This document shows positions 1 to 64,000 of a stretch of DNA of 64,000 nucleotides, one piece after another. The translations under genes and the position numbers were made by a program. Within the stretch, counting starts at the first letter, position 1. The number at the start of each line of letters is the position of its first letter. The DNA comes from a virus: IMG/VR virus record IMGVR_UViG_3300047174_000111, positions 1-64,000 of that record; one strand, written 5' to 3'. The notes below the pieces were generated by a model, which saw nothing but the letters and a program-made list of their open reading frames with translations, made no database searches and was not told the DNA's origin.

Positions 1-2
1 AC

Positions 3-311
3 GGCTGGGCCGGCGACCATACCGTCGCGGCGATCGGCGCGGCCGACGCGCAGGCGCTGGCGCTTCGTCTTTCTCCGGACGCGGCGCGGAAGGTGCAGGC
101 CCATCTCGGCATCGACGTCGACGGCCTAGTCGGCTCGCGCACCATGGCCGCCATCATGGCGCGCAACGACCGCAGCTTCGTCGTCGCCGCGGCGCAGGCC
201 GACGCCCAGCTCGCCGCCTACAAGGCGATGCGGAAATGGTCGGTGTACGGGAACGGCTGGACCAGCCGGCTCTGGTCGCGCCTGGACGCCGCTCTGGACA
301 TGGCCGCGTAG
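3..311 (+). CDS. endolysin C-terminus, GH108 / peptidoglycan-binding type (partial)
   Basis: The reading frame is open from the left edge, so the N-terminal catalytic part lies outside the window. The visible part contains VDGLVGSRTMAA, typical of the PG_binding_3 fold that follows glycoside hydrolase family 108 muramidases. It ends with a helix rich in Trp and Arg (KWSVYGNGWTSRLWSR), as in phage secretion-activator-like lysozymes. Such enzymes hydrolyse peptidoglycan at lysis. The gene is followed 52 bp later by a holin-like gene, which supports a lysis cassette. No separate RBS can be judged because the start is missing. Confidence 0.75.
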   Translation, partial: GWAGDHTVAAIGAADAQALALRLSPDAARKVQAHLGIDVDGLVGSRTMAAIMARNDRSFVVAAAQADAQLAAYKAMRKWSVYGNGWTSRLWSRLDAALDMAA

Positions 312-363
312 CCGCGGCAACCAACCGGGAAGAGACGGGCCACCTCATCACCGGAGCGAGCCC

Positions 364-873
364 GTGTCCCCCGATCCAACCCCTTTGCTGCACGTCCAGT
401 CGTTCCTCGACTGGGCCGTCGCGTTCCTCGCCGCAGTCCTCGTGCCCACAGTGCCGACGGTCGTGGCGTTCGGCGTGTCGTGGCTGCGCGCCCACACCAA
501 GCTCAAGATCTCGGCTGCGCAGCAGGCCAAGCTCGACAGCGTCCTCGACACTGGCGTCGGCATGCTGACGGTCGCGCTGCGCAACGGGATCATGACGGTG
601 CCCGAGATCCACGTCGCCAACCCGACCATTCTGTCCGTGGCCAACTATGTTCTCGATCACGCCGCCGACGAAGCTGCCGCCGTCGGCCTGACCAACGAGG
701 GCGTGGCCCACACGCTGATCGGCCTGCTCGGACGCGCGCTGGACGCTGATCCCTCGACGCCCAGCTCGATCCCCTACGGGCCCGCCGCGCCGCCGATCGT
801 CTTCACGAGCGCGGATGCCGCGGCGGCCGTGAGCGTCGCGAGCGCTGCCGCCTCCATCCCTCCGGCCCACTGA
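364..873 (+). CDS. putative holin (LLH-like, single N-terminal membrane segment)
   Basis: This 169-residue protein starts at GTG. It has one hydrophobic segment near residues 14-40, followed by WLRAHTKLKISAAQQAKLDSV, a layout that resembles phage holins of the LLH superfamily (short ectodomain, one transmembrane helix, amphipathic helix). The C-terminus is Ala/Ser/Pro-rich. Its place directly after the endolysin supports a role in timing lysis by permeabilising the inner membrane. The family assignment rests on layout and context, so another small membrane-associated lysis protein is possible. Confidence 0.6.
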   Translation: MSPDPTPLLHVQSFLDWAVAFLAAVLVPTVPTVVAFGVSWLRAHTKLKISAAQQAKLDSVLDTGVGMLTVALRNGIMTVPEIHVANPTILSVANYVLDHAADEAAAVGLTNEGVAHTLIGLLGRALDADPSTPSSIPYGPAAPPIVFTSADAAAAVSVASAAASIPPAH

Positions 874-924
874 ACCCGGCGCAATCTCCGCCGTTTCCTC
901 TCAACACACCAGGAGCACATCGCC

Positions 925-1581
925 ATGGGTCACGCCCGCACCCCGCGTGTCGCCGATTGCGTCGTCTACCGCATGGGAAGCCGCGAATACGACGCGTTGC
1001 CGCGGGGCAGCAGCGAGGCCCGCGTCCATGCCGCCATCATCACGCGGGTCTACACGCCGGAGTGCGTGAACCTGCACGTCTTCTTCGACGCGGCCGACAA
1101 TTTCGTCAGGACGTCGGTGAGTCACGAACCCGAGCTGGCCGAGGGCGTCGAGAACACCTCGGGCAACAGCCATTGGCTCTGGCCCGACGAGGTCGAGACG
1201 GACATGCTGCCCAACCCGCAGCCGCAGATCGTCGAGCCGTATGATCCGACGAAGCCGCCGACCACGACGACGGCGATCCAGCGCGAGACCGGCGGCCCGT
1301 ACCTGCCGGCGCACAACGCGAGCCTGACCGACGCCCCGACCCAGGCGATGGGCGGACCGGCGCCATCGCCGCTGCAAACGCCGCCCACCGCGGCGCTGCC
1401 GTCGCCGAACACGCCGCCCGAGACGTCGCAGACGCCGTTCGTGGCGCCGCAGTCCGCCTCGGGCACATCGACGCCGACCGCGTCACAGGCGAGCCCTGCC
1501 GCGAACGAAGCGCCGGCCAATCCGACCGTGCCGACCGCATCCCCAGCGCCCCCGCCGCCCGGCGCGACGATCACGAGCTGA
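925..1581 (+). CDS. hypothetical protein with Pro/Thr/Ala-rich tail
   Basis: The first about 100 residues look folded (CVVYRMGSREYDALPRGSS, then VNLHVFFD and SHWLWPDE). This domain recurs in phage proteins of unknown function located near lysis genes. Residues from about 110 to the end are low complexity, dominated by Pro, Thr, Ala and Ser, and probably form a disordered linker. A GGAG-like Shine-Dalgarno lies close upstream. It is the last gene of the lysis cluster and is followed by a strong terminator. No function can be assigned. Confidence 0.7.
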   Translation: MGHARTPRVADCVVYRMGSREYDALPRGSSEARVHAAIITRVYTPECVNLHVFFDAADNFVRTSVSHEPELAEGVENTSGNSHWLWPDEVETDMLPNPQPQIVEPYDPTKPPTTTTAIQRETGGPYLPAHNASLTDAPTQAMGGPAPSPLQTPPTAALPSPNTPPETSQTPFVAPQSASGTSTPTASQASPAANEAPANPTVPTASPAPPPPGATITS

Positions 1582-1598
1582 TCGCTCGACGAAAAGCG

Positions 1599-1632
1599 AA
1601 ACCCCCGCCTGGAGCGATCCAGGCGGGGGTTT
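1599..1632 (+). terminator. Rho-independent terminator after lysis genes
   Basis: Fourteen-base complementary arms (AAACCCCCGCCTGG and CCAGGCGGGGGTTT) flank a six-base loop. The hairpin starts 18 bp after the stop of the preceding CDS and is nearly symmetrical, so it could act in both directions. Confidence 0.85.
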
Positions 1633-1991
1633 GTAATTAAGGGGCCTTGTGGAGGCGCACTATGCCGATCAGATTTTTTCGTGCAACGAAAAATTCCTCT
1701 TGCGGCGCGGCGCGGCAAAGGCGTAACGCTTGGCTCAGCCATGACACCCTGTTCCTCATATCGCGTCCGCGAAGCCAGCATCCGGTCGTTCGGGCAAAAC
1801 CCGGCACAGGATAACGGTACGTGCGTGGAGGGACGGCTCTAGTCGGGAACACCACATCCTGACGGTGGCGAAAGCCAGAGCCTCCCGGGTCACCCCGCGG
1901 AGGCTTTTTTATTGGTCTGTCGACATGGCAATCCCGCGGAAGCCCGGGGTCTAGAGCCGCACGTCGCGGCCAGGTAGCACTAGATTTCTGT
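1633..1991 (+). other. non-coding stretch before the tRNA array; possible small RNA
   Basis: No convincing protein is seen on either strand. It holds a short A/T hairpin (TTTTTCG, loop, CGAAAAA, around 1675-1694) and, at 1879-1910, a separate intrinsic terminator on the plus strand. A terminator without an upstream gene suggests a short untranslated RNA encoded somewhere in 1640-1910. No known RNA family was recognised. Confidence 0.45.
1879..1910 (+). terminator. Rho-independent terminator of a putative non-coding transcript
   Basis: AGCCTCC pairs with GGAGGCT across a GC-rich loop that can itself fold (CGGGT against ACCCCG), followed by a run of T. No ORF ends just before it, so it probably terminates a non-coding RNA upstream of the tRNA array. 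Confidence 0.75.
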
Positions 1992-2063
1992 GGGGGCGTG
2001 ACGCGGCCGTCTGGCTGGTTCTGCAAACCGGTTCTCCGAGTTCGACTCTCGGCGCCTCCACCA
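1992..2063 (+). tRNA. tRNA, probably Ala(TGC), with unusual D-arm
   Basis: The acceptor stem GGGGGCG pairs with CGCCTCC and includes a G3-U70 pair, the alanine identity element. A73 and an encoded CCA follow. The anticodon arm CTGGT/ACCGG places TGC at 2022-2024, although loop position 33 is C rather than T. The D-arm is very short (GACG/CGTC with a four-base loop). Reading the loop one base later would give GCA (Cys), but a normal tRNA-Cys lies at 2637. Confidence 0.6.
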
Positions 2064-2065
2064 AT

Positions 2066-2140
2066 GCGGTCATAGCTCAGTGGGTTGAGCAGCTCGTTGC
2101 CAACGAGCAGGTGAGGGTTCGATTCCCTCTGGCCGCTCCA
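2066..2140 (+). tRNA. tRNA-Gly(GCC)
   Basis: The acceptor GCGGTCA pairs with TGGCCGC, followed by T73 and an encoded CCA. The anticodon arm GCTCG/CGAGC has the loop TTGCCAA. The T-arm carries GGGTTCGATTCCC. Confidence 0.9.
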
Positions 2141-2147
2141 ATTTCGT

Positions 2148-2239
2148 GGTCGTCGGCTCTGGTGAGCAGCGGGGCTTTATAAGCCCTGGAGAGCGGCCGG
2201 ACAGGCTGCAACGGCAGGGCTCGAAACCCTGGACGACTA
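2148..2239 (+). tRNA. class II tRNA with anticodon reading TAT, isotype uncertain
   Basis: The acceptor GGTCGTC pairs with GACGACT, with A73 and no encoded CCA. The T-arm is CAGGG/CCCTG. The anticodon arm GGGGC/GCCCT has loop TTTATAA, so positions 34-36 read TAT (Ile, AUA codons). However, the variable region is 27 bases and contains a six-pair stem (GCGGCC/GGCTGC), a class II feature expected of Leu, Ser or Tyr. The D-stem GCTC/GAGC has only a four-base loop. Confidence 0.55.
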
Positions 2240-2244
2240 TCGAT

Positions 2245-2316
2245 AGCGGGGAGGATGGGATCCCACTTGGTCTCATAAGCCGAGGGCAGACGGTTCGACT
2301 CCGTCCCCCGCTACCA
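2245..2316 (+). tRNA. tRNA-Met(CAT)
   Basis: AGCGGGG pairs with CCCCGCT, then A73 and an encoded CCA. The anticodon loop is CTCATAA. A CAT tRNA could also be a lysidine-modified Ile tRNA or an initiator; the first pair (A-T) does not settle this. Confidence 0.85.
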
Positions 2317-2317
2317 T

Positions 2318-2393
2318 GCCGAGCTGGTGAAGGTGGTCCTCACGCCTGTTTGAAGAACAGGAGAATGCGGTTCGATCCCGCGGCTCGGCACCA
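2318..2393 (+). tRNA. tRNA-Phe(GAA)
   Basis: GCCGAGC pairs with GCTCGGC, with A73 and an encoded CCA. The anticodon arm CCTGT/ACAGG has the loop TTGAAGA. Confidence 0.9.
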
Positions 2394-2400
2394 TCGCTTT

Positions 2401-2475
2401 GCGGCGCTCGTAATCTGGGGATTGCCTCGGCCTTCCAAGCCGATGAGACGGGTTCGATTCCCGTGCGCCGCTCCA
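2401..2475 (+). tRNA. tRNA-Gly(TCC)
   Basis: GCGGCGC pairs with GCGCCGC, followed by T73 and an encoded CCA. The anticodon loop is CTTCCAA within a CTCGGC/GCCGAT stem. Confidence 0.85.
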
Positions 2476-2476
2476 A

Positions 2477-2553
2477 TCCCTACGACTCTGATTGGCACAG
2501 GGGCCGCGCTGTTAACGCGGATGCTCCGGGTTCGAATCCTGGGTAGGGAGCCA
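2477..2553 (+). tRNA. tRNA-Asn(GTT)
   Basis: TCCCTAC pairs with GTAGGGA, with G73 and an encoded CCA. The anticodon arm CCGCG/CGCGG has the loop CTGTTAA. Confidence 0.9.
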
Positions 2554-2561
2554 ATCGCTTT

Positions 2562-2635
2562 GGGAGAGAAGTGTTACGGTAGCATCTGGGTCTCCAAAAC
2601 CTCCGGCGCAGGTTCGACTCCTGCCTCTCCTGCCA
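2562..2635 (+). tRNA. tRNA-Trp(CCA)
   Basis: GGGAGAG pairs with CTCTCCT (G-T first pair), with G73 and an encoded CCA. The anticodon loop is CTCCAAA. Confidence 0.9.
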
Positions 2636-2636
2636 T

Positions 2637-2712
2637 CCACCGCGAGCCAGACGGCAGAGGCGTTCCGCTGCAAACGGAAATACACGGCGTTCAATTCGTC
2701 GGCGGTGGTCCA
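2637..2712 (+). tRNA. tRNA-Cys(GCA)
   Basis: CCACCGC pairs with GCGGTGG. The discriminator is T73, as expected for Cys, and CCA is encoded. The anticodon arm TTCCG/CGGAA has the loop CTGCAAA. Confidence 0.9.
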
Positions 2713-2713
2713 T

Positions 2714-2786
2714 GGTGGCCGTGTTGTAGTGGGCTGCATGGCTCTCTGTGAAGGAGAAGGTGAGGGTTCGATCCCCTCCGGCCACC
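2714..2786 (+). tRNA. tRNA-His(GTG)
   Basis: The extra G at position -1 faces C73, the bacterial His hallmark. GTGGCCG pairs with CGGCCAC. The anticodon loop is CTGTGAA. Only CA, not a full CCA, follows the discriminator. Confidence 0.85.
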
Positions 2787-2792
2787 CATCAT

Positions 2793-2867
2793 GCCGGCTT
2801 AGCACAGCGGAAGTGCAGCGGTTTTGTGAACCGAAGGTCGGGAGTTCGAATCTCTCAGCCGGCACCA
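2793..2867 (+). tRNA. tRNA-Thr(TGT)
   Basis: GCCGGCT pairs with AGCCGGC, with A73 and an encoded CCA. The anticodon stem CGGT/ACCG gives loop TTTGTGA and anticodon TGT. Shifting the loop by one would read GTG (His), but pairing and A73 favour Thr. Confidence 0.8.
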
Positions 2868-2871
2868 TTGC

Positions 2872-2945
2872 TCCCCATTCTTCCAACGGCAGGAAACGGC
2901 GCTCTGAACGCCGCAATCGTGGTTCAAGTCCACGGTGGGGATCCA
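2872..2945 (+). tRNA. tRNA-Gln(CTG)
   Basis: TCCCCAT pairs with GTGGGGA, followed by T73 and an encoded CCA. The anticodon arm CGGCG/CGCCG has the loop CTCTGAA. Confidence 0.85.
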
Positions 2946-2952
2946 GTTTCGA

Positions 2953-3035
2953 TCCGGGCTCGCCTAACGTTTCCAGGTGGGGACACGAGTCTTTGAAGCT
3001 CGCGGCAGGAGGTTCGATACCTTGGCCCGGAACCA
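2953..3035 (+). tRNA. tRNA-Gln(TTG)
   Basis: TCCGGGC pairs with GCCCGGA, with A73 and an encoded CCA. The anticodon arm CGAGT/GCTCG has loop CTTTGAA. The 83-base length comes from a long D region. Confidence 0.75.
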
Positions 3036-3041
3036 GATAAC

Positions 3042-3111
3042 GCCCGTTCGTCTAGCGGCCTGGACGCTCGGTTCTCAACCGAGAGGTGCGGGGTCGGCAC
3101 CCGCACGGGCG
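3042..3111 (+). tRNA. tRNA-Glu(CTC)
   Basis: GCCCGT pairs with ACGGGC, with G73 and no encoded CCA. The anticodon arm CTCGG/CCGAG has loop TTCTCAA. The T-loop is unusual (GTCGGCA between GCGGG and CCCGC). Confidence 0.75.
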
Positions 3112-3121
3112 ATGCCGCCTT

Positions 3122-3210
3122 GGATGGTCACCCCGGCAGGCGCCGGGCGCCCGTTGGAAGCGGGATGGCGCCCCTCGGGGCGTGGGCTTCGAGTGCTCGG
3201 CCATCCGCCA
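3122..3210 (+). tRNA. tRNA-Ser(GGA)
   Basis: GGATGGT pairs with GCCATCC, with G73 and an encoded CCA. The anticodon stem CCCG/CGGG has loop TTGGAAG, and a long variable arm (CGCCCC/GGGGCG) marks a class II tRNA. Confidence 0.85.
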
Positions 3211-3214
3211 GTTT

Positions 3215-3302
3215 GGAGAGTGAACCGGCCAGGGCGCCGGCGCCGTTTTGAAAACGGATGGCACCGCGAGGTGTGGGCATCGTGCGCACCCGCTCTCCGC
3301 CA
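3215..3302 (+). tRNA. tRNA-Ser(TGA)
   Basis: The acceptor begins GGAGAG and ends CTCTCC, with G73 and an encoded CCA. The anticodon stem CCGT/ACGG has loop TTTGAAA, with a long variable arm (CACC/GGTG). Confidence 0.85.
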
Positions 3303-3305
3303 GAT

Positions 3306-3391
3306 GGAAGGTCAACCGGGACGGCTCCCGGCGCTCGTTCGAAGCGAGATGGCACCCTTGCGGGTGTGGCGATCGACACGCCGGCCTTCCG
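3306..3391 (+). tRNA. tRNA-Ser(CGA)
   Basis: GGAAGGT pairs with GGCCTTCC, then G73; GCCG rather than GCCA follows. The anticodon stem CTCG/CGAG has loop TTCGAAG, with a long variable arm (CACCC/GGGTG). Confidence 0.8.
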
Positions 3392-3413
3392 CCGCGAGAG
3401 CGTTGCTCCGCCA

Positions 3414-3487
3414 TGGGGCAGGCCGGCAAAGCCAGGATATGGTTCTCCTGATAGGGGACTGCGGCCTGGACGCTCGCGATCTGCCAG
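3414..3487 (+). tRNA. degenerate tRNA-like sequence, possible Ile(GAT) remnant
   Basis: GGCAG near the start can pair with CTGCC at the end, and CTGATAG sits where an anticodon loop would be (GAT). The T-arm does not pair well and lacks a GTTCGA-type loop. An intact tRNA-Ile(GAT) is present at 4131, so this may be a decayed copy or chance. Confidence 0.25.
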
Positions 3488-3725
3488 CACTAGCTCCCGC
3501 GCCGGTTCGCAGCCGCGGACGTGGGCGCGAAGACCCTTCCGGGCGGCGGGGTGACTTCGTGCTGGTGGAACGAGCCGGGCGCACGAGGCTGCGAGACGTG
3601 CGCCCGGCGAGTCGCCCATGACGACGCAGTTACGTAGCTACGCAGTGCTGTTATGATGTAACCACGTCATGCAGTCATGATAGCATGATTGCATTCGATC
3701 ACTCAGTTCGCCCGAAAGGGCCACG
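3488..3725 (+). other. gap in the tRNA array with a perfect hairpin and AT-rich tract
   Basis: Two structures stand out. A perfect 12-bp hairpin (GCCGGGCGCACG at 3574-3585 with CGTGCGCCCGGC at 3597-3608) has no T-run after it. Next comes an AT-richer tract at about 3618-3705 with overlapping short repeats (ACGTAGCTACG, ATGATG, CATGATAGCATGAT). No gene is seen. It may hold a promoter for the distal tRNA genes or an RNA-processing site. Confidence 0.4.
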
Positions 3726-3766
3726 ATGCCCACGTCCCCCAGGTCCGGTAGAGTTGGGGACTCAAG

Positions 3767-3842
3767 CCCGCCACTTCCGTTGCGAAGTCGCCTGATGAGC
3801 GCAAGCGAAACCGCAAGGTCGCGTAGATCCTCCCAAGGCGGG
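3767..3842 (+). ncRNA. hammerhead-ribozyme-like RNA in the tRNA array
   Basis: All conserved hammerhead core parts occur in the right order: CTGATGA (3792-3798), stem II GC-GCAA-GC (3799-3806), GAA (3807-3809), and stem III ACC-GCAA-GGT (3810-3819), then C at 3820 as the cleavage-site base. Stem I is CGC (3789-3791) with GCG (3821-3823). An outer helix CCCGCC (3767-3772) with GGCGGG (3837-3842) encloses a small ACTTC/GAAGT hairpin. Cleavage is predicted between 3820 and 3821. Stems I and II are short, so activity may depend on the outer structure. It lies just upstream of tRNA-Ser(GCT) and could help process the tRNA precursor. Confidence 0.7.
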
Positions 3843-3870
3843 TTGGTTGGAGGAGCAGGCCGGACCACAC

Positions 3871-3958
3871 GGAGTGCGCAACCGGGCAGGCGCCTGGCGC
3901 GGCCTGCTAAGCCGATGGCCCCTCACGGGGTAGGGTTCGACTCCCTGCCGCTCCGCCA
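3871..3958 (+). tRNA. tRNA-Ser(GCT)
   Basis: GGAGTG pairs with CGCTCC, with G73 and an encoded CCA. The anticodon arm GCGGC/GCCGA has loop CTGCTAA, with a long variable arm (GCCCC/GGGGT). Confidence 0.85.
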
Positions 3959-3962
3959 GATT

Positions 3963-4036
3963 GCCCCGATAGCACAACGGTAGTGCAGCGCGTTGGTATC
4001 GCGCAGACCCCGGATCAACACCGGGTCGGGGCTCCA
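3963..4036 (+). tRNA. tRNA-Thr(GGT)
   Basis: GCCCCGA pairs with TCGGGGC, followed by T73 and an encoded CCA. The anticodon arm GCGCG/CGCGC has the loop TTGGTAT. Confidence 0.85.
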
Positions 4037-4040
4037 GAAT

Positions 4041-4126
4041 GGGTGGCGAAAGCCGGCGGGTCCGGCAGGTGCGCTGTAAACGCATCGACTTCGGTCGAGA
4101 GGTTCAACTCCTTCCGCCGCCCACCA
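4041..4126 (+). tRNA. tRNA-Tyr(GTA)
   Basis: GGGTGGC pairs with GCCGCCC, with A73 and an encoded CCA. The anticodon stem TGCG/CGCA has loop CTGTAAA, with a long variable arm (TCGAC/GTCGA) as expected for bacterial Tyr. Confidence 0.9.
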
Positions 4127-4130
4127 CATC

Positions 4131-4206
4131 CCTGGCATAGCTCAACGGCTCAGAGCACGCGGCTGATAACCGCGAGATGATGGTTCGACCCCATCTGCCA
4201 GGACCA
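4131..4206 (+). tRNA. tRNA-Ile(GAT)
   Basis: CCTGGCA pairs with TGCCAGG, with A73 and an encoded CCA. The anticodon stem GCGG/CCGC has the loop CTGATAA. Confidence 0.9.
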
Positions 4207-4210
4207 TCAT

Positions 4211-4290
4211 GGACGCGTAGCCGGCTGGTGCTGGCGCCGGATTTTTAACCCGGGTCACTTGGACGGGTTCGATCCCCTCCGCGTCCTCCA
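4211..4290 (+). tRNA. tRNA-Lys(TTT)
   Basis: GGACGCG pairs with CGCGTCC, followed by T73 and an encoded CCA. The anticodon arm CCGGA/CCCGG gives loop TTTTTAA and anticodon TTT. T73 is unusual for Lys, so the isotype is a little less sure. Confidence 0.75.
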
Positions 4291-4293
4291 TCT

Positions 4294-4369
4294 GCACGCG
4301 TAGCAATCCAGCGATTGCACCTGCCTGTCGAGCAGGATCAGGCGGGGGCGGCACCCGTCGCGTGCGCCA
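4294..4369 (+). tRNA. tRNA-Asp(GTC)
   Basis: GCACGCG pairs with CGCGTGC, with G73 and an encoded CCA. The anticodon arm CCTGC/GCAGG has the loop CTGTCGA. Confidence 0.9.
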
Positions 4370-4370
4370 C

Positions 4371-4445
4371 GTTCCCGCTCCACGGCCTCGGCCGCGCCGG
4401 GCTTGCAAGACCTGTCGCAAGGCAGGCCGGTTCCCATCGGGGACC
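4371..4445 (+). tRNA. degenerate tRNA-like sequence, possible Ala(TGC)
   Basis: GTTCCCG pairs with CGGGGAC at the right distance, and CTTGCAA sits at the anticodon-loop position (TGC at 4404-4406). The anticodon stem is largely mispaired and the T-arm is weak, so this is a decayed tRNA or a chance match. Confidence 0.3.
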
Positions 4446-4453
4446 GCGAGATT

Positions 4454-4523
4454 TGCCCTCGCCGATGGACGGCGCCTGGTTTCCTAAACCGGGGTGCGGC
4501 GGTTCGATCCCGCCCGAGGGCAT
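4454..4523 (+). tRNA. tRNA-Arg(CCT)
   Basis: TGCCCTC pairs with GAGGGCA; no CCA is encoded. The anticodon arm CTGGT/ACCGG has loop TTCCTAA. The T-arm carries GCGGTTCGATCCCGC. Confidence 0.8.
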
Positions 4524-4526
4524 TAT

Positions 4527-4598
4527 CAGTGCGTGGGTCAAAGGCTGACCGCCAGTTTTGGGTACTGGATCATGCAGGTTCGAGTCCTGCCGCACTGA
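4527..4598 (+). tRNA. tRNA-Pro(TGG)
   Basis: CAGTGCG pairs with CGCACTG; the C1-G72 pair is typical of bacterial Pro tRNA. A73 follows without an encoded CCA. The anticodon arm CCAGT/ACTGG has the loop TTTGGGT. Confidence 0.85.
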
Positions 4599-4652
4599 GG
4601 GCGACGAGTGTGCCGCGCGCACGGCTGTCCTACAAACAGCAAGACGGGGGTT
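4599..4652 (+). pseudogene. tRNA-Val(TAC), 3' part missing at the IS607-type element
   Basis: A tRNA 5' half is recognisable: acceptor 5' strand GGGCGAC, anticodon arm GCTGT/ACAGC with loop CCTACAA (anticodon TAC at 4631-4633), and the T-stem 5' strand GGGGG followed by TT. The sequence then changes to the AT-rich left end of the transposon instead of CGAAT and the 3' acceptor strand. The missing 3' half is not found just after the transposase genes (6518-6547), so it was lost or replaced. Confidence 0.6.
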
Positions 4653-4712
4653 AAAAGCTGTTCCATAAAATATACCCTTTCATGCCCATAAGGGACGTTT
4701 TATACTATTCCT

Positions 4713-5297
4713 ATGAAGCTGTCGGTATGGGCAAAAGCGAACGGACTGACCTACAAGACCGCGTGGCGCATGTGGCGCGCTGGGGCGTTGCCGGTTCCTG
4801 CGGAACAGCTTGCGACCGGCACAGTGCTTGTCCACCCGCCGCAAGCGCCCGCCATAACGACCGTGGCGCTCTACGCTCGCGTGTCCAGTGCCGATCAAAA
4901 AGGTGATCTCGAACGCCAGCTTGGACGATTGGCCGAGTATGCTTCGCGGGAGCAGATGACCGTCGTGCGCTCGGTGTCTGAGATTGGTTCCGGCCTGAAT
5001 GGACACCGCGTCAAGGTAATGCGCCTGTTGGCTGATCCGTCTGTCCATACGGTTGTCGTGGAACACCGCGACAGGCTCGCCCGGTTCGGTTCCGAATACA
5101 TCGAAGCTGCGATGTCGGCCTCCGGTCGCAAGGTTGTCGTGGTGGATCAGACCGAGATGAAGGATGATCTGGTGCAGGACATGGTTGATGTCCTCACGTC
5201 GTTCTGCGCACGTCTTTACGGTCGCCGCGCCGCCAAGAACCGGGCGGCGAAAGCCCTCGCTGCGGCTGGCTCGGCGACCGAGGACGACGCAGCATGA
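4713..5297 (+). CDS. tnpA: IS607-family serine recombinase (transposase TnpA)
   Basis: This 194-residue protein has an N-terminal MerR-like helix-turn-helix (about residues 1-45, KLSVWAKANGLTYKTAWRM) followed by a serine resolvase/invertase domain. The catalytic serine is in YARVSSADQ (Ser58), and the fold continues with VVEHRDRLARFG and VVDQTEMKDDL. The order HTH then catalytic domain is the IS607 arrangement, inverse to ordinary resolvases. It would cut and rejoin DNA through a phosphoserine link to move the element as a circle. Its last codons overlap the tnpB start by four bases (ATGA), so the two are translationally coupled. Confidence 0.93.
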   Translation: MKLSVWAKANGLTYKTAWRMWRAGALPVPAEQLATGTVLVHPPQAPAITTVALYARVSSADQKGDLERQLGRLAEYASREQMTVVRSVSEIGSGLNGHRVKVMRLLADPSVHTVVVEHRDRLARFGSEYIEAAMSASGRKVVVVDQTEMKDDLVQDMVDVLTSFCARLYGRRAAKNRAAKALAAAGSATEDDAA

Positions 5298-6517
5298 TCC
5301 TCTCCCATAAGATCGCACTCGATCCGGCACCGGAGCAGGCGGTCTATTTTGCCCGCGCGGCTGGCACGGCTCGGTTTGCATGGAATTGGGCGCTCGGCCG
5401 ATGGCAAGAAGAGTATGCGCTGTGGAAGGAATACCAGTGCGGCCCGAAGCCATCAGAAGCCTCCCTGCGACGCGAGTTGAACGCGCTGAAAGAAGACGCC
5501 TTTCCGTGGATGCTGGAGGTGACGAAGAACGCGCCGCAGCAGGCCATCAAGAACCTTGGCGCGGCCTTTAAGAACTTCTTTGATGGCCGCGCCAAATATC
5601 CCCGCTTCAAGAAAAAAGGAGTATCCCACGACAGTTTTCGGGCTGATCCCGGCCCGGACAAGCTGCATCCGAACGCTGTTGAGGTGGACGGCAAGCGTAT
5701 CAAACTTCCGGTCATCGGTTGGGTGAAGATGCGCGAAGCTGTCCGCTTCGACGGCAGGATCAAGTCCGCTATCGTGTCGCGCACGGCGGATCGCTGGTTC
5801 GTCAGCCTGAGCGTCGAAGTCAATCACACGCCGCCTGTTCGTGAAACCCAAACGGCAGGCGGCGTTGATTTGGGCGTGAAAGCTCTCGCGACACTGAGCA
5901 ACGGGACTACCATCGAAGGCCCCAAGGCGCTGCGCCGGAACCTCAAGACGCTGCGCAGACGCAGCCGTGCCCATAGTCGCAAGGTCAAAGGCTCGGCCAA
6001 CCGGCGCAAATCGGCGGCGAGGCTGGCACGGCTGCACGCACGGATTGCCAACGTCCGGCAAGACGCGCTGCACAAGGCCACCACGCGGATCGTGGAGCAG
6101 TTTGATGTGATCGGCATCGAAGACCTGAACGTGCGCGGCATGATGGCAAACGGCAAACTCTCGCGTGCCGTCGCCGATGTCGGCATGTTCGAGTTTCGTA
6201 GGCAGATCGAATACAAGGCCGCGATGCAAGGCGCTCGTATCGTCGTGGCGAACCAGTGGTATCCGTCCAGCAAAACCTGTTCCGACTGCGGCCACATCCA
6301 TACCGGCTTGACGCTTTCGGATCGGGAATGGACGTGCGGCGGCTGCGGCGTGGTTCATGACCGGGACCACAACGCCGCCATCAACCTCGCGAATATGGCC
6401 GCCAGTTCGGCGGCTACAGCCTGTGGAGCGGGACGCTCTGGCCTTGATCTCGCGATCAAGGCGAAACTGCCCGCCGTGAAGCAGGAACCTATGCATGGAA
6501 TATTTGTCTATGTTTAG
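5294..6517 (+). CDS. tnpB: TnpB RNA-guided nuclease of the IS607-type element
   Basis: The 407-residue protein has the usual TnpB layout: an N-terminal HTH_OrfB region, then a split RuvC domain with Asp192 in GGVDLGVKAL, Glu in GIEDLNVRGM, and the last Asp in VHDRDHNAA. A four-cysteine zinc ribbon (CSDCGH ... CGGCG) lies between the last two motifs. All three catalytic acids are present, so it should be active. TnpB proteins cut DNA using an omega RNA encoded over the 3' end of tnpB and the transposon right end. The 3' end here, near 6440-6525, is where that RNA would lie. Confidence 0.93.
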   Translation: MILSHKIALDPAPEQAVYFARAAGTARFAWNWALGRWQEEYALWKEYQCGPKPSEASLRRELNALKEDAFPWMLEVTKNAPQQAIKNLGAAFKNFFDGRAKYPRFKKKGVSHDSFRADPGPDKLHPNAVEVDGKRIKLPVIGWVKMREAVRFDGRIKSAIVSRTADRWFVSLSVEVNHTPPVRETQTAGGVDLGVKALATLSNGTTIEGPKALRRNLKTLRRRSRAHSRKVKGSANRRKSAARLARLHARIANVRQDALHKATTRIVEQFDVIGIEDLNVRGMMANGKLSRAVADVGMFEFRRQIEYKAAMQGARIVVANQWYPSSKTCSDCGHIHTGLTLSDREWTCGGCGVVHDRDHNAAINLANMAASSAATACGAGRSGLDLAIKAKLPAVKQEPMHGIFVYV

Positions 6518-6547
6518 GAGAACGGCACCAACTGCTATGAGGCTCCC

Positions 6548-7135
6548 ATGTCCAGTGCTACCGCCCTTCGCACCCTCGTGCTGAACGCTGATTTCCGCCC
6601 GCTGGCCACATGGCCGCTGAGCCTCGTGCCGGCGCGCGACGGGATCACCGCAGTGCTCAGCGACACGGCAGCGGTGCTGGAGGAATGGGACGCGGTGTTC
6701 CGCTCGCCCTCGATCGAGGTGCGCGTGCCGAAGGTGATCGCGCTGCGCCAATATGCCCCGATCGACGCGGCGCCGAAGTTCTGCCGACGTTCGATCCTGC
6801 TGCGCGACCGCTACCGCTGCCAGTACTGCGGCGAGGCCTTCCCGGGGCAGGAGCTGACGTTCGACCATGTCATCCCTCGGGCGGCCGGCGGCACGACGAC
6901 CTGGGAGAACATCCTGAGCTGCTGCGTGAGGTGCAACGCGGCGAAGCGGGACCGGCCCGCCAATTACAGCGGGCGCAAGGGCCGCGCAGGGTCGAACGGG
7001 GCGATGCGGCCGCTCAAGGCGCCGCGCCAGCCCACGACCGCGGAGCTGCTGAGGGCCGGCCTGGAATTCCTCGATGCGGAGACGCGAGCCGACTACGGCA
7101 GCTGGCTGTACTGGAACGCCGAGCTGAAGGCTTAG
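6548..7135 (+). CDS. HNH endonuclease
   Basis: This 195-residue protein contains a canonical HNH module at about residues 80-140: CQYCG, then LTFDHVIPRAAGG with the catalytic DHV, ending in ENILSCCVRCNAAK. The two CxxC pairs would bind structural zinc. Such free-standing HNH proteins in phages act as homing or nicking endonucleases or assist packaging. It lies about 30 bp after tnpB, between the tRNA array and the minus-strand early operon, and ends head-to-head with the next gene at 7132. Its lone position suggests a selfish homing endonuclease. Confidence 0.88.
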   Translation: MSSATALRTLVLNADFRPLATWPLSLVPARDGITAVLSDTAAVLEEWDAVFRSPSIEVRVPKVIALRQYAPIDAAPKFCRRSILLRDRYRCQYCGEAFPGQELTFDHVIPRAAGGTTTWENILSCCVRCNAAKRDRPANYSGRKGRAGSNGAMRPLKAPRQPTTAELLRAGLEFLDAETRADYGSWLYWNAELKA

Positions 7136-7290
7136 CGGCCGCTCCGAAGGCGTCGTCTCAGCGTGTGCCCGAGCAGGTAGAGGCGAAACCGCTCAGGCAG
7201 CTCCCACTGGCGGGCGAACCATTGCCACGCGGCGTCGCGTATTGCGCTGGGAGGGAAATGCTCGGCATCTCTGAGGGTCGGTGCCGTCAT
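7132..7290 (-). CDS. small hypothetical protein (52 aa)
   Basis: It starts at ATG eight bases after the stop of the upstream gene, with an AAAGAG ribosome binding site. The 52-residue product has the aromatic-rich middle AAWQWFARQWELPERFRLY and a basic C-terminus. It is the last gene of the 7-22 kb minus-strand operon; its stop overlaps the end of the plus-strand HNH gene. No family recognised. Confidence 0.6.
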   Translation of the reverse strand: MTAPTLRDAEHFPPSAIRDAAWQWFARQWELPERFRLYLLGHTLRRRLRSGR

Positions 7291-7298
7291 TGGCTCTT

Positions 7299-7511
7299 TC
7301 ACCGCGATGCCTTCCGATGTTTCGGGTGATCCGCGATCTGAAATTCCAGCCGCTCCAGCGCGCGACGGATCGCGCCTGCCTTGTCGCACCATCCGGCGCC
7401 ATAGGCGGCCCCGATGGTGTTGGCGATGTCCGTCATGGCCTCCGACATGTCGCGGAGCTTGTCGCAGACCTGGTCGTGCTTTTCGCTGGTGAGCGGGACG
7501 AGGCGTTTCAC
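7299..7511 (-). CDS. small hypothetical protein (70 aa)
   Basis: A 70-residue, mostly helical protein (KRLVPLTSEKHDQVCDKLRD, then AIRRALERLEFQIAD). Its start overlaps the stop of the secreted-protein gene upstream by four bases (ATGA), indicating translational coupling. No function recognised. Confidence 0.65.
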   Translation of the reverse strand: MKRLVPLTSEKHDQVCDKLRDMSEAMTDIANTIGAAYGAGWCDKAGAIRRALERLEFQIADHPKHRKASR

Positions 7512-8347
7512 GGGACTGAGGGCTCAGCTGGCGCAGAAGGCGGCGTGCCGGTGGGCAGCATGCAGTCCAGGATCTGCTGAAACACATGGGCGCCAAGGCC
7601 GGCGGGAACGGATATCTCGACCTTGTGCGCATAAGGCGACATGATCCAATAACCGCTCCCGCTCGAACCGCTGAACACTGTCATGGATGGCTGCAACCAA
7701 CTCGACATCGAGGACATGCTTGTCGGCTGCATAACGTCCTGACCGAACGTGACAATGTCGTTTTCCGCCGATCTTGCGATTCCTTCGACCGTGACCGGAA
7801 GGCTGCGGTCGTCGTGATCGTATGATCGCACCGATGCGGTGTCGCTCTCAGGCAGATCGGCGGCGCCTTCGATTGTGACGATGTCGTGCCAGCCCTTTTC
7901 GTCTCGGTCCTGTCCTCGGGCGGTGCCAAAGGTTGCTTTGCCGTTGAGGTCTGGCGCATGTCCATTCGCCAGGCTGATCGGCGAATTTAGGTTGAGATTG
8001 ATCGCCTCGATGATTTTCCCGCCGCCGCGAGTCTCGGCGAACACGGACAGGAAATCTCCATAGCGCTCACACCTGAAATGGAAGGCGTCCACGTCCTTCT
8101 GGTGATCCGCCTGGAATTTCGCGAGACGGCCGGCCTGCTGCCTCACCACGAGCGGGACGAGTGCGCGCGCGTGCTCGGTGAGTTTGTCACGCCGCTGCTG
8201 TTCATCGGCCGCAGGCGTCGACACCGCACCCTGCGGTGGCAAATTGACAGGCTGGGCTGGCGCAGGCTGGCTTGGCCACCAGGCCGCGTCGGCCGCGCCG
8301 GCGGCGAACAACAGCGCGCCGCCCAGCGCAAAGATACGACCGTTCAT
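7508..8347 (-). CDS. secreted or periplasmic hypothetical protein
   Basis: The start at 8347 is chosen because an AAGGAG site precedes it and the product then begins with a clear signal peptide (MNGRIFALGGALLFAAGAADA, cleavage before AWW). The mature part has a Pro-rich spacer, a helical section (EQQRRDKLTEHARALVPLV) and a beta-rich C-terminal half. Export by a phage early gene could mean surface modification or superinfection exclusion, but no family was recognised. Confidence 0.7.
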   Translation of the reverse strand: MNGRIFALGGALLFAAGAADAAWWPSQPAPAQPVNLPPQGAVSTPAADEQQRRDKLTEHARALVPLVVRQQAGRLAKFQADHQKDVDAFHFRCERYGDFLSVFAETRGGGKIIEAINLNLNSPISLANGHAPDLNGKATFGTARGQDRDEKGWHDIVTIEGAADLPESDTASVRSYDHDDRSLPVTVEGIARSAENDIVTFGQDVMQPTSMSSMSSWLQPSMTVFSGSSGSGYWIMSPYAHKVEISVPAGLGAHVFQQILDCMLPTGTPPSAPAEPSVP

Positions 8348-8595
8348 GTCTTGTCTCCTTCTTGAGAGATTGGAGGTGAGGGCAGCGGCCTCCAATGCGT
8401 GACGTAGCGGTCAGACAGGTCTGGTTCGCTGTGGTCCCAGTTCATCCAGTCGTAGCCAATCTTCCATGATGCGATCTGGACTTCGCCATGCCACACGACC
8501 AGCAGTCGGCGCCCATCCTTCGGCGCGGTTGCGATCGGCTCACCTTCTTCAGTTCGCTGTCTGGGTCGTGCGTGTCGCGTTTCTTCCCGGCGCAT
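8344..8595 (-). CDS. DUF551-like small protein
   Basis: The core reads PIATAPKDGRRLLVVW and ends HWRPLPSPP, the typical start and end of DUF551 proteins, short phage proteins of unknown role. The true start is unclear: the first ATG gives a basic leader of about 21 residues with no good RBS and overlaps the upstream gene by about 150 bases. The family usually begins right at the W/EPIATAPKDG motif, so the annotated N-terminus may be wrong or a base may be missing. A second DUF551-like tail is at 53883-54386. Confidence 0.6.
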   Translation of the reverse strand: MRREETRHARPRQRTEEGEPIATAPKDGRRLLVVWHGEVQIASWKIGYDWMNWDHSEPDLSDRYVTHWRPLPSPPISQEGDKT

Positions 8596-8810
8596 CGGGG
8601 GCAGTAGGTGCGCGAAGACTGAAAAGGCCGGGTCAGCCAGCCATGGCGCATCGCGCGCTTCGCCAGCCCCTCAGGATCAAGTGGCTTGCCCGACGTGACT
8701 GTCATGTCGATCGACGACGGACAGGCGCGGCAGGTGAACCTCGCTACCGTGCGCTTGAAGCTGCCGTCTATGATCGTCGTGACCTGGAACCCCAGGTCGG
8801 TCTGCTTCAT
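8442..8810 (-). CDS. small zinc-binding hypothetical protein
   Basis: Starts at ATG overlapping the upstream TGA (TGATG). The 122-residue product has two Cys pairs (FTCRACPSS and YCPRCAGKK) that suggest a zinc finger. The last about 35 residues look like out-of-frame DUF551 sequence, so the natural protein may stop shortly after DPDSELKK, with an indel here. No known family. Confidence 0.55.
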   Translation of the reverse strand: MKQTDLGFQVTTIIDGSFKRTVARFTCRACPSSIDMTVTSGKPLDPEGLAKRAMRHGWLTRPFQSSRTYCPRCAGKKRDTHDPDSELKKVSRSQPRRRMGADCWSCGMAKSRSHHGRLATTG

Positions 8811-9296
8811 CAGACCAGATCCGGATCGTGCATCGGATGCGGCGGTGCGATGGCTGGGGCGAACCAATCCCAGCCGCGGCGGCACATTTCCTCCGGCTTG
8901 ACGGGATCGCGCTCGCCGACACAGATCCAATGCCCGTTCATCCATTGGGCCGCGCTCGGGCGGCAGCTCCGCTCGTGGCAGAGCCAGTGGTAGGCGTGCT
9001 TCTGCCAAGCCTTGGGCGGCTCGGTGCGCGGCTCGCGCGTCTTGTCCGTAGGGGGACGCCGCCTCGATCTCGATCCTGCCGCCGACTACATGCGGCGCGA
9101 CAACGAAGCGAAACCAAAGGTCGATTCGGCCGTTGTAGAGGATTGCCCCGACCGGGACATAGATGACCCGGGAGAACCGCCAGCCAGTGACGGCGCTGAG
9201 CGGCCGGATAATCTCGCAAGAGGGGTATCGCTCCATCCACGGAGTGGGATCGACACTCTCGTCCAAGATCACGCCGATTCGCTCGTCCAATTTCAA
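8810..9296 (-). pseudogene. hypothetical protein interrupted by a +1 frameshift at a C run
   Basis: The first part (TTG start; the second TTG, at 9290, has the better spacing from GAGGAGG) reads DERIGVILDESVDPTPW to VVGGRIEIEA. At GTCCCCCTAC near 9052-9060 the protein-like sequence continues one base later as PPTDKTREPRTEPPKAW, HWLCHERSCRPSAAQWMNG and CRRGWDWFAPA, ending with a TGA that overlaps the next ATG. Neither single frame makes a sensible full protein. The break is at five C bases, which fits a sequencing indel, a real mutation or programmed +1 shifting. Confidence 0.55.
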
Positions 9297-9517
9297 ACCT
9301 CCTCGATGGCGCTGGGCATGTCGCGCCAGCTGATCCGTGACCGCGCGCCGCAGACCTCTCGTGCCAGTCGTACGCCGAGGCTCGACGCCGTAAGCGAGGC
9401 ATTGGCCATTCGCGCGAGGCGGTCCAGCTGCTCGGCGCGCTCGCGATCGCCGGTGCGCTGTGCCTGCGTCGCCGCGGCGGCCAGGGCGCGGTAATCCGCC
9501 TCGGTGACATGGATCAC
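9293..9517 (-). CDS. small hypothetical protein (74 aa)
   Basis: A GTG start that overlaps the upstream stop by four bases (GTGA) gives IHVTEADYRALAAAATQAQ and a helical product ending SRISWRDMPSAIEEV. Longer in-frame readings upstream are Arg/Pro-rich shadow of the neighbouring gene. Function unknown. Confidence 0.65.
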   Translation of the reverse strand: MIHVTEADYRALAAAATQAQRTGDRERAEQLDRLARMANASLTASSLGVRLAREVCGARSRISWRDMPSAIEEV

Positions 9518-9927
9518 CGGCACGCGGACTGCTCCGAACCCAGCGCGGCCCGCGTCGCCAGCATTCGAAGGCGCGTGCCGATCACCCTTGCGCTGGTCCG
9601 GTGGCCGAACCGCTCGGTGATCACCGACGCGATCTCGTGCCGCGGGAGGCGCTCGTTGTGCAGCGACAAGATCAGGTGGTCCTCGGACGGCGTGAAAAAG
9701 GACACCGGCTGACCCTTGCGCAGGTACGGCGCCCGGCCGCCGCGGTCGCCGACGGCGCGCAGATCGTGCGTCACCATGTAGCAATAGATCGTCGATGGAT
9801 GGCGCTGGAGGCGCATCGCGATCTGGCCGCACGTCCGCCGGCTCGCGCTCAGCTTGGCGATCAAATCGCGCTCCTCGGGTGTGAGGCGTCCGCTCTTGGT
9901 GGCGTAGCTGGGACGGCTCGAGCGCAT
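9514..9927 (-). CDS. helix-turn-helix DNA-binding protein
   Basis: The 137-residue product has RLTPEERDLIAKLSASRRTC followed by GQIAMRLQRHPSTIYCYMV, a classic HTH of the IS30/HTH_38 kind. A second region, PSEDHLILSLHNERLPRHEI ... RTSARVIGTRLRML, resembles another HTH (SANT-like). It probably regulates phage transcription. It is flanked by small overlapping genes, with the stop of the upstream gene directly before its ATG. Confidence 0.7.
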   Translation of the reverse strand: MRSSRPSYATKSGRLTPEERDLIAKLSASRRTCGQIAMRLQRHPSTIYCYMVTHDLRAVGDRGGRAPYLRKGQPVSFFTPSEDHLILSLHNERLPRHEIASVITERFGHRTSARVIGTRLRMLATRAALGSEQSACR

Positions 9928-10191
9928 TTATTCACCTTCCTTCGGTGGCGGCTCAACATAGAGCGCAACGGGCACCTGCCAGCCGATGACGCGCAGCACG
10001 ATCTGGCCGCCCGCGTTCAGCATCTCCAGCTCCTGCGGTGTCGGTTCCCAGGCGCTCTCGCAGCACAGGCCGCCGTCCGCGTAGGGAAGAACGCGGATCG
10101 GCAGCGCGCCGCAGTCACCATGCACCTCGGGACGCCAGCCAACCGGTGCGCCGGGAGCAACGTTCCAGCCGGCGATTGCCTTCTTGATCAT
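9928..10191 (-). CDS. hypothetical phage protein (87 aa)
   Basis: The ATG at 10191 has an AAGGAAG site six bases upstream and overlaps the previous stop (ATGA). The product contains ALPIRVLPYADGGLCCESAW and EPTPQELEMLNAGGQIVLRV, a motif seen in many small phage proteins of unknown function. A TTG two codons upstream is a less likely start. Confidence 0.7.
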   Translation of the reverse strand: MIKKAIAGWNVAPGAPVGWRPEVHGDCGALPIRVLPYADGGLCCESAWEPTPQELEMLNAGGQIVLRVIGWQVPVALYVEPPPKEGE

Positions 10192-10409
10192 TCCCAACTT
10201 CCTTCTTCGTCAAGAAGGGTTCTGCACTCCGACGGCAAGCCCTGGCACCCGCAGATAGACGCCAACAAGCATTCGTCGCCGCTGTTGTGATAACCCTCAT
10301 GGTGTCCGCACGGGCACATGCGCGGGCCCTTCGGATAGCACCACGACGGCACGTACGGACCATCGTCTGGTGGGCCGTTGTAGCTGTCGCTGACGGGTCC
10401 GGGGGTCAT
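10188..10409 (-). CDS. Cys-rich small hypothetical protein
   Basis: This 73-residue protein has six cysteines arranged as WCYPKGPRMCPCGHHEGYH and CGCQGLPSEC, suggesting a zinc-binding fold. It starts with ATG overlapping the upstream stop and ends overlapping the next start. No function recognised. Confidence 0.6.
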   Translation of the reverse strand: MTPGPVSDSYNGPPDDGPYVPSWCYPKGPRMCPCGHHEGYHNSGDECLLASICGCQGLPSECRTLLDEEGSWE

Positions 10410-10603
10410 TCCTCGCGCTCCTCTTTTACCTGCGCGCTGGCAACAAGCGCCCGCATTCGGTCGCCCATCCCCGCCAAGTGCTTGCGCATGTCGCGCGCGG
10501 GCAACTCGGCGATGCTGTCGATTTCGTGCGACAGGCGGAGGATAATGGCGCGGAGGTGGAACAGGGCGGATGCGGGGTCGGGCGGTGGTTTGGGGGTGCT
10601 CAT
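10406..10603 (-). CDS. small hypothetical protein (65 aa)
   Basis: A short helical protein (LFHLRAIILRLSHEIDSIAE) with a charged C-terminus. Its start and stop overlap both neighbours by four bases, as throughout this operon. Function unknown. Confidence 0.6.
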   Translation of the reverse strand: MSTPKPPPDPASALFHLRAIILRLSHEIDSIAELPARDMRKHLAGMGDRMRALVASAQVKEEREE

Positions 10604-10803
10604 GCCCTACGCTCCTGCTTCGCGGCCCGCGCGGCCTTGGCTTCCTCCTGCGACGGCGCCGGCAATCCCCGCCACCGGATCGCGCAATCCGCATGCTGCG
10701 TGCGCCACTTTCCGGTCGCCGTCGTGTGGCGCTCAAAATGGCCTTCGCCGGCCGCGACGGGTTCGCCGCAGCGGTAGCAGGTGCCGGGGTATTTATTGCG
10801 CAT
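10600..10803 (-). CDS. zinc-ribbon hypothetical protein
   Basis: The product from the ATG at 10803 reads KYPGTCYRCGEPVAAGEG, then HADC, so two Cys pairs could bind zinc as in small zinc ribbons. The C-terminal third is Ala/Lys/Arg-rich. A longer upstream start would overlap the preceding gene more, so the shorter one is preferred. Confidence 0.65.
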   Translation of the reverse strand: MRNKYPGTCYRCGEPVAAGEGHFERHTTATGKWRTQHADCAIRWRGLPAPSQEEAKAARAAKQERRA

Positions 10804-11347
10804 CTTGCACGCCCTGATTAAGCGCCGCGTCGATTTTCGCGAGCGCCGTTTCATACTCCGTCAGCCACTCGTTATCATCGGGCTCGGCCGTCGAGCGAAC
10901 ACCCCCTACCGTCATGCTGTCAAAGCACACGTCGTAACAGTCCTTGAACACAACACGGACACCGGCGAGCACCCCACGCAACCGCTCATTCTCCTCCCGC
11001 AACCGCCAAGCTGGGAGAAAACACGCGGCATCGGTCTCGTCCTCGTCGGGTTCGTCTTCGACTTGCGTCTCGGCCTCGATAAGCGCTGGCGCTGGCCTCG
11101 CATAGACCCGCGGCCGCAGCATCTCGGCGCCCTTACGAGCGGTCTCTTCGTCGCACGGCCTGATCCCGAAGATCGCCGACCCTGCATAGTAGAGCACCTC
11201 GAAGCTGTCCGGCTCCGCGCCGGGAATCTCGATCTGCAGCATCGTCGCGCCGAACCGCTGCACCTCGCTGATCCGGCCGTAATGGGTGCGGTGACCCATG
11301 ATCTCGACGCGGCCCCACTGGTCCGAGGTCCCAGGTATGTCGGTCAT
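10793..11347 (-). CDS. conserved phage hypothetical protein
   Basis: The N-terminal 75 residues (WGRVEIMGHRTHYGRISEV, LQIEIPGAEPDSFEVLYY, AIFGIRPCDEETAR) form a small beta-rich domain found in many proteobacterial phages without known function. It is followed by an acidic linker and a helical part (EENERLRGVLAG). Length 184 residues. It sits in the middle of the minus-strand operon. Confidence 0.75.
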   Translation of the reverse strand: MTDIPGTSDQWGRVEIMGHRTHYGRISEVQRFGATMLQIEIPGAEPDSFEVLYYAGSAIFGIRPCDEETARKGAEMLRPRVYARPAPALIEAETQVEDEPDEDETDAACFLPAWRLREENERLRGVLAGVRVVFKDCYDVCFDSMTVGGVRSTAEPDDNEWLTEYETALAKIDAALNQGVQDAQ

Positions 11348-11359
11348 TTTGTGACGCTC

Positions 11360-11800
11360 CTAATCGCTTAGGTCTTCCCCGATGCCCTCGTCGGTGGGAT
11401 TCGCGTCGAGTTCGGCGATGAGGCGGCCGGCGATCTCGATGGCCACGCGGAGGGTGTGCGCCTCCATCATGATCTGCGACGCCGTCATCTCCGAGATCTT
11501 GACGGACGGCATCAGCCGATCTTGAGCGGCGGCGAGCTGCGCGCGAAGACTGCCAGGTATCTGTTCGACCGCCGTTTGCAGCAGTTTCGCCTGCTGGGTG
11601 GCGGCGTCGGCATCGTTCAGAAGCTTGACGGCGATGGCGAGCGCCGAGGTCGCATACATCCCGTGTTGCATCAGATCGGAAACCGTCATTTCGGAGAAAC
11701 GCGGCGGTTTCATTTGGGCGAGAATTGCTTCCAGCCTCGCCCTGGGCTCCGTCGGGAGCGGATACAATGCGCCGGCATTTTCAGTCTCTGTCTCGCTCAT
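11360..11800 (-). CDS. hypothetical protein (146 aa)
   Basis: The start at 11800 has a GAGGAG site at good spacing. The product is helical and contains two related segments, FSEMTVSDLMQHGMYATSAL and ISEMTASQIMMEAHTLRVAI, so it seems to be an internal duplication. First gene of this operon segment; a CACAT-N4-ATGTG palindrome lies 31 bp upstream at 11831, in the gap to a divergent gene. Confidence 0.7.
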   Translation of the reverse strand: MSETETENAGALYPLPTEPRARLEAILAQMKPPRFSEMTVSDLMQHGMYATSALAIAVKLLNDADAATQQAKLLQTAVEQIPGSLRAQLAAAQDRLMPSVKISEMTASQIMMEAHTLRVAIEIAGRLIAELDANPTDEGIGEDLSD

Positions 11801-11830
11801 TCGTCCAATCTCCTCGGTCCGTCGGGCGGC

Positions 11831-11844
11831 CACATTCAAATGTG
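11831..11844. promoter_or_regulatory. palindrome CACAT-N4-ATGTG, site 1 of 7
   Basis: Perfect five-base half-sites around TCAA, in the intergenic space between the divergent genes at 11800 (minus) and 11905 (plus). Part of a set of seven such palindromes; a probable operator. Confidence 0.6.
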
Positions 11845-11904
11845 TTATTGCGTCGTGCGCAAGATAAGAATGACATTCAGTGCACATCACAGGCGGAGCG
11901 CGCC

Positions 11905-12120
11905 ATGGCGGCGAACGACAACCACGGCCCGGTCAAGATCGAAGAGATAAGTTGCGAGTGCTGCGGCGCGCCGCTGGCCGACCGTGAGGGCGCGATCTTC
12001 GCTCTGCCCGGTGACGGGACGATCCAGGCTTGGTGCTCGCCCGGCTGCGCGGCGCAGCAGGGCAAGTGGCCATGGTCGAGTGCCGACCTAGTCACGCGCG
12101 CCTCGTGGCCGACGTCGTGA
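11905..12120 (+). CDS. small zinc-finger-like protein on the opposite strand
   Basis: This 71-residue protein is preceded by an AGGCGGAG site. CECCGAPLADREGAIFALPG and WCSPGCAAQQ give two Cys pairs. It is the only convincing plus-strand gene between 7 and 33 kb and is divergent from the gene at 11360-11800, with a palindrome between them. Function unknown. Confidence 0.6.
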   Translation: MAANDNHGPVKIEEISCECCGAPLADREGAIFALPGDGTIQAWCSPGCAAQQGKWPWSSADLVTRASWPTS

Positions 12121-12189
12121 CGCTCTACGTCGGGCGGTGGCGCGAACGGCCGCCGGATCGGCGCGGCCGGCGCCGCGCGGACCGTTGCA

Positions 12190-12477
12190 TCACGCTTTCG
12201 GGCCACACGTCATAGCCGGAGACGTTGGTGCAGCGTCCCCTGACACGCCGACGGCTGGTGCGGCGAGTCCTGAGTCCCGATCGGCCTGCGCGTCCAATGC
12301 GAGGCGATCCCAGGTGGCGCGACCCGCCTTGCGGCCCCGGCGGCGCGGGGGCGGCCATAGGCCATCCCGAACCTCCTCGTCGAAGGTCGTCTCGGAGACG
12401 CCGAGATAGCGCGCCGCCTCTTCCCGGCTCAGGTAGCGCAGCCAACCCGGGATCCATGTCGCGTCGGAACGCGTCAT
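12190..12477 (-). CDS. excisionase/AlpA-like DNA-binding protein
   Basis: The start at 12477 overlaps the preceding stop. LRYLSREEAARYLGVSETTF followed by EEVRDGLWPPPRRRGRKAGR is a winged MerR/HTH_17-type motif as in phage excisionases and AlpA regulators. The C-terminus is Ala-rich. It could control excision or transcription; there is no integrase in the window to pair it with. Confidence 0.65.
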   Translation of the reverse strand: MTRSDATWIPGWLRYLSREEAARYLGVSETTFDEEVRDGLWPPPRRRGRKAGRATWDRLALDAQADRDSGLAAPAVGVSGDAAPTSPAMTCGPKA

Positions 12478-12755
12478 CTCGGCCTGCTCAGCTCCTGATG
12501 ACACAGCTCCTGGGCACGCACGAGCTGTCCGCCGCTGAGCAGCGTGACGCGGCAATCCCGCGGCGCGATGCCGAGCTGGCCGGCGAGCGGGCCGAGCGTC
12601 CCGCTCCTGCATCCGACCCACGCATCACACGGGACGCAGATCCAGATCGCGTCGAACCGCTTGGTGGTATGGGCGCCAGGCTCCGGCTGATAGACCGCAG
12701 GGCGCCTGCAATACGGGCAGATCGGTCCGGTCGGCTCGGCAGGCATGTGGTTCAT
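12474..12755 (-). CDS. zinc-finger protein, DUF3268-like
   Basis: The 93-residue product has PICPYCRRPAVYQ ... IWICVPCDAWVGCRSGTLGP, which matches the pattern of DUF3268 zinc-finger-containing proteins (two CxxC pairs followed by a VG-x-H/R segment). Start ATG at 12755 overlaps the previous stop. Function unknown. Confidence 0.7.
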   Translation of the reverse strand: MNHMPAEPTGPICPYCRRPAVYQPEPGAHTTKRFDAIWICVPCDAWVGCRSGTLGPLAGQLGIAPRDCRVTLLSGGQLVRAQELCHQELSRPR

Positions 12756-13324
12756 CGGGTGTAGGGCTGCGGTGTGAGGTTGCCGGGCAGGTAGAGCGGA
12801 TGGCCCGGGATGCCGTCCTTGGTCAGCCGCAGAAAGGTCAAGGTCGCGCCGGCGCCGCGCAGCAGCTGTAAGATGCGCGTCGCCCGAGGCCGCAGCGGCT
12901 TCGGCGGAAGGCCGAACGCCAGCACCACGATTTTGGCGTAGCTCGCCATGTGCAGCATCGCCCTGTCGTTCTCGGGACCGACAGGGTCGGCGGCATCGAG
13001 GAGCTGCCTCGGATCGGTGGCCCGGTAGGCATGGACGTTGCCGATTAGCTGACCGCCATAGCCCCATCGGCGCGCGTAGGCGCCGGTCTTGATAAGCGTT
13101 GGGTCGGCATGGCCGATCGTCGCCACAGAGGGGTTCATCATGACGAACATCACGAACGGCCGGCTGCGATCCCAGATCTCGGCCAGTTCGTAGCGATACA
13201 GGCCGCAATCCGACATGATGGCCGAGATCTCAGAACCCTTCGGCCAGGGCGGCTTCGCCTTGCCGCCCGGATCGTGCGTCGCCTTTTCGAGCGCCAGAGT
13301 CGCTTGCGGGGCAGTCACAGCCAT
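12752..13324 (-). CDS. DUF1643 family protein
   Basis: Residues around 60-140 read FVMFVMMNPSVATIGHADPT, then YGGQLIGNVHAYRATDPRQL and GPENDRAM, the hallmark of DUF1643, found in phages and mobile elements, of unknown biochemical role. The ATG at 13324 is chosen because the upstream gene, in another frame, ends at 13315 just after it. The C-terminus GIPGHPLYLPGN is also typical. Confidence 0.8.
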   Translation of the reverse strand: MAVTAPQATLALEKATHDPGGKAKPPWPKGSEISAIMSDCGLYRYELAEIWDRSRPFVMFVMMNPSVATIGHADPTLIKTGAYARRWGYGGQLIGNVHAYRATDPRQLLDAADPVGPENDRAMLHMASYAKIVVLAFGLPPKPLRPRATRILQLLRGAGATLTFLRLTKDGIPGHPLYLPGNLTPQPYTR

Positions 13325-13624
13325 ACCCCGAGGATGTGCGTTTCGTCGGCCGCGTTTCGTTCGATCCACGTCAGGCCCGGCGGAAGATGGCTTTCGGCCT
13401 CCTCCCTCGTGTCCGCGACGATTTGGAACAGAAGACCGCATTGGCCGTACATCGAATGCGGACGGATCACATATTTTTTCGGGAAGTCGCTGGGGTTTTC
13501 GTATAAGGTCCACAGCAGGATGTCGCCGAGCGCGCGCTGCCATCTGCAACGAGACGGCCTCGGCCCGATCCAGCGCGTTGGCCGCTTTCAAGGCCGCATC
13601 CATTTCCGGCGTCGGTTCTATCAT
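13315..13624 (-). pseudogene. conserved phage hypothetical protein, one-base frameshift
   Basis: The N-terminus IEPTPEMDAALKAANALDRA is in one frame. From about 13543 the conserved part continues in another frame as WQRALGDILLWTLYENPSDF, RPHSMYGQCGLLFQIVADTR and LPPGLTWIERNAADETHILG, ending VWL. Removing one A in CAGATGG would join them as SLQ-WQRALG. The C-terminal part matches a known family of small phage proteins (WTIYxxPxDFP ... GLxxxPR ... VEVWL). A sequencing indel or a real mutation is possible. Confidence 0.6.
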
Positions 13625-13911
13625 GCGCCATGCACCGGTTCGTCGTTTGGAGCACGGGACCGCATCCCGTCGAGGCGGCGGCTCATCGACATGCTCATGC
13701 CCGTCGAGAAGCGCTGAAACAGCGCTACGGCGTCGCCGGACGACGGCGCGTTATCGACGATCACGTCGAGAAGCGTCTCGGACAGCGCACTGAGCGTGAC
13801 GAGCACGCTCTGACCGTCGACGCACTCTCGGAACGCGGCGCGAAGCTTATAAAACGCCTCCCGGTCCTCGTGTGCCTGGTCGGCCAGCGCCTGCTCGTGG
13901 CTTTGGCTCAT
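13621..13911 (-). CDS. hypothetical protein (96 aa)
   Basis: A strong AAGGAGG site precedes the ATG at 13911. The helical product contains EDREAFYKLRAAFRECVDGQ, then SETLLDVIVDNAPSSG. It starts inside the last codons of the upstream gene and overlaps the next start by four bases. Function unknown. Confidence 0.65.
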   Translation of the reverse strand: MSQSHEQALADQAHEDREAFYKLRAAFRECVDGQSVLVTLSALSETLLDVIVDNAPSSGDAVALFQRFSTGMSMSMSRRLDGMRSRAPNDEPVHGA

Positions 13912-14144
13912 AGATGCCTCCTTTTGGTGCGGGGCTTTGGGTCGGGTGATGCGGGTATGGCACGACCCTCCAGCTGCTTGTTGACCGCGACGACGAGGCT
14001 GGCCGAGCGCAGCGCCTGCCTCGCCAGTTCGGCGCGCGCCTTGGCCTGCTGGATCGAAATCTTGCCGCCGCGAAGCAGGATGAGGAAGATCGATCTTGAT
14101 CCGTATCCGTTCTCGGCCGTTCTGTGCGCCGGGACCGATCATGA
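13908..14144 (-). CDS. small hypothetical protein, start unclear (possible frameshift)
   Basis: One frame ending at 13908 (TGA overlapping the next ATG) reads like a real helical protein: GGKISIQQAKARAELARQAL, then SASLVVAVNKQLEGRAI. It has no ATG, GTG or TTG after the previous stop in that frame, whereas the neighbouring frame does have an ATG near 14142. A one-base indel near 14095 would connect them. Confidence 0.4.
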
Positions 14145-14429
14145 ATCCTCGGTCCCATACCCGATCTCGACAATGGTGCGCTTGCAGCCGTGATCGGTGA
14201 TCAGGCGGCGCACGATGTGTTGCGCCTGGTAATCTTCGATCGCACGAACCAGCCTGGGGCTGCAGTAGGCGTTCACCACCGCGTAGGCGAGCATGCGCTC
14301 CGCGCGCATCCTCTGCGCTTCGACCAGCTTGCACCCTCCGTAACCGCTGCGATCGAAATCGTTAACCGATGCGATGACGTGGCCATTTTCGTCGGTGAAA
14401 ATGGCCACGACGCCCTGAACCTTGCTCAC
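14139..14429 (-). CDS. hypothetical protein (96 aa)
   Basis: GTG start overlapping the previous TGA (GTGA). The product has a beta-strand start (KVQGVVAIFTDENGHVIASV) then helices (EAQRMRAERMLAYAVVNAY). An alternative GTG lies five codons upstream. Function unknown. Confidence 0.65.
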   Translation of the reverse strand: MSKVQGVVAIFTDENGHVIASVNDFDRSGYGGCKLVEAQRMRAERMLAYAVVNAYCSPRLVRAIEDYQAQHIVRRLITDHGCKRTIVEIGYGTEDS

Positions 14430-14677
14430 GGCTGGCGTATCCACCGCGTCGTGAGCGAGGCGTCCGCGTGACGCGTCATCTCGCAGACGTACGTCGGAGT
14501 AATATCGCCGGGCTTTATTTCATCAAAAGCAGGGTGCAGCGCCATATATTCTATGCATCGCGGAAAATACAAAGACTCGGCTCGCACGACGATACAATCG
14601 CGCAGTATAGTCCTTACCAACTCCGGATCATCATAGACGAGCGAGTGATCAATCCGAAACCTGCCACAACGTATCAT
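14426..14677 (-). CDS. hypothetical protein (83 aa)
   Basis: Short protein with IDHSLVYDDPELVRTILRDC and YFPRCIEYMALHPAFDEI. Its ATG overlaps the stop of the ASCH gene. No family recognised. Confidence 0.65.
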   Translation of the reverse strand: MIRCGRFRIDHSLVYDDPELVRTILRDCIVVRAESLYFPRCIEYMALHPAFDEIKPGDITPTYVCEMTRHADASLTTRWIRQP

Positions 14678-15156
14678 GCCCGCTCTTCCTTCCATGTCCA
14701 GAACCCCTGCGCGCCGCCGGCCGGAACGAATGGCTGCAGCACCTCGATGTCGCTGAGCGGCCAGCCCCAGTTGCTGTGCTCGTCGCGCTCGCTGTCGTTG
14801 AGGTAATCGATGCCCAGCTGCGCGGCGAGTTCGGCGCCCTTGATTGGCTGGCCGAGAACCGCGGTGCAGAGCACGGAGGACAGCGGCAACGATTTCGGCG
14901 CCTGGATGAACTGCTCGACCAGCGGCAGCGCGATCTCGCGCACCAGCCCTGTCTCGCGCCAAAAGGGCGACTGCAGCTTGTAGATCAGTTCCTGCAGCTC
15001 CCCGCGCTTCACAGCCCTGGCGCCGGCGTGAATGGCGATGCGCCGCCCGCGCATGCTGCGTGGCGCCGCCCACTTGCGAAACTCGTAGGGTTTGGCCGCC
15101 GCGGCGATCAGCGACGCCCAGGGCTGCCAGATCGTGATGGCAGGGATCGCGGTCAT
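14674..15156 (-). CDS. ASCH/PUA-like domain protein
   Basis: ITIWQPWASLIAAAAKPYEF followed by RGRRIAIHAG is the signature of ASCH-domain proteins, which have a PUA-like RNA-binding fold. The 160-residue length covers the domain fully. Such proteins may bind modified RNA or act on nucleotides; phage copies are frequent but uncharacterised. It overlaps both neighbours by four bases. Confidence 0.85.
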   Translation of the reverse strand: MTAIPAITIWQPWASLIAAAAKPYEFRKWAAPRSMRGRRIAIHAGARAVKRGELQELIYKLQSPFWRETGLVREIALPLVEQFIQAPKSLPLSSVLCTAVLGQPIKGAELAAQLGIDYLNDSERDEHSNWGWPLSDIEVLQPFVPAGGAQGFWTWKEERA

Positions 15157-15416
15157 CCAGCGATGACCCGATCAAGCGCGGCAAGGATGTCGTCGTATTT
15201 CTTCATCAGGCCGGCTTCGCCCGGACCGCTTAAATCCAATTTTCCCCCGAGCGAGACGCTGTCGACCAGAACGTCACGCGCCTCTGCGATCTGATTGCGC
15301 GCCAGAAAAATTGCGGCACGGAAACTGGCCATCTTGGCCTGCGCCATTGCCAGCAGTTCGGTCGATATCTCAAGATCGATGCGCAGCCGCTCGATTTCAT
15401 CGGCCGGCTGCGTCAC
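15153..15416 (-). CDS. hypothetical helical protein (87 aa)
   Basis: Predominantly helical with heptad-like spacing (ADEIERLRIDLEISTELLAM), then DDILAALDRVIAG. Overlapping start and stop. Function unknown. Confidence 0.6.
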   Translation of the reverse strand: MTQPADEIERLRIDLEISTELLAMAQAKMASFRAAIFLARNQIAEARDVLVDSVSLGGKLDLSGPGEAGLMKKYDDILAALDRVIAG

Positions 15417-16096
15417 GGCTGCACCTGAGGCAAATGCTTGACTGCGCTCAGGGTCGACTGCGCCAGCTCCGCCATGGCTTCCGGACCTTCCTGTTCGGCG
15501 ATCCGCTGTAACTCCAACACACCAGTGCTCATGCTGTGCATCGCCTCGGCGCGGGTCGCTGTCCGACCCTCGCGATACCAGAGCACCTCGGTCGGCTCCT
15601 GCATGCGAAACAGCATTCCGTCTGGGCCTCCCGTGCGGGGCGCGCGCGCAATGACGAACCCTCGGGTCACATAGAGCACGGCCACGCCGGGATTACGGTC
15701 GATGGGTATTCCGGCAGGCTGGACGATTGAAGACGGCAGGCCGGTTTCGCGACGCGCCATGTGCGGGCGCGTCAGGAACGGGCAGGCACGGGCCGCGTAT
15801 TCGGCGCACTCACGGTGCGACGGCGGCTCCGAGCTGATCCGGTTGACCACACACATCGGCCCGACGACGAAGGCCTGGTATCGGCCGCGCTCCTCGCCGC
15901 AGATCCAGCAACGCGACCTGCGGATCGCCTCGGTCACCGCGCCGTGGCGGATCACCCGGAAATCGGGCACGCCTTCGATCCAAGCGACGAACCACGGGAC
16001 CGGATAGCCTCTCGCGCTGAGCGGGAGCCGCGCGATGCGGGGCGGCCTAGTGATGTGCCGGATGCTCGCATGAAGGCCAGGGTTTTGCTCACTCAT
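15413..16096 (-). CDS. conserved phage hypothetical protein with zinc-binding Cys
   Basis: The 227-residue protein matches a family often seen in proteobacterial phages: LPLSARGYPVPWFVAWIEG, then CWICGEERG, FVVGPMCVVNRISSEPPSHR and ARACPFLTRP. The Cys/His pattern suggests zinc binding. No biochemical role is known to me. Confidence 0.75.
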   Translation of the reverse strand: MSEQNPGLHASIRHITRPPRIARLPLSARGYPVPWFVAWIEGVPDFRVIRHGAVTEAIRRSRCWICGEERGRYQAFVVGPMCVVNRISSEPPSHRECAEYAARACPFLTRPHMARRETGLPSSIVQPAGIPIDRNPGVAVLYVTRGFVIARAPRTGGPDGMLFRMQEPTEVLWYREGRTATRAEAMHSMSTGVLELQRIAEQEGPEAMAELAQSTLSAVKHLPQVQP

Positions 16097-16298
16097 CGAG
16101 GCATGCCCAGGTCATGATCAACCAACCGACGGAGACCACGACGGGTGAAGCGAGAAATATGACGCCCGCGACCCACAAAAGCCTGTCGCGGCCGGTCAAT
16201 GCGCTCAGCACGATCATCCAGGTCGCGACGGCGCCGGTCGCCCAGAAGCAGAACGCGGCTCCCAATGCGTGGTCAAAAAGCATGCACGGTCCGGTCAT
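16089..16298 (-). CDS. small membrane protein (69 aa)
   Basis: From the ATG at 16298 (overlapping the previous stop as ATGA) the protein has two hydrophobic segments, ALGAAFCFWATGAVATWMIV and LLWVAGVIFLASPVVVSVGW, so it should span the inner membrane twice. Function unknown. Confidence 0.7.
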   Translation of the reverse strand: MTGPCMLFDHALGAAFCFWATGAVATWMIVLSALTGRDRLLWVAGVIFLASPVVVSVGWLIMTWACLDE

Positions 16299-16711
16299 CA
16301 CTGCGTCCCGATCGGCGCGAAGCACCTGACGATGGGATAATCCTCGTCGAGCACCCATACCATTGTCAGGGCGGCCGGCGTGACACGCGTGGTCTCCGCG
16401 GCTTCAGGAATGGGAAGCCACTCGCCATCAGCGTAACCATTGGAGACGGTGCCGGCATGCCACGCCGTCTTGTTGAACAGGAGCCACCACTGTCCGTCGT
16501 GCCATTGAAGCTGCGACATCGGAACGGGTCGTCCATCCGCCGTAGAACAGCAGATCTCGTCCCTCTGGTTGCGCATTCTCAGAATCTGCTGGTCGAGTCC
16601 TGCCATGACCAAGGCGTCGGGACTCCCTGCCGGCGGCGGCGCAGCGGACGCGGGCGAATGCAGGAAGCCGATCATCATGAGAGCAGCGGCGATGCGGGCG
16701 GCGTGGATCAT
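16298..16711 (-). CDS. secreted hypothetical protein
   Basis: Begins with a signal-peptide-like stretch (HAARIAAALMMIGFLHSPAS, cleavage near SAA). The mature region has QILRMRNQRDEICCSTADGR and WHDGQWWLLFNKTAW. In-frame ATGs four and eleven codons upstream are possible starts. Its neighbour is a small membrane protein, so the pair may act at the envelope. Confidence 0.65.
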   Translation of the reverse strand: MIHAARIAAALMMIGFLHSPASAAPPPAGSPDALVMAGLDQQILRMRNQRDEICCSTADGRPVPMSQLQWHDGQWWLLFNKTAWHAGTVSNGYADGEWLPIPEAAETTRVTPAALTMVWVLDEDYPIVRCFAPIGTQ

Positions 16712-16793
16712 CTGAACTACCATGCAAATAATCGGGAAGGGCATCGCTTGCCGCCCGTCCCGGGCCAGTCTCAGCCGGCCGGCGTTGTCCAGA

Positions 16794-17771
16794 TCAGCGG
16801 GTCGCTGGCGCTTCCGCGGAGAAGAGCGGCGTCGACGTCGCGAGCAATATCGCGGTGCACTGGTCGCGGAACGCGTTCTCGAACGCGATCTGCAGCTGGA
16901 AGACCTGGAAGAACCACTTGATTTGAGATTCGATCTTCCGATAGCGAAGACGGACCAGCAGCTTGAACCATTCGCCGCCGTCGAAGATCGGCATGGCCAG
17001 CACGAAGCCGGTCGGCACCGTCAGCTCCGTCTTCTCCATGGTGTGTTCTTGCTGGTAGCTGATCTGGACCTCGCCGGTGTTGATGTTCACCGCGTTCACG
17101 ATCCGCTCATCGCTCTTCAGCGAGAGGCCGCGCGAGACGGTCAGCATCTCGTTCGGTCCGGCCAGCCGCAGTCCGAGCAGGGTCACGGCGGACAGCATCT
17201 GCGTGTCAGACGACGGATCGATGACGGCAGGATCGACGATGTCCGTGGCGTTGTCTTCCAGGAACCGGGCGAAGTCGCCCTGGGACATCGGCTTCCCGTC
17301 CTGTTCGGTCCACGTCTTGTACTGGCGGCTCTTGGGGAATGCGAACGAGGCTCGGAATCTGCCCCAGCGCGGCGAGATAGCGCTGGTCATCTTCGGCAAG
17401 GCGTCCGCGGTGAAATCCTCATCGACGTGGAGCGGGTCGTGGTAGTCGAACACCGCCGTCATTTTCATCGTGGCCGGATCGGCGAAGATCACGGTGCGAT
17501 CGCCCTCCTTGTAGCGGTTCACGAAGGCGACGAACGAAGCGACGGTCTTCGTGACGACCTCGCCTGTCCGCGCCACGGGCGTCGGCCGCGTCGCGATGAG
17601 CTTGTCGGTCAGGTCGGTCAGAATGACGTCTTTGCCGTGCGCCACCAGGAGGCGCTCGCCGAGTTCGAGATCCAGAGGCGCGTCGACCTTGATGATGTTC
17701 GGCGTGTTCGCCTTGTCGGCGAGCACGACGATGTCGTGGATCGAAGGATCCTTGATTGTATCGCTGGGCAT
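16794..17771 (-). CDS. DUF2303 family protein
   Basis: The 325-residue protein reads DLTDKLIATRPTPVARTGEV, ASFVAFVNRYKEGDRTVIFA and MTAVFDYHDP, diagnostic of DUF2303, a phage family often located with recombination genes. Its role is not established. It overlaps the next upstream gene by one base and lies in the same operon as SSB and ERF, consistent with DNA metabolism. Confidence 0.85.
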   Translation of the reverse strand: MPSDTIKDPSIHDIVVLADKANTPNIIKVDAPLDLELGERLLVAHGKDVILTDLTDKLIATRPTPVARTGEVVTKTVASFVAFVNRYKEGDRTVIFADPATMKMTAVFDYHDPLHVDEDFTADALPKMTSAISPRWGRFRASFAFPKSRQYKTWTEQDGKPMSQGDFARFLEDNATDIVDPAVIDPSSDTQMLSAVTLLGLRLAGPNEMLTVSRGLSLKSDERIVNAVNINTGEVQISYQQEHTMEKTELTVPTGFVLAMPIFDGGEWFKLLVRLRYRKIESQIKWFFQVFQLQIAFENAFRDQCTAILLATSTPLFSAEAPATR

Positions 17772-18175
17772 TAGCGTTTGTCCTCATTGACGGAACGGAA
17801 AACAGGCGTGTCGACCTCGACGCTGCGGAGCGGCAACAGGTGCTGGCGCGGATCCATTGGCGTAAGGTATTTGCCAGCCGCTACATGCAACAGGCTCGCT
17901 CGCCGGCGCGGCGGTGGGAGCTTGGTTTTCAGGTTGCCGTTGATCTCCACGACCCCATTGATGGCCTTGAACACGATCGTCAGCGTCATGGTGGCCTTCA
18001 TCGGCTGCTCGCGCTGCAGCGCCTCGTTGGCCAGCATGACGATCTCCTCCAGCGTGTTGGAGGCATCGATGTTGAGCTGCCCTTCCTCCAGTCCCGCGAC
18101 GAGGTTCGTGAAGGTGCGCAGGTAGGACCGCTCGATGGCGGCCGACACAGGCGCTTCGGATGAAGCAATGTTCAA
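17771..18175 (-). CDS. hypothetical partner of DUF2303 gene
   Basis: 134 residues; contains LEEIVMLANEALQREQPMKA and MTLTIVFKAINGVVEINGNL, suggesting an alpha/beta protein. It directly precedes the DUF2303 gene, an arrangement common in phages. Function unknown. Confidence 0.7.
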   Translation of the reverse strand: MNIASSEAPVSAAIERSYLRTFTNLVAGLEEGQLNIDASNTLEEIVMLANEALQREQPMKATMTLTIVFKAINGVVEINGNLKTKLPPPRRRASLLHVAAGKYLTPMDPRQHLLPLRSVEVDTPVFRSVNEDKR

Positions 18176-18218
18176 GGCGGACTCTCCGGTGTGGGGTTAA
18201 GCGACGAAAGGTTCTGCT

Positions 18219-18713
18219 TCAGAACGGTATTGCGTCATCTAGGTCGCTGGCGTTGCTGGCGCTTGGCTCCCAGCCTGCGGGGTGCTTTGCCGCGGCGTGA
18301 CTGCGAGCTGGCGCCGCGGTTTCGCGCGTCGTGGGCTCGCGGCCTCCTGCGTCGCGATCGGTCCGGTCGCCCAGCAGCAGAACCGTCGATTTGAATGGGC
18401 CGACCACCACTTCCGTCGAGTAGCGCTCAATGCCCTGCTGGTCGGTCCATTTCCGGGTCTGCAGCGTTCCCTCGACCAGCAGATGGGACCCCTTGCGCAC
18501 GTATTTTTCGACCACGCCGGCGAGAACGGAGTTGAACACGACGACCCGGTGCCACTCGGTTCGTTCCTTGCGCTCCCCGGAGGCACGGTCGTTCCAGCTC
18601 TCGCTCGTCGCGAGGGAGAAGTTCGCAATCGTGTCGCCGGACTGCGTGTTTCGTATCTCGGGATCCCGGCCGACGTGGCCGATCAGGATGACCCGGTTCA
18701 TGCATCCGCTCAT
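18219..18713 (-). CDS. ssb: single-stranded DNA-binding protein
   Basis: An OB-fold SSB: MNRVILIGHVGRDPEIRNTQ, then ANFSLATSESW, TEWHRVVVF and RKGSHLLVEGTLQTRKW. It has a disordered linker and the acidic tip DLDDAIPF used to recruit partner proteins. At 164 residues it has the usual bacterial length. The start could be the internal Met of MNRVIL. It should coat ssDNA during phage replication and recombination with the ERF annealing protein encoded upstream. Confidence 0.95.
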   Translation of the reverse strand: MSGCMNRVILIGHVGRDPEIRNTQSGDTIANFSLATSESWNDRASGERKERTEWHRVVVFNSVLAGVVEKYVRKGSHLLVEGTLQTRKWTDQQGIERYSTEVVVGPFKSTVLLLGDRTDRDAGGREPTTRETAAPARSHAAAKHPAGWEPSASNASDLDDAIPF

Positions 18714-19120
18714 CGATAGCTGCTCCGCTCAACGCGCTGGTTTGCTTCCATCGTCTGGACCGACCGCGCGAAGCTCTTCACGGCCTCCCATTGCGCCCTG
18801 GCCCGCGCGGCGAGGCGCTCCGCTTCGACCGTGGCGCGAACGTGCTCCGCATAGGTGTCGGAGCATTCCGCGACCTGCTGCGCCTGGATTCGGCTCAGGT
18901 CCGGATCACGCCCCTGCGCCTCGATCGTCAGCTTGGCGAGCAACGGCTTGAGCGTGGCGCGGAGCAGCTCAGCCGCCGCGTTGCGGTCAGCGAATTCCTC
19001 GCCAATCGTGCGCGTCTGATGCGCCAGGATGTCCGCGTCGAACCGGCCCGCGCGGTCGCGGCCGAACCGCTTTTCGTGCGGCTGAGCATCCATCTCCGCC
19101 TGGCTCAGCTGCCCCGTCAC
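18710..19120 (-). CDS. hypothetical helical protein in recombination operon
   Basis: GTG start overlapping the ERF stop (GTGA). The product is long-helical (DRNAAAELLRATLKPLLAKL, ARAQWEAVKSFARSVQTMEA) and carries FGRDRAGRFDAD near the N-terminus, echoing the RDxxGRF motif of several virion proteins here. Lying between ssb and ERF, it may be a recombination accessory factor. Confidence 0.65.
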   Translation of the reverse strand: MTGQLSQAEMDAQPHEKRFGRDRAGRFDADILAHQTRTIGEEFADRNAAAELLRATLKPLLAKLTIEAQGRDPDLSRIQAQQVAECSDTYAEHVRATVEAERLAARARAQWEAVKSFARSVQTMEANQRVERSSYR

Positions 19121-20802
19121 AGCGTGGCCCGCTGCGCGATGGCCAGCTCGCGGCACCGGGCGTTGATGCGATCCAGTACTCGGACCTGCGACGATGGCGG
19201 GAAGGTGGAGAACGTCGCCCGGTTCGCCTCGATCCAGGCGTCGAGCGCGCGGTTGCCGCTGACGTGCCGCGCCAGCGACGCGGATGCGTTCGCAAGCCAG
19301 GGTGCGATCTGGACGTGGCCCCCCTCGTTGCGCATCGGCTGCACATAGAGGACCGCATCTGTGGCAGGCTCAGGCTCGGCCTGGAGCACGGCAGCCTTTG
19401 GCTCAGGCGTCTCGGGCGAGGGCGGATCATCAGGCGCTTGGCGCTGCTCCAGCATCTTCTCGCACCGCGGATCGTGCCACGCGTCGGCGACGGCGTCGGC
19501 ATTGTGGTGCGTGATGTTGCGCCGCGCCTCCTCGGGCGCGTGGGCGAGCATGTCGAGGTAGTCGCGGGTGAAAGCTGCCGGGTCCGTGTAAAGGTCCGAC
19601 GCGATCTCGCCGTGCTCGTCCAGGAGATGATGGGCGAAAGACGGCGCGGGGTCGGCGGCCGGCGGTGCAGCCAGCTTGCTCTCGATCGCCGCCACGTCGT
19701 CGGCCAGCTCGTCGGACCTGGGCCGACGGCCCGTTTCAGTCTCAACCGCCGGCGTCGGCGGCTTCGGCGCCAGCTTCTCGATGCGGGCCTTCTGGGCGTC
19801 GATATGCCGCACCAGGCGCTTGTGCGTCTCGGGAAACCGTGCCGCCATGCCGGCCATCGCCGGCGCCCAGCTGCCGGCCAGCTTGTCTTCGAAGACGCTC
19901 CACTGCACCGGGTTCACGGCGACGAACGCCGACCAGTAGATCGCCGCCACGTCGGACGCGATGACGCGCTTGATCGCGCCCCTGATCTGGCCTTCCAGCC
20001 ACTTCCAGGCGGTCTCGTCGCCGCGGAGCCGCTCCAGCTCCGGGAGGAGACGGTGGACGTAATCGAGCGTGTAGTCGATGTCGGACGCCGACTCCTCAGG
20101 CTGAGGAGCGCAGCTCCTGGCGATCGTACGCAGAATGGGTTGGAGGGAGTAGCCCACGGCCGGCACGCCACCGGCCTGCTGACGGGGCGCTTCGTCAGGA
20201 GCATTCGCGTCGCGCACCGCGACCTGTTGATGGTTGCCGTCATCATCCTCGTCGGCGGCGATGTTCCAGAACGAACAGGTCGAGTAGCGCCGGATATACG
20301 TGCTGTTCGATGCGATGACCTTTGGATCAAAGGATTTCACCAGAGGCAGATCGAATTCGATCCACTGCCCGCTGAGCGTGTGGTGGATGTGCGTGACCTG
20401 CACCGTGCCGCCGTTGCGCGCCACGATCGGCTGCGTGTACGCGACACCCTCGGCCGCGAGGTGAGGCCGCATCATGTCGTTCACCACGTCGAGCGTCGCG
20501 TAGCGATAGCTGTAGCCGGCCCTGCCGTCCTTCGCCGGGACGGTGACTTTCTTGTTCCTGCGCGGCGAGACCAGCTTTCCCTGGATGCGTGCGATCGCTC
20601 CGTAGATTTCGTCCGTCTCCGGGCTGGTGCGTGTCGCGCTCGCGTTGTTCATCGCGTGCACGAGCTGGTTGCGCTGCGTCTCCAGGTCCTGCGGCGTCAT
20701 GATCTCGCCGCGCCTGGCCAGCGGCGCGACTTCGGCCTCGGTGCGCGAGACCAGTTCCTGGTCTTCGCGCGGATCACGGAGGTCCGTCGACATCTCGTTC
20801 AT
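19117..20802 (-). CDS. ERF-family single-strand annealing protein with long C-terminal extension
   Basis: From the ATG at 20802 the product is 561 residues. Residues about 45-190 form the ERF core: NEIYGAIARIQGKLVSPRRN-like start, AGYSYRYATLDVVNDMMRPH, HTLSGQWIEFDLPLVKSFDP and NSTYIRRYSTCSFWNIAADE. A longer ORF upstream is low-complexity shadow. ERF proteins pair complementary single strands in phage recombination. The C-terminal about 350 residues are helical with acidic linkers and are longer than in typical ERF (about 200-300 residues total). The neighbours SSB and a coiled-coil protein complete the module. Confidence 0.85.
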   Translation of the reverse strand: MNEMSTDLRDPREDQELVSRTEAEVAPLARRGEIMTPQDLETQRNQLVHAMNNASATRTSPETDEIYGAIARIQGKLVSPRRNKKVTVPAKDGRAGYSYRYATLDVVNDMMRPHLAAEGVAYTQPIVARNGGTVQVTHIHHTLSGQWIEFDLPLVKSFDPKVIASNSTYIRRYSTCSFWNIAADEDDDGNHQQVAVRDANAPDEAPRQQAGGVPAVGYSLQPILRTIARSCAPQPEESASDIDYTLDYVHRLLPELERLRGDETAWKWLEGQIRGAIKRVIASDVAAIYWSAFVAVNPVQWSVFEDKLAGSWAPAMAGMAARFPETHKRLVRHIDAQKARIEKLAPKPPTPAVETETGRRPRSDELADDVAAIESKLAAPPAADPAPSFAHHLLDEHGEIASDLYTDPAAFTRDYLDMLAHAPEEARRNITHHNADAVADAWHDPRCEKMLEQRQAPDDPPSPETPEPKAAVLQAEPEPATDAVLYVQPMRNEGGHVQIAPWLANASASLARHVSGNRALDAWIEANRATFSTFPPSSQVRVLDRINARCRELAIAQRATL

Positions 20803-21611
20803 CAGCGTGTCCTCGCGACTGCGTCGGCCCAGATCTTGATCCCCGGTATGTCGCGAACCGGTTTGTCTTTGCGACGGATCGCGAGGCGCACCTTCTCTTC
20901 GTCGAGCTTGAGCCACTCACGGGGCACGAGGGCGATATCCTCGACCTGGAATGTCCATATCTGCCCGAGCGAACTCGTGGTGCCGTATGTGCTGGCGACG
21001 CGGCCCAGCGCGGACGGCGCGGCGTTCGCGGCGATCTCGGCCTGCTGGGCGACGTCGTCGGCGGCGGTAGCATCGCGCAGCGTCGCGCCGGCCCTGGCCA
21101 GGGCCTGTTGCGCAATCGCGTCGGCCCGCTCGCGCGCCAGCCGCTGCTCTTCGTCGAGACGCGCCTTTTCCGCATCGGCTTTCGCCTGCAGATAGGCCGC
21201 CTGCAGCCTGTTGAGCGGCGAGCGGGTTTCGCAGGCCTCGCGCAGCGGCTTCACGATGCCCGTGAGGAAGAATGCATTCACGACCCGCGTCGCGCTCAGA
21301 AATGGCTCGCCGATCGCCTCGCGCGCCTTGTCAACGGCACTGGCGGTCTCGCTCAGCATCTTCAGCAAAGCGCTGACGTTGCCGGCGACCTCATCGTCGG
21401 GGATGCCGGTCTTGCCGTGCTTCTCCAGCACGTTTTTGACGGATGCGAGCAGCGCATCCCGCCGGCTCGTCTTGTCCGCGTGCTCCATGGTGTACTGGTC
21501 GCGCAGGACCGCCGGATCGAGCATGTCCTTGAGCGTCACCGTGACCTCGGTCAGCTCAGGGCCGCCGTTGTGGCCCATGCCGTACGCCCGTGACGCCGTG
21601 ATTTTGTTCAT
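20802..21611 (-). CDS. coiled-coil recombination-associated protein
   Basis: The 269-residue protein begins with the polar YGMGHNGGPE segment common in phage proteins. A central coiled coil follows (LQAAYLQAKADAEKARLDEE, RLARERADAIAQQALARAGA), with a C-terminal domain ending DEEKVRLAIRRKDKPVRDIP. It is encoded immediately before ERF, whose ATG overlaps its stop, so it probably works with the annealing protein; no enzyme motif is visible. Confidence 0.7.
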   Translation of the reverse strand: MNKITASRAYGMGHNGGPELTEVTVTLKDMLDPAVLRDQYTMEHADKTSRRDALLASVKNVLEKHGKTGIPDDEVAGNVSALLKMLSETASAVDKAREAIGEPFLSATRVVNAFFLTGIVKPLREACETRSPLNRLQAAYLQAKADAEKARLDEEQRLARERADAIAQQALARAGATLRDATAADDVAQQAEIAANAAPSALGRVASTYGTTSSLGQIWTFQVEDIALVPREWLKLDEEKVRLAIRRKDKPVRDIPGIKIWADAVARTR

Positions 21612-21618
21612 GGAGACC

Positions 21619-21942
21619 TCAGAAGACCGGTGGCGTGGCCGTGGCGAGGCTGATGCGCTCGTTCGGGCGACCCGCGGGATGGCCCGGGATGTCGCGCAGC
21701 GCCAGGCGGCGCTCGTACTCGTCGCGGGTGATCCGGTCGCCGAGCCAGAGCCGGCTGACCCAAGGTGCTTCCAGCGGATCGGTTGCCGGCGGGTATGCCT
21801 TGCCGTTGACCACGGCGTGCCACTTGCCGCCTTCGACGACGATCCGCCCCGGCACGAACGGGCCGCCGGATACGAGCTTGATCAGGAAGCACCCCGGCTC
21901 GGGGCGGTCCACGAGGCGTGGCGCCTGGGTGCGGTTAGCCAT
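21619..21942 (-). CDS. hypothetical protein (107 aa)
   Basis: The ATG at 21942 lacks its own good ribosome binding site but overlaps the stop of a 20-codon leader ORF that has one, so coupling is likely. The product has FLIKLVSGGPFVPGRIVVEG, KWHAVVNGKAYPP and a basic C-terminal half. First full gene of the operon that leads to ERF and SSB. Function unknown. Confidence 0.65.
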   Translation of the reverse strand: MANRTQAPRLVDRPEPGCFLIKLVSGGPFVPGRIVVEGGKWHAVVNGKAYPPATDPLEAPWVSRLWLGDRITRDEYERRLALRDIPGHPAGRPNERISLATATPPVF

Positions 21943-21997
21943 GGGAAGGGCGGTCCGAGCCGCTAATGTGGAGCGTCGCTCCGGTCGTACGTGCCAT
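21935..21997 (-). CDS. 20-residue leader peptide
   Basis: ATG at 21997 is preceded by a strong GGAGG at ideal spacing. The 20-codon ORF ends in TAA overlapping the ATG of the 107-residue protein. It lies 37 bp downstream (in transcript sense) of the CACAT-N4-ATGTG palindrome at 22034. Its strong start and overlap suggest it drives translation of the next gene. Confidence 0.5.
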   Translation of the reverse strand: MARTTGATLHISGSDRPSHG

Positions 21998-22033
21998 GTC
22001 GCCTCCGGGTTCCATCGAATGGCGCGACCGTGA

Positions 22034-22047
22034 CACATCAAAATGTG
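22034..22047. promoter_or_regulatory. palindrome CACAT-N4-ATGTG, site 2 of 7
   Basis: Half-sites flank CAAA. In minus-strand sense a TTGACG (-35-like) lies three bases before it and the recombination operon starts after it, so binding here would cover the promoter spacer. A terminator at 22099-22132 separates it from the upstream operon. Confidence 0.65.
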
Positions 22048-22098
22048 CTCCGTCAACGCCAATCGGCACACGGAAGACACATTGTGCGCCCGAACGCA

Positions 22099-22132
22099 AA
22101 AACCCCCGCCGACACGAGGTCGGCGGGGGTTT
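22099..22132 (-). terminator. Rho-independent terminator between the two early operons
   Basis: AAACCCCCGCCGAC pairs with GTCGGCGGGGGTTT, with T-runs on both sides. In minus-strand sense it ends the 22-33 kb block just after the stop at 22136 and before the palindrome-controlled promoter. Confidence 0.85.
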
Positions 22133-22135
22133 GCT

Positions 22136-22492
22136 TTAAGCCGAGCGGCGCGCGCAGGTGTTCCGCTGCTGTTGGGCGCGATCGTAGGCATCTCGGAAGG
22201 GCTTGCAGTGCTCGCACCAGAGATAGGCCCCGACGCGGCCTTCAGCCTCGTGCTCGCGATGTTGGGCCGCCGAGTAGGCCGCTAGGTAGGCGGCGTCGTA
22301 GCGGCGCCAGCGGGCCCAGACGTGGGCTTCCAGCCGAATCGCCTCCTGGTTGCCCCAGTTGTGGACGAGGCCGCTGTCACCATTGGTTGCGGCGTGGGCG
22401 GCACAGGTCAGTGCGCGCCTCGCGCCCATTGCGTGACGGAACGCTCGACACATGCGCTCGTAGAGTTGAGTGCAGGTCAGCTGCTTGGGCAT
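22136..22492 (-). CDS. hypothetical protein (118 aa)
   Basis: Rich in Ala, Arg and aromatic residues (EAHVWARWRRYDAAYLAAYS), with WCEHCKPF near the C-terminus as a possible metal site. Last gene of the hammerhead-like-element block; element 1 precedes it. Function unknown. Confidence 0.65.
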   Translation of the reverse strand: MPKQLTCTQLYERMCRAFRHAMGARRALTCAAHAATNGDSGLVHNWGNQEAIRLEAHVWARWRRYDAAYLAAYSAAQHREHEAEGRVGAYLWCEHCKPFRDAYDRAQQQRNTCARRSA

Positions 22493-22555
22493 TAGGTGCT
22501 CCTTGTCAGGCCGGCGATGATGCCGGCGACCCGGCGAGGCCGGGTTTCGGAGCGG
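22493..22555 (-). promoter_or_regulatory. intergenic hammerhead-like element 1
   Basis: In transcript sense: GCTCC-GAAAC, hairpin CCCGGC/GCCGGG, TC, hairpin GCCGGC/GCCGGC, CTGACAA, GGAGC, then ATG. GCTCC can pair with GGAGC, closing a three-way junction and covering the Shine-Dalgarno. The heptamer deviates from CTGANGA at position 8. Confidence 0.65.
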
Positions 22556-22993
22556 TCAGGCGGCGCCGCGCCGCAGCCACGCATCGAACAGGTGGAAAAG
22601 CGGTTGCGGTAGCTCGCCGCGATACCAGGCGGTGTCGAAACACCAGCTGCCGCCCGGCCATTTGACTTGCGCGATCTCGCGATCGTAGGCGAGGCCGCCC
22701 AGACGTGCGCGCGGGCGGATGCGATGCTCGTAGGCCTCGAAGAACCTGAAGCGTTCGGGCAAGCACTTGCCGTCGCGCTCACTGAAGGCATTCGCGATGC
22801 GCGAGAGCACCGCCTCCGAGGCGTTGGTGATCGACGGCCCCTGATTATCGCGCAGATCGATAATCAGCACCCATGTGACGCCGTCGACGGTGGTGTCGGC
22901 GACGCCGAACGTGGTGGGAAGGCCCGCCGGAGGCATGGCCGTGAGGCGATTGACCTGGATAGCAGGTGGTTCCGTCGTAAGGGTTTGGGTCAT
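22556..22993 (-). CDS. hypothetical protein (145 aa)
   Basis: The middle reads DGVTWVLIIDLRDNQGPSIT and the end RYRGELPQPLFHLFDAWLRR-like (AWYRGELPQPLFHLF), suggesting an alpha/beta fold. Some resemblance of the latter half to phage proteins that report DNA or host state cannot be confirmed. No function assigned. Confidence 0.65.
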   Translation of the reverse strand: MTQTLTTEPPAIQVNRLTAMPPAGLPTTFGVADTTVDGVTWVLIIDLRDNQGPSITNASEAVLSRIANAFSERDGKCLPERFRFFEAYEHRIRPRARLGGLAYDREIAQVKWPGGSWCFDTAWYRGELPQPLFHLFDAWLRRGAA

Positions 22994-23051
22994 TGGTGGC
23001 TCCTCAGGCCGGCGTGACGCCGGCGACCCGGCCGAAACCGGGTTTCGCCTC
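22994..23051 (-). promoter_or_regulatory. intergenic hammerhead-like element 2
   Basis: Transcript sense: GGC-GAAAC, hairpin, GGGTC, stem GCCGGC/GCCGGC, CTGAGGA, GCC. All hammerhead core bases match, and GGC/GCC can form a 3-bp stem II. Predicted cut between 23025 and 23024. Confidence 0.7.
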
Positions 23052-23252
23052 TCAGCGATCGACGACGCGGATCAGCAGGAAGGCCTCGCCGTTCTGGGCA
23101 TCGCCCTGGACCTCGTCGAGGGCAAGCGAAAGCCCTTCGGGGCCCTCGTCATCGATGTTGTCAATCAGCGATCGCATCTGATCGCGCGTCATGTCGAAGC
23201 CGCGCCAGTTCTCCGGCTCCTTGCGGGGCCAGGAGGTGTCGTTGTCGTCCAT
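23052..23252 (-). CDS. small acidic hypothetical protein (66 aa)
   Basis: Acidic start (DDNDTSWPRKEPENWRGFD) then RSLIDNIDDEGPEGLSLALD. Preceded by element 3 and a GGAG site. Function unknown; size and charge would fit a host-protein inhibitor but nothing proves it. Confidence 0.65.
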   Translation of the reverse strand: MDDNDTSWPRKEPENWRGFDMTRDQMRSLIDNIDDEGPEGLSLALDEVQGDAQNGEAFLLIRVVDR

Positions 23253-23310
23253 GGTGATCTCCTTGTCAGGCGGCAAATCGCCGCGACCCAGCGAGGCCGG
23301 GTTTCGATAA
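23253..23310 (-). promoter_or_regulatory. intergenic hammerhead-like element 3
   Basis: CGAAAC, hairpin CCCGGC/GCTGGG, TC, stem GCGGC/GCCGC with loop GATTT, CTGACAA, GGAG. Core heptamer differs from CTGANGA at position 8. Confidence 0.6.
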
Positions 23311-23700
23311 TCAGCCCCAGCGCGCGTCGGCCAGGATCTCCGTGGTCTTCGCCACGATCTCATGAGCGTTCGGCCATTGCCAGACCTTGGCCAGCGCGAT
23401 GGACTGCCAGACGTTCGGCAGGCTCCCATGTCCTTTCGGAAACAGCGCTTCAATGTGGATGTAAATCCCTTCATTGGAGCCCTCCACCGCAAAACATGCG
23501 ATCCAGCGCGCATCTGACGGCCACGGCATGCTGTCATATCGGTTTTGGTTTACCGAGTTGATGTAGCTCAAGTCGGAGAATTCGCTTTCTCCGAATTCGA
23601 TCTTCATATCCTTGAGCCGCGCGTTGATCTGCTGGATCACTTCGCGGCATGTCAGCCCATCGACCTTGATTCGGCCGACGGTGATGGTGCTTCCATTCAT
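23311..23700 (-). CDS. hypothetical protein (129 aa)
   Basis: Begins with a beta strand pair (NGSTITVGRIKVDGLTCREV), then helices and a C-terminal HEIVAKTTEILADARWG. No motif recognised. Composition is less GC-biased than its neighbours (more Ile, Asn, Ser). Confidence 0.65.
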   Translation of the reverse strand: MNGSTITVGRIKVDGLTCREVIQQINARLKDMKIEFGESEFSDLSYINSVNQNRYDSMPWPSDARWIACFAVEGSNEGIYIHIEALFPKGHGSLPNVWQSIALAKVWQWPNAHEIVAKTTEILADARWG

Positions 23701-23760
23701 GATGGTAACTCCTCAGCCCGGCGGAATGCCGGGGACCCGCAGGGGCGGGTTTCTCTGTTG
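23701..23760 (-). promoter_or_regulatory. intergenic hammerhead-like element 4
   Basis: GAAAC, hairpin CCCGC/GCGGG, TC, stem CCCGGC/GCCGGG with loop ATTCC, CTGAGGA, G. Full heptamer match; the first pair of the second stem is C-G here instead of G-C, a compensatory change. Confidence 0.65.
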
Positions 23761-24003
23761 TCAGGCCGCTTTGTCGGCGCCCTCATGGATGAAGTAGCGG
23801 TCGCCATCGCGGCGGACCTTGCCAGCACGCTCCAACCCACTCATCAGGCTGGTGAACTGGCTGTAGCTGCAGCCGTGCTGCATCAGCGCGGCGTAGAGCG
23901 GGCCACCCGGACAGCCCGTTGGGCCGGCCGCCTTCACGGCATCGAGGGTGGCATCCACGACTAACCCAAGTGCTTCGCGCTGCTGCGCTGTCATCTGAGG
24001 CAT
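23761..24003 (-). CDS. winged-helix-like hypothetical protein (80 aa)
   Basis: Pattern CPGGPLYAALMQHGCSYSQF then MSGLERAGKVRRDGDRYFIH resembles a winged helix: recognition helix followed by a charged wing. It may bind DNA or host transcription factors. Preceded by element 5. Confidence 0.6.
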   Translation of the reverse strand: MPQMTAQQREALGLVVDATLDAVKAAGPTGCPGGPLYAALMQHGCSYSQFTSLMSGLERAGKVRRDGDRYFIHEGADKAA

Positions 24004-24067
24004 CGTATCACTCCTTCATCGTCAGCGCCGGCGATATTGCCGGCAGACCCGCGTTGCGGGTTTCGTG
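24004..24067 (-). promoter_or_regulatory. intergenic hammerhead-like element 5
   Basis: CGAAAC, hairpin CCCGC/GCGGG, TC, stem TGCCGGC/GCCGGCG, CTGACGA, then a separate GAAGGAG site. The heptamer matches exactly and is distinct from the Shine-Dalgarno, so the match is not explained by the ribosome site. Confidence 0.7.
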
Positions 24068-24610
24068 TCACGCGGCCTCCTCTGTGGCAGCCTCCAGTTC
24101 GACCCGTTCGACTGGCACGCGGGCGAACGGGGTGTTCGCCAGCATCCATTGGCGCAGGCTCTTGAGCAGCGCGCCCTGGCTCGACGCATCCGCCGGCTCG
24201 ACGACGCGGCCGCGGTATTCAATTGCGGTCAGGGCGTCGCGCGCGGTCCGGCGATACAACTCGCTGCCGTGGAGATAGACCTCGGGGATAGGGGCCTCGA
24301 GACCCATGTTCCATCGGAGCTGACCCAGGTAATGCGGCATGCGGCTGAGCATGCGTGCTCGCGCTGCATCGAGCTTGCGCTCGTACGTCACGATCGGCGT
24401 GCCGGTGTGGATGAAGCCATGAAGGGCCGAAAGCACCACAACCCAGGGAATGCGGTGCTGCATCGGGTCGTTGGGCTTGTCGAGCTTGTCCTGGCATTTT
24501 CGGTAGGTGCGCCATGACGGCCCGTCGTAGACTTCGAAGGCCGGCTTCGGCGTGACGACGTGCCGCTTGGTCTGTGAGCACGCCATGATCAACGCTCGTT
24601 CGATTGGCAT
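24068..24610 (-). CDS. DUF6884-like protein
   Basis: The N-terminus ALIMACSQTKRHVV and PAFEVYDGPSWRTYRK match the pattern of DUF6884-type proteins (ACSxxK then AxxxYxGPxW). The middle WVVVLSALHGFI also fits. These proteins are common in phages; a link to nucleotide or base modification has been suggested but is not certain to me. 180 residues. Confidence 0.6.
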   Translation of the reverse strand: MPIERALIMACSQTKRHVVTPKPAFEVYDGPSWRTYRKCQDKLDKPNDPMQHRIPWVVVLSALHGFIHTGTPIVTYERKLDAARARMLSRMPHYLGQLRWNMGLEAPIPEVYLHGSELYRRTARDALTAIEYRGRVVEPADASSQGALLKSLRQWMLANTPFARVPVERVELEAATEEAA

Positions 24611-24665
24611 AGGGTTTCTCCTCTTCAGGGCCCCGGATTGGGGCGACCCGCAGGGCGGGTTTCGC
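24611..24665 (-). promoter_or_regulatory. intergenic hammerhead-like element 6
   Basis: CGAAAC, hairpin CCCGC/GCGGG, TC, stem GCCCC/GGGGC with loop AATCC plus one unpaired C, CTGAAGA, GGAG. Exact heptamer match. Confidence 0.6.
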
Positions 24666-25520
24666 TCAGTCGGCCGCGTCCTGGAGCGCATCGACGGGTA
24701 CGTCCAGTGGGACATACTCGGCGAGCGCGCCGGCCGCATCCGCATTGTGCGCCGTGAGAAGCGCGATCCGGTTACCGAAGTCCATCCGTTGCCAGGCGGG
24801 CTTCGCCTTTTCGCGCGCCTCCCGCTGGCGCAGCTTCCAGTTCCAGCCGCCCAGGATATGGGCGGGCGTGTACCACACCTCGTCGAACTCATTACGGAGA
24901 GTGTCGCCGCGGTAGATCATGCAGGGGATGTGCATGAGCGAAGCCTGGACGTAGGTCATGTGGACGCAGCGACGGTCGATGTCGGCAGCGGTGACGTGCA
25001 GCGTCTGCTGGTAATTGACATCGCGATCCGACAGCGCATCGGCCATGGCGACAATCATGCCGCCGGGGCCGCAACAGGGTTCGCAGGCGGTGACGAAGCC
25101 ATGCTGCTCGATGACCTCTTTCATCGCATCGGCATAGACCATCGTCGCCATCATCTTCGACACGCTGTAGGGCGTGAAGAACTGGCCGTGCCAGTCGCCT
25201 CGCAGCTCAAGGCCTGTCCATATCGCCCCCATTACATCGCGGGGGTGCGCATCGAGCACCGTCGTGACGTCTCCGAGCAGTGTGGCGATCACCGCCAGCT
25301 CCTCGGCCTTGTAGCCCTTGGCAATTTCGAGGTAGCGTTTCTCGCGCTTCTCGCGCTGCTGCAGGTCGACCGCGTTGCTGATGGCGATGGCGGCCATCTC
25401 GACGAAATCGCCGAAGACGGTCTCGGGGCGGTGACTGTCCAGGCTCTTGATGTTCGAGACGATAGAATTGATCCGCGCCTCCGGCGTGAGCAGGATTGGC
25501 GCTTTTTTCTTGGCGGACAT
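24666..25520 (-). CDS. N6-adenine DNA methyltransferase-like protein, catalytic motif not conserved
   Basis: From the ATG at 25520 (284 residues). FFTPYSVSKMMATMVYADAM and TACEPCCGPGGMIVAMADAL match the SAM-binding region of HsdM/N6_Mtase proteins. The expected catalytic NPPY/F is replaced by a region reading YTPAHILGGWNW, so methyl transfer is doubtful. The C-terminus has WQRMDFGNRIALL, a motif shared with three other proteins of this block. It could be a decoy that blocks host restriction or methylation. Confidence 0.7.
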   Translation of the reverse strand: MSAKKKAPILLTPEARINSIVSNIKSLDSHRPETVFGDFVEMAAIAISNAVDLQQREKREKRYLEIAKGYKAEELAVIATLLGDVTTVLDAHPRDVMGAIWTGLELRGDWHGQFFTPYSVSKMMATMVYADAMKEVIEQHGFVTACEPCCGPGGMIVAMADALSDRDVNYQQTLHVTAADIDRRCVHMTYVQASLMHIPCMIYRGDTLRNEFDEVWYTPAHILGGWNWKLRQREAREKAKPAWQRMDFGNRIALLTAHNADAAGALAEYVPLDVPVDALQDAAD

Positions 25521-25577
25521 AGGTTTGCTCCTCAGGCACGCGGGATGCGTGCGACCCGGCAAGCCGGGTTTCGGAGG
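25521..25577 (-). promoter_or_regulatory. intergenic hammerhead-like element 7
   Basis: CGAAAC, hairpin CCCGGC/GCCGGG, TC, stem GCACGC/GCGTGC with loop ATCCC, CTGAGGA, G. Exact heptamer; both stems are perfect and differ in sequence from other copies. Confidence 0.7.
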
Positions 25578-26144
25578 TCACTCGATCAACTTGATCCACG
25601 AGGTGTAGTCGGGCGACATGATCATCGTGACGAAGGCTTCAGTGCCTGGAATGCCCTGCCGCGCGTTGTACCGGGTGGGCTGCTCGAGGCCGTAGAAGTT
25701 CTTCAGGGCCTTCTTGCTCCACAGGCAGTAGCCTTCCTCGATCAGTTCATGGGCGCGCCGGCCGATCGAGCCGGGCGCGAACCAGCATTCGCCGGTGTTG
25801 ATCTGGCGCTGCCAGAAGGCGATGAGCTGCTTCGCGTTGGCCGGCAGGACGTCGTTGATCTCGTCGGTCAGCGCTTGGGCGGTGTCGAGTTCCAGTGCAG
25901 CGAGGACGGTGACGCGCTCGCCGAACGGCATGTTGCGCCAAACGGCGCCGGTCGTCAGGAACGAGTGCTCGAAGTAGGCCTCGCGCTGCTCCTGCGTGGC
26001 CGCGTGGGACGCGACGACATGGGGCTTGCGCGTGCCGTCGGGCAGCTTCTCGACGATCATGACGTTCGAGACGCACTCCTCGACCAGACTGGATGCGGCG
26101 AGCTTTGACTGCTCGTCGTCGCCCAGCATGACGATATGGTTCAT
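25578..26144 (-). CDS. hypothetical protein with shared FGxR motif (188 aa)
   Basis: Contains WRNMPFGERVTVLAALELD followed by AQALTDEINDVLP, the motif shared by four proteins of this block. The rest is alpha/beta with GKxCW-like INTGECWFAPGS. No enzyme signature. Preceded by element 8. Confidence 0.65.
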   Translation of the reverse strand: MNHIVMLGDDEQSKLAASSLVEECVSNVMIVEKLPDGTRKPHVVASHAATQEQREAYFEHSFLTTGAVWRNMPFGERVTVLAALELDTAQALTDEINDVLPANAKQLIAFWQRQINTGECWFAPGSIGRRAHELIEEGYCLWSKKALKNFYGLEQPTRYNARQGIPGTEAFVTMIMSPDYTSWIKLIE

Positions 26145-26208
26145 GGGATACTCCTCAGGCCGGCGGAATGCCGGCGACCGGCCCGGCCATAGGCCTGGGC
26201 AGGTTTCG
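26145..26208 (-). promoter_or_regulatory. intergenic hammerhead-like element 8
   Basis: CGAAACC, longer first hairpin (CTGCCCAGGCC / GGCCGGGCCGG), TC, stem GCCGGC/GCCGGC with loop ATTCC, CTGAGGA, GT; AC before GAAAC can pair with GT. Exact heptamer. Confidence 0.65.
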
Positions 26209-26802
26209 TCACGCCGCGAGGCGCAAAGGCTCCTCGGCGCGGGCCGCGACTGCTTGCTCAACAGCTGCGTCCTTTTTCCGCCCGGTTTTCTTGTCGTAGT
26301 CGGCTTTCCAGACGACTGGGTCGGCGTGCTCCGGGTTGACCTTGATCGAGGCCCGCCAGACAGCCCAGACGTCGCGGTCGCGCAGCTCAGGCACAACAGT
26401 GCAGGTCTCCAGCTTCATTTCGAAGCTGCTGATCTCCACGCCATGCGGGATGATGCCGCCCGGCCAGAACTCGGCATGAGGGATGAACTGGTCACGCGGC
26501 ATCCGGATCGTGGTGCCGCGCTCGCTTTTGTAGCTGGCCTGATCCTTCTTCAGCCGCCCCCACCGTCCCGCGTCGCATACCTGTCGGAACATGTAGCGCG
26601 GGCCGTGCCGATTCATCGCGTTGGCTTTCGCGGCGGCGAGCAGCTTGCTGAACAGCTCGCCGCGCGCCATGCGCCGAGGCTTGGCAAACGGTGGCTCGCC
26701 GAGGCTGAGGCCGGCCCTTTCCCGTAACACCGGAGGGCAGTATGGCATCATGTCGGCTATGAGCTGCGCGACCTTCTGGGTCTGCGTCAGTGCTTTGGGC
26801 AT
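26209..26802 (-). CDS. hypothetical protein (197 aa)
   Basis: Start at 26802 chosen for the GAGGAG site in element 9. Basic protein with KLLAAAKANAMNRHGPRYMF and DVWAVWRASIKVNPEHADPV. No known domain recognised. Confidence 0.65.
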   Translation of the reverse strand: MPKALTQTQKVAQLIADMMPYCPPVLRERAGLSLGEPPFAKPRRMARGELFSKLLAAAKANAMNRHGPRYMFRQVCDAGRWGRLKKDQASYKSERGTTIRMPRDQFIPHAEFWPGGIIPHGVEISSFEMKLETCTVVPELRDRDVWAVWRASIKVNPEHADPVVWKADYDKKTGRKKDAAVEQAVAARAEEPLRLAA

Positions 26803-26873
26803 GGTCTTGCTCCTCAGGACCGCGGGATGCGGTCGACCGCCCCTGGCGATGGGGCGGTTTCGGAGCGGAGGCG
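26803..26873 (-). promoter_or_regulatory. intergenic hammerhead-like element 9
   Basis: GCTCC-GAAAC, hairpin ACCGCCCC/GGGGCGGT, C, stem GACCGC/GCGGTC with loop ATCCC, CTGAGGA, GC. Exact heptamer. GCTCC could instead pair with GGAGC and cover the Shine-Dalgarno. Confidence 0.7.
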
Positions 26874-27020
26874 TCATTCCTCCTTGGGCTGTTGCACCAG
26901 ATCGGAATCGCGATCGACGGCGGCTTGTTCTTCAGCGGTCAGCCTGCCAGCGAGCCGGTCGATCCCATCGTCACGATCGTCGTCGTCAAGCCATTCGATG
27001 ATGTCTTGCGCGCTTGGCAC
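26874..27020 (-). CDS. small acidic hypothetical protein (48 aa)
   Basis: A GTG at 27020 preceded by GGAAGAA gives PSAQDIIEWLDDDDRDDGID and a helical acidic tail. Unlike its neighbours it has no structured element in front. The 16 codons before the GTG are open and in frame with the upstream gene across its TGA at 27069-27071, so a readthrough fusion is an alternative reading. Confidence 0.55.
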   Translation of the reverse strand: MPSAQDIIEWLDDDDRDDGIDRLAGRLTAEEQAAVDRDSDLVQQPKEE

Positions 27021-27068
27021 GATTTCTTCCGGACTGAAAGTGCGAAACTTTCTGCGCCGAGGGATGCC

Positions 27069-27284
27069 TCAGCTTCCAATTTCGATATTCAACTGCTCGG
27101 CGTCTTCCAGCGCGAGCACAATGCCTTCTGGATGTTCGTAGCGCGCGCTGAGATCGGAACCGACAGGATAGACGGAAGCGTCTAGGCGCGTGGCTGCATC
27201 TACGTCCTCAACGTGTAGGATCAGAATGTCTCCGTTTTCATTCCTTCTCCCGAAGAATGAGCCGTATTTGTCGCTGTAGGCCAT
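27069..27284 (-). CDS. hypothetical protein (71 aa)
   Basis: Contains YGSFFGRRNENGDILILHVE and HPEGIVLALEDAEQLNIEIG. Ends at a TGA followed by 16 open in-frame codons leading into the 48-residue gene. Preceded by element 10. Function unknown. Confidence 0.65.
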   Translation of the reverse strand: MAYSDKYGSFFGRRNENGDILILHVEDVDAATRLDASVYPVGSDLSARYEHPEGIVLALEDAEQLNIEIGS

Positions 27285-27348
27285 TATTTTCTCCTTTTCA
27301 GGCCACAGGATTGCGGCGACCCCTCGCGGGGTTTCGGGTCAGTCAACG
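27285..27348 (-). promoter_or_regulatory. intergenic hammerhead-like element 10
   Basis: CGAAAC, hairpin CCC/GGG with loop CGCGA, TC, stem GCCGCA/TGTGGC, CTGAAAA, GGAG. CC before GAAAC can pair with GG. Heptamer deviates at position 8. Confidence 0.6.
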
Positions 27349-27600
27349 TCAGGCCGCGACGGGCGCGTCCTTCGATGCCGCAGGCCACGGCAGGCTCTCG
27401 GCGACGCCGGCGAGATGGTAGATCTCCATCGGTGTCACTCCAGGCGGCGCTTCCAGGCGACAGGCGTTGCGCGCAAAATGCACGGTGGCTTGGGGGGAGC
27501 CTGTAATGGCGTTTTCCGCCAGTCTCTTGAGGTGTGGAAACTTGGTCACGTAGGCGCCAAGGACATGGGCCGGGATAGGACCAGGTGTTTGAGATGGCAT
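27349..27600 (-). CDS. hypothetical protein (83 aa)
   Basis: Reads IPAHVLGAYVTKFPHLKRLA and PQATVHFARNACRLEAPPGV. No family recognised. Preceded by element 11. Confidence 0.65.
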   Translation of the reverse strand: MPSQTPGPIPAHVLGAYVTKFPHLKRLAENAITGSPQATVHFARNACRLEAPPGVTPMEIYHLAGVAESLPWPAASKDAPVAA

Positions 27601-27654
27601 ATTTCTCTCCTTTTCAGGCAGCTCGATTGCTGCGACCCCTTTTGGGGTTTCGGC
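27601..27654 (-). promoter_or_regulatory. intergenic hammerhead-like element 11
   Basis: CGAAAC, hairpin CCC/GGG closing an AAAA-containing loop (CCCC AAAA GGGG), TC, stem GCAGC/GCTGC with loop AATCGA, CTGAAAA, GGAG. The shortest copy. Heptamer deviates at position 8. Confidence 0.6.
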
Positions 27655-27897
27655 TCAGTCGAAAGTGGGCTGCAGTCCTGCCCAAGCTTGGCATGCTCGA
27701 TCTCTCCAATCCGCAACCATGTGACGGCCGGCCGGCGAACTTTCGGGATCGTCTATGACGATCCCGTTAGATTGGCAGAACGAAATGAGAGCTGATTTCG
27801 AGTTCGAATTATACCAGTTTAGGGCCGCTTCATACGCATCGAAGCTCGGGAACCGGAAGAAAGCACCCGTCTCATCGTGCTGATATTCGTATGTCAT
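27655..27897 (-). CDS. hypothetical protein (80 aa)
   Basis: Tyr/Phe-rich N-terminus (TYEYQHDETGAFFRFPSFDA) and ADWRDRACQAWAGLQPTFD at the end. Codon use is less GC-rich than neighbours. Function unknown. Confidence 0.65.
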   Translation of the reverse strand: MTYEYQHDETGAFFRFPSFDAYEAALNWYNSNSKSALISFCQSNGIVIDDPESSPAGRHMVADWRDRACQAWAGLQPTFD

Positions 27898-27959
27898 AAG
27901 CGTCTCTCCTTTTCAAAACCTGCTCATCTGCAGGCGACCCGGCCAAGCCGGGTTTCGGG
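27898..27959 (-). promoter_or_regulatory. intergenic hammerhead-like element 12
   Basis: CGAAAC, hairpin CCCGGC/GCCGGG, TC, stem GCCTGC/GCAGGT, TTTTGAAAA, GGAG. The heptamer is the poorest match (two deviations and an extra T). Confidence 0.55.
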
Positions 27960-28211
27960 TCAGTCGATTGGAACGAGCGGTCGCCCCGTCCGGGGCGCAC
28001 GGTCGTCCGCCTCGTCGAGGCGGGTGACAACCATTGTATTGTGTCGGCCCTGCTTGTCAACGGCCGTCATCACGGCAGGCTCGCCGGTCAGCAACATGTT
28101 GACGAAGCTGACCCAGCTGCGGGTCGTGTTGGCCGTCCGTCCCAGGCTGTGGGCCGTCATCTCGATCGGCCGCTGGCCCGGACAGGTAACCTTGAACTTT
28201 TGCGGGTTCAT
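27960..28211 (-). CDS. hypothetical protein (83 aa)
   Basis: Start at 28211 after a GAGGAG site. Contains KVTCPGQRPIEMTAHSLGRT and SFVNMLLTGEPAVMTAVDKQ, suggesting a small beta-rich fold. Function unknown. Confidence 0.65.
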   Translation of the reverse strand: MNPQKFKVTCPGQRPIEMTAHSLGRTANTTRSWVSFVNMLLTGEPAVMTAVDKQGRHNTMVVTRLDEADDRAPRTGRPLVPID

Positions 28212-28273
28212 TGTAGTCTGCTCCTCAGGCACCGGGATTGGTGCGACCACCCGGGCAGACCCAGGCGGTTTCG
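28212..28273 (-). promoter_or_regulatory. intergenic hammerhead-like element 13
   Basis: CGAAACC, hairpin CGCCTGGG/CCCGGGTGG-type, TC, stem GCACC/GGTGC with loop AATCCC, CTGAGGA, G. Exact heptamer. Confidence 0.65.
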
Positions 28274-28738
28274 TCACGCCGCGATGCGTTCAAGGACGGG
28301 CAGCGGCATCAGGCTGGGCAGCTCGATTGACAGGGCCAGCGCGCAGTCGGCGCCGGCGTCGTTCAGGATCGAGAGCCGCCGACCGAAGTCAAACATCTCC
28401 CAGCGCGGCTCGGCTTGGTCCTCCAGCTCGGCGCGGTACGTGTCCTCGTCGAGGATGCATCGCGTCGCCTGTTCGCACAGCTCCAGGGCCATCTGCGCAG
28501 CCACGGCCATGCCGGGGAAGCAGATCAACGCCGCCTCGCAGTCGCGTGGGTCGAGGTCGATCAGCTTCGCGGCATGGCGTCCGAAGATGCTGCAGACCCG
28601 CAGCGTGATGGCTGCGGCCTGGGCCCGGTCGAGCGGGCACGATGTGTCGAACGTCGATACGGAGAGCCAGTCCTGTTGGCGGTCTGTCGCATAGACGCGC
28701 CAGGGGAAATCCCTGACGTGTCCCATGGCGCATTGCAT
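28274..28738 (-). CDS. hypothetical protein with shared FGxR motif (154 aa)
   Basis: Contains PRWEMFDFGRRLSILNDAGA followed by CALALSIELPSLMP, the C-terminal motif shared in this block. Cys-rich middle (AALICFPGMAVAAQMALELC). Function unknown. Confidence 0.65.
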   Translation of the reverse strand: MQCAMGHVRDFPWRVYATDRQQDWLSVSTFDTSCPLDRAQAAAITLRVCSIFGRHAAKLIDLDPRDCEAALICFPGMAVAAQMALELCEQATRCILDEDTYRAELEDQAEPRWEMFDFGRRLSILNDAGADCALALSIELPSLMPLPVLERIAA

Positions 28739-28793
28739 GGATATCTCCTCTTCAGATCCGCATCAGTGCGGATGACCCGCTAGGCGGGTTTCG
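28739..28793 (-). promoter_or_regulatory. intergenic hammerhead-like element 14
   Basis: CGAAAC, hairpin CCCGC/GCGGG, TC, stem ATCCGC/GCGGAT with loop ACTGAT, CTGAAGA, GGAG. Exact heptamer. The first pair of the second stem is A-T where others have G-C, strong evidence that pairing is maintained. Confidence 0.7.
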
Positions 28794-29342
28794 TCAGAAG
28801 CTCTCGTGCAGGATCATGTACGTCAGGTCGGCCAGGTCGTCTTGGCAGGTGCCGGTGATGGGAAGATCGTCGTCGAGTGCCAGCGCGGGATCCGCGTCGA
28901 CGTGCTCGGCCAGCGCGACCCGTTCGCCGAATGGCAACGAGCGCCACTTGCGGCGCGCGAAGGTCCTCGCGGCGCGGTCCTGTTCCGGACCGGCGATGCA
29001 TTCACCGCCGCCGCAATTGCAGGATTCGAACGTCTCGTTCATGGCCTCGATCAGCGCGCGGAACTGCCATTGCAGCCCGGGCCGGACGACGAGAACCCGG
29101 GTGCCGGCCGCGTCGCGGACGATCATGTAGCCGTCCGGGTTCGGCTCAGCCTCCCGCATACAGACGATCCAGGCACCGATGCCGCGGGTGTCCTGTCCAT
29201 CGCTAAACAGGTGAAGCACGATGATCCAGTCGGGCGGCGGCTTCGGCGTGAGATAGTCGCCGTTCCCGATCGGGCGAGGCAGCGGCAGCATGCCGTCGAT
29301 CTCGTCGTCAGGGACGGCTTCGTCGCATGTCAGATACGACAT
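28794..29342 (-). CDS. hypothetical protein with shared FGxR motif (182 aa)
   Basis: Contains KWRSLPFGERVALAEHVDAD then ALALDDDLPITG, shared with three neighbours. Middle region WIIVLHLFSDGQDTRGIGAW. A cluster ESCNCGGGEC could bind metal. Function unknown. Confidence 0.65.
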   Translation of the reverse strand: MSYLTCDEAVPDDEIDGMLPLPRPIGNGDYLTPKPPPDWIIVLHLFSDGQDTRGIGAWIVCMREAEPNPDGYMIVRDAAGTRVLVVRPGLQWQFRALIEAMNETFESCNCGGGECIAGPEQDRAARTFARRKWRSLPFGERVALAEHVDADPALALDDDLPITGTCQDDLADLTYMILHESF

Positions 29343-29403
29343 GGGGTGTCTCCTCGGGCAGCGTGATTGCTGCGACCCGCTCCTCAGGCGGGTTTCGATT
29401 GGG
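29343..29403 (-). promoter_or_regulatory. intergenic hammerhead-like element 15
   Basis: CGAAAC, hairpin CCCGC/GCGGG with loop CTGAGGA, TC, stem GCAGC/GCTGC with loop AATCAC, CCGAGGA, GA. One deviation (position 4). Confidence 0.6.
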
Positions 29404-29535
29404 TCAGATGATGGACAGCACAGCCAGCAGGGTCAGCACGCCGCAGAACTCGCTGACGGCGGGGATGAGCATGATGGCGAGGCAGATGCCGGCTGCGGAC
29501 ACGACCAGCGCGGCCGCAGCGGCGATCCAGCGCAT
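29404..29535 (-). CDS. small membrane protein (43 aa)
   Basis: ATG overlaps the upstream stop (TGATG). The product is almost wholly hydrophobic: WIAAAAALVVSAAGICLAIM and GVLTLLAVLSII, likely two membrane helices. Function unknown. Confidence 0.6.
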   Translation of the reverse strand: MRWIAAAAALVVSAAGICLAIMLIPAVSEFCGVLTLLAVLSII

Positions 29536-29726
29536 CAGCGCGTCTGGGCCGAGCCGTCCAGGGTCTTCAGCTTGACTCTCCCCTTGCGGGCCTCGATCTC
29601 GGCCAGCTCGGGCGACATCTCGATCGGGATGCCACCGTCGTAATACCAGCAGCGCGCGTGACCGGCCGTGAAGCGACGCATCACGGTGATGATCGGGGCG
29701 CGCTGCGGGCGCGGGCGGGCTTTCAT
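29535..29726 (-). CDS. hypothetical protein (63 aa)
   Basis: Start at 29726 after a GAGGAG site. Basic start KARPRPQRAPIITVMRRF, then CWYYDGGIPIEMSPELAEIE. Its stop overlaps the start of the membrane protein. Function unknown. Confidence 0.6.
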   Translation of the reverse strand: MKARPRPQRAPIITVMRRFTAGHARCWYYDGGIPIEMSPELAEIEARKGRVKLKTLDGSAQTR

Positions 29727-29821
29727 CTCAGTTCTCCTCTTCTGGCCGGCGGAATGGCCGGCGACCCGATCGGCGCGCGGCCGGGCGGGTTTCGGAAGAT
29801 CAGGATTCTGTCGTCGTGATT
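29727..29821 (-). promoter_or_regulatory. intergenic hammerhead-like element 16
   Basis: CTTCC-GAAAC, hairpin CCCG/CGGG with a large loop, TC, stem GCCGGC/GCCGGC, CAGAAGA, GGAG. GGAG can pair with TTCC upstream (4 bp). One deviation (position 4). Confidence 0.55.
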
Positions 29822-30103
29822 CTACAACAACGGCGAAACCCGGAAGCATCTCACCAGTCTTGTGTAATTCATCGGTGCTGGATTACCGTCGAGCGTGAAC
29901 CAGCACAGTCGGTATTCGTGAACCACGATTGGTGGCCAATGCTCGTTCGGCAGGCTGAGGGTTTTCCGAAAGCCCGGCGACAACTTAAAGACCAGCCAAA
30001 TAAACGGTTCGTTCTTACCTTGCATAAAGGCCACAAGGTAAATTCCAGCGCGATGCAATGGATTTTCGCGTTCAGCTTGCGTCCATTCGGCTTCGCTCAT
30101 CAT
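29822..30103 (-). CDS. hypothetical protein (93 aa)
   Basis: Reads AGIYLVAFMQGKNEPFIWLV and WPPIVVHEYRLCWFTLDGNP, a beta-rich protein. The Shine-Dalgarno of element 17 is placed for an ATG at 30129, which opens only a nine-codon ORF whose TGA overlaps this ATG (TGATG). Either a mini-leader is translated first or a base is missing and the gene begins at 30129. Lower GC than its neighbours. Confidence 0.6.
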   Translation of the reverse strand: MMSEAEWTQAERENPLHRAGIYLVAFMQGKNEPFIWLVFKLSPGFRKTLSLPNEHWPPIVVHEYRLCWFTLDGNPAPMNYTRLVRCFRVSPLL

Positions 30104-30129
30104 CGACAGGATGTCTCTTCGTTACACAT

Positions 30130-30187
30130 ATGGTGTTTCTCCTCATGCGGCGCAATGCCGCGACCCTGCCCGTAGGCAGGGTTTCGA
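30130..30187 (-). promoter_or_regulatory. intergenic hammerhead-like element 17
   Basis: TC-GAAAC, hairpin CCTGCC/GGCAGG, GTC, stem GCGGC/GCCGC with loop ATTGC, ATGAGGA, GA. GA can pair with TC. One deviation (position 3). Confidence 0.6.
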
Positions 30188-30424
30188 TCAGTCGAGATCT
30201 ATTGGCCGTCCTTTGAATGTCCGGTTGGCGCATTCCATCGCGGCCATAATGGGATCGGCCTCACGGCCGTCCTGCTCACTGCCGTCTGGGCATTTCAGTG
30301 TCCAGCGGCCATCGGGATAGACCTTCTCGACGAAGCCATAGCGCTTGCGAGCCGCCACGGTCTGGCCGACGGCCCAGCCGGCGTCTTTCAACGCCCTCTG
30401 GGTGCCCGGCTTGAACTCGCTCAT
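30188..30424 (-). CDS. hypothetical protein (78 aa)
   Basis: Contains WAVGQTVAARKRYGFVEKVY and DGRWTLKCPDGSEQDGREAD, resembling a small SH3-like or beta-barrel fold. Start overlaps the upstream stop (ATGA), so this gene has no element of its own. Confidence 0.65.
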   Translation of the reverse strand: MSEFKPGTQRALKDAGWAVGQTVAARKRYGFVEKVYPDGRWTLKCPDGSEQDGREADPIMAAMECANRTFKGRPIDLD

Positions 30425-30732
30425 GCCTCGGCGTCCATCTCCTCGTCGATCTCGTCCTGGTCCTGCTTGGCGCATTCGACCCACGACCAGGTCTGCACGA
30501 AGAACCCGTCTTCGCCTTCGCTGACAGCGGCGCCGGCATCATCGATCTCCAGCTCTTCGCTGGTCTCGACCATGGCGATTTGCCAGGGCTTGGCGAGCGA
30601 TGCGCGCCATTTCTCGATAATGGCGGCGGCCTGCTCGGCATAGGGGCTGGCGGCGTCGTTGGCGATTTGAGCGAGAAGGTTCACCGCGTCGGCGGCGGGT
30701 GCGAACGTGATGTCGAATGGTTCGATTGGCAT
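30421..30732 (-). CDS. acidic hypothetical protein (103 aa)
   Basis: Helical N-terminal half and a very acidic C-terminus (KQDQDEIDEEMDAEA). Preceded by element 18. Function unknown. Confidence 0.65.
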   Translation of the reverse strand: MPIEPFDITFAPAADAVNLLAQIANDAASPYAEQAAAIIEKWRASLAKPWQIAMVETSEELEIDDAGAAVSEGEDGFFVQTWSWVECAKQDQDEIDEEMDAEA

Positions 30733-30788
30733 TTGGTGTTCTCCTCATGCAGCGGGATGCTGCGACCCTGCGCGGAGGCAGGGTTTCG
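30733..30788 (-). promoter_or_regulatory. intergenic hammerhead-like element 18
   Basis: CGAAAC, hairpin CCTGC/GCAGG, GTC, stem GCAGC/GCTGC with loop ATCCC, ATGAGGA, G. One deviation (position 3). Confidence 0.6.
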
Positions 30789-31283
30789 TCAAGGTTGCCA
30801 CTTGCGATCGGCCGTATCCAGCGGCCCCCAGGTCGGCTCGTTGGTCTGGTATGCTAGCGTTTCATAAACGCTTGCGAACAGCCGTCGGAAGTTATCGCTC
30901 CCGCCTCTTGCGAACTCCTGGAGGGAGTGGCGCCGTCCCGCCATACGCAGGACCACGTGGTCGTCTTCAAAATCAATCTGAACGACCGTCAAGCTGGAAC
31001 GCACCCACTGATGGCGGCCGGCGCCGTCAGTAGTGTATCCGCAGCAGGCTTTCGCCTCAGCCGGAAGGACAGCGGCAACCGCGCGCCGGACGCCAGCAGT
31101 GGCGACAAGCACCTTTCCTGGCCACCACCATGGGATCAGGTCGATCCCCTCTGGGGCAAGGCTCATGTCGAACGGCACGTGGCCGATCGACGTCCCATAG
31201 TAACCCTCATGGGCTTCCGCCCACTCGGCCACTTCGTCGCGGGCGGCGGCGATATTGCTGGCCTTGGCAACATAAAGCATCAA
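30789..31283 (-). CDS. hypothetical protein (164 aa)
   Basis: Reads SIGHVPFDMSLAPEGIDLIP, LTVVQIDFEDDHVVLRMAGR and ends TADRKWQP. Start may be either of two adjacent ATGs. No family recognised. Preceded by element 19. Confidence 0.65.
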   Translation of the reverse strand: MMLYVAKASNIAAARDEVAEWAEAHEGYYGTSIGHVPFDMSLAPEGIDLIPWWWPGKVLVATAGVRRAVAAVLPAEAKACCGYTTDGAGRHQWVRSSLTVVQIDFEDDHVVLRMAGRRHSLQEFARGGSDNFRRLFASVYETLAYQTNEPTWGPLDTADRKWQP

Positions 31284-31353
31284 TTTTTCTCCTCATGCAG
31301 CGAAATGCTGCGACCCGCAGCCCCGAAAGGCTGCAGGTTTCGTCACGTTCGAC
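31284..31353 (-). promoter_or_regulatory. intergenic hammerhead-like element 19
   Basis: CGAAAC, hairpin CTGCAGCC/GGCTGCGG-type, GTC, stem GCAGC/GCTGC with loop ATTTC, ATGAGGA, G. One deviation (position 3). Confidence 0.6.
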
Positions 31354-32553
31354 TCAGATCTGGTTGCGGGTCGCGCGCGACATGAGCTTCGTCGCGACCT
31401 TTTCGATCTCCAGTCGGCGATCGGTGTTGGGCACGGTTCGAGCGACTGCAGTGATCCCGTTCACCATGTCCCAGATGCTCTCCGGTTCACGGCCTTCTTC
31501 GCGTTCGTGGGTTTCGAAGATGGTGTCGACCATCTTCATCGAGAAATCGAGCCCGACGAGCAGCTTCTTGCGCTCGTCCTTGTCAGCGCCGGCCTTGGTC
31601 TCCTTGCAGACCTTGATCCCTGCGAGCAGGGCGGTCGGCTCGGAGCGGGCGTAGCGCTCCAGGGCGGGCTGGGCCTCGCGTTCGAAACGCAGCGAACCGT
31701 GCTTCGAATGGACGATGCTCAGCTTCTCGAAGTTCTCCACGCCCCACATCGTTCTGTTTTGGCAAACGCCGCGCAGAACGAAGGTGGCAATGCCCAAAGC
31801 ACGAGTCCCCACTTCGGAGTTGAAGGCATAGAACCCACGGAACACGAGATCGGGATCGCCATTGGCGAGCTTGCCGATCTCGAGTGGCCGCGTGTCGTCG
31901 ACCAGGAACATGAAGACGTCCCGGTCGGACGCGTAAAGCGTCGTGGACTGCTTGGTGACATCGACGTAGGGGTTGTAGGTCATCGCCCTCCAGTCGATGC
32001 ATCCGGGGATCTTCCAGTGGGTATCGCCCGTCCCGTTCCCGGCGATGCGCTGGACGGCCGCGACCAGTTCCGCATCATAGATGCGGCCATAATCGGGGCC
32101 GGTGACAGCACGCAGCGAGAATTCCTCGCTTTCGCCGAACATCTTCATCGGCATCTCGGTCCCGCGTCTGACGAGACCGTGCTGCAGATTGATCGCGGCG
32201 AGCGGAGCCGGCAGGTCGCGCAGATAGGATGCCGGAGCCTTGACCAGCGAACACATCTGGCCGAACGAGTGGTGGGTCGGCGTCAGCGTGCGGCCTTCCG
32301 GCGTGATCACCCGCAGCATGTCGGGATCGTCGCGTCGTGCGTCGATCTTGAGGTCCGACATCGACACGAGTTCCTCGAACGAGGTATCGCGACGCTTGCC
32401 CACGGCCTCGGCCAGGGCGTTCAGCGATGTGTATCGCTGATCGTCCGGGCGCGAGAACCATTGCTTGGACAGGTCGCCACGAGCCTCGCCGCGGCTCACG
32501 TCGATGCTGCGGGTGCCCACCGTGCCGGGCGCGGCTGGCGTGATCATGTTCAT
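31354..32553 (-). CDS. DUF932-like protein
   Basis: From the ATG at 32553 (399 residues). The layout resembles DUF932 proteins of phages and plasmids: VKAPASYLRDLPAPLAAINL, TGPDYGRIYDAELVAAVQRI, LYASDRDVFMFLVDD, NGDPDLVFRGFYAFNSEVGT and RGVCQNRTMWGVENFE. Role unknown; such proteins are often highly expressed early. It is the largest protein of the block and lies next to the palindrome at 32632. Confidence 0.65.
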   Translation of the reverse strand: MNMITPAAPGTVGTRSIDVSRGEARGDLSKQWFSRPDDQRYTSLNALAEAVGKRRDTSFEELVSMSDLKIDARRDDPDMLRVITPEGRTLTPTHHSFGQMCSLVKAPASYLRDLPAPLAAINLQHGLVRRGTEMPMKMFGESEEFSLRAVTGPDYGRIYDAELVAAVQRIAGNGTGDTHWKIPGCIDWRAMTYNPYVDVTKQSTTLYASDRDVFMFLVDDTRPLEIGKLANGDPDLVFRGFYAFNSEVGTRALGIATFVLRGVCQNRTMWGVENFEKLSIVHSKHGSLRFEREAQPALERYARSEPTALLAGIKVCKETKAGADKDERKKLLVGLDFSMKMVDTIFETHEREEGREPESIWDMVNGITAVARTVPNTDRRLEIEKVATKLMSRATRNQI

Positions 32554-32625
32554 GGGAACATCTCTCTCTTCAAGCCGGCAAAATCGCCGGCGACCCGCAT
32601 CCTCCTCTGTATGCGGGTTTCGAAC
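32554..32625 (-). promoter_or_regulatory. intergenic hammerhead-like element 20
   Basis: TTC-GAAAC, hairpin CCGCAT/ATGCGG, GTC, stem GCCGGC/GCCGGC with loop GATTTT, TTGAAGA, GAG. GAG can pair with TTC (one wobble). One deviation (position 3). Confidence 0.55.
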
Positions 32626-32653
32626 CGGAGTCACATAAAAATGTGACTCCGGT
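32624..32653. promoter_or_regulatory. extended palindrome containing CACAT-N4-ATGTG, site 3 of 7
   Basis: Thirteen-base perfect arms (ACCGGAGTCACAT and ATGTGACTCCGGT) around AAAA; the core palindrome is 32632-32645. It is the longest of the seven copies and is intergenic, so it could be an operator, a terminator-like hairpin, or both. Confidence 0.65.
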
Positions 32654-32664
32654 GTGTTTCTGGG

Positions 32665-33120
32665 TCAGGCCGCGAGCTGCTCGCGCGGCTGCGGCATGAT
32701 CTTGCGTGCTTTCATGACGCGGAACGTGACCGGGAAGCTGATCTCGACCCGGTCCGGGTTCAGGACAAGGGCCGGATCGATCTCCCCGGCCGCGACAGGC
32801 GGCACACCGGGCTGGGTCGAGAGCGCGATGTGCAGCAGCACACCATCGGGCCGGTGCGTGCGGTGGCCGATCTTGACCACCAACGCCTCGTGCAGCCTCA
32901 GATTGTTCTGGTGCAGCCCGACCACGTCGCAGGTCAGCATTTCGGCCTGATCCTGCCCCGCTTCCCGCCCAGGATAAACGGCCTCGTCCTCGGCACAGTC
33001 GTAGACCCACAGAATCTGCCTGCAGTAGACAAATCCGAGTGTCGGCCGATAAATCCGGAGAAGGTTTCCCCGGATGTGGTCGTTTATCTCGGCCGCGATC
33101 ATGTATTTGTTTGAACTCAT
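32665..33120 (-). CDS. hypothetical protein, first gene of the 22-33 kb block (151 aa)
   Basis: The ATG at 33120 is preferred because GGAGAGG lies just upstream; an ATG four codons earlier would contain that site. Contains AAEINDHIRGNLLRIYRPTL, VVGLHQNNLRLHEALVVKIG and VEISFPVTFRVMKARKIMP. No function recognised. The upstream 33121-33250 interval should hold the main promoter of the block. Confidence 0.65.
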   Translation of the reverse strand: MSSNKYMIAAEINDHIRGNLLRIYRPTLGFVYCRQILWVYDCAEDEAVYPGREAGQDQAEMLTCDVVGLHQNNLRLHEALVVKIGHRTHRPDGVLLHIALSTQPGVPPVAAGEIDPALVLNPDRVEISFPVTFRVMKARKIMPQPREQLAA

Positions 33121-33446
33121 GAACCTCTCCATTTTCTAGGATTAGGGCATAATGCCCCTTTAACTATATAGTTACTTGAGTGGCACAATTCAATACGTCA
33201 AAGCGCATTCGTATGGCGTCGATGGGTTGTAATCGACTCACCTAGGCCTTTTCGATGTTGCGTGGATTGTGGTGTTCAGGCTCAGATGGGTGGCCCGGAG
33301 GGAGTAGGATCCCTCCGGGCCGTCTGCGGCGTTTCCGGGGCCGGCGCCGCAGTATGCACCGAGCCGAATGGGCCCAAGATAGCGGAGAACCGTGTCTTGG
33401 CACAACATCATTATGTCGTGAGTGGGGTAAAAACCCCAACAGAACC
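33121..33446. promoter_or_regulatory. divergent control region between early block and replication module
   Basis: On the minus side it holds TTGACG near 33197, the AT-rich palindrome AACTATATAGTT, and a small GGGCATTATGCCC hairpin, suggesting the promoter of the 22-33 kb block. On the plus side lies a perfect hairpin (GGCCCGGAGGGAG with ATCCCTCCGGGCC, 33292-33321). No protein-coding gene is supported in the interval. Confidence 0.45.
33292..33321. other. perfect GC-rich hairpin upstream of replication gene
   Basis: GGCCCGGAGGGA pairs with TCCCTCCGGGCC almost without a loop remainder. No T-run follows on either strand, so it is not a standard terminator. It may shape the 5' leader of the replication mRNA. 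Confidence 0.5.
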
Positions 33447-34502
33447 GTGAGCGGCAAGGAGTCGGCGCCAAGTCTCGCGTCTCTGCCCTGGATGAAGTGG
33501 CGCTGGGACTTTGCGTCTGGGCCCGTGTTTCGCGGTCTGAGCCGAGCCGCCAAGGGGCTGTACATCGATTTGATCGGCCTGATGCGCACCGGGGACTCCT
33601 ATGGAAGGCTGATCTTCAACGGACGGCCGCCTTCGGCCGTCTGGCTGCAGCGCAACCTGGGTGATCCTGCCGAGACACTGCGCGCGCTGACCAAGGAGCT
33701 GATCGACGCCGGGATGCTCGCCCGCGAGACAGACACGAACATCCTCTACTCGCCGCAGATGGTGAACGAAGAGGCCGCGTACACGAAGGGCCGAGCCGAC
33801 GGCGCCTTGGGGGGAAACCCGGCATTGAAAAACCCCCCGAAGCGGCGCCAAAGATCACGAAAAGTGGCACGAAAGGCGCCAGCCAGTGGCCAGGCCCAGG
33901 CACCTCTTATGGCCGAAAAACCCATAACAAATCAATTGGTTGAGGGGGGGTTAACCACTGGGTTAACCCTAGATCTAGATCTAGATAGAGATTCAGAGAA
34001 GAAGGGATCTCCTTCGGAGATCCTTGTCCGTCAGGCGTCGCAAGACGACGCCCGCCGGACGTGTGAGGATCCGCGTTTCGATGCTGACCCCGGGACGGAC
34101 GTGACGACGGCTGCGAACGTCGTGGCGCTTCCTTCCCGTGCCTCGGAGCAGATCGACCGGGCCGTGGCGATGTGGAACGACCTGGCCGAACGAATCGACC
34201 TGCGAAAGTGCCGCATCGTCAGCGCGCCACGCCGAAGGCAGCTTCTGCTGCGCCTCAAGGAGGCCGGCGGTATCAACGGGTGGGCCCACGCTCTTCAACA
34301 GGTCGAGGCGAGCGAGTTCCTCCGCGGCGGCGGCTCAAGTGGATGGCGCGCCGACTTCGACTTCATGCTCCAGGCCAAATCCTTCGCCAAAGTCATGGAG
34401 GGGTCCTATGCGCGAATGCATAGCGACCAGAAAGAAAGCAAATACCATTTCCTCACGGAAATGCTGGCCGATGAAGTCGAATATCAAGGAAAACATGGAT
34501 GA
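33447..34502 (+). CDS. phage replication initiator / replisome organiser-like protein
   Basis: The GTG at 33447 begins SGKESAPSLASLPWMKWRWD. Residues about 15-100 look like a winged-helix DNA-binding domain (RGLSRAAKGLYIDLIGLMRT, LIDAGMLARETDTNILYSPQ). A long basic and disordered linker follows. The C-terminal domain (RAVAMWNDLAERIDLRKCRI, LLLRLKEAGGINGWAHALQQ, WRADFDFMLQAKSFAKVMEG) matches the helicase-loader/DnaT-like tail common in phage replication proteins. It should bind the phage origin and recruit the host helicase; AT-rich repeats in its linker coding region (about 33930-34000) may be the origin. Confidence 0.75.
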   Translation: MSGKESAPSLASLPWMKWRWDFASGPVFRGLSRAAKGLYIDLIGLMRTGDSYGRLIFNGRPPSAVWLQRNLGDPAETLRALTKELIDAGMLARETDTNILYSPQMVNEEAAYTKGRADGALGGNPALKNPPKRRQRSRKVARKAPASGQAQAPLMAEKPITNQLVEGGLTTGLTLDLDLDRDSEKKGSPSEILVRQASQDDARRTCEDPRFDADPGTDVTTAANVVALPSRASEQIDRAVAMWNDLAERIDLRKCRIVSAPRRRQLLLRLKEAGGINGWAHALQQVEASEFLRGGGSSGWRADFDFMLQAKSFAKVMEGSYARMHSDQKESKYHFLTEMLADEVEYQGKHG

Positions 34503-35299
34503 ATGATTTGTCGAATGTAGGCCGTGGTACGCTGCCCGCTCCTCTGTCACCGAATATGTCCGAAAAACTTAATCGGATACTGGCGACATATTATAACGAG
34601 GCTGCAGTTGTTTTTGTGGTGGAGGAGACTGTTCGCGCCGAGGCGCGCGGCCTGATCGCGCTCTACGACAGCGCGCTCAACGAGCCCGCCACGCTCGACG
34701 TCGTGCGTCGCTGGTTGGCGCGGATCACCGCTGCCGTGAAGTTCATGCCCGACAAGGAGGGCATGACACACCGCGCCCTGGCGATCGCCCAGGTCTGTGA
34801 GGGCCGTGTCCCGCTCTGCGCGTTCAACACCGAAACGCAGACCGCGGCCATGGCGAGGTTCAAGGACTTCCCCTCGGCGGCCGAGGTGCTGGAGCTGCTT
34901 TCGGACGCCACTGCCGTCCTGCGCCTGCGCCGGCGCGCGCTGGAGGGTGTGTCGCAGGGCAAGAGCTGCATGTTTCAGCCCGCAGCCGTGCCGGAGCCGC
35001 CAGCGATGACGCCGGAGCAGCGGGCCGCTGCCAGCGAGCTGATGCGCGCGCTCTTTGGGAACATGGGCGTCGGCCTCGAGATCTCGCCGGGCGGATCGGC
35101 TTCGCCATCTCCCCGCGTCGATCCGGGCCGGCAACGCAACCCGCCGATCGGCGCCGAGCTGCGCCCCGAGCATCTCATCACCGTCTGGGCCGCGCATGAG
35201 CACAGCCCGAATCCCGAGATCCGTGCCGTGGCGAAAGTCAGGCTGGCGGCTCTGCGCGCCAAGCTCCCGGCGGGAAGTGGTGCGGGGGATGACACGTAA
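34499..35299 (+). CDS. hypothetical protein of replication module (266 aa)
   Basis: Start overlaps the previous stop (ATGA). Helical protein with ILATYYNEAAVVFVVEETVR, ARITAAVKFMPDKEGMTHRA and AAASELMRALFGNMGVGLEI. This family often follows replication initiators in phages, but its role is not known. A possible helicase-loader partner. Confidence 0.65.
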   Translation: MNDLSNVGRGTLPAPLSPNMSEKLNRILATYYNEAAVVFVVEETVRAEARGLIALYDSALNEPATLDVVRRWLARITAAVKFMPDKEGMTHRALAIAQVCEGRVPLCAFNTETQTAAMARFKDFPSAAEVLELLSDATAVLRLRRRALEGVSQGKSCMFQPAAVPEPPAMTPEQRAAASELMRALFGNMGVGLEISPGGSASPSPRVDPGRQRNPPIGAELRPEHLITVWAAHEHSPNPEIRAVAKVRLAALRAKLPAGSGAGDDT

Positions 35300-35534
35300 C
35301 CGCATCCAGCGGAGCAGGGGCGGTGTGGATGGCGCCTGCAACGGCAAGCACCGGTTCGACCGAGCCGCGGACGCTCTGGCCGTCGTGCGGCGCGGTCGCG
35401 CGTCACACAGGCGCTACATCTGCTACCTCTGTCAGCACTGCGGTGGCTATCACCTCAGCCAGCCCGGCGGTCGCCTAAAGCGTCTGGAGGCGTCCCGCCA
35501 CAAGCCCGACTGGCTGGCTCAGCTGGAGGATTGA
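35289..35534 (+). CDS. small zinc-binding hypothetical protein (81 aa)
   Basis: Basic start (TRNRIQRSRGGVDGACNGKH) and CYLCQHCGGYHLS as a likely zinc site. It overlaps the previous gene by 11 bases and is convergent with the VRR-NUC gene. Function unknown. Confidence 0.65.
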   Translation: MTRNRIQRSRGGVDGACNGKHRFDRAADALAVVRRGRASHRRYICYLCQHCGGYHLSQPGGRLKRLEASRHKPDWLAQLED

Positions 35535-36043
35535 AACGCAGCCGGCGCCCGTGGCGCGGCGATGCCGGGTCCCCACGGCCGGAAGCGCAACCGGATGCCG
35601 CGGGCCTCGAGCAGGTCGGCATATTCCTCCTGGCTCGAGAAGACGTGGTGATGGTGCTGGAGGTGGCGCACCGCCGCGCCAAAGCGCAGCTGCTGCGGCG
35701 ACTGCCGCCCGGCCCTGCGCCGCTTCTGGCCCAGCAGGAGTGGCGCGCCGATCTCGGCCGGCCGCTTCAGCTCGATCAGGTCGGTGCACGGCCCCGCGGT
35801 GAGCAGGATCAGGTCGACCGCACCGGGCAGAACGCCCAGGCCGTAGGGACGAAGCCGGTCGGCTTCGGGGAGCTGTTCGCGATCCTCGGCCGAGATGCCG
35901 ACCAAACGGGCCGCCGTGACGCGATCGCGCTTTTCGCCGTTCGGGACGGCGAACAGGATCGCGCTGGCCGCATCGATCACCGCCACTGCATGGAAGTCAA
36001 CGATGCTCGATTGGAGCTGGTCCTCGATCCGGGATCGGGGCAT
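35519..36043 (-). CDS. VRR-NUC domain nuclease
   Basis: A 174-residue PD-(D/E)XK-type nuclease: ILFAVPNGEKRDRVTAARLV, GVLPGAVDLILLTAGPCTDL and IELKRP supply the usual D-(x)n-ExK residues, and QSPQQLRF is the conserved helix. It matches the stand-alone phage VRR-NUC family, which cleaves structured DNA such as Holliday junctions. Located at the replication module, so it may resolve replication intermediates. Confidence 0.85.
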   Translation of the reverse strand: MPRSRIEDQLQSSIVDFHAVAVIDAASAILFAVPNGEKRDRVTAARLVGISAEDREQLPEADRLRPYGLGVLPGAVDLILLTAGPCTDLIELKRPAEIGAPLLLGQKRRRAGRQSPQQLRFGAAVRHLQHHHHVFSSQEEYADLLEARGIRLRFRPWGPGIAAPRAPAAFQSSS

Positions 36044-36055
36044 CAGGGCGATGCG

Positions 36056-36292
36056 TCATGTAACAGCACAGTTGGATGTGGCATTTTGGTGGTTCGTGGA
36101 AGGATGGGTGACGCCGAGTGCCGTCTGGAGCGCTCTGATTGTTCGCGCTCCAGGCCGAAACGCCGGTCTCCCAAATTTGGCGAGCGTGTTCGGGTGCAGC
36201 CCGGCGCGACGCGCCAGTTCCGCGCGCGACATGCCGCTGCGCCGCCACCGCTTATGGAGAGTGAGGATCAAATCATCGAGCGTCTCGGTCAT
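36056..36292 (-). CDS. Cro/CI-type HTH regulator, candidate palindrome-binding repressor
   Basis: From the ATG at 36292 the 78-residue protein reads LDDLILTLHKRWRRSGMSRA, ELARRAGLHPNTLAKFGRPA, then RTIRALQTALG, a complete HTH_3/Cro-like domain. The palindrome CACAT-CCTG-GTGTG lies 14-27 bp upstream of the start, overlapping the translation-initiation region or promoter, as expected for autoregulation. Small size suggests Cro-like dimers binding short palindromes. It is the best candidate for the factor that reads the seven sites. Confidence 0.75.
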   Translation of the reverse strand: MTETLDDLILTLHKRWRRSGMSRAELARRAGLHPNTLAKFGRPAFRPGARTIRALQTALGVTHPSTNHQNATSNCAVT

Positions 36293-36305
36293 GACACACC
36301 ATCGC

Positions 36306-36319
36306 CACATCCTGGTGTG
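36306..36319. promoter_or_regulatory. palindrome CACAT-N4-GTGTG, site 4 of 7, before HTH gene
   Basis: One mismatch in the second half-site. Lies directly upstream of the HTH gene start at 36292. Also upstream of a short plus-strand ORF, so it could control both directions. Confidence 0.6.
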
Positions 36320-36347
36320 GTCAGCAAGCACATAAGGCGCACAGGAT

Positions 36348-36488
36348 CTGAAATCCAGATCGACCCATCCCGACTACCAGTCGCCCACGCAGATCCCGTG
36401 GCCCTGGAACCGCAAGCCCTGGAAGGCCGGAGAGGCGCGACACACCATTCGCGGCATCGTGACTCACGCCATCGTGCCGCAGCGCTGA
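36348..36488 (+). CDS. possible small protein (46 aa), non-standard start
   Basis: The frame ending at 36488 reads STHPDYQSPTQIPWPWNRKP, then WKAGEARHTIRGIVTHAIVP, which looks protein-like. After the preceding stop only CTG is available as a start. A terminator follows at 36497. Low certainty. Confidence 0.3.
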   Translation: MKSRSTHPDYQSPTQIPWPWNRKPWKAGEARHTIRGIVTHAIVPQR

Positions 36489-36496
36489 AACGCGAA

Positions 36497-36529
36497 AAGC
36501 CCCAGCGACCGCGAGGGGCGCTGGGGCTT
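36497..36529. terminator. bidirectional Rho-independent terminator
   Basis: AAGCCCCAGCG pairs with CGCTGGGGCTT. It lies between the short plus-strand ORF and the minus-strand glycine-zipper gene, nine bases after the latter's stop. Confidence 0.8.
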
Positions 36530-36537
36530 GTCGTGTG

Positions 36538-36927
36538 TCAGTCGGCGATCTGCCGGGTCGGGGATGCCGGGTTGTGGCAGCCGTAGGCCGCGTCGATGTC
36601 GGCCGGCGTCATCTCGGTGACGACGGCGCGCGGCTCGGTCGTGAGCCGAAGCGCACCGAGCCATTCGGCGGCATCGCACACGGCGGGGATCGCGACGCGG
36701 GCTGCGTAATAGACGCCCACCGCGAGCCCGGCGCCGAGCGCCAGGCCGCCGAGGACCGCGACCGCCGGGGTCACGGTGATGCCGGCGACGACCAGCGCAT
36801 CTGCGGCGAGGAATTCGCCCAGCGCGGAGCTGGCTACGAATCCACCGGCGGCAGCCGCACTGCTGCGCGTGAACTGCGAAACGCTTTCGATGGCGTTGTA
36901 CGGCAGATCGTTGAGCATGTTGGACAT
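36538..36927 (-). CDS. glycine-zipper membrane protein, paralogue A (129 aa)
   Basis: Hydrophobic and Gly/Ala-rich middle (VVAGITVTPAVAVLGGLALG, AGLAVGVYYAARVAIPAV) predicts one or two membrane helices with GxxxG spacing. The N-terminus SNMLNDLPYNAIESVSQFTR is polar. It matches paralogue B (37068-37457) in length and layout. Possibly an envelope or superinfection-exclusion protein. Confidence 0.65.
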   Translation of the reverse strand: MSNMLNDLPYNAIESVSQFTRSSAAAAGGFVASSALGEFLAADALVVAGITVTPAVAVLGGLALGAGLAVGVYYAARVAIPAVCDAAEWLGALRLTTEPRAVVTEMTPADIDAAYGCHNPASPTRQIAD

Positions 36928-37067
36928 GGGGTAACTCCTTGGTGATGAAAGTGATGTTGGTGCCGATTGATCAACGGTTCGGCGCCGTTCGGGGAGCGTG
37001 TTGCTCGTCAGGCCTGGGATTTCACCAAGCGACCGGCCGGCCCCTTTCGAGGCGCAGCAGGTTTCGA
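36928..37067 (-). promoter_or_regulatory. intergenic hammerhead-like element 21
   Basis: CGAAACC, first hairpin containing GCC(T)C-GAAA-GGGGC, GGTC, stem GCTTGG/CCAGGC with loop TGAAATC, CTGACGA, G. Exact heptamer, and about 90 bases from the start codon, so unlike the other copies the heptamer is not part of a Shine-Dalgarno. Confidence 0.65.
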
Positions 37068-37457
37068 TCAGGCCGCGACCAGGTCGCGCTCGGCGAGGTC
37101 CAGCGCCTCGCAGGAGGTTGGCCGGAATTCGTGGCGACGCGGTGTGGCTATGATCTTGATATCGTCAGGCGCTCTCTGCTCGACGGGCGCCGTGAGGACT
37201 TCGACGGCTTCAGGGTCCGATCCGCCGAACTGGCGGCAGACCCAGCCATAGGCATCGCTGACCGGGTCAGCAGCCTGTTCGACTCCGTACGCGATGCCAG
37301 CGCCCGCGAGGGCGACGGTACCGACGACGACCCCGCCGAGGATGAGGACGGGGGCCAGCTCGGTGACCAAAGCGGCCGCACCGAGCGCCGTGCTCGCTGC
37401 GGTTACCACGGAGAACGCGCCGAAGGCGAACTTGGCGGCATTTTCGGAAACGGACAT
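37068..37457 (-). CDS. glycine-zipper membrane protein, paralogue B (129 aa)
   Basis: FGAFSVVTAASTALGAAALV and PVLILGGVVVGTVALAGAGI predict membrane helices rich in small residues. The C-terminal tail is polar (EQRAPDDIKIIATPRRHEFR). A much longer ORF extends upstream but is not protein-like. The start has a GGGAG site within element 22. Confidence 0.65.
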   Translation of the reverse strand: MSVSENAAKFAFGAFSVVTAASTALGAAALVTELAPVLILGGVVVGTVALAGAGIAYGVEQAADPVSDAYGWVCRQFGGSDPEAVEVLTAPVEQRAPDDIKIIATPRRHEFRPTSCEALDLAERDLVAA

Positions 37458-37522
37458 TGGGGTGTCTCCCTTTTCAAGCATGCGTTGATGCATGCGACCG
37501 CGGAGTGATGCGGTTTCGGCAA
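37458..37522 (-). promoter_or_regulatory. intergenic hammerhead-like element 22
   Basis: GCC-GAAACC, hairpin CCGC/GCGG, TC, stem GCATGC/GCATGC with loop ATCAAC, TTGAAAA, GGGAG. No upstream gene is present here, so the element belongs to a 5' leader. Two deviations in the heptamer. Confidence 0.5.
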
Positions 37523-38249
37523 GGCGATTGCGCGGCCACCGGTCCCCGGTCGGAATTGCCGGCATGGTGGAGCCGATCCGACAGCTGGTAATTCCCCAGT
37601 GTGGTAGGCAAGTCATGGGACGCCGAGGCGCAATCGGTAGGCACTTCGTTGGGCCAGCTGCATGGGCGCTGTCGCCGCAGCTACATTTCGGCAAGGCTAG
37701 ACAAAGCGTAGGCACGTCGATCACACGGCCGCCGGTCCAGGGGCGGCATGAGCGGCTTTGGCGAGGCTCGCCGCAGGCTCTCATGAATTGTGGCCTCGAA
37801 GCGTCGCGGGACGCCGCGGTGTGATCGTGAGGCAATCCGGCGATTGACAGGCGCCGCGGACCTAAACATCCCGGTCGGGTATGGTTTGTCGGGCATCGAT
37901 CCGTCGATCGTATCACTAAGATAGTATCTCGTGTCACGTATTCAAGTGTTTTCGCAATGAAAACATCAATAAATACTTGGTTTTGTGTGGTTTTATTGTC
38001 CTGGACCTCTCCAGCGGCACGCCCCTGTCGCGGAACATCGGTTCGCGGTTGGGCCATGAGGCAATGGGGCGGGCGGGTGGAACGTCGCGCCGAGGCTCGC
38101 TGACAGCCCCTGTCGGGGTTCGCCCGGGCGCGTCCGTGGCAGGACACGGGTCGATCACGCGATGTGCGAACCGTGTGGTTGACGGTTGCATGAACACATC
38201 GCAATGTGCTTACAATACATGGGAGCGATTGAACCATTTTCAAGGCAGA
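37523..38249. other. long intergenic region with regulatory signals, no gene supported
   Basis: Both strands were read and no protein-like frame was found, although long low-quality ORFs cross it. It holds the A/T-rich stretch 37930-37985 with a GTTTTC/GAAAAC hairpin, several short inverted repeats, and at the right end a promoter-like arrangement around the palindrome at 38195. Probably a divergent control region for the glycine-zipper operon and the late operon. Confidence 0.5.
38195..38208. promoter_or_regulatory. palindrome CACAT-N4-ATGTG, site 5 of 7, at late promoter
   Basis: Perfect half-sites around CGCA. TACAAT (a -10-like hexamer) begins two bases after it at 38211 and TTGCAT lies at 38186, so the palindrome fills the spacer of a likely promoter for the gene at 38250. 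Confidence 0.7.
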
Positions 38250-39218
38250 ATGATGACCCACGTCAAGCCTGCGTCCGAACGGCTCGATCTCTTCGTCGAG
38301 TCCCGCAGCCATCGGCTCGGGGTCTCCGAACTAAGCGACGGGCGGTACTACGTCTCGCTGCTCAGCGACCACGAGAGCGCCGCCACGTCCAGTTTCACGC
38401 GGGAGGAACTCCTCAACTTCGCTTTGTCCCTGATGCGCGGGTTGCATGGGGTTTTTGCAGCGCTGATCCCGGCGCAGCCTGCCGCTGCGGGCCGAGTCGG
38501 CAGAAGCGACGGCGTCCAAGACGTGAGGGACGCATACCTCGCGCCTGCGGCGGAGCCGGTCGCGGCGCCGTCGCTGGATCCTGCGACGAAGGAAGGATCG
38601 GTCGGTCCCAGCTCGGGCCAGGCGGACCCGCTGACGGCGCTGGAGCTGCGCGTCAAGCTGCTGGAGGCCGGCAGGGACGAGATGGACCGGCAGGTGCACC
38701 GGATGAAGATGTTCGGCGACGAGCATCGCACCAAGCTGATCAGCGCGCTGGATCACCGCTGTCATTTGGTCGAAAAACAGCTTGGCGACAGCATCGACCA
38801 GCTCAAAGCGCGGGTCGTCGAGAACGAGGCCGCATTCGAGGGCCGCTTGAATGAACTTCGTTCACATTCGACCGATCTCTATGCACGCATGGGACTCATA
38901 GATCCAAACACCAACGTGCGGCTCAAGTTGCAAATCGACACTCTGGCGAAAGAATTCGGCGCCCGTATTGAAACGTTGCAGCAGCATCAACACTCGCTGA
39001 GGGAGGCGGTCAACATGCAGGCCGCGTACGATCCTCATGACGTGGATGAGAAGATCTCCGACGCCGACCGTCGGCTTACTAAGGTCATCCTGTTGCTGGA
39101 GAAACGTGTGGAGGCTCTTGAAGCGCCCCGGCGAAATCGGCCAATGACGCCGGCCGAGTATTTTGAGGCGCGGCGCGACGCGGCGGATGCCGTGATCAGC
39201 GCGAAGGCGCCACGCTGA
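38250..39218 (+). CDS. hypothetical coiled-coil protein (322 aa)
   Basis: Starts at one of two adjacent ATGs after AAGG. The N-terminal part (RLDLFVESRSHRLGVSELSD, REELLNFALSLMRGLHGVFA) is a small domain. After a Pro/Ala linker, residues about 130-300 form a long coiled coil (LTALELRVKLLEAGRDEMDR, EKISDADRRLTKVILLLEKR). First gene of the packaging and head operon, downstream of a palindrome-overlapped promoter. Function unknown. Confidence 0.65.
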   Translation: MMTHVKPASERLDLFVESRSHRLGVSELSDGRYYVSLLSDHESAATSSFTREELLNFALSLMRGLHGVFAALIPAQPAAAGRVGRSDGVQDVRDAYLAPAAEPVAAPSLDPATKEGSVGPSSGQADPLTALELRVKLLEAGRDEMDRQVHRMKMFGDEHRTKLISALDHRCHLVEKQLGDSIDQLKARVVENEAAFEGRLNELRSHSTDLYARMGLIDPNTNVRLKLQIDTLAKEFGARIETLQQHQHSLREAVNMQAAYDPHDVDEKISDADRRLTKVILLLEKRVEALEAPRRNRPMTPAEYFEARRDAADAVISAKAPR

Positions 39219-39550
39219 TGGACCAAGCCGAGCCGATCCCGCTCAAGGTGCCACGCGACGCCCAGATCGTGGCAAGGATGCTGCGCCAGCACTGCGCCCA
39301 CGGCGATAACATCAAGCTGCGCGCCGACCTCGCGATGTTCATCGCCGACCACATCGACTCGACCAGCCGCTGGATGCCGCGGCAAACCGTGATGTTATGG
39401 GTCGAGCTCATGCTTGTGCTGACGGCGCTGTTGGCACTCCTCGCTGTGGTCGGTGTCGGCAGCTGGATGGAGCTGCCCATCGTGTTGTGGCCGACCGTCG
39501 GTCCCTCGATCTTCCTCTACCGGACGCGCATCCGCCGCCTGCCTTGGTGA
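39218..39550 (+). CDS. small membrane protein (110 aa)
   Basis: Polar N-terminal half, then WVELMLVLTALLALLAVVGV and ELPIVLWPTVGPSIFL as two membrane segments, and a basic C-terminus. Start overlaps the previous stop. Function unknown. Confidence 0.65.
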   Translation: MDQAEPIPLKVPRDAQIVARMLRQHCAHGDNIKLRADLAMFIADHIDSTSRWMPRQTVMLWVELMLVLTALLALLAVVGVGSWMELPIVLWPTVGPSIFLYRTRIRRLPW

Positions 39551-39598
39551 CGGACGCGACGACACTGAATCATCGCTCGAAAATCCAAAGGAAATGAC

Positions 39599-39901
39599 AT
39601 GACCCCGACCTGGATCCTGTTGCTCGTGCTCTATGTGCAGCAACCCTCAACAGTCCGTATCCCAACCGACCCTATCAGCGGCGGCGCGGAATTCAGCATC
39701 CACGAAGGGACAGAAGGCCCCGCCCTCAATCTTAAAGCGACGCATTCGCCGATGCCGACCAAGATGACAGCCGTCGAGGCCGACAGCATCTGGAACCAGG
39801 CGACAGCTGTCCAGATCACTTTTCCGACGAAAGAAGGCTGCGACGCGGCGGCGAAAACCGCCGAAGCCCTCGGCAAAGGCGTCTGCCTCGAGATCAAATA
39901 G
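39599..39901 (+). CDS. secreted hypothetical protein (100 aa)
   Basis: Short hydrophobic N-terminus (TPTWILLLVLYVQQPST) resembling a signal peptide, followed by a soluble domain ending AAKTAEALGKGVCLEIK. An AAAGGAAA site precedes it. Function unknown. Confidence 0.65.
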   Translation: MTPTWILLLVLYVQQPSTVRIPTDPISGGAEFSIHEGTEGPALNLKATHSPMPTKMTAVEADSIWNQATAVQITFPTKEGCDAAAKTAEALGKGVCLEIK

Positions 39902-39908
39902 GGCAGGG

Positions 39909-40040
39909 ATGTCGACCGCCGACGCGGCGCCGCAAGGAGCGATGGCGATCCTGCTCTATGCGGCGCTGTTCCTCGTGCTGCGTGCGATCTCCGCCCGCCG
40001 CCGCAACCGCGCCGTCACAGCTCGCGCGACCACCAGATGA
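39909..40040 (+). CDS. small membrane protein (43 aa)
   Basis: ATG after AGGG seven bases downstream of the previous stop. GAMAILLYAALFLVLRAISA is a single membrane helix, with a basic tail (RRRNRAVTARATTR). Function unknown. Confidence 0.55.
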   Translation: MSTADAAPQGAMAILLYAALFLVLRAISARRRNRAVTARATTR

Positions 40041-40076
40041 TAGCGCCCACCGCATGTCAAAAACTGGTCACCGACC

Positions 40077-40430
40077 ATGAGCGCCATGCTTCTACCCAAA
40101 CCGACGCGTCACCGGTCTGAGGCGCATCGCAGCTACGTGGCTTCCCTTCCGTGCTGCGTCTGCACCATAACGCCACAAGCGTCGGTGCCCGGTGAAGCGC
40201 TGAGCCAATGCGCGCACCTGGCGTTCGCCCAACCGCGCGCCCGCGGCCTGCGCGTCTCTGATGCATTCACAGTACCGATGTGCCCAAGCCACCATGCCGC
40301 TTTCGACGGATCGGGCAGCCAGCACTCCTGGTGGCGCGCGAGGGGGATCGACCCATTCGCCATCGCTGACCGCCTGTGGCGCGCCAGCATCGAGGCCGGC
40401 CGGGTCAAGGCCGAACGAGCCGCCGCATGA
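40077..40430 (+). CDS. HNH-type nuclease (DUF968/Ref-like)
   Basis: The 117-residue protein has YVASLPCCVC, CAHLAFAQ, then TVPMCPSHHAAFDG and WWRARGIDPFAIADRLW, a zinc-binding HNH layout like phage Ref/DUF968 proteins (CxxC ... AH ... PLCxxHH). Located next to the terminase genes, where HNH proteins often assist DNA packaging. Confidence 0.75.
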   Translation: MSAMLLPKPTRHRSEAHRSYVASLPCCVCTITPQASVPGEALSQCAHLAFAQPRARGLRVSDAFTVPMCPSHHAAFDGSGSQHSWWRARGIDPFAIADRLWRASIEAGRVKAERAAA

Positions 40431-41425
40431 TCCCAACGCCGCCGCCCAAGAAGCCCCGCCTCGCGCGCCGCGCTTCGCCTGCGCCGCCGCCCGCGACCGC
40501 CAAGCCGACGAAGGCAACGCGCGTCGCCGCGCCGGCCGAGGCGAAGGTCCATGAGGGCGAGATCATCCCGCCCGACCAGAACGAGCAGCGCCTCGGGATC
40601 GACTGGAACGTCGTGCGGCAGGATTACGAGCGCACCTCGATCTCGATCCGCGAACTGGCGGCCCGGCACGGCCTGAAATCCGACAACAGCATCCGCCGCC
40701 GGATCGTGGCCGAGGGCTGGCGCCGTGACATCGAGGAGATAACCGCAGAGCTGGTTTCGGCCGGTGTGGCGCTCCCGAGCCACGTCACCGCGCACAATGC
40801 GGCCCGCGGCGCGCACAAGCATGCGCACCAAAATTCGCGTCGCAAATCAGGCGCTTCCGCGGCGCGCACCGCTGATGATGCACCGCGCACGTCGGCGCGC
40901 ACATCGCAATCGGATCGCACCGAGCGCCCGGCGCGGGGCGATCGAGTGCGCAGCACTGCCGACGAGGACGACCGCGGACTTCGGACCGCAAAGGGTCTGG
41001 CCGACATTCACCAGCGCTCGATCCGAAACCAGCTCGACGCCGCCGAGACGGCCCGGAACGCCGCGGTTCACATCCTGGATGGGATCGCCCGCTGCCTCAC
41101 AGCGCCGGCCGGCAGCCAGGAGCTAGGCGAGGCGCGCGGTCGGCTGATGATGCTCTCGCCGGACAAGGACACGATGAGCACTCTGTCGGTCTCCGCCATC
41201 AAGCTGCTGGAGGGCGCGGTGATCATCGAGCGCCGGGCGCTTGGCATGGACCGATCGCTTGGCCCGGGCGCGAACAACCCGCTCGGCACGGCGCAGGGCC
41301 AAGCCATCACTGAGGTCATGAAGCGCCTGCCCGCCGACATGCTGCTCAGGCTGCGCGGCGTGGCGCAGGACATCTCGCGCTTGCCAGCGCAGCCTGAGCA
41401 TCCAGCGACACCGGAGGACGCATGA
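40427..41425 (+). CDS. terminase small subunit
   Basis: 332 residues, start overlapping the previous stop (ATGA). After a Pro/Ala-rich N-terminus the DNA-binding part reads WNVVRQDYERTSISIRELAA and SDNSIRRRIVAEGWRRDIEE, a helix-turn-helix usual in small terminases. The C-terminal half (RNQLDAAETARNAAVHILDG, LSVSAIKLLEGAVIIERRAL) is helical. It lies four genes before the large terminase. It should recognise packaging sites. Confidence 0.75.
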   Translation: MIPTPPPKKPRLARRASPAPPPATAKPTKATRVAAPAEAKVHEGEIIPPDQNEQRLGIDWNVVRQDYERTSISIRELAARHGLKSDNSIRRRIVAEGWRRDIEEITAELVSAGVALPSHVTAHNAARGAHKHAHQNSRRKSGASAARTADDAPRTSARTSQSDRTERPARGDRVRSTADEDDRGLRTAKGLADIHQRSIRNQLDAAETARNAAVHILDGIARCLTAPAGSQELGEARGRLMMLSPDKDTMSTLSVSAIKLLEGAVIIERRALGMDRSLGPGANNPLGTAQGQAITEVMKRLPADMLLRLRGVAQDISRLPAQPEHPATPEDA

Positions 41426-41453
41426 TGCGTAGGAACACGCGGGAACCGCGCAC

Positions 41454-41702
41454 GTGAGCGCGCTGGGCGACGAGCTGCGGGAGCACCGCAAGCGTCTCGG
41501 GATCAGCCAGCGGGTCGCGGCGCAGCTGCTTGGCGTGGCGCCGCAGACGATCTGCTACGCCGAGACGGGCAAGCGCGAGCCGTACGCGCTGAACGCGCTG
41601 GTCGGCTATCTGCGGCTGCTCACCCAAGCACCGCCGCGTATCAGGGATGTCGAGATGGGCCGCGTCGTGCCGGCCGCAGACGATTGGGAGGCAACATCGT
41701 GA
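41454..41702 (+). CDS. XRE-family HTH protein (82 aa)
   Basis: GTG start. GDELREHRKRLGISQRVAAQ followed by LLGVAPQTICYAETGKREPY is a standard HTH_3 domain. A possible 11-codon ORF (41422-41457) lies between it and the small terminase. It may regulate the late operon. Confidence 0.8.
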   Translation: MSALGDELREHRKRLGISQRVAAQLLGVAPQTICYAETGKREPYALNALVGYLRLLTQAPPRIRDVEMGRVVPAADDWEATS

Positions 41703-41905
41703 TCCCTACCACTGACAAGGACCTGGAATTGGTCTTCAACGTCATCGCGACGGCGTGCCCGGTCGGACAGCATTTCTGCACGTCCACGCGGGCCGCATAT
41801 CTCGGGTGCGGCTGCCTACGCACGGCCGAACGTGTTCTGAAAGCGCAGCAGGCCGCACGCGAGCAAGCCGCGGCTCTGCGCCGCCTCGTGGAGATCGGCG
41901 CATGA
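41699..41905 (+). CDS. hypothetical protein (68 aa)
   Basis: GTG start overlapping the previous TGA. Four cysteines (ATACPVGQHFC, LGCGCLR) and a helical tail (AQQAAREQAAALRRLVEIGA). Function unknown. Confidence 0.6.
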   Translation: MIPTTDKDLELVFNVIATACPVGQHFCTSTRAAYLGCGCLRTAERVLKAQQAAREQAAALRRLVEIGA

Positions 41906-42063
41906 GCCCGATCAACATCGTCCTGCTGGCTGGCGTGGTCTACCTGCTGTTCGTCGTCGGAATGGTGGACTGGTGCGAGTCCGCGCATCGGCGCCGCGAG
42001 CGCGTCACGTATCAGCGCAGCCGTGTCGTGGCCATGCTGCAGGACCTGCTGGCGGGCGACTGA
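41902..42063 (+). CDS. small membrane protein (53 aa)
   Basis: SPINIVLLAGVVYLLFVVGM is one membrane helix followed by a basic cytoplasmic tail. ATG overlaps the previous stop; the large terminase follows directly. Function unknown. Confidence 0.6.
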   Translation: MSPINIVLLAGVVYLLFVVGMVDWCESAHRRRERVTYQRSRVVAMLQDLLAGD

Positions 42064-42064
42064 C

Positions 42065-43717
42065 GTGTCCGACGACGGCTTTGCCGATCAGGACCTCATG
42101 TCGTGGATGGCCAACGCGCCGCTGACGGCGATGGCCGAGATCGACCGCGAGTTGGTCGAGCGCGGTGGACTGCGCAGCTTCATCGAGCTGGGCTGGGGCA
42201 CTGTCGAAGGCGAAAGCACCTACCGGCCGAACTGGCACATCGACGCGATATGCGAGCACTTCGAGGCCGTCAGTCGAGGCGAAATCCGGCGCCTGATGGT
42301 TCTCATCCCGCCGCGCCACATGAAGTCCCTGTCTGCCGCAGTTTTCTGGCCCGCCTACGACTGGATCGCCAATCCTCAGCGACGCTGGGTCTTCGCTTCC
42401 TACGCATTCGATTTGTCGAGGCGCGACAGCGTGAAATGCCGTCGCGTCATTCAGAGCCAATGGTATCGCGATCGGTGGGGCGATCGGTTCAAACTGGCAC
42501 ACGATCAGAACCGCCAGGACCGCTTCGACAACGATAAAGGTGGCTACCGCCTCTCCATCAGCGTCGACGGAAAGGTGACCGGCGAAGGTGGAAATATTAT
42601 CGTAATAGACGACGCACTCAATGCCAAGGACGCAAACAGCGAAGCGGCTCGAATGAACGTTCAGCGCTGGTGGGACGAGTCCATGCCGACGCGCCTGAAT
42701 GATCCTATCACAGGCGCATTTGTAATCGTACAGCAGCGCCTTCATGCGAATGATCTCGTCGGTCATATACGTAAGAAGAACGACCCTCGCTGGGTCAGCC
42801 TTTGCCTTCCGGCCGAATATGAGCCGGATCATCCACAGCGCTGGTTCCGAGACCCGCGCAAGGAAGCCGGCGAGCTGCTTTGGCCGTCGCGAGTGCCACG
42901 CCAAGAAATCGACGAACTCAAAGCGTCGCTAGGAGAATACGCCTCAGCGGGTCAGCTTCAGCAAAGGCCTGTGCCGCGTGAGGGCGGACTGTTCAAACGA
43001 CACTGGTTCCACGTCGAAGCGTTCGCCCCGCCCGACTGCACATGGTCCAGCGCATGGGACTTTGCCGCTACAGCGGCCAAGGTCACCAAGCCTGACCCAG
43101 ACTGGACATCGAACGCGCTGGTCGGCAAGTCTCGGACCACGAACAAGTTCTACGTCAAGCGGATCAGACGCTTCCGCGAAGACCCGGGCGAGGTGCGCCG
43201 CCGCGTTCTGGCCACGGCGCAGGAAGACGGCCGGCAGGTCAAGGTGACGATCCCGCAGGACCCCGGCCAGGCCGGCAAGGATCAGGCGATCCAGTACGTC
43301 GGGCTGTTGGCCGGGTTCGAGGTGCTCGCCGAGGCGCAGACCGGCGACAAGATGTCGCGCGCCATGGGGTTCGCCGCCCAGGCCTCGGTCGGCAACGTGA
43401 TCCTGATCGACGACGCGCATCTGCCGCCCGAGCAGAAATGGCATGCCGACTTCCTGGCCGAGATCACGTCCTTCCCGACCGGCGCGCATGACGACCAGGT
43501 CGATAGCGTGGCATCCGCCTACAACCGCCTCACCGACAGCACGTCGGGCATCATCGACTTCTACCGCGACCAGGTCGAGCAAGCAGCGGCCAAAAAGCCC
43601 GCGCCCGGCGCGCCGGCCCCGCCGCAGCCGCCGGTGCGTGTCGTGGAGGAGACAACGACCGATCTGGCACAGGCGCTGCGCGTCCTGCAGAAGAAAATGC
43701 AGAACCCCGGCACCTGA
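42065..43717 (+). CDS. terL: terminase large subunit
   Basis: 550 residues from a GTG. The ATPase has LMVLIPPRHMKSLSAAVFWP at the Walker A position (Met where most have Gly) and NIIVIDDAL as Walker B with a following acidic residue region. The nuclease domain has WSSAWDFAATA and GAHDDQVDSVASA with the metal-binding Asp residues. The sequence type resembles large terminases of lambdoid-unrelated siphoviruses. It drives DNA into the procapsid and cuts the concatemer. The tail is Pro-rich. Confidence 0.93.
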   Translation: MSDDGFADQDLMSWMANAPLTAMAEIDRELVERGGLRSFIELGWGTVEGESTYRPNWHIDAICEHFEAVSRGEIRRLMVLIPPRHMKSLSAAVFWPAYDWIANPQRRWVFASYAFDLSRRDSVKCRRVIQSQWYRDRWGDRFKLAHDQNRQDRFDNDKGGYRLSISVDGKVTGEGGNIIVIDDALNAKDANSEAARMNVQRWWDESMPTRLNDPITGAFVIVQQRLHANDLVGHIRKKNDPRWVSLCLPAEYEPDHPQRWFRDPRKEAGELLWPSRVPRQEIDELKASLGEYASAGQLQQRPVPREGGLFKRHWFHVEAFAPPDCTWSSAWDFAATAAKVTKPDPDWTSNALVGKSRTTNKFYVKRIRRFREDPGEVRRRVLATAQEDGRQVKVTIPQDPGQAGKDQAIQYVGLLAGFEVLAEAQTGDKMSRAMGFAAQASVGNVILIDDAHLPPEQKWHADFLAEITSFPTGAHDDQVDSVASAYNRLTDSTSGIIDFYRDQVEQAAAKKPAPGAPAPPQPPVRVVEETTTDLAQALRVLQKKMQNPGT

Positions 43718-43798
43718 CATTCACGCCTGAACCACAAGAATATAGCTCTGGTTTAAGTCTCTGATTTTGCTGTGTATTGGGACCGAATTGCCTTGCGG

Positions 43799-43812
43799 CA
43801 CACCAGGATGTG
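43799..43812. promoter_or_regulatory. palindrome CACAC-N4-ATGTG, site 6 of 7
   Basis: One mismatch in the first half-site. Lies in the 165-base gap between terL and the GcrA-like gene, 71 bp before the latter's start, so it may control a promoter inside the head operon. Confidence 0.55.
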
Positions 43813-43882
43813 ACGGTAATGGACCGAAGCATGGGTGCGGCCATGCCCGGCGCGACCCATCGATCAGCCAAGGGGGCATCGC

Positions 43883-44629
43883 ATGGAGCATCGCATCAGC
43901 CCACCGAACTTGGCCGCCGCCACAGTCGTCGCGCGGCGTCCCGGCGCGGCGCAGCTCTCCTGGATCAGGATTTGGCCTGTCGCACATCGGCCGCCTTTTG
44001 CGCGTCGTCAGCGCATCGTGCGCGACGTCGTCGCGCCGATCGGCCAGCTCCTGCTCCGTCTGCCCGACCCCACCGTTCTCACGCCGCTCGTGGCGGACAT
44101 CGAGCGCATCCTGGATCGCCTCGCATCGTCCGGCGCGCCCATGCCGAACAACCCTGTCCTGGGCGAGCTGGCGGGCCGCGGCCGGTCGAGCGCGAGCCGA
44201 GCGCTGGAGCGGCTGTTCAAGATGCGCAGGATCCGGATCGAGTCACGCCCCGGGCAGCGCCGGATCGTGCTGCGCGACGGCCGTGCAACGGGCTGGGGCG
44301 ACGCGAGGCCGGGCCATGCGCCCTACTGCTCGAACCGCAAGGGCGAGACGCCGCGGCCCCCGCAGCGCGCGCCGAACAGCCCGCCCATGCCGCCCGCGGT
44401 GCGCGCCGCGCCTGTCGTGGCCGGGCCCGCCCCGACGTGCCAATGGCCGATGTGGGCCCACGGCGTCGCGCCGAACGACACATACTGTGGCCAGCCCAGC
44501 ATGGCGGGACGGAGCTGGTGCCCCCTTCACCACCGCGCCTGCTTTGGTGACGACAGGTGGAGCGAGCCGCGAATTCCCCAGACGCGATACGCGCACCCGG
44601 TGGATCGCACGTACGCGGACAGGATGTGA
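43883..44629 (+). CDS. winged-helix protein with GcrA-like C-terminal zinc motif
   Basis: Start chosen at 43883 behind AAGGGGG. Residues about 88-130 read NPVLGELAGRGRSSASRALE and RRIRIESRPGQRRIVL, a winged helix. After a Pro-rich linker, residues 185-217 read TCQWPMWAHG, YCGQPS, SWCPLHH, matching the CxWP ... CG ... C-x2-H cluster of GcrA, the alphaproteobacterial sigma70/methyl-GANTC cell-cycle regulator. The classical N-terminal GcrA HTH is absent. It may redirect host RNA polymerase to late phage promoters. Confidence 0.7.
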   Translation: MEHRISPPNLAAATVVARRPGAAQLSWIRIWPVAHRPPFARRQRIVRDVVAPIGQLLLRLPDPTVLTPLVADIERILDRLASSGAPMPNNPVLGELAGRGRSSASRALERLFKMRRIRIESRPGQRRIVLRDGRATGWGDARPGHAPYCSNRKGETPRPPQRAPNSPPMPPAVRAAPVVAGPAPTCQWPMWAHGVAPNDTYCGQPSMAGRSWCPLHHRACFGDDRWSEPRIPQTRYAHPVDRTYADRM

Positions 44630-44631
44630 TG

Positions 44632-45078
44632 TTCCAGACGCCGTTCCATGGCTGGGCGACACAAGCTCCGTCGTCCCACAACTCATCGTCGCCAGCCCCC
44701 GTCTCGCAGCGGGCCGGATCGACGTTCGGCGCCTTCGAACAGCTGCCGCCTGCGGTGCGGGATTATCTGCACGAACACACGTCAGATGTCTGTCCGATCA
44801 AGACCTTGGAGCAATGGCGCGACGTCCAAAGAGCAATTCGTATCGTTCGTGACAGTGGCTCGAAGATCGATGAAGACGATGTGATCCGTCAGTTTATTGC
44901 GAAGCTGCGGGAAGCGGAGGAAAATGAAATCGTCATGCTGGCGCATCGCGAGAGCGCGAGATGGAAGGCGGGGTATCCGCACATCGAGGCGCGTGCGACG
45001 ATCCAGCGCTACGGAACACGAGCTTCAAGCAAAACCCGCAGAACACTCGGGACGCCAGCGCGGTCTCGTGCTCGATAG
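44632..45078 (+). CDS. hypothetical protein (148 aa)
   Basis: Low-complexity Ser/Pro start, then GAFEQLPPAVRDYLHEHTSD, DVQRAIRIVRDSGSKIDEDD and a basic tail. ATG just after the previous stop; a GTG one codon upstream overlaps that stop. Function unknown. Confidence 0.6.
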   Translation, partial: FQTPFHGWATQAPSSHNSSSPAPVSQRAGSTFGAFEQLPPAVRDYLHEHTSDVCPIKTLEQWRDVQRAIRIVRDSGSKIDEDDVIRQFIAKLREAEENEIVMLAHRESARWKAGYPHIEARATIQRYGTRASSKTRRTLGTPARSRAR

Positions 45079-45238
45079 GTTATTGCGTAAAAGCAAACGC
45101 CTTTCTATAAGTCGACGTGCCAAGTCACGGCAGCTTCCGGCGGCCGGATAGGCTGCGAAGGGGACCAAACAGAGGTAGCGCGGCGGGGTATCGACGCCCG
45201 AGGGATGCCCCGCCACATGCTGCCGCAGGTCCGCGCCC

Positions 45239-48040
45239 ATGGCGCCTAAAATCACGCCGGGCGCAAGGGTGACCGCGTTCACGCAGGAAATGATCTCGCG
45301 CGTCGCGGGCACGCTCAACTTTTTCAGCACCCAGGCCGCGCCCGGCGCCGCGACGGTGATCCGTCCGCCGACGGCCGAGCCGTGGTTTGGTCCCGGTCGG
45401 CCGATGCTCCCGGCCGCGCCGGCCCAGGACGTCAAGGGGCGGGCGTTCGACTACCCGAACCAGTACAACATCCAGATCCAGCCGCGCGCCTACGAGGGCA
45501 TTTCCTTTGGGATGCTCAAGCGGCTCGCCGACGCCTCGGACATGGTCAGGCTCGCGATCGAAACCCGCAAGGACCAGTTCTCGGCGCTGGAGTGGTCGAT
45601 CCAGCCCAAGATGGCGCAGGGCCAGGAGCTGCGATCAGCGCCGGACGCGCGCTGCGCCATGATCGAGGCCGCGCTCCAATATCCCGATCGGCGCCTGCCC
45701 TGGCACGCCTGGCAGCGCAAGATCATCGAGGAGCAGCTCGTCACCGACGCGGTGTCGATCTATGTGCGCCCCGACATGGGCGGCCGGCCATACAGCTTCG
45801 AGGTGCTGGACGGCGAGACGATCGCGCCGAAGCTCGATCTGTCGGGCCGCGAGCCTGAGGCGCCCGCGCCGGCCTACCAGCAGCGGCTCAAGGGCATGCC
45901 TGCGGTTGACTACAGCTCCGACGAGCTGATCTATGCGCCGCGCAATCCAAGAAACGGTCGCGTCTACGGATGCTCTCCTGTAGAACAGATCATCATGACG
46001 GTAAATATTGCGATCCGTCGTGAAGTATCAAAGCTCCAATTCTACTGCTATTCTGATGATACAGAGGTGCTTACGAAGCGCGGATGGCTTCGCTTCGCCG
46101 AGACGACTTCCGACGACCAGTTCGCAACCCGTCAGATCAACACGGCCGTATTCGAGTGGCAAAAGCCTTACGACACTTTCTACAAGCATTATACTGGAGA
46201 ACTGATCCACTTCACCGGTCGATCGCTCGACCTGCTCGTGACGCCTCACCACAGGATGCTCGTGAACGTCTTTCCCGGAGCCATGGGCCGCAAGCCCAAG
46301 GGAGAGCACGTCATCACCGCAGAGGAGCTTGAGCGCTATGGCACGCCCAACGTCGGCCTACCGCAAACATCGGTGTGGGCAGGCGAAGAGCTGGGCGACC
46401 AAACGTTCACCGACGCCAACCCGCACTCCTGGGACATCACGCTCACCGGCGATCAGTATTGCGCCTTCATGGGCATGTATCTGGCCGAGGGCAATCTCAG
46501 GAAGCGATCGATTGCCATTTCCCAGCCGCCCGACACGCGCGGCGCGCACGAGAAGTACGGCGCGCTCCTGAAAGAAATCTTCGGCAGCGTCAGCTACTGC
46601 GGCCACCAGTTCGAGGTGGGACGCAAGGCGCTGGTCGAGCACCTTCGCCAGTTCGGCAAGGCTGGCGAAAAGTTCATCCCTGAGACGATCAAGGGCGCGA
46701 CGCCACGTCAGCTGAAGATTTTCTTCGAGCACTATATGCTGGGTGACGGAACGGCGTTCGGCGATCGAGGCGGCATCCAGCAGGCGTTCACGGTGAGCCG
46801 GCGGCTCTCGGACGATCTGACTGAGATCGGTCAGAAACTGGGCTATGCGCCGGCGGTGTTCACCCGCAAAGCTGGGAAGGGAATGGTGGGAGACCGCGAG
46901 GTCAACCAGCGCGTCGGCTACATGATCACGTTTGGGCGCCGCAAAGCGACCAAGGGCTGGACGGCGAAACGCGTGAACTACGACGCTCCGGTCGCATGCG
47001 TCTGCGTCCCGAACAAGTTCCTGTACGTGCGCCGCAACGGCAAAGCGGTTTGGTCCGGGAACACGGAGGGCACTGTTCCGGAAGCACTCGCGAGTGTCCC
47101 GAAGGAGTGGGGACCGGACAAGATCAAGGAATTCCAGGACATCTGGGACACGATGCTTGCCGATCAGGCCACGAAGCGGCGACTGAAGTTCGTGCCGGGC
47201 GACATGACGTTCCAGCCGACCCGCGCGGATTCGTCGCTGCAGGACCCATACGACGAGTGGCTCGCCCGCGTCATCATGTTCGCGTTCAGCTTGCCGGCTT
47301 TGCCCTTTGTAAAGATGCAAAATCGCGCGACCGCTGATACCGCTTACGAAACGGCTTTGGAGGAAGGTCTCCAGCCCATGATGACCTGGTTCAAGACCAG
47401 CATCATGGACCGGATCATCCAGCGGAATTACGGGTTCACTGACGTGGAATTCGTCTGGAAGGACGTCGACGACGTCGATCCGGGCGAGCAGCAGACCCGA
47501 GACCTGTCAATGATCCAGGTCGGGGTGAAAAGCATCGACGAGGTGCGCGCCGGCATGGGACTGCAGCCGATCGGCATGACGCACGCCATCTGGGGCATCG
47601 GCCCGGCCGGCATCATGTTCGTCTCCGACCTCGTCCAGGCGCGGGACCAGGGGCTGCTGCAGATCCAGCCGCCGGCGCCGCCGCCCATGATGGCGGCCGG
47701 TGATCCGAACGACCCGATGGACGGAGGACCGGGCTTCGTGGACGGCGGTAGCCCGGCGCCGGGATCGAACGCGGCGCCGATGCTTGCGCTGCCCGCACCG
47801 CGCCGCGCGCTGCCCGCGCCTGGGCAGCCCGGCGTGGCGGACGCGCTGGCCGGAGTGCCGCCGAAGCTGCTCGCTGCCGTTGGTCTGGGGCCGGCCGGAC
47901 CGGCGGGTCGCAGCGTCGATGTGACATCTGGCGAGGAGACGGCCAGCGACCCGCTGGCGCGGCATGCAGCCAACCCCACGGTGCTGCGCACACTGCGCGC
48001 CGCGGAACGCACCCAACAGAACAGGAGACCAAGCCGATGA
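45239..48040 (+). CDS. portal protein interrupted by a LAGLIDADG intein
   Basis: 933 residues before splicing. The extein begins with a short leader, then YPNQYNIQIQPRAYEGISFG, DMVRLAIETRKDQFSALEWS and continues after the intein with TEGTVPEALASVPKEWGPDK, WLARVIMFAFSLPALPFVKM and DVEFVWKDVDDVDPGEQQTR, a typical phage portal (about 594 residues when spliced). The intein sits in the conserved segment KLQFY-TEG. The portal dodecamer is the DNA channel of the head. The C-terminus is Pro/Ala-rich. Confidence 0.9.
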   Translation: MAPKITPGARVTAFTQEMISRVAGTLNFFSTQAAPGAATVIRPPTAEPWFGPGRPMLPAAPAQDVKGRAFDYPNQYNIQIQPRAYEGISFGMLKRLADASDMVRLAIETRKDQFSALEWSIQPKMAQGQELRSAPDARCAMIEAALQYPDRRLPWHAWQRKIIEEQLVTDAVSIYVRPDMGGRPYSFEVLDGETIAPKLDLSGREPEAPAPAYQQRLKGMPAVDYSSDELIYAPRNPRNGRVYGCSPVEQIIMTVNIAIRREVSKLQFYCYSDDTEVLTKRGWLRFAETTSDDQFATRQINTAVFEWQKPYDTFYKHYTGELIHFTGRSLDLLVTPHHRMLVNVFPGAMGRKPKGEHVITAEELERYGTPNVGLPQTSVWAGEELGDQTFTDANPHSWDITLTGDQYCAFMGMYLAEGNLRKRSIAISQPPDTRGAHEKYGALLKEIFGSVSYCGHQFEVGRKALVEHLRQFGKAGEKFIPETIKGATPRQLKIFFEHYMLGDGTAFGDRGGIQQAFTVSRRLSDDLTEIGQKLGYAPAVFTRKAGKGMVGDREVNQRVGYMITFGRRKATKGWTAKRVNYDAPVACVCVPNKFLYVRRNGKAVWSGNTEGTVPEALASVPKEWGPDKIKEFQDIWDTMLADQATKRRLKFVPGDMTFQPTRADSSLQDPYDEWLARVIMFAFSLPALPFVKMQNRATADTAYETALEEGLQPMMTWFKTSIMDRIIQRNYGFTDVEFVWKDVDDVDPGEQQTRDLSMIQVGVKSIDEVRAGMGLQPIGMTHAIWGIGPAGIMFVSDLVQARDQGLLQIQPPAPPPMMAAGDPNDPMDGGPGFVDGGSPAPGSNAAPMLALPAPRRALPAPGQPGVADALAGVPPKLLAAVGLGPAGPAGRSVDVTSGEETASDPLARHAANPTVLRTLRAAERTQQNRRPSR
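46046..47062 (+). mobile_element. intein with LAGLIDADG homing endonuclease (339 aa)
   Basis: Splice block A starts at Cys270 (CYSDDTEVLTKRGWL). Block B is LLVTPHHRMLV. Two LAGLIDADG-type helices follow: CAFMGMYLAEGNLRKRS and IFFEHYMLGDGTAFGD. Block F/G is PNKFLYVRRNGKAVWSGN, ending in Asn608, with Thr as the +1 residue. The penultimate residue is Gly instead of the usual His. Splicing would join TyrAsn-free ends KLQFY and TEG exactly as in intein-less portals. The endonuclease would spread the intein into empty portal genes. Confidence 0.92.
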
Positions 48041-48927
48041 ACTACACGACCGAGTTGCCGCTGTGGGAACTTCACGGTCTGCCGTTCAAAACGGAGGAAG
48101 GGCAAACGATCGGGTTTGTCAGGTCCATCGATGCCGAGGCCGGCACGGTGACGGTGGAGCTGAACGACGAAGGCGGGGAGCTGGTCATCTCGGCGGGCGG
48201 CGTTCTCGACAACGGCCATTTCGACGGCATCAGGATGCGCGAGCCTCTGCGGCCCAGGGCGCTGGACAAAGGCGTCGGCGTCGACACGCTTGATGCGATC
48301 GACCAAGCGCGGGCGAAGTTTGGGATTCCGCCGCTCGCGCGCCTCCGGGCTTACAGTGTGGCGTCTGGCGGCACGATCGAACCCGGCGCTCCGGTCCACG
48401 AGCCATCTTTTGAGCAAACGCTGCCGCGGCGGCTTGTCGAGGATATCGTCGACCGCACCACGGACAAGGCGCCGGTAACGTTTGACACCGACATGGCGCC
48501 GATCACTGACATGATACGCCGTCCGACGATCGGCGTGAGCTGGTCGGAACCGCCGGCCGCGGTCAAGCGCGCGATCGCCACTCTGAAGGGCGACCTGCGC
48601 ATGCCGCGACCCGGCGCGCTGCGGCCGGTGCCGAAAATGCCGGACGAACCTGTCCAGGCGCTGGTGCTGATGAGCCGCGACAACCCGCATGGCTGGAAGC
48701 TGGAGGAGCTGCTCGACCAGCTGGAGGTCGAACTCAAGGCGAAGAACGAGAAGCTGGTCGGCGACGACAGCGACACGGCGATCCGGGTGCTGGCGAACAA
48801 TCGCCGCATCATCACCCTGCTGCACCAATGCGCGCTGATGCAGCGCGACAGCATCGATGCGCTCGATCGGCTCGCGCCGGACCAGGGGCCGCTGGGCAGA
48901 CCCAGGATCGGCGACGGTGCAACGTGA
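48037..48927 (+). CDS. hypothetical protein following portal (296 aa)
   Basis: ATGA overlap with the portal gene. Contains GFVRSIDAEAGTVTVELNDE and GVSWSEPPAAVKRAIATLKG, then LEELLDQLEVELKAKNEKLV. Possibly a structural or scaffold-associated protein given its place; no family recognised. Confidence 0.65.
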   Translation: MNYTTELPLWELHGLPFKTEEGQTIGFVRSIDAEAGTVTVELNDEGGELVISAGGVLDNGHFDGIRMREPLRPRALDKGVGVDTLDAIDQARAKFGIPPLARLRAYSVASGGTIEPGAPVHEPSFEQTLPRRLVEDIVDRTTDKAPVTFDTDMAPITDMIRRPTIGVSWSEPPAAVKRAIATLKGDLRMPRPGALRPVPKMPDEPVQALVLMSRDNPHGWKLEELLDQLEVELKAKNEKLVGDDSDTAIRVLANNRRIITLLHQCALMQRDSIDALDRLAPDQGPLGRPRIGDGAT

Positions 48928-48928
48928 A

Positions 48929-49156
48929 ATGAACCCGTGTCAGCACGTCTACATGCGCTCGATGGATCAGATGCACCTTTTCCGCTGCGTCAAATGCGGC
49001 CACGTCATGCCGCGGGACGAACTGCGTGGACGAACGATCGAGGTGCTGCGCGATCTGATCAGCACCCAGGAAAACATGGAGGATCGCCCTGACGCACGCG
49101 GCCTATCCCCACTGCTGGTCAGAGCGCGTGCGCTGCTCCAGGAGATTGGCGGGTGA
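48929..49156 (+). CDS. small zinc-finger protein (75 aa)
   Basis: NPCQHVYMRSMDQMHLFRCV followed by KCGHVMPRDELRG gives a Cys/His and CxxC pair suited to zinc. Helical C-terminus. Function unknown. Confidence 0.65.
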   Translation: MNPCQHVYMRSMDQMHLFRCVKCGHVMPRDELRGRTIEVLRDLISTQENMEDRPDARGLSPLLVRARALLQEIGG

Positions 49157-49587
49157 GCCATAACATCTGGACGTGCGGGTGCGCCGACTGCGCGCCGCGC
49201 TTGAGCGACGCCATGAAGAACCTGCAGGCCTCCGTCTGCGCCTCCATCTGGGCGGCTGAGGAGGGCGCCATCATGGGTGACGACATCGCCGAAGACGGCT
49301 TGACCTACCAAGCGCTGGTCGCCAAGGCTCCGTACAACATGGCTGATCTCGTGAAGTCGGCGAAAGAGCTGAGCGCGTTGATCAAGGATATGTACGATCC
49401 CATGGCCCTCTCCAATTTCGAGCTGCCGCTCCTGCCGACGATGGGCTTCAAGCCCGCAAGAGACGTGCCTGTCCCGCTCGACGCGTGCCGCCGCACGGCC
49501 GTCATCATCAAAACGCCGTCGCCACCGGTGACCGGCAACCGGCACGCCCGGCGCGCGGCGCTCAGTCGGAAGAACCGACATGCTTGA
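49153..49587 (+). CDS. hypothetical protein (144 aa)
   Basis: GTG overlapping the previous stop (GTGA). Cys-rich start (IWTCGCADCAPRLSD), helical middle and a basic end (TGNRHARRAALSRKNRHA). Function unknown. Confidence 0.65.
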   Translation: MSHNIWTCGCADCAPRLSDAMKNLQASVCASIWAAEEGAIMGDDIAEDGLTYQALVAKAPYNMADLVKSAKELSALIKDMYDPMALSNFELPLLPTMGFKPARDVPVPLDACRRTAVIIKTPSPPVTGNRHARRAALSRKNRHA

Positions 49588-50851
49588 GCTGCTGAAGTTC
49601 GACGCCGCGAAGCACCCGCGCGACGACGCGGGCCGGTTCAGCGGCACGGCATCGGTGGCCGACGGCAAGCCGGCGCCCGTGGTGATCCGCGCCGACGGTC
49701 CGCGTTCGCTGACCCGGGGCGAGGCTTGGCAGCGCACCGGCGCCAAGATCGCGGAGCTTCCGGCGAGTTACACCGGCTCCCGCGACCGCGAGTTGCCGGT
49801 CGGCTCGTTCACGACCCACAAGCTGGTTCACCAGATCCCGCACGACATGGACCTGCGCGAGGACGCAGGCCTGCGCAGCCGGTTGTTCGGCATCGTGAAG
49901 CAGGAGCGCGAGGGCGCTGTGGCGAAGGGGCGGGAGCGCGGCCTGATCCCTGACGGCACCGAACCGCGGGCGATCACGCGGGCCTACAACCACGGCGCCA
50001 TGCTGGCGCTGCACGACCACGGCGCGGTCGACTACGACTTCAAGATGGACGACGACCTGAAAGCGCAGATGAAGCCGATGGAGGACTTCATCCGCTACGC
50101 CCGCCGGCGCGTGAAGTCGAAGGTGCTCGGGCAGGAAAAGGGAAGCTGGAAGCCCTACCGCGCGGCGTTCGGCAAGCCGTTCAAGAACGCTAAGTTCAAC
50201 AAGGAAACAGGCGAGCAGCGCCTCCGCGTCCGTCCGAACGACGTGCTGATCAAGGCCGTGCCGTCGCCACCGGTGGGGCAGTCGCCCGGCGCGACAGGTC
50301 CGCTCCAGGCCGGCCAGGTCTCGCGCTGGGACAGGATGCGCGTCACGCTGGCGCGCAGCGAGAACGCCGGCAACAGGTCGTTCAAGCCCCTCACGATGCA
50401 GCAGCGCCTGGAGCGCAAGCACGCCGCGGTCGATGAGCGGCTCAAGCTCCAGCAGGGCGGCATGCGGCTCAACCAGGGGATGCTTGGCTCGCTCAAGGGG
50501 CTCAACATCAGCAAGCGCCCCGGGCTGCAGTCGGCCCTATCTACGGGCCCGAAGATCGATCTCGGCGCGCTGTCCCGCCCCGCAGCTCCGGCGGTTCCGG
50601 ACATGACCAAGCTGGCCCCGTCGCACAAGGTCGCGCCGGCGGCGCACGACATGATGCCGGACCACCTCAAGCACATCACGGCGCCGACCAGGCGCATCGC
50701 CGCGCCGCGGCCCGTCGCTGCCATGATGCCCACGGTCAACGCCATCCTCAGCTCCAGCGCCCGCCAGCACGATCCGCGTCCCAACCGTTTCCGCAACACC
50801 CAGGCGGTCGCCGACCACAAGGCGCCGATCGGCCACATCGGCCACGGGTGA
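49580..50851 (+). CDS. virion-associated hypothetical protein with HPRDxxGRF motif (423 aa)
   Basis: The N-terminus KFDAAKHPRDDAGRFSG carries a short motif that recurs in at least three other proteins of the head module. The middle (ITRAYNHGAMLALHDHGAVD, KPMEDFIRYARRRVKSKVLG) is helical; the C-terminal 170 residues are low complexity with many Pro, Ala and Met. Its position between portal and head morphogenesis genes suggests a minor head component. Confidence 0.6.
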   Translation: MLELLKFDAAKHPRDDAGRFSGTASVADGKPAPVVIRADGPRSLTRGEAWQRTGAKIAELPASYTGSRDRELPVGSFTTHKLVHQIPHDMDLREDAGLRSRLFGIVKQEREGAVAKGRERGLIPDGTEPRAITRAYNHGAMLALHDHGAVDYDFKMDDDLKAQMKPMEDFIRYARRRVKSKVLGQEKGSWKPYRAAFGKPFKNAKFNKETGEQRLRVRPNDVLIKAVPSPPVGQSPGATGPLQAGQVSRWDRMRVTLARSENAGNRSFKPLTMQQRLERKHAAVDERLKLQQGGMRLNQGMLGSLKGLNISKRPGLQSALSTGPKIDLGALSRPAAPAVPDMTKLAPSHKVAPAAHDMMPDHLKHITAPTRRIAAPRPVAAMMPTVNAILSSSARQHDPRPNRFRNTQAVADHKAPIGHIGHG

Positions 50852-50857
50852 TCGCCG

Positions 50858-53008
50858 GTGACCGAACTAGCCAAGCACGTGCCGGGCGCGCCTCTCACCG
50901 ATGCGGAGCGGCAGCAGCGGCGCGACGCGGCGCGGGCGCGGTGGGCTGCCGTCGGTGCCGGCGCTGCTGGGGCGGCGGGTGCCGCAGCGGCGCATTTCGG
51001 CACCAAGGCCGTACGTGCCTACGTACTTGGACGCATCAGGACGGCCCATGGCCCGGTCCGGGCCGAAAATGCGCGCCACGCCACCGTGACCCGCGCTCTG
51101 GCCGCGCACGAGAAGGCCGCGCTATCGGCGATCCGCAAGTGGCCCGTCCCGCCGGCGCGCGCCATGCTCCGGCACGACGTCCACACCAGACTGCGTCAGA
51201 TGCGTCAGATGCCGTCCGAAGTGATGGGCGTCGATCCGGAGACCGGCGAGGATATTCACGGACCGGTCGACCAGGAGGCGGCCGAGCGCATCGCGGGCGA
51301 GATCGAGCAGCGTCGCGCCCGCCTCGCGCAGCTGGCCGACGCCAAGCCGCCGAAGCGTCAGCCCCGCAAGGCCACGATCGCCAAAGTGCCGCGCGCCCAT
51401 ACCAGGGAGATCACCGTCAAGGATCGCGAGAGCGATGAGGCGCGCGCGGCCCGGCTCCGCAACCTCGATGCGCGGCACGAAGGCCTGCTCGATCAGTTCG
51501 AGCGCAACGGCGCCACGCCGGACGAGCTGGAGGAACTGCGGGGTAAGCTGGCGGCGAAGCGCGCGCTGATCGCTGCCAAGCCTGTTCGCGTGCGCGGCGC
51601 GAAGAAGACGATACCCGTTGGGTTCGAGCGTACTTCGGATGCCGCGAAGGTCAAGCGCAGGGCCACGACGGCGCGAAGGCAGGGCACGCCGGATGACAAG
51701 GCCCTGAAGCAGCTCCGCGACGAACTGCGAGACCGGGTGGCCGGCGAGATGCACCCGCGCAAGTGGTCCGAGCTGTCGCGCCACCTGACCGCGCTGGGAC
51801 CGGCGCAAGACAGCTTCCGCGCCACGGCTGCGCCACTTGCCCGCTGGGCTCTCCCGACCCGCACGACACGCCGCGGCCTGATCGGGCTCGGCCTCGGGCT
51901 GAGCGCGCTGGGCGGCTACTATGCGGGCCGCGAGCTGGGCAAGTCGGCCGACCGTCTCCTGGCCGCCCCGGCTGAGCTGCTGGCGAAGGCAGCGCCCGAT
52001 GGTACGACCGATGCGACCGACGCCGCTGACACGATCGCCGCGGCCGGCCTCGCGGCGCAGGAAACGATGGCTGAGCGTCTCGCCGAGACCTTCCGGCACT
52101 GGAAGGACGACGTGACGCCGACGCTCCTCGACGACGAGCCACTCAGCCTGCTCGACGCGTTTCAGACCGGAGCGGCGAACGCCTACGCGCCGATCGGCGA
52201 CGCGATGCGCGCCGGGGCGGCTGCAACGGTGCCGGTCACCCAGGAGAGCGACGGCGGCCGCCAGCGCACGCTGGTGTTCAATTTGGGGCAGGTCCGCAAC
52301 CCGCTGGTCGAGGCCTACATCGACCAATACCGCAAATCCAAGATCGCCGAGCTGACGGCGGAGCAGCAGGAGGCGGTGACCAACCATCTGATCGACGCTG
52401 CGCGGACCGGCGCGTCTCCAGACGAAATGGCGCGCCGCATCCGCCAGACTGTCGGCCTGACGTCCAACCAGTCCGCCCAGGTCCTCGCCTACCGGCGCGA
52501 GCTGGAGCAGCTCCAGGGCAACGCGCTGAACCGCAAGCTGCGCGACCAGCGCTATGACCGCACCGTCCTCAAGGCCATGACATCCGGCAATTCGCTCACC
52601 ACGGCGCAGATCGACGCCATGGTGGATGCCTACCACCGGCGCTATCTCGCCTACCGGGCCATGACGATCGCGCGCACCGAGGGCGTGGGCGCGGCGAACA
52701 ACGGGCACATGGCGGCGCTGCAGCAGACGCTCGACGCCAACCCGGACATGGAGGTGGTGAAGCGCTGGATCGCCAAGCTGGACGAGAAGACGCGGCCGGA
52801 TCACCGGGTGCTGAATGGGCAGATCGTGGTGGGCTTCATGACCTCGTTCAAATGCCCAAGCGGTGACGTGATCCGATGGCCGGGCGATCAGCAGGCGCCG
52901 GCCAGAGCGGTGATAAATTGCAGATGCACCATCGCAACGATGCTTGTGCCCAAAAAGAGCGCGGCGCAGTTTGTCGCCGACGATCCTACGAAAGGCGGCG
53001 CGACGTGA
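50858..53008 (+). CDS. Mu F-like head morphogenesis protein with membrane-like N-terminal region
   Basis: 716 residues from a GTG. The C-terminal about 200 residues are the phage Mu F/SPP1 gp7 minor head domain: YRAMTIARTEGVGAANNGHM, WIAKLDEKTRPDHRVLNGQI, FKCPSGDVIRWPGDQQAPAR and INCRCT. The N-terminal 450 residues are unusual: Ala/Arg-rich helices, a segment SELSRHLTALGP and a glycine-zipper hydrophobic helix (RGLIGLGLGLSALGGYYAGR). It may combine capsid assembly with a DNA-ejection or membrane function. Confidence 0.85.
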   Translation: MTELAKHVPGAPLTDAERQQRRDAARARWAAVGAGAAGAAGAAAAHFGTKAVRAYVLGRIRTAHGPVRAENARHATVTRALAAHEKAALSAIRKWPVPPARAMLRHDVHTRLRQMRQMPSEVMGVDPETGEDIHGPVDQEAAERIAGEIEQRRARLAQLADAKPPKRQPRKATIAKVPRAHTREITVKDRESDEARAARLRNLDARHEGLLDQFERNGATPDELEELRGKLAAKRALIAAKPVRVRGAKKTIPVGFERTSDAAKVKRRATTARRQGTPDDKALKQLRDELRDRVAGEMHPRKWSELSRHLTALGPAQDSFRATAAPLARWALPTRTTRRGLIGLGLGLSALGGYYAGRELGKSADRLLAAPAELLAKAAPDGTTDATDAADTIAAAGLAAQETMAERLAETFRHWKDDVTPTLLDDEPLSLLDAFQTGAANAYAPIGDAMRAGAAATVPVTQESDGGRQRTLVFNLGQVRNPLVEAYIDQYRKSKIAELTAEQQEAVTNHLIDAARTGASPDEMARRIRQTVGLTSNQSAQVLAYRRELEQLQGNALNRKLRDQRYDRTVLKAMTSGNSLTTAQIDAMVDAYHRRYLAYRAMTIARTEGVGAANNGHMAALQQTLDANPDMEVVKRWIAKLDEKTRPDHRVLNGQIVVGFMTSFKCPSGDVIRWPGDQQAPARAVINCRCTIATMLVPKKSAAQFVADDPTKGGAT

Positions 53009-53095
53009 GCCTAGCCGTGCCGAGGTAGGCGGAACAGATGGACCGCGATCTTTGGCGGGGGCGCCGCTGATGGACGCGACGGGTTTTGTGAGCGC

Positions 53096-53425
53096 ATGAT
53101 GATCGAGCGAATCGGCGACACGGACGTGGTGCACGGGTTGGATGGAACCATCTGTCCCGCCCCAACCCCAAGGCGCTTCATCAGGTCAGTGCTCGAACGT
53201 CTCGATGCTGACATGGAGGCCGAGTATCGGCACCTCACCGAGCGCGGAATGCCAGCGGGCGAAGCGATGGCGGAAGTACAGCTGCGGTTCGCGTGGTCAC
53301 GCCAGCGTCTCGCCAGTGGTCTGGCCGACGAGATGGCACGATTGCCTGTTCCGCCGCTTGTTCTGACCCGGGAGCAGGCAGAGGAGTGGGGACTGCCAAT
53401 CAAGCCGAAAGGAGACGCTACATGA
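53096..53425 (+). CDS. hypothetical protein (109 aa)
   Basis: Two adjacent ATGs; contains RRFIRSVLERLDADMEAEYR and EVQLRFAWSRQRLASGLADE, a helical protein. Three mini-ORFs with overlapping stop-start signals (GTG 53005, ATG 53037, ATG 53070) lead from the head gene to this start and may keep ribosomes coupled. Function unknown. Confidence 0.6.
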   Translation: MMIERIGDTDVVHGLDGTICPAPTPRRFIRSVLERLDADMEAEYRHLTERGMPAGEAMAEVQLRFAWSRQRLASGLADEMARLPVPPLVLTREQAEEWGLPIKPKGDAT

Positions 53426-53874
53426 ACGACGCCGAGCGCCGCTTCTGCCACGATCTGGCCAAGGCCGTGACCAGCTCGGGCACCTACACCTACCAGGGCG
53501 AGGCGACGGCCGGCGGGATCGGCTCGATCTTCCGCGGCTCCTCGCCGTCGCCCTGGGGGCTGCGCGCCGCGTCCCGCCTCAGTGGGCTGCGATCCAAGCA
53601 TGTCGCGGGCTCGGCGCAGTCCCAGTCTCTGCTGGTCGGCCAGGCGGTGCGGGCGATCCAGCGCGGCAAACGCACCTCGGGTCACGCGATCCGCCAGCTC
53701 GCCGCCAGCACGGCGCGCCGCGCGCCCGTGGTGTCCACGGCGGCGCCCGGGCAGGCGCTGAAGGGCTCTGGGGGGTCAGGCTATACCGGGGCGCCGGCGA
53801 CGCAGCTGGGCCAGCAGCAGACCCAGGGGAACTACATCAAGCCGCCGACGCCGCCCCAGCCTCCAACGCCGTAG
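53422..53874 (+). CDS. hypothetical protein (150 aa)
   Basis: ATGA overlap with the previous gene. Ser/Gly-rich with RFCHDLAKAVTSSGTYTYQG and a Pro/Gln tail ending PPTPPQPPTP. Low complexity suggests a flexible virion protein. Convergent with the next minus-strand gene. Confidence 0.55.
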   Translation: MNDAERRFCHDLAKAVTSSGTYTYQGEATAGGIGSIFRGSSPSPWGLRAASRLSGLRSKHVAGSAQSQSLLVGQAVRAIQRGKRTSGHAIRQLAASTARRAPVVSTAAPGQALKGSGGSGYTGAPATQLGQQQTQGNYIKPPTPPQPPTP

Positions 53875-53882
53875 AGGTTGGA

Positions 53883-54386
53883 CTACGCGGCTCCAGGGCC
53901 GGGCGGTATGGGCATCCAGTGCGTCAGGTCGTGCACACGGAAGGTGCTATCGGCCTCGGCACAACGCTGCCGAAAATGTCCGCAGTCGTCATCATCTGAC
54001 CACTGCACCCAGGCAAGCCGCGTCTCGCCGTCCCAGGCGTCGAACCACGAGCCGTCCTTGGGCGCGGTCGCGATCGGCCGCCAGCACCGCGCACCATACC
54101 GATCGAGGACCATTTCCAGCGCCTCCTCGGGCCGCTGGTCAACTGGAACCAGGACGTCACGGAACGTTGGCGGCTCGTTGCCATGACACCATGTCTTCCG
54201 GACGTACGTCTCCGTCGTGATCGAAGCTTTGACGTAGCACCAAGCCGGTTGGCCGGTCACGAGCGCAGCTGTCTCATACGTCGTGAAATAATGCGTGACT
54301 AAGCGGCGATCACGACGGATCGGCAGCGTCTCGCCGTCTTTGTGACCGCCGATGCACAGCAGGTGTTCAACCTCGTCAGTGGCCAT
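53883..54386 (-). CDS. DUF551-like C-terminus fused to another domain (167 aa)
   Basis: From the ATG at 54386. The N-terminal part (VEHLLCIGGHKDGETLPIRR, TTETYVRKTWCHGNEPPTF) is a small domain seen in phage proteins. The C-terminal part reads WRPIATAPKDGSWFDAWDG and ends HWMPIPPGPGAA, the DUF551 pattern. Last gene of the small minus-strand cluster. Confidence 0.65.
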   Translation of the reverse strand: MATDEVEHLLCIGGHKDGETLPIRRDRRLVTHYFTTYETAALVTGQPAWCYVKASITTETYVRKTWCHGNEPPTFRDVLVPVDQRPEEALEMVLDRYGARCWRPIATAPKDGSWFDAWDGETRLAWVQWSDDDDCGHFRQRCAEADSTFRVHDLTHWMPIPPGPGAA

Positions 54387-54636
54387 CGATCGCCATCCTG
54401 ATCTGTCTGTAATGCTCGGGCGCGCAGTAGATGACACCGTTTTCCCGATCATAGATCGGGTCCGCCGGCTTTGTCTTGGGGACGGCCATCACGATCCAAG
54501 GGTCGATCGGCAGCCAGCGAGACAGCCACAGGATAAGCGGGTGCCCCGGGATGCGCTTCTCGGTGAAGCCGTCCAGCACGCGCGGCAGCAGATCGGTGAC
54601 GCGGACCTGGATGCCGCCGAAGGGCTCGCGCGTCAT
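54376..54636 (-). CDS. hypothetical protein (86 aa)
   Basis: Contains VTDLLPRVLDGFTEKRIPGH and PIYDRENGVIYCAPEHYRQI. Overlaps both neighbours slightly. Function unknown. Confidence 0.6.
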   Translation of the reverse strand: MTREPFGGIQVRVTDLLPRVLDGFTEKRIPGHPLILWLSRWLPIDPWIVMAVPKTKPADPIYDRENGVIYCAPEHYRQIRMAIDGH

Positions 54637-55031
54637 GTTGCGACCTTCGCCGGCGGCTTCACGTCCTGCTTCAGCTCGCCGCACAACCCGATCTTCGGGA
54701 CGTGGTGGGCGCAGATTCCGTCCTGTCCTGGCTCATACACGACGCAGGGCGAATACGGCCGGCGGTCATAGATCCCGCATCGCCCGTCGGGCTGCAGCTC
54801 GGTGCAACGGAAGTTCCAGACCCATCCTTGTCGGGGGTCGTGTATCATGCCGATCGGAACAAACGGTAGGCCGTAGGCAATCCGGCCACCGAGCACAGCC
54901 TCTTCGTAGGGATAGTCGTCAAGCAGCGTGGTCACGCTTTCAGCGGTGGGCCAATCGAGAACGTTCAAAGTGCTGAGCGTGAAACCGCGGCAGCACCGGC
55001 CAGGATCGCGGCATGTGTCGCACGCGCTCAT
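54633..55031 (-). CDS. YkgJ-like CxxxCxxCC metal-binding protein
   Basis: Start at 55031. CDTCRDPGRCCRGFTLS and FRCTELQPDGRCGIYDRRPY followed by SPC match the zinc/iron-binding YkgJ (UPF0153) family, in which eight cysteines bind a metal centre. Function of the family is unclear. 132 residues, as is normal. Confidence 0.8.
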   Translation of the reverse strand: MSACDTCRDPGRCCRGFTLSTLNVLDWPTAESVTTLLDDYPYEEAVLGGRIAYGLPFVPIGMIHDPRQGWVWNFRCTELQPDGRCGIYDRRPYSPCVVYEPGQDGICAHHVPKIGLCGELKQDVKPPAKVAT

Positions 55032-55282
55032 GTGCCGATCTCGCAAAGCTTGCGCTTTTCGATCTCCGCCTTTTCCAATTCCTCAAGGGCATGCCGAACC
55101 TCGACAGCGACTTGGGCGCAAAATCTCAAGTCGCGGACCCCTGTGGATGACGTTGGCGCGAAATGTTTTTGCAACACCGTGAATACGGTAGCCTCTACCC
55201 TCATCGCGTGACGGTCGCTGGCCGAGAATTCCCTTTTACCCCATCCGGCGGGGCGCAGGGTGTTGGCGGTAAGATCGATCAT
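55028..55282 (-). CDS. hypothetical protein (84 aa)
   Basis: ATG overlaps the upstream stop. Contains SDRHAMRVEATVFTVLQKHF and a helical charged end (VEVRHALEELEKAEIEKRKL). Function unknown. Confidence 0.6.
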   Translation of the reverse strand: MIDLTANTLRPAGWGKREFSASDRHAMRVEATVFTVLQKHFAPTSSTGVRDLRFCAQVAVEVRHALEELEKAEIEKRKLCEIGT

Positions 55283-55467
55283 GGCTTGGCTCGCATCACG
55301 AACTCGCCACATGCAGGCGTCGTGGCGGAAACATCTGGCCGCGTGACGTAAGGCGTGTAGAGGACTGGTTGTTGATTATCACTAGGCCACAGCACCATTT
55401 GCGGCGGGTACCTGTAGCACTGGCCAGCAAGTTTATATTTGCATTCGCCGCATGTATTATTGCTCAT
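55279..55467 (-). CDS. Cys-containing hypothetical protein (62 aa)
   Basis: NNTCGECKYKLAGQCYRYPP near the start and ATTPACGEF near the end supply four Cys, like many small phage zinc or iron-sulphur-type proteins. A GGAGAAG site lies upstream. Function unknown. Confidence 0.65.
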   Translation of the reverse strand: MSNNTCGECKYKLAGQCYRYPPQMVLWPSDNQQPVLYTPYVTRPDVSATTPACGEFVMRAKP

Positions 55468-55557
55468 GTCGATTTCTTCTCCAGGGTGCGCTCGAAAGGC
55501 CGAAGCATGTCAGCATACAGCTCCAGACGCGCTGCTGGAACGGGCGTTCATCAGGCC

Positions 55558-56052
55558 TCACTCGCATCCTTTCCCAACGGTTTCGCCGTTCGGCCCAGCC
55601 GTGAAATCGCGCCAGTGCCGCCAGCCTTGAGGGCAGTGAAACCCCCAGGCGCGGATCTTCGGGCCGGTGACGAACAGCGTGACGACCGGCTCGTAACCAG
55701 ACCTAGCGTCGGCGTCAGGGCCGCCCAGCAAGAGCTGAATGCGATGCGCGGCCCACGGCGACCGGAACACGAGCGCTCCCTCGTCCCGGAAATGAATCAT
55801 GTCCGGCGTGTGCTCGAAGTACGAGCCCTTCAGGATCCATGAAAGGCACGCCCAGGGATGGTCGTGCAAAGCCCTGTCGTCGTCGGACCTGAGGAATTTG
55901 TGCAGATAGATGTTGCACAACCACCTGCACCTGAAGACATGCCAGCGCTCCAGATACGGACTACCGTCATGACCGATCACGACGTCCGGGGGACGCGCAT
56001 CCAGGACTTGCAGGGCGCGTCGCGTCAGCCGGTCCCGCAGAAACGCCCTCAT
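55558..56052 (-). CDS. cupin-like hypothetical protein (164 aa)
   Basis: Pattern LHDHPWACLSWILKGSYFEH, HRIQLLLGG and FVTGPKIRAWGFHCPQGW fits a family of phage-encoded cupins (HxHPW metal-site start, HR later). Such folds can be dioxygenase-like or simply sugar-binding. About 90 bases between it and the next gene hold only a possible very short ORF in a different frame. Confidence 0.7.
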   Translation of the reverse strand: MRAFLRDRLTRRALQVLDARPPDVVIGHDGSPYLERWHVFRCRWLCNIYLHKFLRSDDDRALHDHPWACLSWILKGSYFEHTPDMIHFRDEGALVFRSPWAAHRIQLLLGGPDADARSGYEPVVTLFVTGPKIRAWGFHCPQGWRHWRDFTAGPNGETVGKGCE

Positions 56053-56063
56053 TCGTCCCTCCG

Positions 56064-57276
56064 CGAGAAACCCCGGCCTTCAGGCCGGGGAGGGATAGCG
56101 GTTCGCGCGACAGCGCGAAGACCTTGACGGCGCATCGAATGCCTTCCATACTTGACGGCATGAAGCTCGTAGCTGCCGTGAAGATGATGCCAACGACCGA
56201 GCAGGCCGCGTGCCTGACGGCGACGCTGGCGCGCTGCAACGAGGCGTGCTCGTGGCTGGCCGGTATCGGTTTCGACACGAAGACATTCCGGCAATACGAC
56301 CTGCACAAAGCTACCTATGCGGAACTGCGCACCCGCTTCGGATTGACCGCGCAAGCCGCCGTGCGATCCATCTCCAAGGTCGCGGACGCCTTCAAGGTCA
56401 ACCGCGATGTCGCGCCTGTCTTTCGAGCCGATGCGGCACAGCCCTACGACGACCGCATTATCCGTTTCGTTAAGGATGGCAGCGCGGTCAGCCTGTGGAC
56501 GCTGGAAGGCCGCATGGTGGTTCCCATCGTGATGGGCGAACACCAGAAGCGGCTGATGGTATTCCGCAAGGGCGAAGTTGACCTGTGCCTCGTGCGCGGG
56601 AAATGGATGCTCGCCGCGACATGCGACATTCCCGAGACCGACGAGTTCAAGGCCGAAGACTGGCTGGGCGTCGATCTTGGCATCGTCTCGCTGGCCGTGG
56701 ATAGCGACGGCGCGACCTACAGCGGGGCCGAAGTGGAGCGTGTCCGCCGCCGCCAGCAAAAGCGCCGGAGCGGGTTGCAGAAGTGCGGCACCAAGGCCGC
56801 CAAGCGGCGGCTCCGCAAGCTGGCGGGAAAACAAGCGAGGTTTCAGAAGCACACCAACCACTGCATCGCTAAGGCTGTCGTGATGGACGCTGAACGCACT
56901 GGACGCGGGATTGCCCTCGAAGACCTCAAGGGTATCCGTAGCCGGGTTACGGCTCGCAGCAACCAACGCGCACGATTGGGGAATTGGGGTTTCGCACAGC
57001 TTGGCGCATTCGTCTCCTACAAGGCGAAGCGCGCTGGCGTCCCCGTGGTCTTTGTCGATCCGCGCAATACATCCCGGCAGTGCCGGGAATGTGGATGCAT
57101 CGACAAGAAGAACCGAACCAATCAAGCCAACTTCTCCTGTGTTTCGTGTGGGCACCAAGCGCCCGCCGATCTCAACGCGGCCCGGAATATTCGGGCCAAG
57201 GCTTCTGTAACCAAGCCCTGTGTTCTGGCCGCCTAATAAGCAGCACGGAAAAGCCCCTCCCTTCAGGGAGGGGATC
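56064..57276 (+). mobile_element. IS200/IS605-type element with tnpB only, ends approximate
   Basis: A TnpB gene is bounded by two subterminal hairpins typical of this superfamily: CCCCGGCC-TTCA-GGCCGGGG-like at about 56071-56092 on the left and CCCCTCCC-TTCA-GGGAGGGG at about 57255-57274 on the right. No tnpA is present, so it is non-autonomous. It interrupts the minus-strand accessory cluster. Confidence 0.75.
56160..57236 (+). CDS. tnpB: TnpB RNA-guided nuclease (IS200/IS605-type)
   Basis: The preferred ATG at 56160 begins KLVAAVKMMPTTEQAACLTA, the usual TnpB start; an upstream start adds 12 residues. The RuvC-like domain has Asp in WLGVDLGIVSLAVDSDG, Glu in GIALEDLKGIRS and the last Asp in APADLNAARNI, with a CxxC ... 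CxxC ribbon (CRECGC, CVSCGH). All catalytic acids are present. It is not closely similar to the IS607-linked TnpB at 5294, so two unrelated elements entered this genome. The omega RNA is expected over the right end near 57190-57276. Confidence 0.92.
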   Translation: MKLVAAVKMMPTTEQAACLTATLARCNEACSWLAGIGFDTKTFRQYDLHKATYAELRTRFGLTAQAAVRSISKVADAFKVNRDVAPVFRADAAQPYDDRIIRFVKDGSAVSLWTLEGRMVVPIVMGEHQKRLMVFRKGEVDLCLVRGKWMLAATCDIPETDEFKAEDWLGVDLGIVSLAVDSDGATYSGAEVERVRRRQQKRRSGLQKCGTKAAKRRLRKLAGKQARFQKHTNHCIAKAVVMDAERTGRGIALEDLKGIRSRVTARSNQRARLGNWGFAQLGAFVSYKAKRAGVPVVFVDPRNTSRQCRECGCIDKKNRTNQANFSCVSCGHQAPADLNAARNIRAKASVTKPCVLAA

Positions 57277-57278
57277 GG

Positions 57279-57488
57279 TTACTGTCGCGCTGCCTTCTTG
57301 AGGCGGGCAATGACACCCTTCCGGATCCCGATTTTCTGATATGACGCAGGAATGCGCGTCACGGCGCCGGTCTCGGCGTGGCGGAGCTGCATGTGGCCCT
57401 GGCTGTTTCGCCCGGTGGGCCTCCAGCCGTGCTCTCGTGCGATGGCGAGCACCTCGCGCTCGTCCCGGTTCGCGCAGCTTCCGCTCAT
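57279..57488 (-). CDS. HicA-like or small RNA-binding-type protein (69 aa)
   Basis: ATG at 57488 overlaps the upstream stop (ATGA). EREVLAIAREHGWRPTGRNS, then HMQLRHAETGAVTRIPAS resembles the HicA fold (helix, GW...., K/QGSH-like strand, P), but the key KGSHxxF residues differ. It could be a small double-stranded-RNA-binding protein without a HicB partner nearby. Confidence 0.55.
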   Translation of the reverse strand: MSGSCANRDEREVLAIAREHGWRPTGRNSQGHMQLRHAETGAVTRIPASYQKIGIRKGVIARLKKAARQ

Positions 57489-57790
57489 GCGTCGCGGAGC
57501 CTTTCGGGGAGCCGCCATCGAGGTGGTCCCTTCGAGACTAGGTTCACCGCGTGGTACCCGCAGGGATGAGGCGTCAGCGTGATCTGACCTCCGCACCACT
57601 CGCACTGGACGTGCTGGCGCTCGGCGGTCGGATCGAACGGCGTGTTCCCGCAGCAGAAGCCGCACATCATGGTTGCGATCTTGTCGCGTTCATACTGCTT
57701 CTGCGCCGCGCCATATCGCTCCAGATAGGCCATGGTGCGTTGCATGACGGAGGCGCGCCTCGGCGGCGGGGTAAACGGCGGGTCGATCAC
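57485..57790 (-). CDS. zinc-ribbon hypothetical protein (101 aa)
   Basis: MCGFCCGNTPFDPTAERQHV and CEWCGGQITLT form two CxxC pairs, a zinc ribbon. GTG or ATG start around 57790. It lies downstream of the palindrome at 57850. Function unknown. Confidence 0.7.
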   Translation of the reverse strand: MIDPPFTPPPRRASVMQRTMAYLERYGAAQKQYERDKIATMMCGFCCGNTPFDPTAERQHVQCEWCGGQITLTPHPCGYHAVNLVSKGPPRWRLPERLRDA

Positions 57791-57849
57791 ATCAAAACCT
57801 CATCGATGACTGCGGTGGCCCTGAAATAACATCTGGACCACAGCAGCGC

Positions 57850-57863
57850 CACATCATAATGTG
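57850..57863. promoter_or_regulatory. palindrome CACAT-N4-ATGTG, site 7 of 7
   Basis: Perfect half-sites around CATA in the divergent gap between the minus-strand gene at 57790 and the plus-strand gene at 58076. A plus-strand terminator at 57970 follows, so a short plus transcript may start here. Confidence 0.65.
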
Positions 57864-57969
57864 TCGACGCGGCGCACGTCGGATGGCTGCCAGGGCGGTC
57901 GGTGCGGACTGATCCTGGCCACGCGTCGGCAGGCGTGGCCGCAATACTGGGCTGTTTCCTCCCAACCTT

Positions 57970-58008
57970 GGCCGGCCCGGTTATGTGACACCCGGGCCGG
58001 CCTTTTTT
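57970..58008 (+). terminator. Rho-independent terminator before head protein operon
   Basis: GGCCGGCCCGG pairs with CCGGGCCGGCC across an 11-base loop, followed by TTTTTT. It lies about 110 bases after the palindrome at 57850 and before the gene at 58076. It therefore ends a short leader or small RNA, or attenuates the downstream genes. Confidence 0.85.
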
Positions 58009-58075
58009 GTTGCGCCGCTCGATGCGGGGACCAAGACGCGGTTGAGCCGCTCCAAGACCCTGGAGCGCGCCCCGC

Positions 58076-59149
58076 ATGACAGACGCCGAGCTCGAAGAAT
58101 TCCTGCGCGCGCGTTTGGCCTCGCCACAGGATCACATGACCGCGGCGCACATCATTGGCGACCTGGTCAAGCTCGCGCCGCTGTTCGCCGATGCTGAAAC
58201 GCTGCCCGGCGCGAAGGCGACGCTGGAGCGCTGGCAGGCCGAGGGCGGTGAGCTGCGCAAGGGCATCGCAACGGCGTGGCTGGCGCGGGCGCGCGGCGCG
58301 CTGGAGGCCGGCGCGGAAAAGGCCGGGGAGCTGGGCGCGAAGGCCGGAGCGGCGATCGAGCCGCATTCCCCGGCCGGGCGGGACATGCGCGACTACGCCG
58401 GCGGCCTGAAAGGACGTCCGACCACATCGGCCGGCAAGAAGATGGAGGCGGACGCGGCCGACTACGGTCGCCGGACCGCCGATGCAGCGTCTCGGCTTCG
58501 GGCCGCCCTTCGTCCGCACGAGGAGGCGCAGCACCAAGCTGATCTGCATGCGGGACGTACGGGCCGCAGTCACGCGACCGACGTCCGCCAGGGCCGGGCG
58601 GCCCGCGCGGACGACGAGTGGGTCAACGCCGGCGCGCGCCACTCGCGCCAGCGATCGATCGCGGCGCATCAGGATGCGTACGCCCGGATGGGCCGCACCG
58701 CGGCGAAGTTCGGGTTCAAGGCCGGCCTCGCCGTGGCAGGCGCGGGCACTGCGGCCGGCGCGGCGGCGGGGGCTCACGCCATGCTGTCCGATGCCCAGCG
58801 CAAGGAGCGCGTCTCGGCCGCCAAGGCGCGCTGGTCGCATCAGGAGAGCATGAACAAGGCGGCGGCCCGTGATGATCTCGCGAAGCTCAATCTCGTCAGC
58901 GCGGCCCGCAATGTCGTGCGCGGCGCGCGTCTCGGGATGAAGGCCTACCGCGCGGTCGACACGCTGAAGGCCGCAGCCTCGGGTGTGGGTTCAGCCAGCG
59001 ACATCGCCCGCGCCACGAGGCCGATGGACCGGCGCGCTTTCATCCAGGGCGCGGCCACTTCGGCACTGAAATCGGCTGCGAAATCCTCATCGCTCGCGAA
59101 GCATCCGATCGCGCGCGTAGCGATAAAGGCAAGCGAGGCAATGTCATGA
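58076..59149 (+). CDS. virion-associated hypothetical protein with glycine-rich helix (357 aa)
   Basis: Ala/Arg-rich helical protein: TDAELEEFLRARLASPQDHM, a long basic middle, the hydrophobic FKAGLAVAGAGTAAGAAAGA, then a basic C-terminus. AQRKERVSAAKARWSHQES resembles the ARARWAA region of the head morphogenesis protein N-terminus. Likely a minor virion protein, possibly ejected with DNA. Confidence 0.55.
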   Translation: MTDAELEEFLRARLASPQDHMTAAHIIGDLVKLAPLFADAETLPGAKATLERWQAEGGELRKGIATAWLARARGALEAGAEKAGELGAKAGAAIEPHSPAGRDMRDYAGGLKGRPTTSAGKKMEADAADYGRRTADAASRLRAALRPHEEAQHQADLHAGRTGRSHATDVRQGRAARADDEWVNAGARHSRQRSIAAHQDAYARMGRTAAKFGFKAGLAVAGAGTAAGAAAGAHAMLSDAQRKERVSAAKARWSHQESMNKAAARDDLAKLNLVSAARNVVRGARLGMKAYRAVDTLKAAASGVGSASDIARATRPMDRRAFIQGAATSALKSAAKSSSLAKHPIARVAIKASEAMS

Positions 59150-60702
59150 CCCTCTTGAACGCCGCGGCCGCGCCGCGCACGCTGGTCATTCCGTTGACCA
59201 AGATCGACGTCGAGAAGCGCCTCGTCTACGGCGTGGCGGCGGCCGAAATCCGCGACCAGGCCGGCGAGGTGATGGATTACGCCTCCGCCAAGCCCGCCTT
59301 CGCGAGCTGGTCCAAGTCGTTCGAGGACGCCACCGGCGGCCTGTCAAAGGGCAACCTGCGGGAGATGCACAATCCCAAGATGGTCGCCGGCCGGCTCGAC
59401 CAGCTCGGGTTCGACGATGACGGCAAGCGCATCGAGGTCTGCGCCAAGGTCACCGATGACCAGGCTTGGAAGAAGTGCCTGGACGGCTGCTACACCGGAT
59501 TCTCGGTTGGTGGCGGCTACGGCCCAAAGTGGACCGACGACGCCGGCAACAAGCGCTACACGCCGATCGTCCGCGAGTTGTCGCTTGTGGACAATCCCTG
59601 CATCCCGACGGCGCGGTTCGCCGAGCTGGTCAAGGCGCACGGCGTGGTGGAGCAGCTGGAGCTGCGCGGCTCGCCCCTCACCACGTTCGCCACGGCGTGG
59701 GCCGCGCGGCCGCGCACCTTCGCGGAGCAATGGGACGGAAGGCTGCGGAGCTTCGGCGATCTGCACAAGGCATGGGACGAGAGCAAGCATCCGCGCGACC
59801 ATGGCAAATTCGCGAGTGAAGGAGGTTCAAGCGATCGCGACGACGACTATGAGGCGCGACGCTGGCGCGCGGGCATTATCGGCGGCGTTCTCGGGACAGT
59901 TGCGCTGCCTGTACCTTTCCTCGGCACCTATGCTGGCTATAGGCTTGGGCGTGCACTTGTCAGCCGCGGGCCGGCCGCAGGCCACACCCAGCAAGACTTC
60001 GACGATATCGCCCAGCTGGAGGAAATTTCGCGCCAAGAGGATGCTGCCACGGCGCGACGCTACATGCAGGGGCAGACAGCCCGCGAGCCACGTCCCCAGC
60101 AACACAATCCTGGCGGTCAAGCCAGATATCGCGAGCGTCCGCTTCCGCCCAACTCCAGGGCCCAGAACGCAACCCGGCTCAGCGGCAAACAACTTGCCGT
60201 GCCGGTGACGAGAGCGCACCCAGTGCAGACGCAGGCCAGCATGCCGGGTCGGCGACTTCCGCCGAACGACGAGGGCCACGAAGACGGCGCTCCGTTCCGT
60301 GCCTCGACCGGCGCGCGCGGTCCGATGGCGGCGCAGATGCCTCGAACGCAGCAGCACGACACGGGGCAATCCGCCTCGAATCCTGCGCGTCCGCTGCCGC
60401 GCAACGATCTTGGGAAGAACTGGGCCGGATGGCTGGGCGCACAGGCTGTGTCAACTGTCGTGCCGGGCACGACAACGCTCGGGGTTTACCGGAGCTTCGG
60501 GGGTGGAAAGGGACGCAATCCCTCTCGGCGTATCAAACAGCCGAAGGCGCCGGCAGCTCAAACCGATACCTCAGCCCCTCCTGCAGACACAAGCGGCGGC
60601 ACCGACCAGCAGCGCGCGGGCTACCAGAGGTTCCAGCAGACGCAGCGTTCTGTTCGGAGCGCCTTCGGTATGCGCACGAAGGGGTGGGGCGCGCCATCGT
60701 GA
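59146..60702 (+). CDS. prohead protease (XkdF-like) with long C-terminal tail
   Basis: ATGA overlap with the previous gene. The N-terminal 180 residues match XkdF-type caudovirus prohead proteases: PLTKIDVEKRLVYGVAAAEI, NLREMHNPKMVAGRLDQLGF, VTDDQAWKKCLDGCYTGFSV and RELSLVDNPC, with His in EMHN and Ser in FSVGG as catalytic candidates. The remaining 340 residues start with SKHPRDHGKFASEG and are Pro/Gln/Arg-rich and disordered, perhaps a built-in scaffold. It cleaves capsid precursors during maturation. Confidence 0.8.
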   Translation: MTLLNAAAAPRTLVIPLTKIDVEKRLVYGVAAAEIRDQAGEVMDYASAKPAFASWSKSFEDATGGLSKGNLREMHNPKMVAGRLDQLGFDDDGKRIEVCAKVTDDQAWKKCLDGCYTGFSVGGGYGPKWTDDAGNKRYTPIVRELSLVDNPCIPTARFAELVKAHGVVEQLELRGSPLTTFATAWAARPRTFAEQWDGRLRSFGDLHKAWDESKHPRDHGKFASEGGSSDRDDDYEARRWRAGIIGGVLGTVALPVPFLGTYAGYRLGRALVSRGPAAGHTQQDFDDIAQLEEISRQEDAATARRYMQGQTAREPRPQQHNPGGQARYRERPLPPNSRAQNATRLSGKQLAVPVTRAHPVQTQASMPGRRLPPNDEGHEDGAPFRASTGARGPMAAQMPRTQQHDTGQSASNPARPLPRNDLGKNWAGWLGAQAVSTVVPGTTTLGVYRSFGGGKGRNPSRRIKQPKAPAAQTDTSAPPADTSGGTDQQRAGYQRFQQTQRSVRSAFGMRTKGWGAPS

Positions 60703-60725
60703 CCATGTTCGGGGTCATCATCTGA

Positions 60726-63700
60726 ATGCCGCGTCCTCACTTCGACGCCACGCTGATCGGTGAGCTGCGCAACCGCGTGGTCGCGCACAACCAGCGCACG
60801 CCCTCCGCACTGGCCAAGCTCGGCCATGTGAAGCGCATCTACGAGAAGGCCTACAGCGGCCCGACGCCGCACGAGCGCGCGCTGGCCAAAGTCGATGCCC
60901 ACCTGAATGACCTGGCCAAGGCCGGAGAGTTCGACGATGCAGAGCATCCGCGCGGCGCCCACGGTCGCTTCTCTCGCACCGCTGCGGCCAAGCCGGGCGT
61001 CTCCATCCCGCTGCCGGCGACGCAGGATGAGCATCAGAAACTCCAGCAGACGAACGCAGGCTATCGCGCGCTGACCACGGATCTGCTCCCGACGCGCCAC
61101 AACGAGATCATCGGCGGCGTCGTCCGCGATGTCGGTTCCGCGGCGGCTGGAGGCCTTCTCGTTGCCGGCCTGCTGCGCGGTCGTCCCGGCGGCGCAGTGC
61201 GGCGCGGCGCGCGCTGGATCGGCGGCATGGCAGGGAAATATGGCCTCGGTATTCCCGTCTCTCTGACAGCGCATGGGCTGACAGCCGGCGCGGGCGTCAC
61301 GCGCGCCGCGATCGCACGCGGTCGGGGCAGGCCTGCACCACCTGATCCGAGCCACGACCTGGCGGCACGGATCAGCGAATGGTTCGGCGCTCATGGTCAG
61401 CGGATCGGTGCCGCAACGGCCGACCTCAGCATGGGCGCCGCTTCAGCTGCGGCGCGGGCCGCGGTTCACGTCGCCGGCTCGACAGCGCGAACTCCCGGAC
61501 AAGCGCGCCTCCGCCGCGTCGGCGCCGCGGCTGCGCTGGCAGCGGTTCCAGCGCTGGCGATCCGAAGCAAGATCGAGGACACGCAATTGGACCCCGCCGT
61601 CATCGGCCGCAACATCGACGCCTACTCGTATCGCTCGGTCCAGAAACTGGCCGGGGACCCAAACGCCGAGGATCTGCTCAAGGCGAGCTTCCTGCGATAT
61701 CCCTATGTCGGCGGCGTGGCGCGCGCGGTCCGCACCGGCGCCGCTGCGGTGGGCGGAGCCGCGGCCGGCGCACTGGCAGGCTTTGGGATTCACGCCGCGA
61801 CGGGTGCCGGCGATCACGCGCGGGGCAACCCCAACCACGACGCGCGCGGCAGGTTCACGTCGCGTGACGCCGCCGTCTCGGGGGGCGCGCTTCTGGGCGG
61901 CGCTGCGGCCGGGCTGGGCGTCTATGCGGCGCTGCGAAGCCACAACACCGCCCAGCTAAGCCGCGCTCTGGCGAGGAGCAGCACCAAGCTGGCCCGCAAG
62001 CTGGCGGCGGTTCGGTCGGAAACCGGCATCGGCTCAGTGCCGAAAATGATCGCGGAACGGGACGCGCGTGTTCGCGAGATGATGGACGAGGAGCCCTTTG
62101 CTTCTCGGCTCAAGGACGCGGGTGCCAGCCTGCAGGAGCCGTCGGGAGAGTTCCGGGTGGTCAATGCCAAGGCGTACACCCGGGCGAAGGTAAACGACCA
62201 CCTTGCCTCCAAGCTGAGCCAGATCGACGAGTTTGCAATCCCCAATGAGGTGAGCGGCGCGTCGAAGTCGATGCGCGACCTGCGCGCCAAGGCTCGGACC
62301 CACGTCGATCCGGACATTGTCGCAAAACAGAAGGTCCTCGAATTCGTCGCTTCGGCCACGCCGAAGGAATTCCACGACGCGCTGGCGACCGTGCCGGACG
62401 AAAAGGTGCGCCAGGAGATCGGCTCGATCTTCGATAAGCGTCAGGAATGGATCAACGCCGTCGATGACCAAATCGCCGCCCATCATGAAGCCATTGCGCA
62501 AGCCGAAGCCGAAGTCAAAAAAACGAGCCAGAGAGCGGCGGACGCGCAGGTCGCAGCAGACAAAGCGAGCGCCGCTCACGAAGCCGCCGAAGGAAAAGCC
62601 AAAGCAGCGGCCAAGAAGCGCTTCGACGCCGCCGATAAGGCTTTCGACGACGCCGACGAGGCTCACCAAACCGCCATCAGCCGTCTGGACGATCTGAAGA
62701 AGCAGCCGACCGGCGTGAGGTTGCCCAAGGAGCTGGGCGGCGCCGCCGTCCCGAAGCCGTCCCGCGAAGCGACGGAGCGGAGCCGATCGTCGATCATTGA
62801 GGCCGTACGGAGCGACGCCCGGAAGAAGGCCGACAAGGAGATCGCTGATGCGCGCGATGCGCAGGAGCGCGACATCGTTCATCGGCACAGCCGCGCGGTG
62901 GCCGCGCATACACACATGACGCACTCCTCCGGCGCCGCGGTACCCGACCAGGCCGCGGCCGAGGCGCGCGCCGTCGCGGCAGCCTCGGTCGCGCATGAGC
63001 AGGCCCGCGACGCGCTGAACACGGCGCACCGCAACCTGATCGAGACGCAGCAGCGTCACGACGCCCACGTCTCGATCACGCCGCTGCCGAGCCAGCGCAA
63101 GGACCACACCGCCGCGACGAAGGCCCTCAAGGCGCAGATCAAGCAGCACCAGGCCGATCTGAAAGCCGCCCATGCCGCGGTCAGCACGACAAGCGCGGAT
63201 GTGACCGGCGCTGTGCAGGCGATGGAGCGCCAGATGCGCGTCGCCGCGGCGTCGACGGGCGGACCACGCCTGCCCCGCCAGATGATCGGCGATCTGAGGC
63301 TTGAAGTGATGCGCGCGGCGCGCGCCGCAGCCTCGCCGGTGGATGCTTTCATCCGGTCACCCTCAGCGGCGGCCTTGAAGCAGTTCGCCTCGTCGGCGAT
63401 CGGCCTCGCCGGCGCAACCGCCGCTGCGACCGGGGAAGGCATCAAGGAGACCGCGAAGAAAGCATTCCTGACAGAGGACGGGTCAGCGCTGCATCCCGGC
63501 AAGGCGATCGCCTCTATCGGCGTGGCCACGGCCGCGACCGACGCGATCCTGGACCACGGCGCGCATATCCGCCGGGCCCTGTTCGGCTCCGACGAGGAGA
63601 AAGAGTCGGCCAAGCCGCTCAAGGCCCCCAAGGGGTTCCGGACCGAACACAAGGTGCATCCCATCACCGGCGCGGGCTATATCGCGGTCCACGCGCCCGA

Positions 63701-64000
63701 CCCCGACAACAAGGGCGAGCGTCTGGTGGTTTACGGCGAGCACTACAAGAACGATGGGTCGACGACACCTCTCCGCGCCGGTTCGACGCTATCGGATGTG
63801 CGTCGCGCGGTTGCCGATTATGAACAGAAATACCAGCAGCAGCGCCCGCAGAACCAGAACGCGCCCAGCAGCAGCACGATCGGGGGCGCGACGAGCGGCC
63901 CGCGCGAGCTGCGTGATGCGCAGAACCTGGAGCCGAACCGCAAGGCCCTGATCGACAAGACCGTGGCCGCGCTCAAGGGCACGCAGGGCGGCCTGCAGAC
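60726..64000 (+). CDS. giant virion protein with repeated GRF motifs and coiled coil (partial, runs off window)
   Basis: The frame is open from ATG 60726 to the edge (more than 1,090 residues). Order: an N-terminal helical part, EHPRGAHGRFSRT, glycine-zipper hydrophobic segments (VVRDVGSAAAGGLLVAGLLR and GAAAVGGAAAGALAGFGIHA), NPNHDARGRFTSRD, another glycine zipper (SGGALLGGAAAGLGVYAALR), a long Ala/Lys/Glu coiled coil at about residues 560-660, and a C-terminal domain with THKVHPITGAGYIAVHAPD-like sequence. Layout suggests an internal or ejection protein able to insert into membranes. Confidence 0.65.
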   Translation, partial: MPRPHFDATLIGELRNRVVAHNQRTPSALAKLGHVKRIYEKAYSGPTPHERALAKVDAHLNDLAKAGEFDDAEHPRGAHGRFSRTAAAKPGVSIPLPATQDEHQKLQQTNAGYRALTTDLLPTRHNEIIGGVVRDVGSAAAGGLLVAGLLRGRPGGAVRRGARWIGGMAGKYGLGIPVSLTAHGLTAGAGVTRAAIARGRGRPAPPDPSHDLAARISEWFGAHGQRIGAATADLSMGAASAAARAAVHVAGSTARTPGQARLRRVGAAAALAAVPALAIRSKIEDTQLDPAVIGRNIDAYSYRSVQKLAGDPNAEDLLKASFLRYPYVGGVARAVRTGAAAVGGAAAGALAGFGIHAATGAGDHARGNPNHDARGRFTSRDAAVSGGALLGGAAAGLGVYAALRSHNTAQLSRALARSSTKLARKLAAVRSETGIGSVPKMIAERDARVREMMDEEPFASRLKDAGASLQEPSGEFRVVNAKAYTRAKVNDHLASKLSQIDEFAIPNEVSGASKSMRDLRAKARTHVDPDIVAKQKVLEFVASATPKEFHDALATVPDEKVRQEIGSIFDKRQEWINAVDDQIAAHHEAIAQAEAEVKKTSQRAADAQVAADKASAAHEAAEGKAKAAAKKRFDAADKAFDDADEAHQTAISRLDDLKKQPTGVRLPKELGGAAVPKPSREATERSRSSIIEAVRSDARKKADKEIADARDAQERDIVHRHSRAVAAHTHMTHSSGAAVPDQAAAEARAVAAASVAHEQARDALNTAHRNLIETQQRHDAHVSITPLPSQRKDHTAATKALKAQIKQHQADLKAAHAAVSTTSADVTGAVQAMERQMRVAAASTGGPRLPRQMIGDLRLEVMRAARAAASPVDAFIRSPSAAALKQFASSAIGLAGATAAATGEGIKETAKKAFLTEDGSALHPGKAIASIGVATAATDAILDHGAHIRRALFGSDEEKESAKPLKAPKGFRTEHKVHPITGAGYIAVHAPDPDNKGERLVVYGEHYKNDGSTTPLRAGSTLSDVRRAVADYEQKYQQQRPQNQNAPSSSTIGGATSGPRELRDAQNLEPNRKALIDKTVAALKGTQGGLQ

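Follow-up and report, generated by a model that had tools for sequence, protein, structure and literature searches.

Positions 3734-3866 (+ strand) of the window, by which we mean the whole analysed stretch of 64,000 nucleotides (positions 1 to 64,000 of the IMG/VR virus record IMGVR_UViG_3300047174_000111), carry a type I hammerhead sequence within a conserved scaffold of two pseudoknots. The best explanation of the whole, to which we give a probability of about 0.7, is a double-pseudoknot RNA with a hammerhead that nicks it, the pseudoknotted fold being retained. On this view P2 and PK would form an H-type pseudoknot with the hammerhead placed in its first loop, and P0 and P1 would form another pseudoknot around it. 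The element RNA would be made within the transcript of the tRNA/ncRNA region and would then fold, and the hammerhead would make a single cut between C3820 and G3821, with a 2',3'-cyclic phosphate on one side and a 5'-OH on the other. P1 (7 bp), P2 (6-8 bp) and stem I each pair sequence 5' of the cut with sequence 3' of it, so that a nicked two-piece RNA is to be expected and not two free RNAs; the nicked product would keep its pseudoknotted fold, within which cleavage would give the conserved GCGUAG/PK segment a free 5'-OH end. The cut is probably a maturation or conformational step, in an RNA that lytic phages probably express together with the tRNA region and temperate phages together with the late region. 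Our best guess is that it is a stable phage RNA that stands alone, comes from a late or tRNA-region transcript and may benefit the phage.

The type I hammerhead core

By every sequence criterion, positions 3789-3823 (+) are confirmed as a type I hammerhead. The full sequence, CGC-CTGATGA-GC(GCAA)GC-GAAA-CC(GCAA)GG-T-C|GCG, is a complete type I core, in which the 5' strand of stem I (CGC, 3789-3791) is followed by CUGAUGA (C3 to A9, 3792-3798), by stem II (GC-GCAA-GC, 3799-3806), which covaries in the family, and by GAAA (3807-3810) with stem III (A3810-U3819 plus CC-GCAA-GG, the two together covering 3807-3819). The predicted cleavage site lies between C17 (3820), an H17 that is C, and G3821. 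The 3' strand of stem I (GCG, 3821-3823) opens the GCGUAG segment at 3821-3826, which is conserved in alignments A1 and A2, and this match has to be read with the knowledge that the searches that recovered most members demanded that very motif. All residues of the invariant core (C3U4G5A6N7G8A9, G12A13A14 and A15.1-U16.1) are present in the window, the pairs adjacent to the core are formed (G3821-C3791 at 1.1-2.1, G3799-C3806 at 10.1-11.1 and A3810-U3819 at 15.1-16.1), and loops close stems II and III while stem I is open, as type I requires.

A preliminary description of this locus had placed CTGATGA, GAAA, GGTC, stems II and III with their GCAA loops and an outer CCCGCC/GGCGGG helix, all of which agree with the sequence. 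It had also read stem I as continuing through the outer helix. The helix exists, but the continuous stem I does not: the proper stem I has only 3 bp and is separated from the helix by a 16-nt hairpin (3773-3788) on one side and by a 13-nt strand (3824-3836), which takes part in a pseudoknot, on the other. The limits then given, 3767-3842, were too small, the core being embedded in a 133-nt RNA. The hairpin between P2 and stem I (ACTTC-CGTTGC-GAAGT) has a counterpart in the related locus L017 (GCTTGC-ATT-GCAAGC), and other members have a short linker instead. Its loop contains UUGC (3780-3783), which in the window is complementary to loop II (GCAA, 3801-3804), and we infer a possible loop-loop contact between the hairpin and loop II.

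A family of double-pseudoknot RNAs

Around the core, P0 pairs GTCCCC (3734-3739) with GGGGAC (3756-3761), and P1 pairs GGTCCGG (3742-3748) with CCGGACC (3860-3866), interleaved with P0 as the first pseudoknot; the joining segment TAGAGTT (3749-3755; alignments A1 and A2) lies between P1a and P0b. P2, the outer helix mentioned above, pairs CCCGCC (3767-3772) with GGCGGG (3837-3842) and may be extended by A3765/G3766, and PK pairs TCCTCC (3828-3833) with GGAGGA (3849-3854), interleaved with P2 as the second pseudoknot. As P0 interleaves P1 and PK interleaves P2, the RNA has two pseudoknots, with P2/PK enclosed by P0/P1. All these strands lie on the + strand and are assigned from the sequence and from pairing in the family; in the window the four helices are perfect and consist of Watson-Crick pairs only. 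The order of elements in the members is P0a, P1a, joining segment, P0b, P2a, linker or hairpin, stem I and hammerhead in the 5' half, then GCGUAG, PKa, P2b, linker, PKb, GUGA and P1b in the 3' half. The window departs from the usual AAGUA (between P1a and P0b) and GUGA (before P1b), having TAGAGTT and GCAGG; L017 has both variants like the window, so that the two form a subfamily.

A tRNA with an intron was considered for the outer part and dropped for lack of a T-arm: no TTCGA T-arm precedes P1b, and no tRNA or tmRNA was called at 3734-3866.

When viral contigs were scanned for the core, the matches were ordinary phage type I hammerheads with a plain stem I of 6 bp (group A) plus L011, L017 and L040, which share the odd surroundings of the window's core. 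Further members came from scans for the core with GCGTAG after it and from BLAST of named phages, and about 50 records with more than 30 distinct sequences were recovered from IMG/VR and named phages. The carriers are phages of Klebsiella (DP01, KlebP_265, UPM 2146, Magnus, MDA2066, 05F01 and BaqKoxi), Escherichia (PD205 and VTCCBPA_322), Pseudomonas (phita81A, 5371, 5399 and PACT201) and Acinetobacter (Highwayman and Acba_21). The strict GCGTAG pattern gave no match in GTDB genomes. The annotated features under the matches are mostly none, with small hypothetical proteins in a few.

In an alignment of 26 members, from which the window was excluded, 92.3% of the helix cells are paired, against 67.7% with shuffled partners and 31-41% with slid partners, counts that are inflated by related rows to an extent bounded by the slid controls. 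The covariation score, 0.670, exceeds those obtained with shuffled (0.200) and slid partners (at most 0.149), and 237 cells are changed on both sides; the structure was chosen by inspecting the same sequences, and the alignment was not fitted to it by a tool. Each helix contributes: P0 is 94.9% paired, with changes on both sides in 5 of 6 pairs, P1 98.3% (7 of 7), P2 82.8% (7 of 7) and PK 90.4% (6 of 6). An earlier search for helices, loosely defined and compared with swapped controls, supported P0 only weakly (p 0.01) because its search regions were badly placed, and the counts from the anchored alignment were substituted. Within the hammerhead, the catalytic residues are invariant across the 26 members, whereas stem II shows covariation and so does a part of stem III; the A-U and the first C-G pair of stem III never vary and the next pair covaries, and position 17 is C, U or A, never G. 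Stem I elsewhere in the family has 5-6 bp (TACGC/GCGTA), with compensated versions in L083 (TATGC/GCATA) and L112 (TACGA/TCGTA).

The preliminary description had called for a covariance-model scan, and this recovered the element. Model R1, derived from the 26-member alignment and thus built without the window, includes nested helices only; it matches 3734-3865 with 46 bits (E 3e-8), the sole match in the 64 kb, and L017 with 39.3 bits. Core-only matches in other loci reach about 41 bits, and much of the 46 bits of the window therefore comes from the hammerhead. At the level of sequence, the scaffold of the window has separate support: all four helices in comparable geometry arise in 8 of 20,000 dinucleotide shuffles of the window flanks, and the window and L017 differ by compensating changes in P0, P1, P2, PK and the extra hairpin that they share.

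Because most searches demanded the core and GCGTAG, we also searched for the P0-AAGUA-P0 pattern, which does not require a hammerhead. These searches found L083 and L112, and also L115, whose core reads CTGAAGA. Two near-identical prophage copies, L082 and L085, retain the whole scaffold with the hammerhead gone (..TCATGACA-ACTGCGTAG-TCCCC..) and score 53 bits (E 3e-9) with R1. The scaffold can thus be kept without the hammerhead, the RNA being about 85 nt long without it and 125-135 nt with it. As one prophage lineage, the only one in which this state is seen, keeps the scaffold alone, it seems reasonable to argue that the scaffold has an independent role. The hammerhead is nevertheless usual in the family and probably functional.

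Pair 10.1-11.1 is non-standard (C.A, A.A or U.U) in 12 of the 26 aligned members, and members with such a pair include L062-L064, L067, L068, L072-L076, L078, L087 and L090; the mispair may slow cleavage. Another segment, in L081 just before tRNA-Gly(TCC), reads GATACC..AAGTAGGTATCC and shows P0 pairing with no recognisable hammerhead or PK (11.2 bits with R1); it is perhaps a chance match or a distant hammerhead-less form.

Genomic context and alternative readings

The source genome is a 96,571-base IMG/VR virus record with a terminase, a portal and a Mu F-like protein, and no near match to this phage was found among GenBank phages. The region around the element is non-coding by content, with 13 tRNA genes upstream. 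Downstream come tRNA-Ser(GCT) (3871-3954, +; 43.1 bits with the tRNA-Sec model, anticodon GCT read from the sequence, missed by ARAGORN) and genes for tRNA-Thr, Tyr, Ile, Lys and Pro. The nearest relatives at the protein level, L048 and L049, lack both the element and tRNAs over the stretch examined.

The preliminary description had suggested that two hammerhead formats occur in this genome, and this holds, since besides the type I it has a type II hammerhead, at 22991-23050, that scores above the Rfam cut-off. Our own descriptor finds nine type II-like sites in the window. At least eight such elements lie between 23000 and 28800 on the - strand (e.g., 22991-23050 and 26800-26865), directly upstream of ORFs, and their core, CUGAGGAG or its equivalent, coincides in part with the likely Shine-Dalgarno sequence, 14-17 nt before the ATG; their cleavage or folding could control the start of translation. 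No ATG is close to the ninth site (37011).

Other RNAs are found near members of the family or beside phage tRNAs. The tRNA-side hammerheads of groups C and D (L028 and L036; L051, L054, L056, L058 and L066) are other RNAs. Among these, L054, L056 and L058 have a second large structured RNA with a type I hammerhead (GCGGARTTGCCCC..GGGGAATAACTGGCAAY..), located in L056 between two tRNAs, and in L051 and L066 the 3' part of that large RNA precedes the hammerhead, as in a circular permutation. Sub-threshold matches to permuted tmRNA occur in L073, L075, L076 and L077, and tmRNA-like genes precede the element by a few hundred nt in L074 (tag ANDNTFLAVA*) and L076 (tag ANDDVVLMAA*). Matches to the STnc100 sRNA family, at or above the Rfam cut-off, are located about 1.2-1.4 kb downstream of the element in the Taipeivirus genomes L074, L075 and L079 and fall in long non-coding stretches. 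A recurring ncRNA-like segment with GTGGTGAATGCGCAGGCTGATGCGC and CCGGAGATCAGCACCGGCCACC lies beside the element in L067, L073-L075, L088, L102 and L040.

Could the scaffold be a cis-acting leader of late transcripts, acting in antitermination or stability, with the hammerhead resetting the 5' end of the downstream RNA? This would fit the temperate context. In L062, L082, L085, L086 and L090 the element lies 144-270 nt after a gene for a Q-like antiterminator, and it also follows a Q antiterminator gene in the E. coli prophage L110; in temperate members, holin/lysozyme (lysis) or packaging genes are found downstream, with no tRNA, and intrinsic terminator-like hairpins stand 3' of the element in L082 and L086. 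In L011 and L017 the element precedes small terminase genes, and in L092 the large terminase gene. However, lytic members carry the element inside tRNA regions or after them, without the Q-lysis gene order, and no promoter-like site was found near the element, one weak match in L086 being within expectation. We consider a leader function unlikely as the explanation of the whole family.

On a par with it, and equally unlikely in our view, is that the copy in the window has decayed or misfolds and is barely active, if at all. Its weak points are a stem I of only 3 bp, a stem II of 2 bp and divergent joining segments, and decay is known from the E. coli prophage copy L110, which has GAAG in place of GAAA (a decayed prophage copy occurs in 2 of 5,426 E. 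coli genomes). The minimum free energy fold of 3734-3866 (-53.3 kcal/mol) differs from the proposed fold, the nested part of which amounts to -31.5 kcal/mol, with about -10 from P0 and about -9 from PK in addition before loop costs. As the lowest-energy fold is not the proposed one, this GC-rich copy may misfold; free folding of 3760-3850 gives no support either (z -0.20), and both results weigh against our preferred explanation too. Against decay, the core residues are intact, G10.1-C11.1 is paired, the four scaffold helices are perfect, and the extra hairpin common to the window and L017 covaries.

Slightly less probable again is the role that the preliminary description had favoured, namely a processing site at which a polycistronic tRNA transcript would be cut between the upstream block and tRNA-Ser(GCT). 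The element does sit between the 13 tRNA genes and tRNA-Ser, 4 nt from the latter, the same order being found in Klebsiella phage DP01 with a gap of 6 nt, and all neighbouring tRNAs at the 36 member loci are on the same strand as the element. Yet a tRNA lies within 2.5 kb at only about 10 of the 36 loci and none does at about 26, the former being a lower bound as several loci are short. Moreover, the conserved P1 and P2, together with stem I, would keep the two halves joined, and 50 nt separate the predicted cut at 3820 from the tRNA. RNase P generates tRNA 5' ends, and that of tRNA-Ser would come from it in any case. Because it leaves the tRNA-less members and the conserved helices across the cut unexplained, the separation of tRNA precursors is not supported, although the type I hammerhead and the two formats in the same description are.

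A chance hammerhead-like sequence is very improbable and in practice refuted by the family: the bare CTGATGA..GAAA pattern is not rare (34 of 100 shuffles), but in 64 kb, both strands counted, chance would produce the full descriptor (stem II of at least 2 bp, A-U plus stem III of at least 3 bp, H17, stem I of at least 3 bp) 0.013 times and its compact form 0.001 times, as estimated on 328 Mb of third-order Markov sequence, while the window has exactly one match and the whole element is independently recovered by model R1.

Going beyond the self-nicking double-pseudoknot RNA, it is tempting to hypothesize a new class of phage ncRNA in which a nested double pseudoknot recruits a hammerhead and the resulting two-piece RNA works in infection, the hammerhead being a module for maturation that can be lost, while the function lies elsewhere. 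Such a class would span unrelated lytic and temperate phages, with expression from the late or tRNA region; we would give this broader proposal even odds.

Relation to known hammerheads and phage RNAs

Hammerheads in phages are already known (PMC3088659, PMC6155905), and why prokaryotes carry them is an open question (PMC6155905). The present hammerhead belongs to a defined and conserved scaffold, found in named phages of Klebsiella, Escherichia, Pseudomonas and Acinetobacter that can be cultured; natural copies lack the hammerhead, so that its removal offers a test of what the cut does. The bacterial and phage type I hammerheads of Perreault et al. 2011 (PMC3088659) have the same CUGANGA, GAAA, U16.1 and H17, with stems II and III closed and stem I open, and a phage intergenic location. 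Ordinary phage type I hammerheads (group A) lie immediately before an ORF and have a simple stem I of 6 bp, whereas the element described here has a conserved double pseudoknot; the pseudoknot reported in PMC3088659 joins stems I and II, whereas both pseudoknots are here outside the ribozyme. The filter of that study rejects any mispair at 10.1-11.1, which, given the mispairs in 12 of 26 members, may be one reason why the group was overlooked. The hammerheads of PaP3 and Bcep176 are phage hammerheads already tested in the same paper, and R1 finds no member in either genome (best match 10.3 bits, partial, E 3.7).

The core aligns with the Rfam families Hammerhead_HH9 (RF02275) and Hammerhead_3 (RF00008). 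Rfam does not call the window hammerhead, which scores 14.7 bits with HH9 against a cut-off of 52; L059 scores 23.4 and L078 23.8 against 48.5. When the window and the member loci were scanned with Rfam release 15, nothing reached the gathering cut-off for the element, and RAGATH candidate RNAs were compared as far as that release includes them. The scaffold is thus a structured RNA family absent from Rfam and located mostly in stretches without an annotated gene. GOLLD and ROOL are large non-coding RNAs beside phage tRNA clusters. The element resembles them in being non-coding and beside such clusters, but its length is about 85 nt, or 125-135 nt with the hammerhead, and no Rfam match to GOLLD or ROOL occurs in the window or the member loci. 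A hammerhead inside this particular double-pseudoknot RNA is new in that it is absent from Rfam 15 and from the open-licence full text searched, while subscription journals or supplements may hold a description. There is a likeness in architecture with HRIMA-1 among the non-circularly permuted hammerheads (PMC10085705), which also combines a hammerhead with two pseudoknots; those of HRIMA-1 lie in a permuted core, whereas the element described here has a normal type I core.

Follow-up and report, generated by a model that had tools for sequence, protein, structure and literature searches.

A review considers it an open question what hammerhead ribozymes do in bacteria and phages (PMC6155905), and why self-cleaving ribozymes occur in clusters has been called unknown (PMC10085705). 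Clustered hammerheads were described by Perreault et al. (2011) flanking single genes in prophages, where a role in transcript processing was proposed; tandem phage arrays cleaved in vitro, and the A. tumefaciens array also in E. coli (PMC3088659). In these clusters, for instance the array of three around ardA in A. tumefaciens, hammerheads lie close together and flank single genes or short blocks, as in the stretch analyzed here (64,000 nt of virus record IMGVR_UViG_3300047174_000111, hereafter the window). However, the tandem tested in E. coli is a triple (PMC3088659), whereas there are 22 elements in the window, and 23 and 30 in two other phage records (G002 and G041, respectively); moreover, the window copies have no pseudoknot, and in most of them the Shine-Dalgarno (SD) sequence is fused with the ribozyme core or stem II. 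Another related case is HHphage of haloviruses HF1/HF2, a hammerhead that, like the window elements, precedes a start codon (that of an early-region gene, at a distance of 13 nt), and for which a transcript 5' end has been mapped near the cleavage site, but which is solitary and has an insertion in its core (PMC3088659). The idea of phage hammerhead transcript processing is thus already published, including evidence of cleavage, and the original prediction that no operon built this way had been described has to be corrected. What looks new is the scale: almost every gene has a ribozyme of its own, and this recurs in the two other phage records.

Compared to the Rfam family RF02276 (Hammerhead_II), the window elements have the same type II topology, core order, and stems I and III, but they differ in that stem II is shorter, the loop I-tail pseudoknot is absent and 12 of 22 cores are deviant. 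This pseudoknot is common in type II hammerheads without being obligatory. Cluster K mycobacteriophages harbor other repeats (SAS/ESAS) that, like the window elements, combine inverted repeats and an SD ahead of many genes, but that, to our knowledge, have no hammerhead core.

An array of elements between genes

The 22 elements are all on the minus strand, at positions 22493-37522 of the window; parsing each of them individually confirmed the places and core counts originally given. GAAACC and GGTC are present in every element, and the pattern GAAACC-N(4-20)-GGTC occurs 21 times in the window (a few of these lie outside the array or are doubled) versus 1.9 expected from shuffles, none of which reached 21. 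A strict hammerhead descriptor retrieved 17 matches on the minus strand of the window and none on its plus strand, nor any in control phage DNA (933,508 nt, both strands counted).

The array seems to cover more than one transcription unit, since the copies ending at 37517 and 37065 are split from the 20 downstream copies by the gene at 32665-33132, which has no element, and by an element-free stretch at 33.1-36.5 kb. A scan of the array region for sigma-70 promoters found nothing exceeding chance. A putative terminator, a hairpin followed by a T run (22104-22119, minus strand), is recognized by consensus match and sequence, directly 3' of the last gene. That the operon is an early one is something we infer. 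The same record carries phage terminase and portal genes, and a search of known phages for DNA-level relatives of the window returned none.

Core variants and pairing of the stems

The heptamer CUGANGA is exact in 10 copies, deviates at one position in 10 and at two positions in 2. The exact cores are those of elements 2 (37005-37065, CUGACGA, C17 at 37031, with the next AUG about 78 nt downstream, at 36927), 9 (28749-28792, CUGAAGA, C17 at 28774), 10 (28222-28272, C17 at 28245), 14 (26811-26861, C17 at 26835), 15 (26152-26207, C17 at 26176), 16 (25529-25572, C17 at 25553, ahead of an N6 DNA methylase-like gene of the operon, 24666-25520, minus strand), 17 (24622-24663, CUGAAGA, C17 at 24645), 18 (24019-24064, CUGACGA, C17 at 24046, with an extra U before stem II and a separate SD), 19 (23710-23753, C17 at 23734, with an A11.1 mismatch) and 21 (23001-23046, C17 at 23025, with a 3-bp stem II), the core being CUGAGGA in elements 10, 14, 15, 16, 19 and 21. 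Both two-deviation copies, element 1 (37471-37517, C17 at 37496, before the CDS at 37068-37457) and element 11 (27910-27956, C17 at 27936), read UUGAAAA, that is, a compensated U3-A8 pair, and U3-A8 hammerhead variants are natural and active (PMC3088659).

In the 10 remaining copies the deviation is not compensated within the core. A8 faces C3 in four of them: elements 12 (27611-27651, C17 at 27634) and 13 (27295-27335, C17 at 27318), both CUGAAAA, and elements 20 (23263-23305, C17 at 23285) and 22 (22503-22548, C17 at 22528, with a 5-bp stem II pairing with the SD), both CUGACAA. A3 faces G8 in three, all AUGAGGA: elements 4 (31290-31341, C17 at 31312), 5 (30742-30787, C17 at 30764) and 6 (30140-30185, C17 at 30162). 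The others are element 3 (32567-32621, UUGAAGA with U3.G8, C17 at 32592), located before a DUF932-like protein gene of the operon (phrog_1362, 31354-32553, minus strand), element 7 (29738-29793, CAGAAGA with U4A, a 4-bp stem II, C17 at 29763) and element 8 (29351-29396, CCGAGGA with U4C, C17 at 29374). GAAA, U16.1 and C17 are found in 22/22 copies, and the seven unpaired core positions (G5, A6, A9, G12, A13, A14 and C17) are invariant throughout, with differing stems.

Stems I and III close around the core, with approximately 92% of cells paired per stem, and covary strongly. They contain 122 and 148 contiguous pairs, respectively, versus 45 and 99 in partner-swapped controls; in the structural alignment 88.3% of cells are paired versus 68.9 +/- 1.7%, and 53 cells show double changes versus 18. 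The claim that the hairpins differ between copies and keep their pairing is thereby borne out, as is the weakness of the closing stem II, for which statistical support is limited to 2 bp. G10.1 and C11.1 are each kept in 21/22 copies and form G-C in 20/22, columns that are near-invariant and hence uninformative on stem II pairing; 10.2-11.2 is paired in 13/22 copies versus 8.5 expected (p = 0.018), and beyond 2 bp the 22 copies give no statistical signal. Nor do they give any for a loop I-tail pseudoknot (151.0 versus 151.2 in swapped controls). A published construct whose stem II had 1 bp was fast only as long as its 6-bp pseudoknot was intact.

Assignment to the type II hammerhead family

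The search with the Rfam model that had been suggested together with the original prediction gave one match over the gathering cut-off of 37 bits (Hammerhead_II, 37.9 bits at 22991-23050, corresponding to element 21), and eight further elements matched below it with correct boundaries (19 to 35 bits, including element 14 with 34.9 bits); 14 control genomes gave no Hammerhead_II match. A model built from the 22 window copies (R1) picked up canonical hammerheads of type II from other phage records, with E-values down to 9e-13. Rfam match, covariation and cross-matching to canonical phage hammerheads thus make it well supported that the elements, opened at stem II, are hammerhead ribozymes of type II or closely derived from them, as originally proposed. 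The 10 exact-core copies qualify as type II by their core, and the deviant ones are termed hammerhead-derived. Probably not all copies are active, and the activity of the 10 single-deviation copies is uncertain. Short stem II, absence of the pseudoknot, 10 uncompensated cores and scores of most copies below the Rfam cut-off all count against an array of active ribozymes.

Hammerheads in other phage records

Arrays with the same layout were found in G002 (23 elements, canonical cores in 23/23) and G041 (30 elements, with genes mostly ending 2-18 nt ahead of the next one), and in each of the three arrays, which extend over 13-19 kb, almost every gene has an element. In most copies of G041, and of the loci L108, L196, L197 and L200, there is a loop I-tail pseudoknot particular to the copy, with compensatory changes, and this speaks for selection acting on the catalytic fold. 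The phage loci retrieved contain 214 distinct canonical elements, of which 160 have a stop codon on one side and an SD followed by an ORF on the other, versus 44 of 912 random positions. The same architecture in other phage records, the U3-A8 compensation and the overlap of the SD with core or stem II had all been overlooked in the original prediction.

One canonical hammerhead (in locus L160) lies ahead of a DUF932 homologue, the position of window element 3. A tie of the hammerhead to the DUF932 family was rejected, this locus being the only one of 35 relatives with a hammerhead nearby, as was a tie to the methylase family (0 of 2 relatives); most relatives of these two operon genes have no nearby elements, so that the genes do not depend on them, a point against the reading preferred here. 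A pattern scan of genome contigs yielded mostly unpaired chance matches, the only exception being a gammaproteobacterial assembly with three canonical hammerheads (L372), and a locus with two hairpins before an SD (L150) was rejected, having neither a hammerhead core nor a fitting repeat family.

Gene junctions and alternative explanations

Most elements begin 1-13 nt past the upstream stop codon, the AUG mostly follows 6-15 nt after the core, and in most window copies the SD overlaps the ribozyme core or stem II, a dual use that is apparently new. In the A8 copies the SD is AAGGAG, moved downstream, G8 being lost in exchange. It may be, tentatively, that the junctions of these one-ribozyme-per-gene blocks act as RNA switches, in which cleavage and release open the ribosome binding site, tuned for each gene by core and stem II variants; since in the window lineage the core or stem II is also the SD (CUG-AGGAG), ribosome binding and self-cleavage would be mutually exclusive.

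The same overlap would make ribosome binding compete with ribozyme folding, a point in favor of the idea that the elements descend from active hammerheads of which most are now non-cleaving, and are kept as a stop-codon hairpin and a ribosome-binding-site hairpin that insulate genes and present the SD. The 12 off-consensus cores, the weak stem II, the absent pseudoknot and the exchange of G8 for a shifted SD point the same way. Such a retirement is nevertheless rather unlikely: GAAA, U16.1, C17, G5, A6 and A9 are invariant or nearly so despite diverged stems and would serve no evident purpose in a plain leader, two of the deviant copies are compensated, and U4C, U3-A8 and U3.G8 are also seen in G041, whose array has an intact stem II and pseudoknot.

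Neighboring copies with the same variants (A3 in those at 31341, 30787 and 30185, A8 in those at 27651 and 27335) suggest local duplication, as expected if the repeats acted mainly at the DNA level, in gene shuffling or the duplication of a gene with its element. This is very improbable as their main role, as stem sequences vary among copies while pairing is kept, implying selection at the RNA level, and no longer DNA common to the copies was noticed around them. Pairs of hairpins at gene borders commonly serve as processing signals, and the two hairpins of each element could also be read as a site for a protein (for example, an RNase III-type enzyme or a phage RNA-binding regulator) that needs both of them and GAAA. 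The exact hammerhead core in the right order and topology, the Rfam match and the cross-matching to canonical hammerheads make this the least probable explanation of all.

Proposed processing of a polycistronic messenger

What was observed directly is the anatomy, the covariation, the match to the family, the recurrence in further phage records and the SD overlap. The reading preferred here, with a probability of about 0.7, is that of an array of type II hammerheads and close derivatives occupying almost every gap of the operon and self-cleaving its transcript into single-gene mRNAs. Each transcribed copy would fold around its core, with stem III right after the upstream stop and stem I right before the start region, and would be cut after C17. 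The upstream mRNA would then end with the stem III hairpin and a 2',3'-cyclic phosphate, and the downstream mRNA would carry a 5'-OH and open with the stem I hairpin, immediately next to its SD. The very short stem II would be the sole link holding the products, so that these could separate and expose the SD that overlaps the core or stem II, giving single-gene mRNAs with a hairpin at each end. Cutting of a polycistronic RNA in this way is the best explanation of the anatomy, and the likeliest function would be co-transcriptional self-cleavage into hairpin-ended messengers with a freed ribosome binding site; cleavage, product release, mRNA protection and an effect on translation are what we infer.

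The records with 23 and 30 elements suggest that some phages may split one long message into single-gene messages by self-cutting RNA. With 22 to 30 copies, one to almost every gene, these arrays speak for a role in messenger processing far more strongly than scattered single copies do, and they offer many natural variants within one genome. If this reading is true, it would amount to protein-free messenger processing, in which catalysis is tied to ribosome access via a common sequence.

Layout and identity of the elements

The window is the leading 64 kb of a virus record totalling 96,571 bp, and reading of its minus strand recovers all 22 intergenic hammerhead-like elements at the positions given in the original prediction, from element 1 (37471..37517) to element 22 (22503..22548). 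Each consists, in order, of an upstream stop codon, a short stem II strand, GAAA, a stem III hairpin closed by A-U, the cleavage-site residue C17, a stem I hairpin, a CUGANGA-like heptamer (C3 to A9) and a start codon. In most elements 1–13 nt separate the upstream stop from the element start, and 6–15 nt the core from the start codon; these distances being short, the element is practically the gap between two genes. The heptamer counts made from the sequence alone (no deviation in 10 copies, one in 10, two in 2) prove exact, and G5, A6 and A9 are invariant, as had been claimed.

In the elements within 22503-37517, (A)AUC or (A)AUU is a frequent loop I sequence despite stem I differing among copies, possibly reflecting a tertiary contact. 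Element 3 is separated from the stop codon of gene 32665-33132 by a perfect 13-bp hairpin (32624-32653) that adjoins the element's stem II strand, and a 9-codon reading frame (MCNEETSCR, 30140-30103) that follows element 6 and overlaps the next gene's start could encode a leader peptide.

For GAAACC-N-GGTC the window has 21 matches vs 1.9 expected. With a hammerhead descriptor, the minus strand yields 17 matches and the plus strand none; control phage loci adding up to 933,508 nt over both strands gave no canonical match. Partner-swapped copies served as a control for stem pairing, which was also assessed on a structural alignment, where 88.3% of cells are paired vs 68.9 ± 1.7% in controls, a figure favoured by construction as the alignment was fitted to the structure. 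In the same alignment, 53 cells are altered on both sides vs 18 in controls, and sliding the partners by 1–3 columns lowers pairing to 31–44%.

The Rfam search proposed with the hammerhead assignment supports it: Hammerhead_II scores above cut-off at 22991-23050 (37.9 bits), and matches eight further elements below cut-off with correct boundaries. Conversely, a covariance model made from the 22 window copies picks out canonical hammerheads of type II in further phage records, with a best E of about 9e-13.

Core variants, stem II and predicted activity

The 3-8 core pair is C-G in 12 copies, U-A in 2, U.G in 1, C.A in 4 and A.G in 3. Perreault et al. (PMC3088659) report U3-A8 as naturally occurring and of established activity, so that copies 27956 and 37517 (elements 11 and 1), seemingly the worst, are compensated; U4C is weak in vitro, yet enough for viroid infectivity (same source).

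In stem II, 10.1-11.1 is G-C in 20/22 copies, both columns being nearly invariant and hence little informative, and 10.2-11.2 is paired in 13/22 vs 8.5 expected (p = 0.018); no pairing signal was found beyond it among the 22 copies. Stem II averages 2.3 bp in deviant vs 1.1 bp in exact-core copies (p = 0.008), a post hoc comparison confounded with the Shine-Dalgarno (SD) sequence. The loop I-tail pseudoknot, usual in most type II hammerheads, was not found in the window copies. Given this absence and the weak stem II, the self-cleavage activity predicted for these copies is uncertain, most of all in the A8 and A3 copies.

Arrays in other phage records

IMG/VR loci were picked by pattern scans, so that counts hold among the matches listed and are not frequencies. 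Of the 214 distinct canonical elements in the loci retrieved, 160 have a stop codon on one side and an SD with an ORF on the other, vs 44 of 912 random positions. Two records equal or surpass the window among the matches listed. G002 (IMGVR_UViG_3300033112_000310, 111,982 bp; also L162) carries 23 type II hammerheads at 878-13922 in successive gene gaps, with exact cores in 23/23; where a gene is assigned, the distance from its end to the following element is mostly about 25 nt or less. An ArdC-like antirestriction protein and Ku are among the proteins encoded in G002. In many G002 elements, A9 is separated from stem II by an additional U.

G041 (IMGVR_UViG_3300033551_000003, 64,814 bp; also L439/L440) holds the largest array among those compared, 30 type II elements at 42614-61184, one upstream of nearly every gene. 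Its core is exact in 23, and the deviant cores (four U4C, U3-A8, U3.G8, one AUGAUUA) match the window's in kind. Pseudoknots of G041 vary by copy yet remain complementary (479.5 vs 354 ± 14 for swapped copies); the smaller excess in G002 (302 vs 270 ± 8.5, 1/300 swaps reaching 304) arises because most of its copies have one common sequence. Loci L062, L096, L108, L171, L183, L195-L197, L200, L221, L318 and G001 have 5 to 9 elements each. Three canonical type II hammerheads also occur in a gammaproteobacterial assembly (L372).

Gene context and likely host

Most operon genes have no family; those assigned include DUF932-like, N6 methylase-like and DUF6884-like proteins. A canonical type II hammerhead at L160 9838-9905 lies directly before a DUF932 homologue, the gene position of window element 3 (1 of 35 DUF932 relatives in IMG/VR). 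The closest terminase matches are phages of Rhizobium, Roseobacter and Paracoccus (about 39% identity), an affinity that makes an alphaproteobacterial host likely. Elsewhere, the window contains an 18-gene tRNA cluster (1992-4599), two TnpB-like genes (OrfB_IS605 / Cas12f1-like TNB; 5294-6517 and 56124-57236) and a 933-aa portal protein (45239-48040) whose two portal parts are separated by about 340 residues, possibly an intein; a search of this protein with intein models gave no match.

Shine-Dalgarno overlap and relation to known arrays

Of the 22 window copies, 19 have an SD tetramer that shares bases with the core or extends from the core's end into stem II: about ten have it as CUG-AGGAG (A6 to G10.1) and nine as a run of purines (AAGGAG or GAGGAG, for example) that continues into stem II. 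In other phage loci the SD lies within the core in 18/38 elements with G7 vs 5/214 with another base 7 (Fisher p about 5e-13, kinship ignored), many G7 elements coming from a scan that required CTGAGGAG but set no requirement for a start codon close by. As stem II is the sole link between the cleavage products, cleavage should free the SD.

Perreault et al. (PMC3088659) described prophage hammerheads clustered around single genes, proposed that they process transcripts, and showed that tandem arrays cleave in vitro and that the A. tumefaciens triple also does so in E. coli; later papers consider the role of hammerheads in bacteria and phages still open (PMC6155905) and the reason for ribozyme clustering unknown (PMC10085705). 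A literature search that took in a minority of subscription journals returned no account of one ribozyme per gene across 20 to 30 genes, nor of an SD inside a hammerhead core. The window array is a genuine, large case of an already known kind, with catalysis predicted, and its one-per-gene layout and SD overlap seem previously undescribed.
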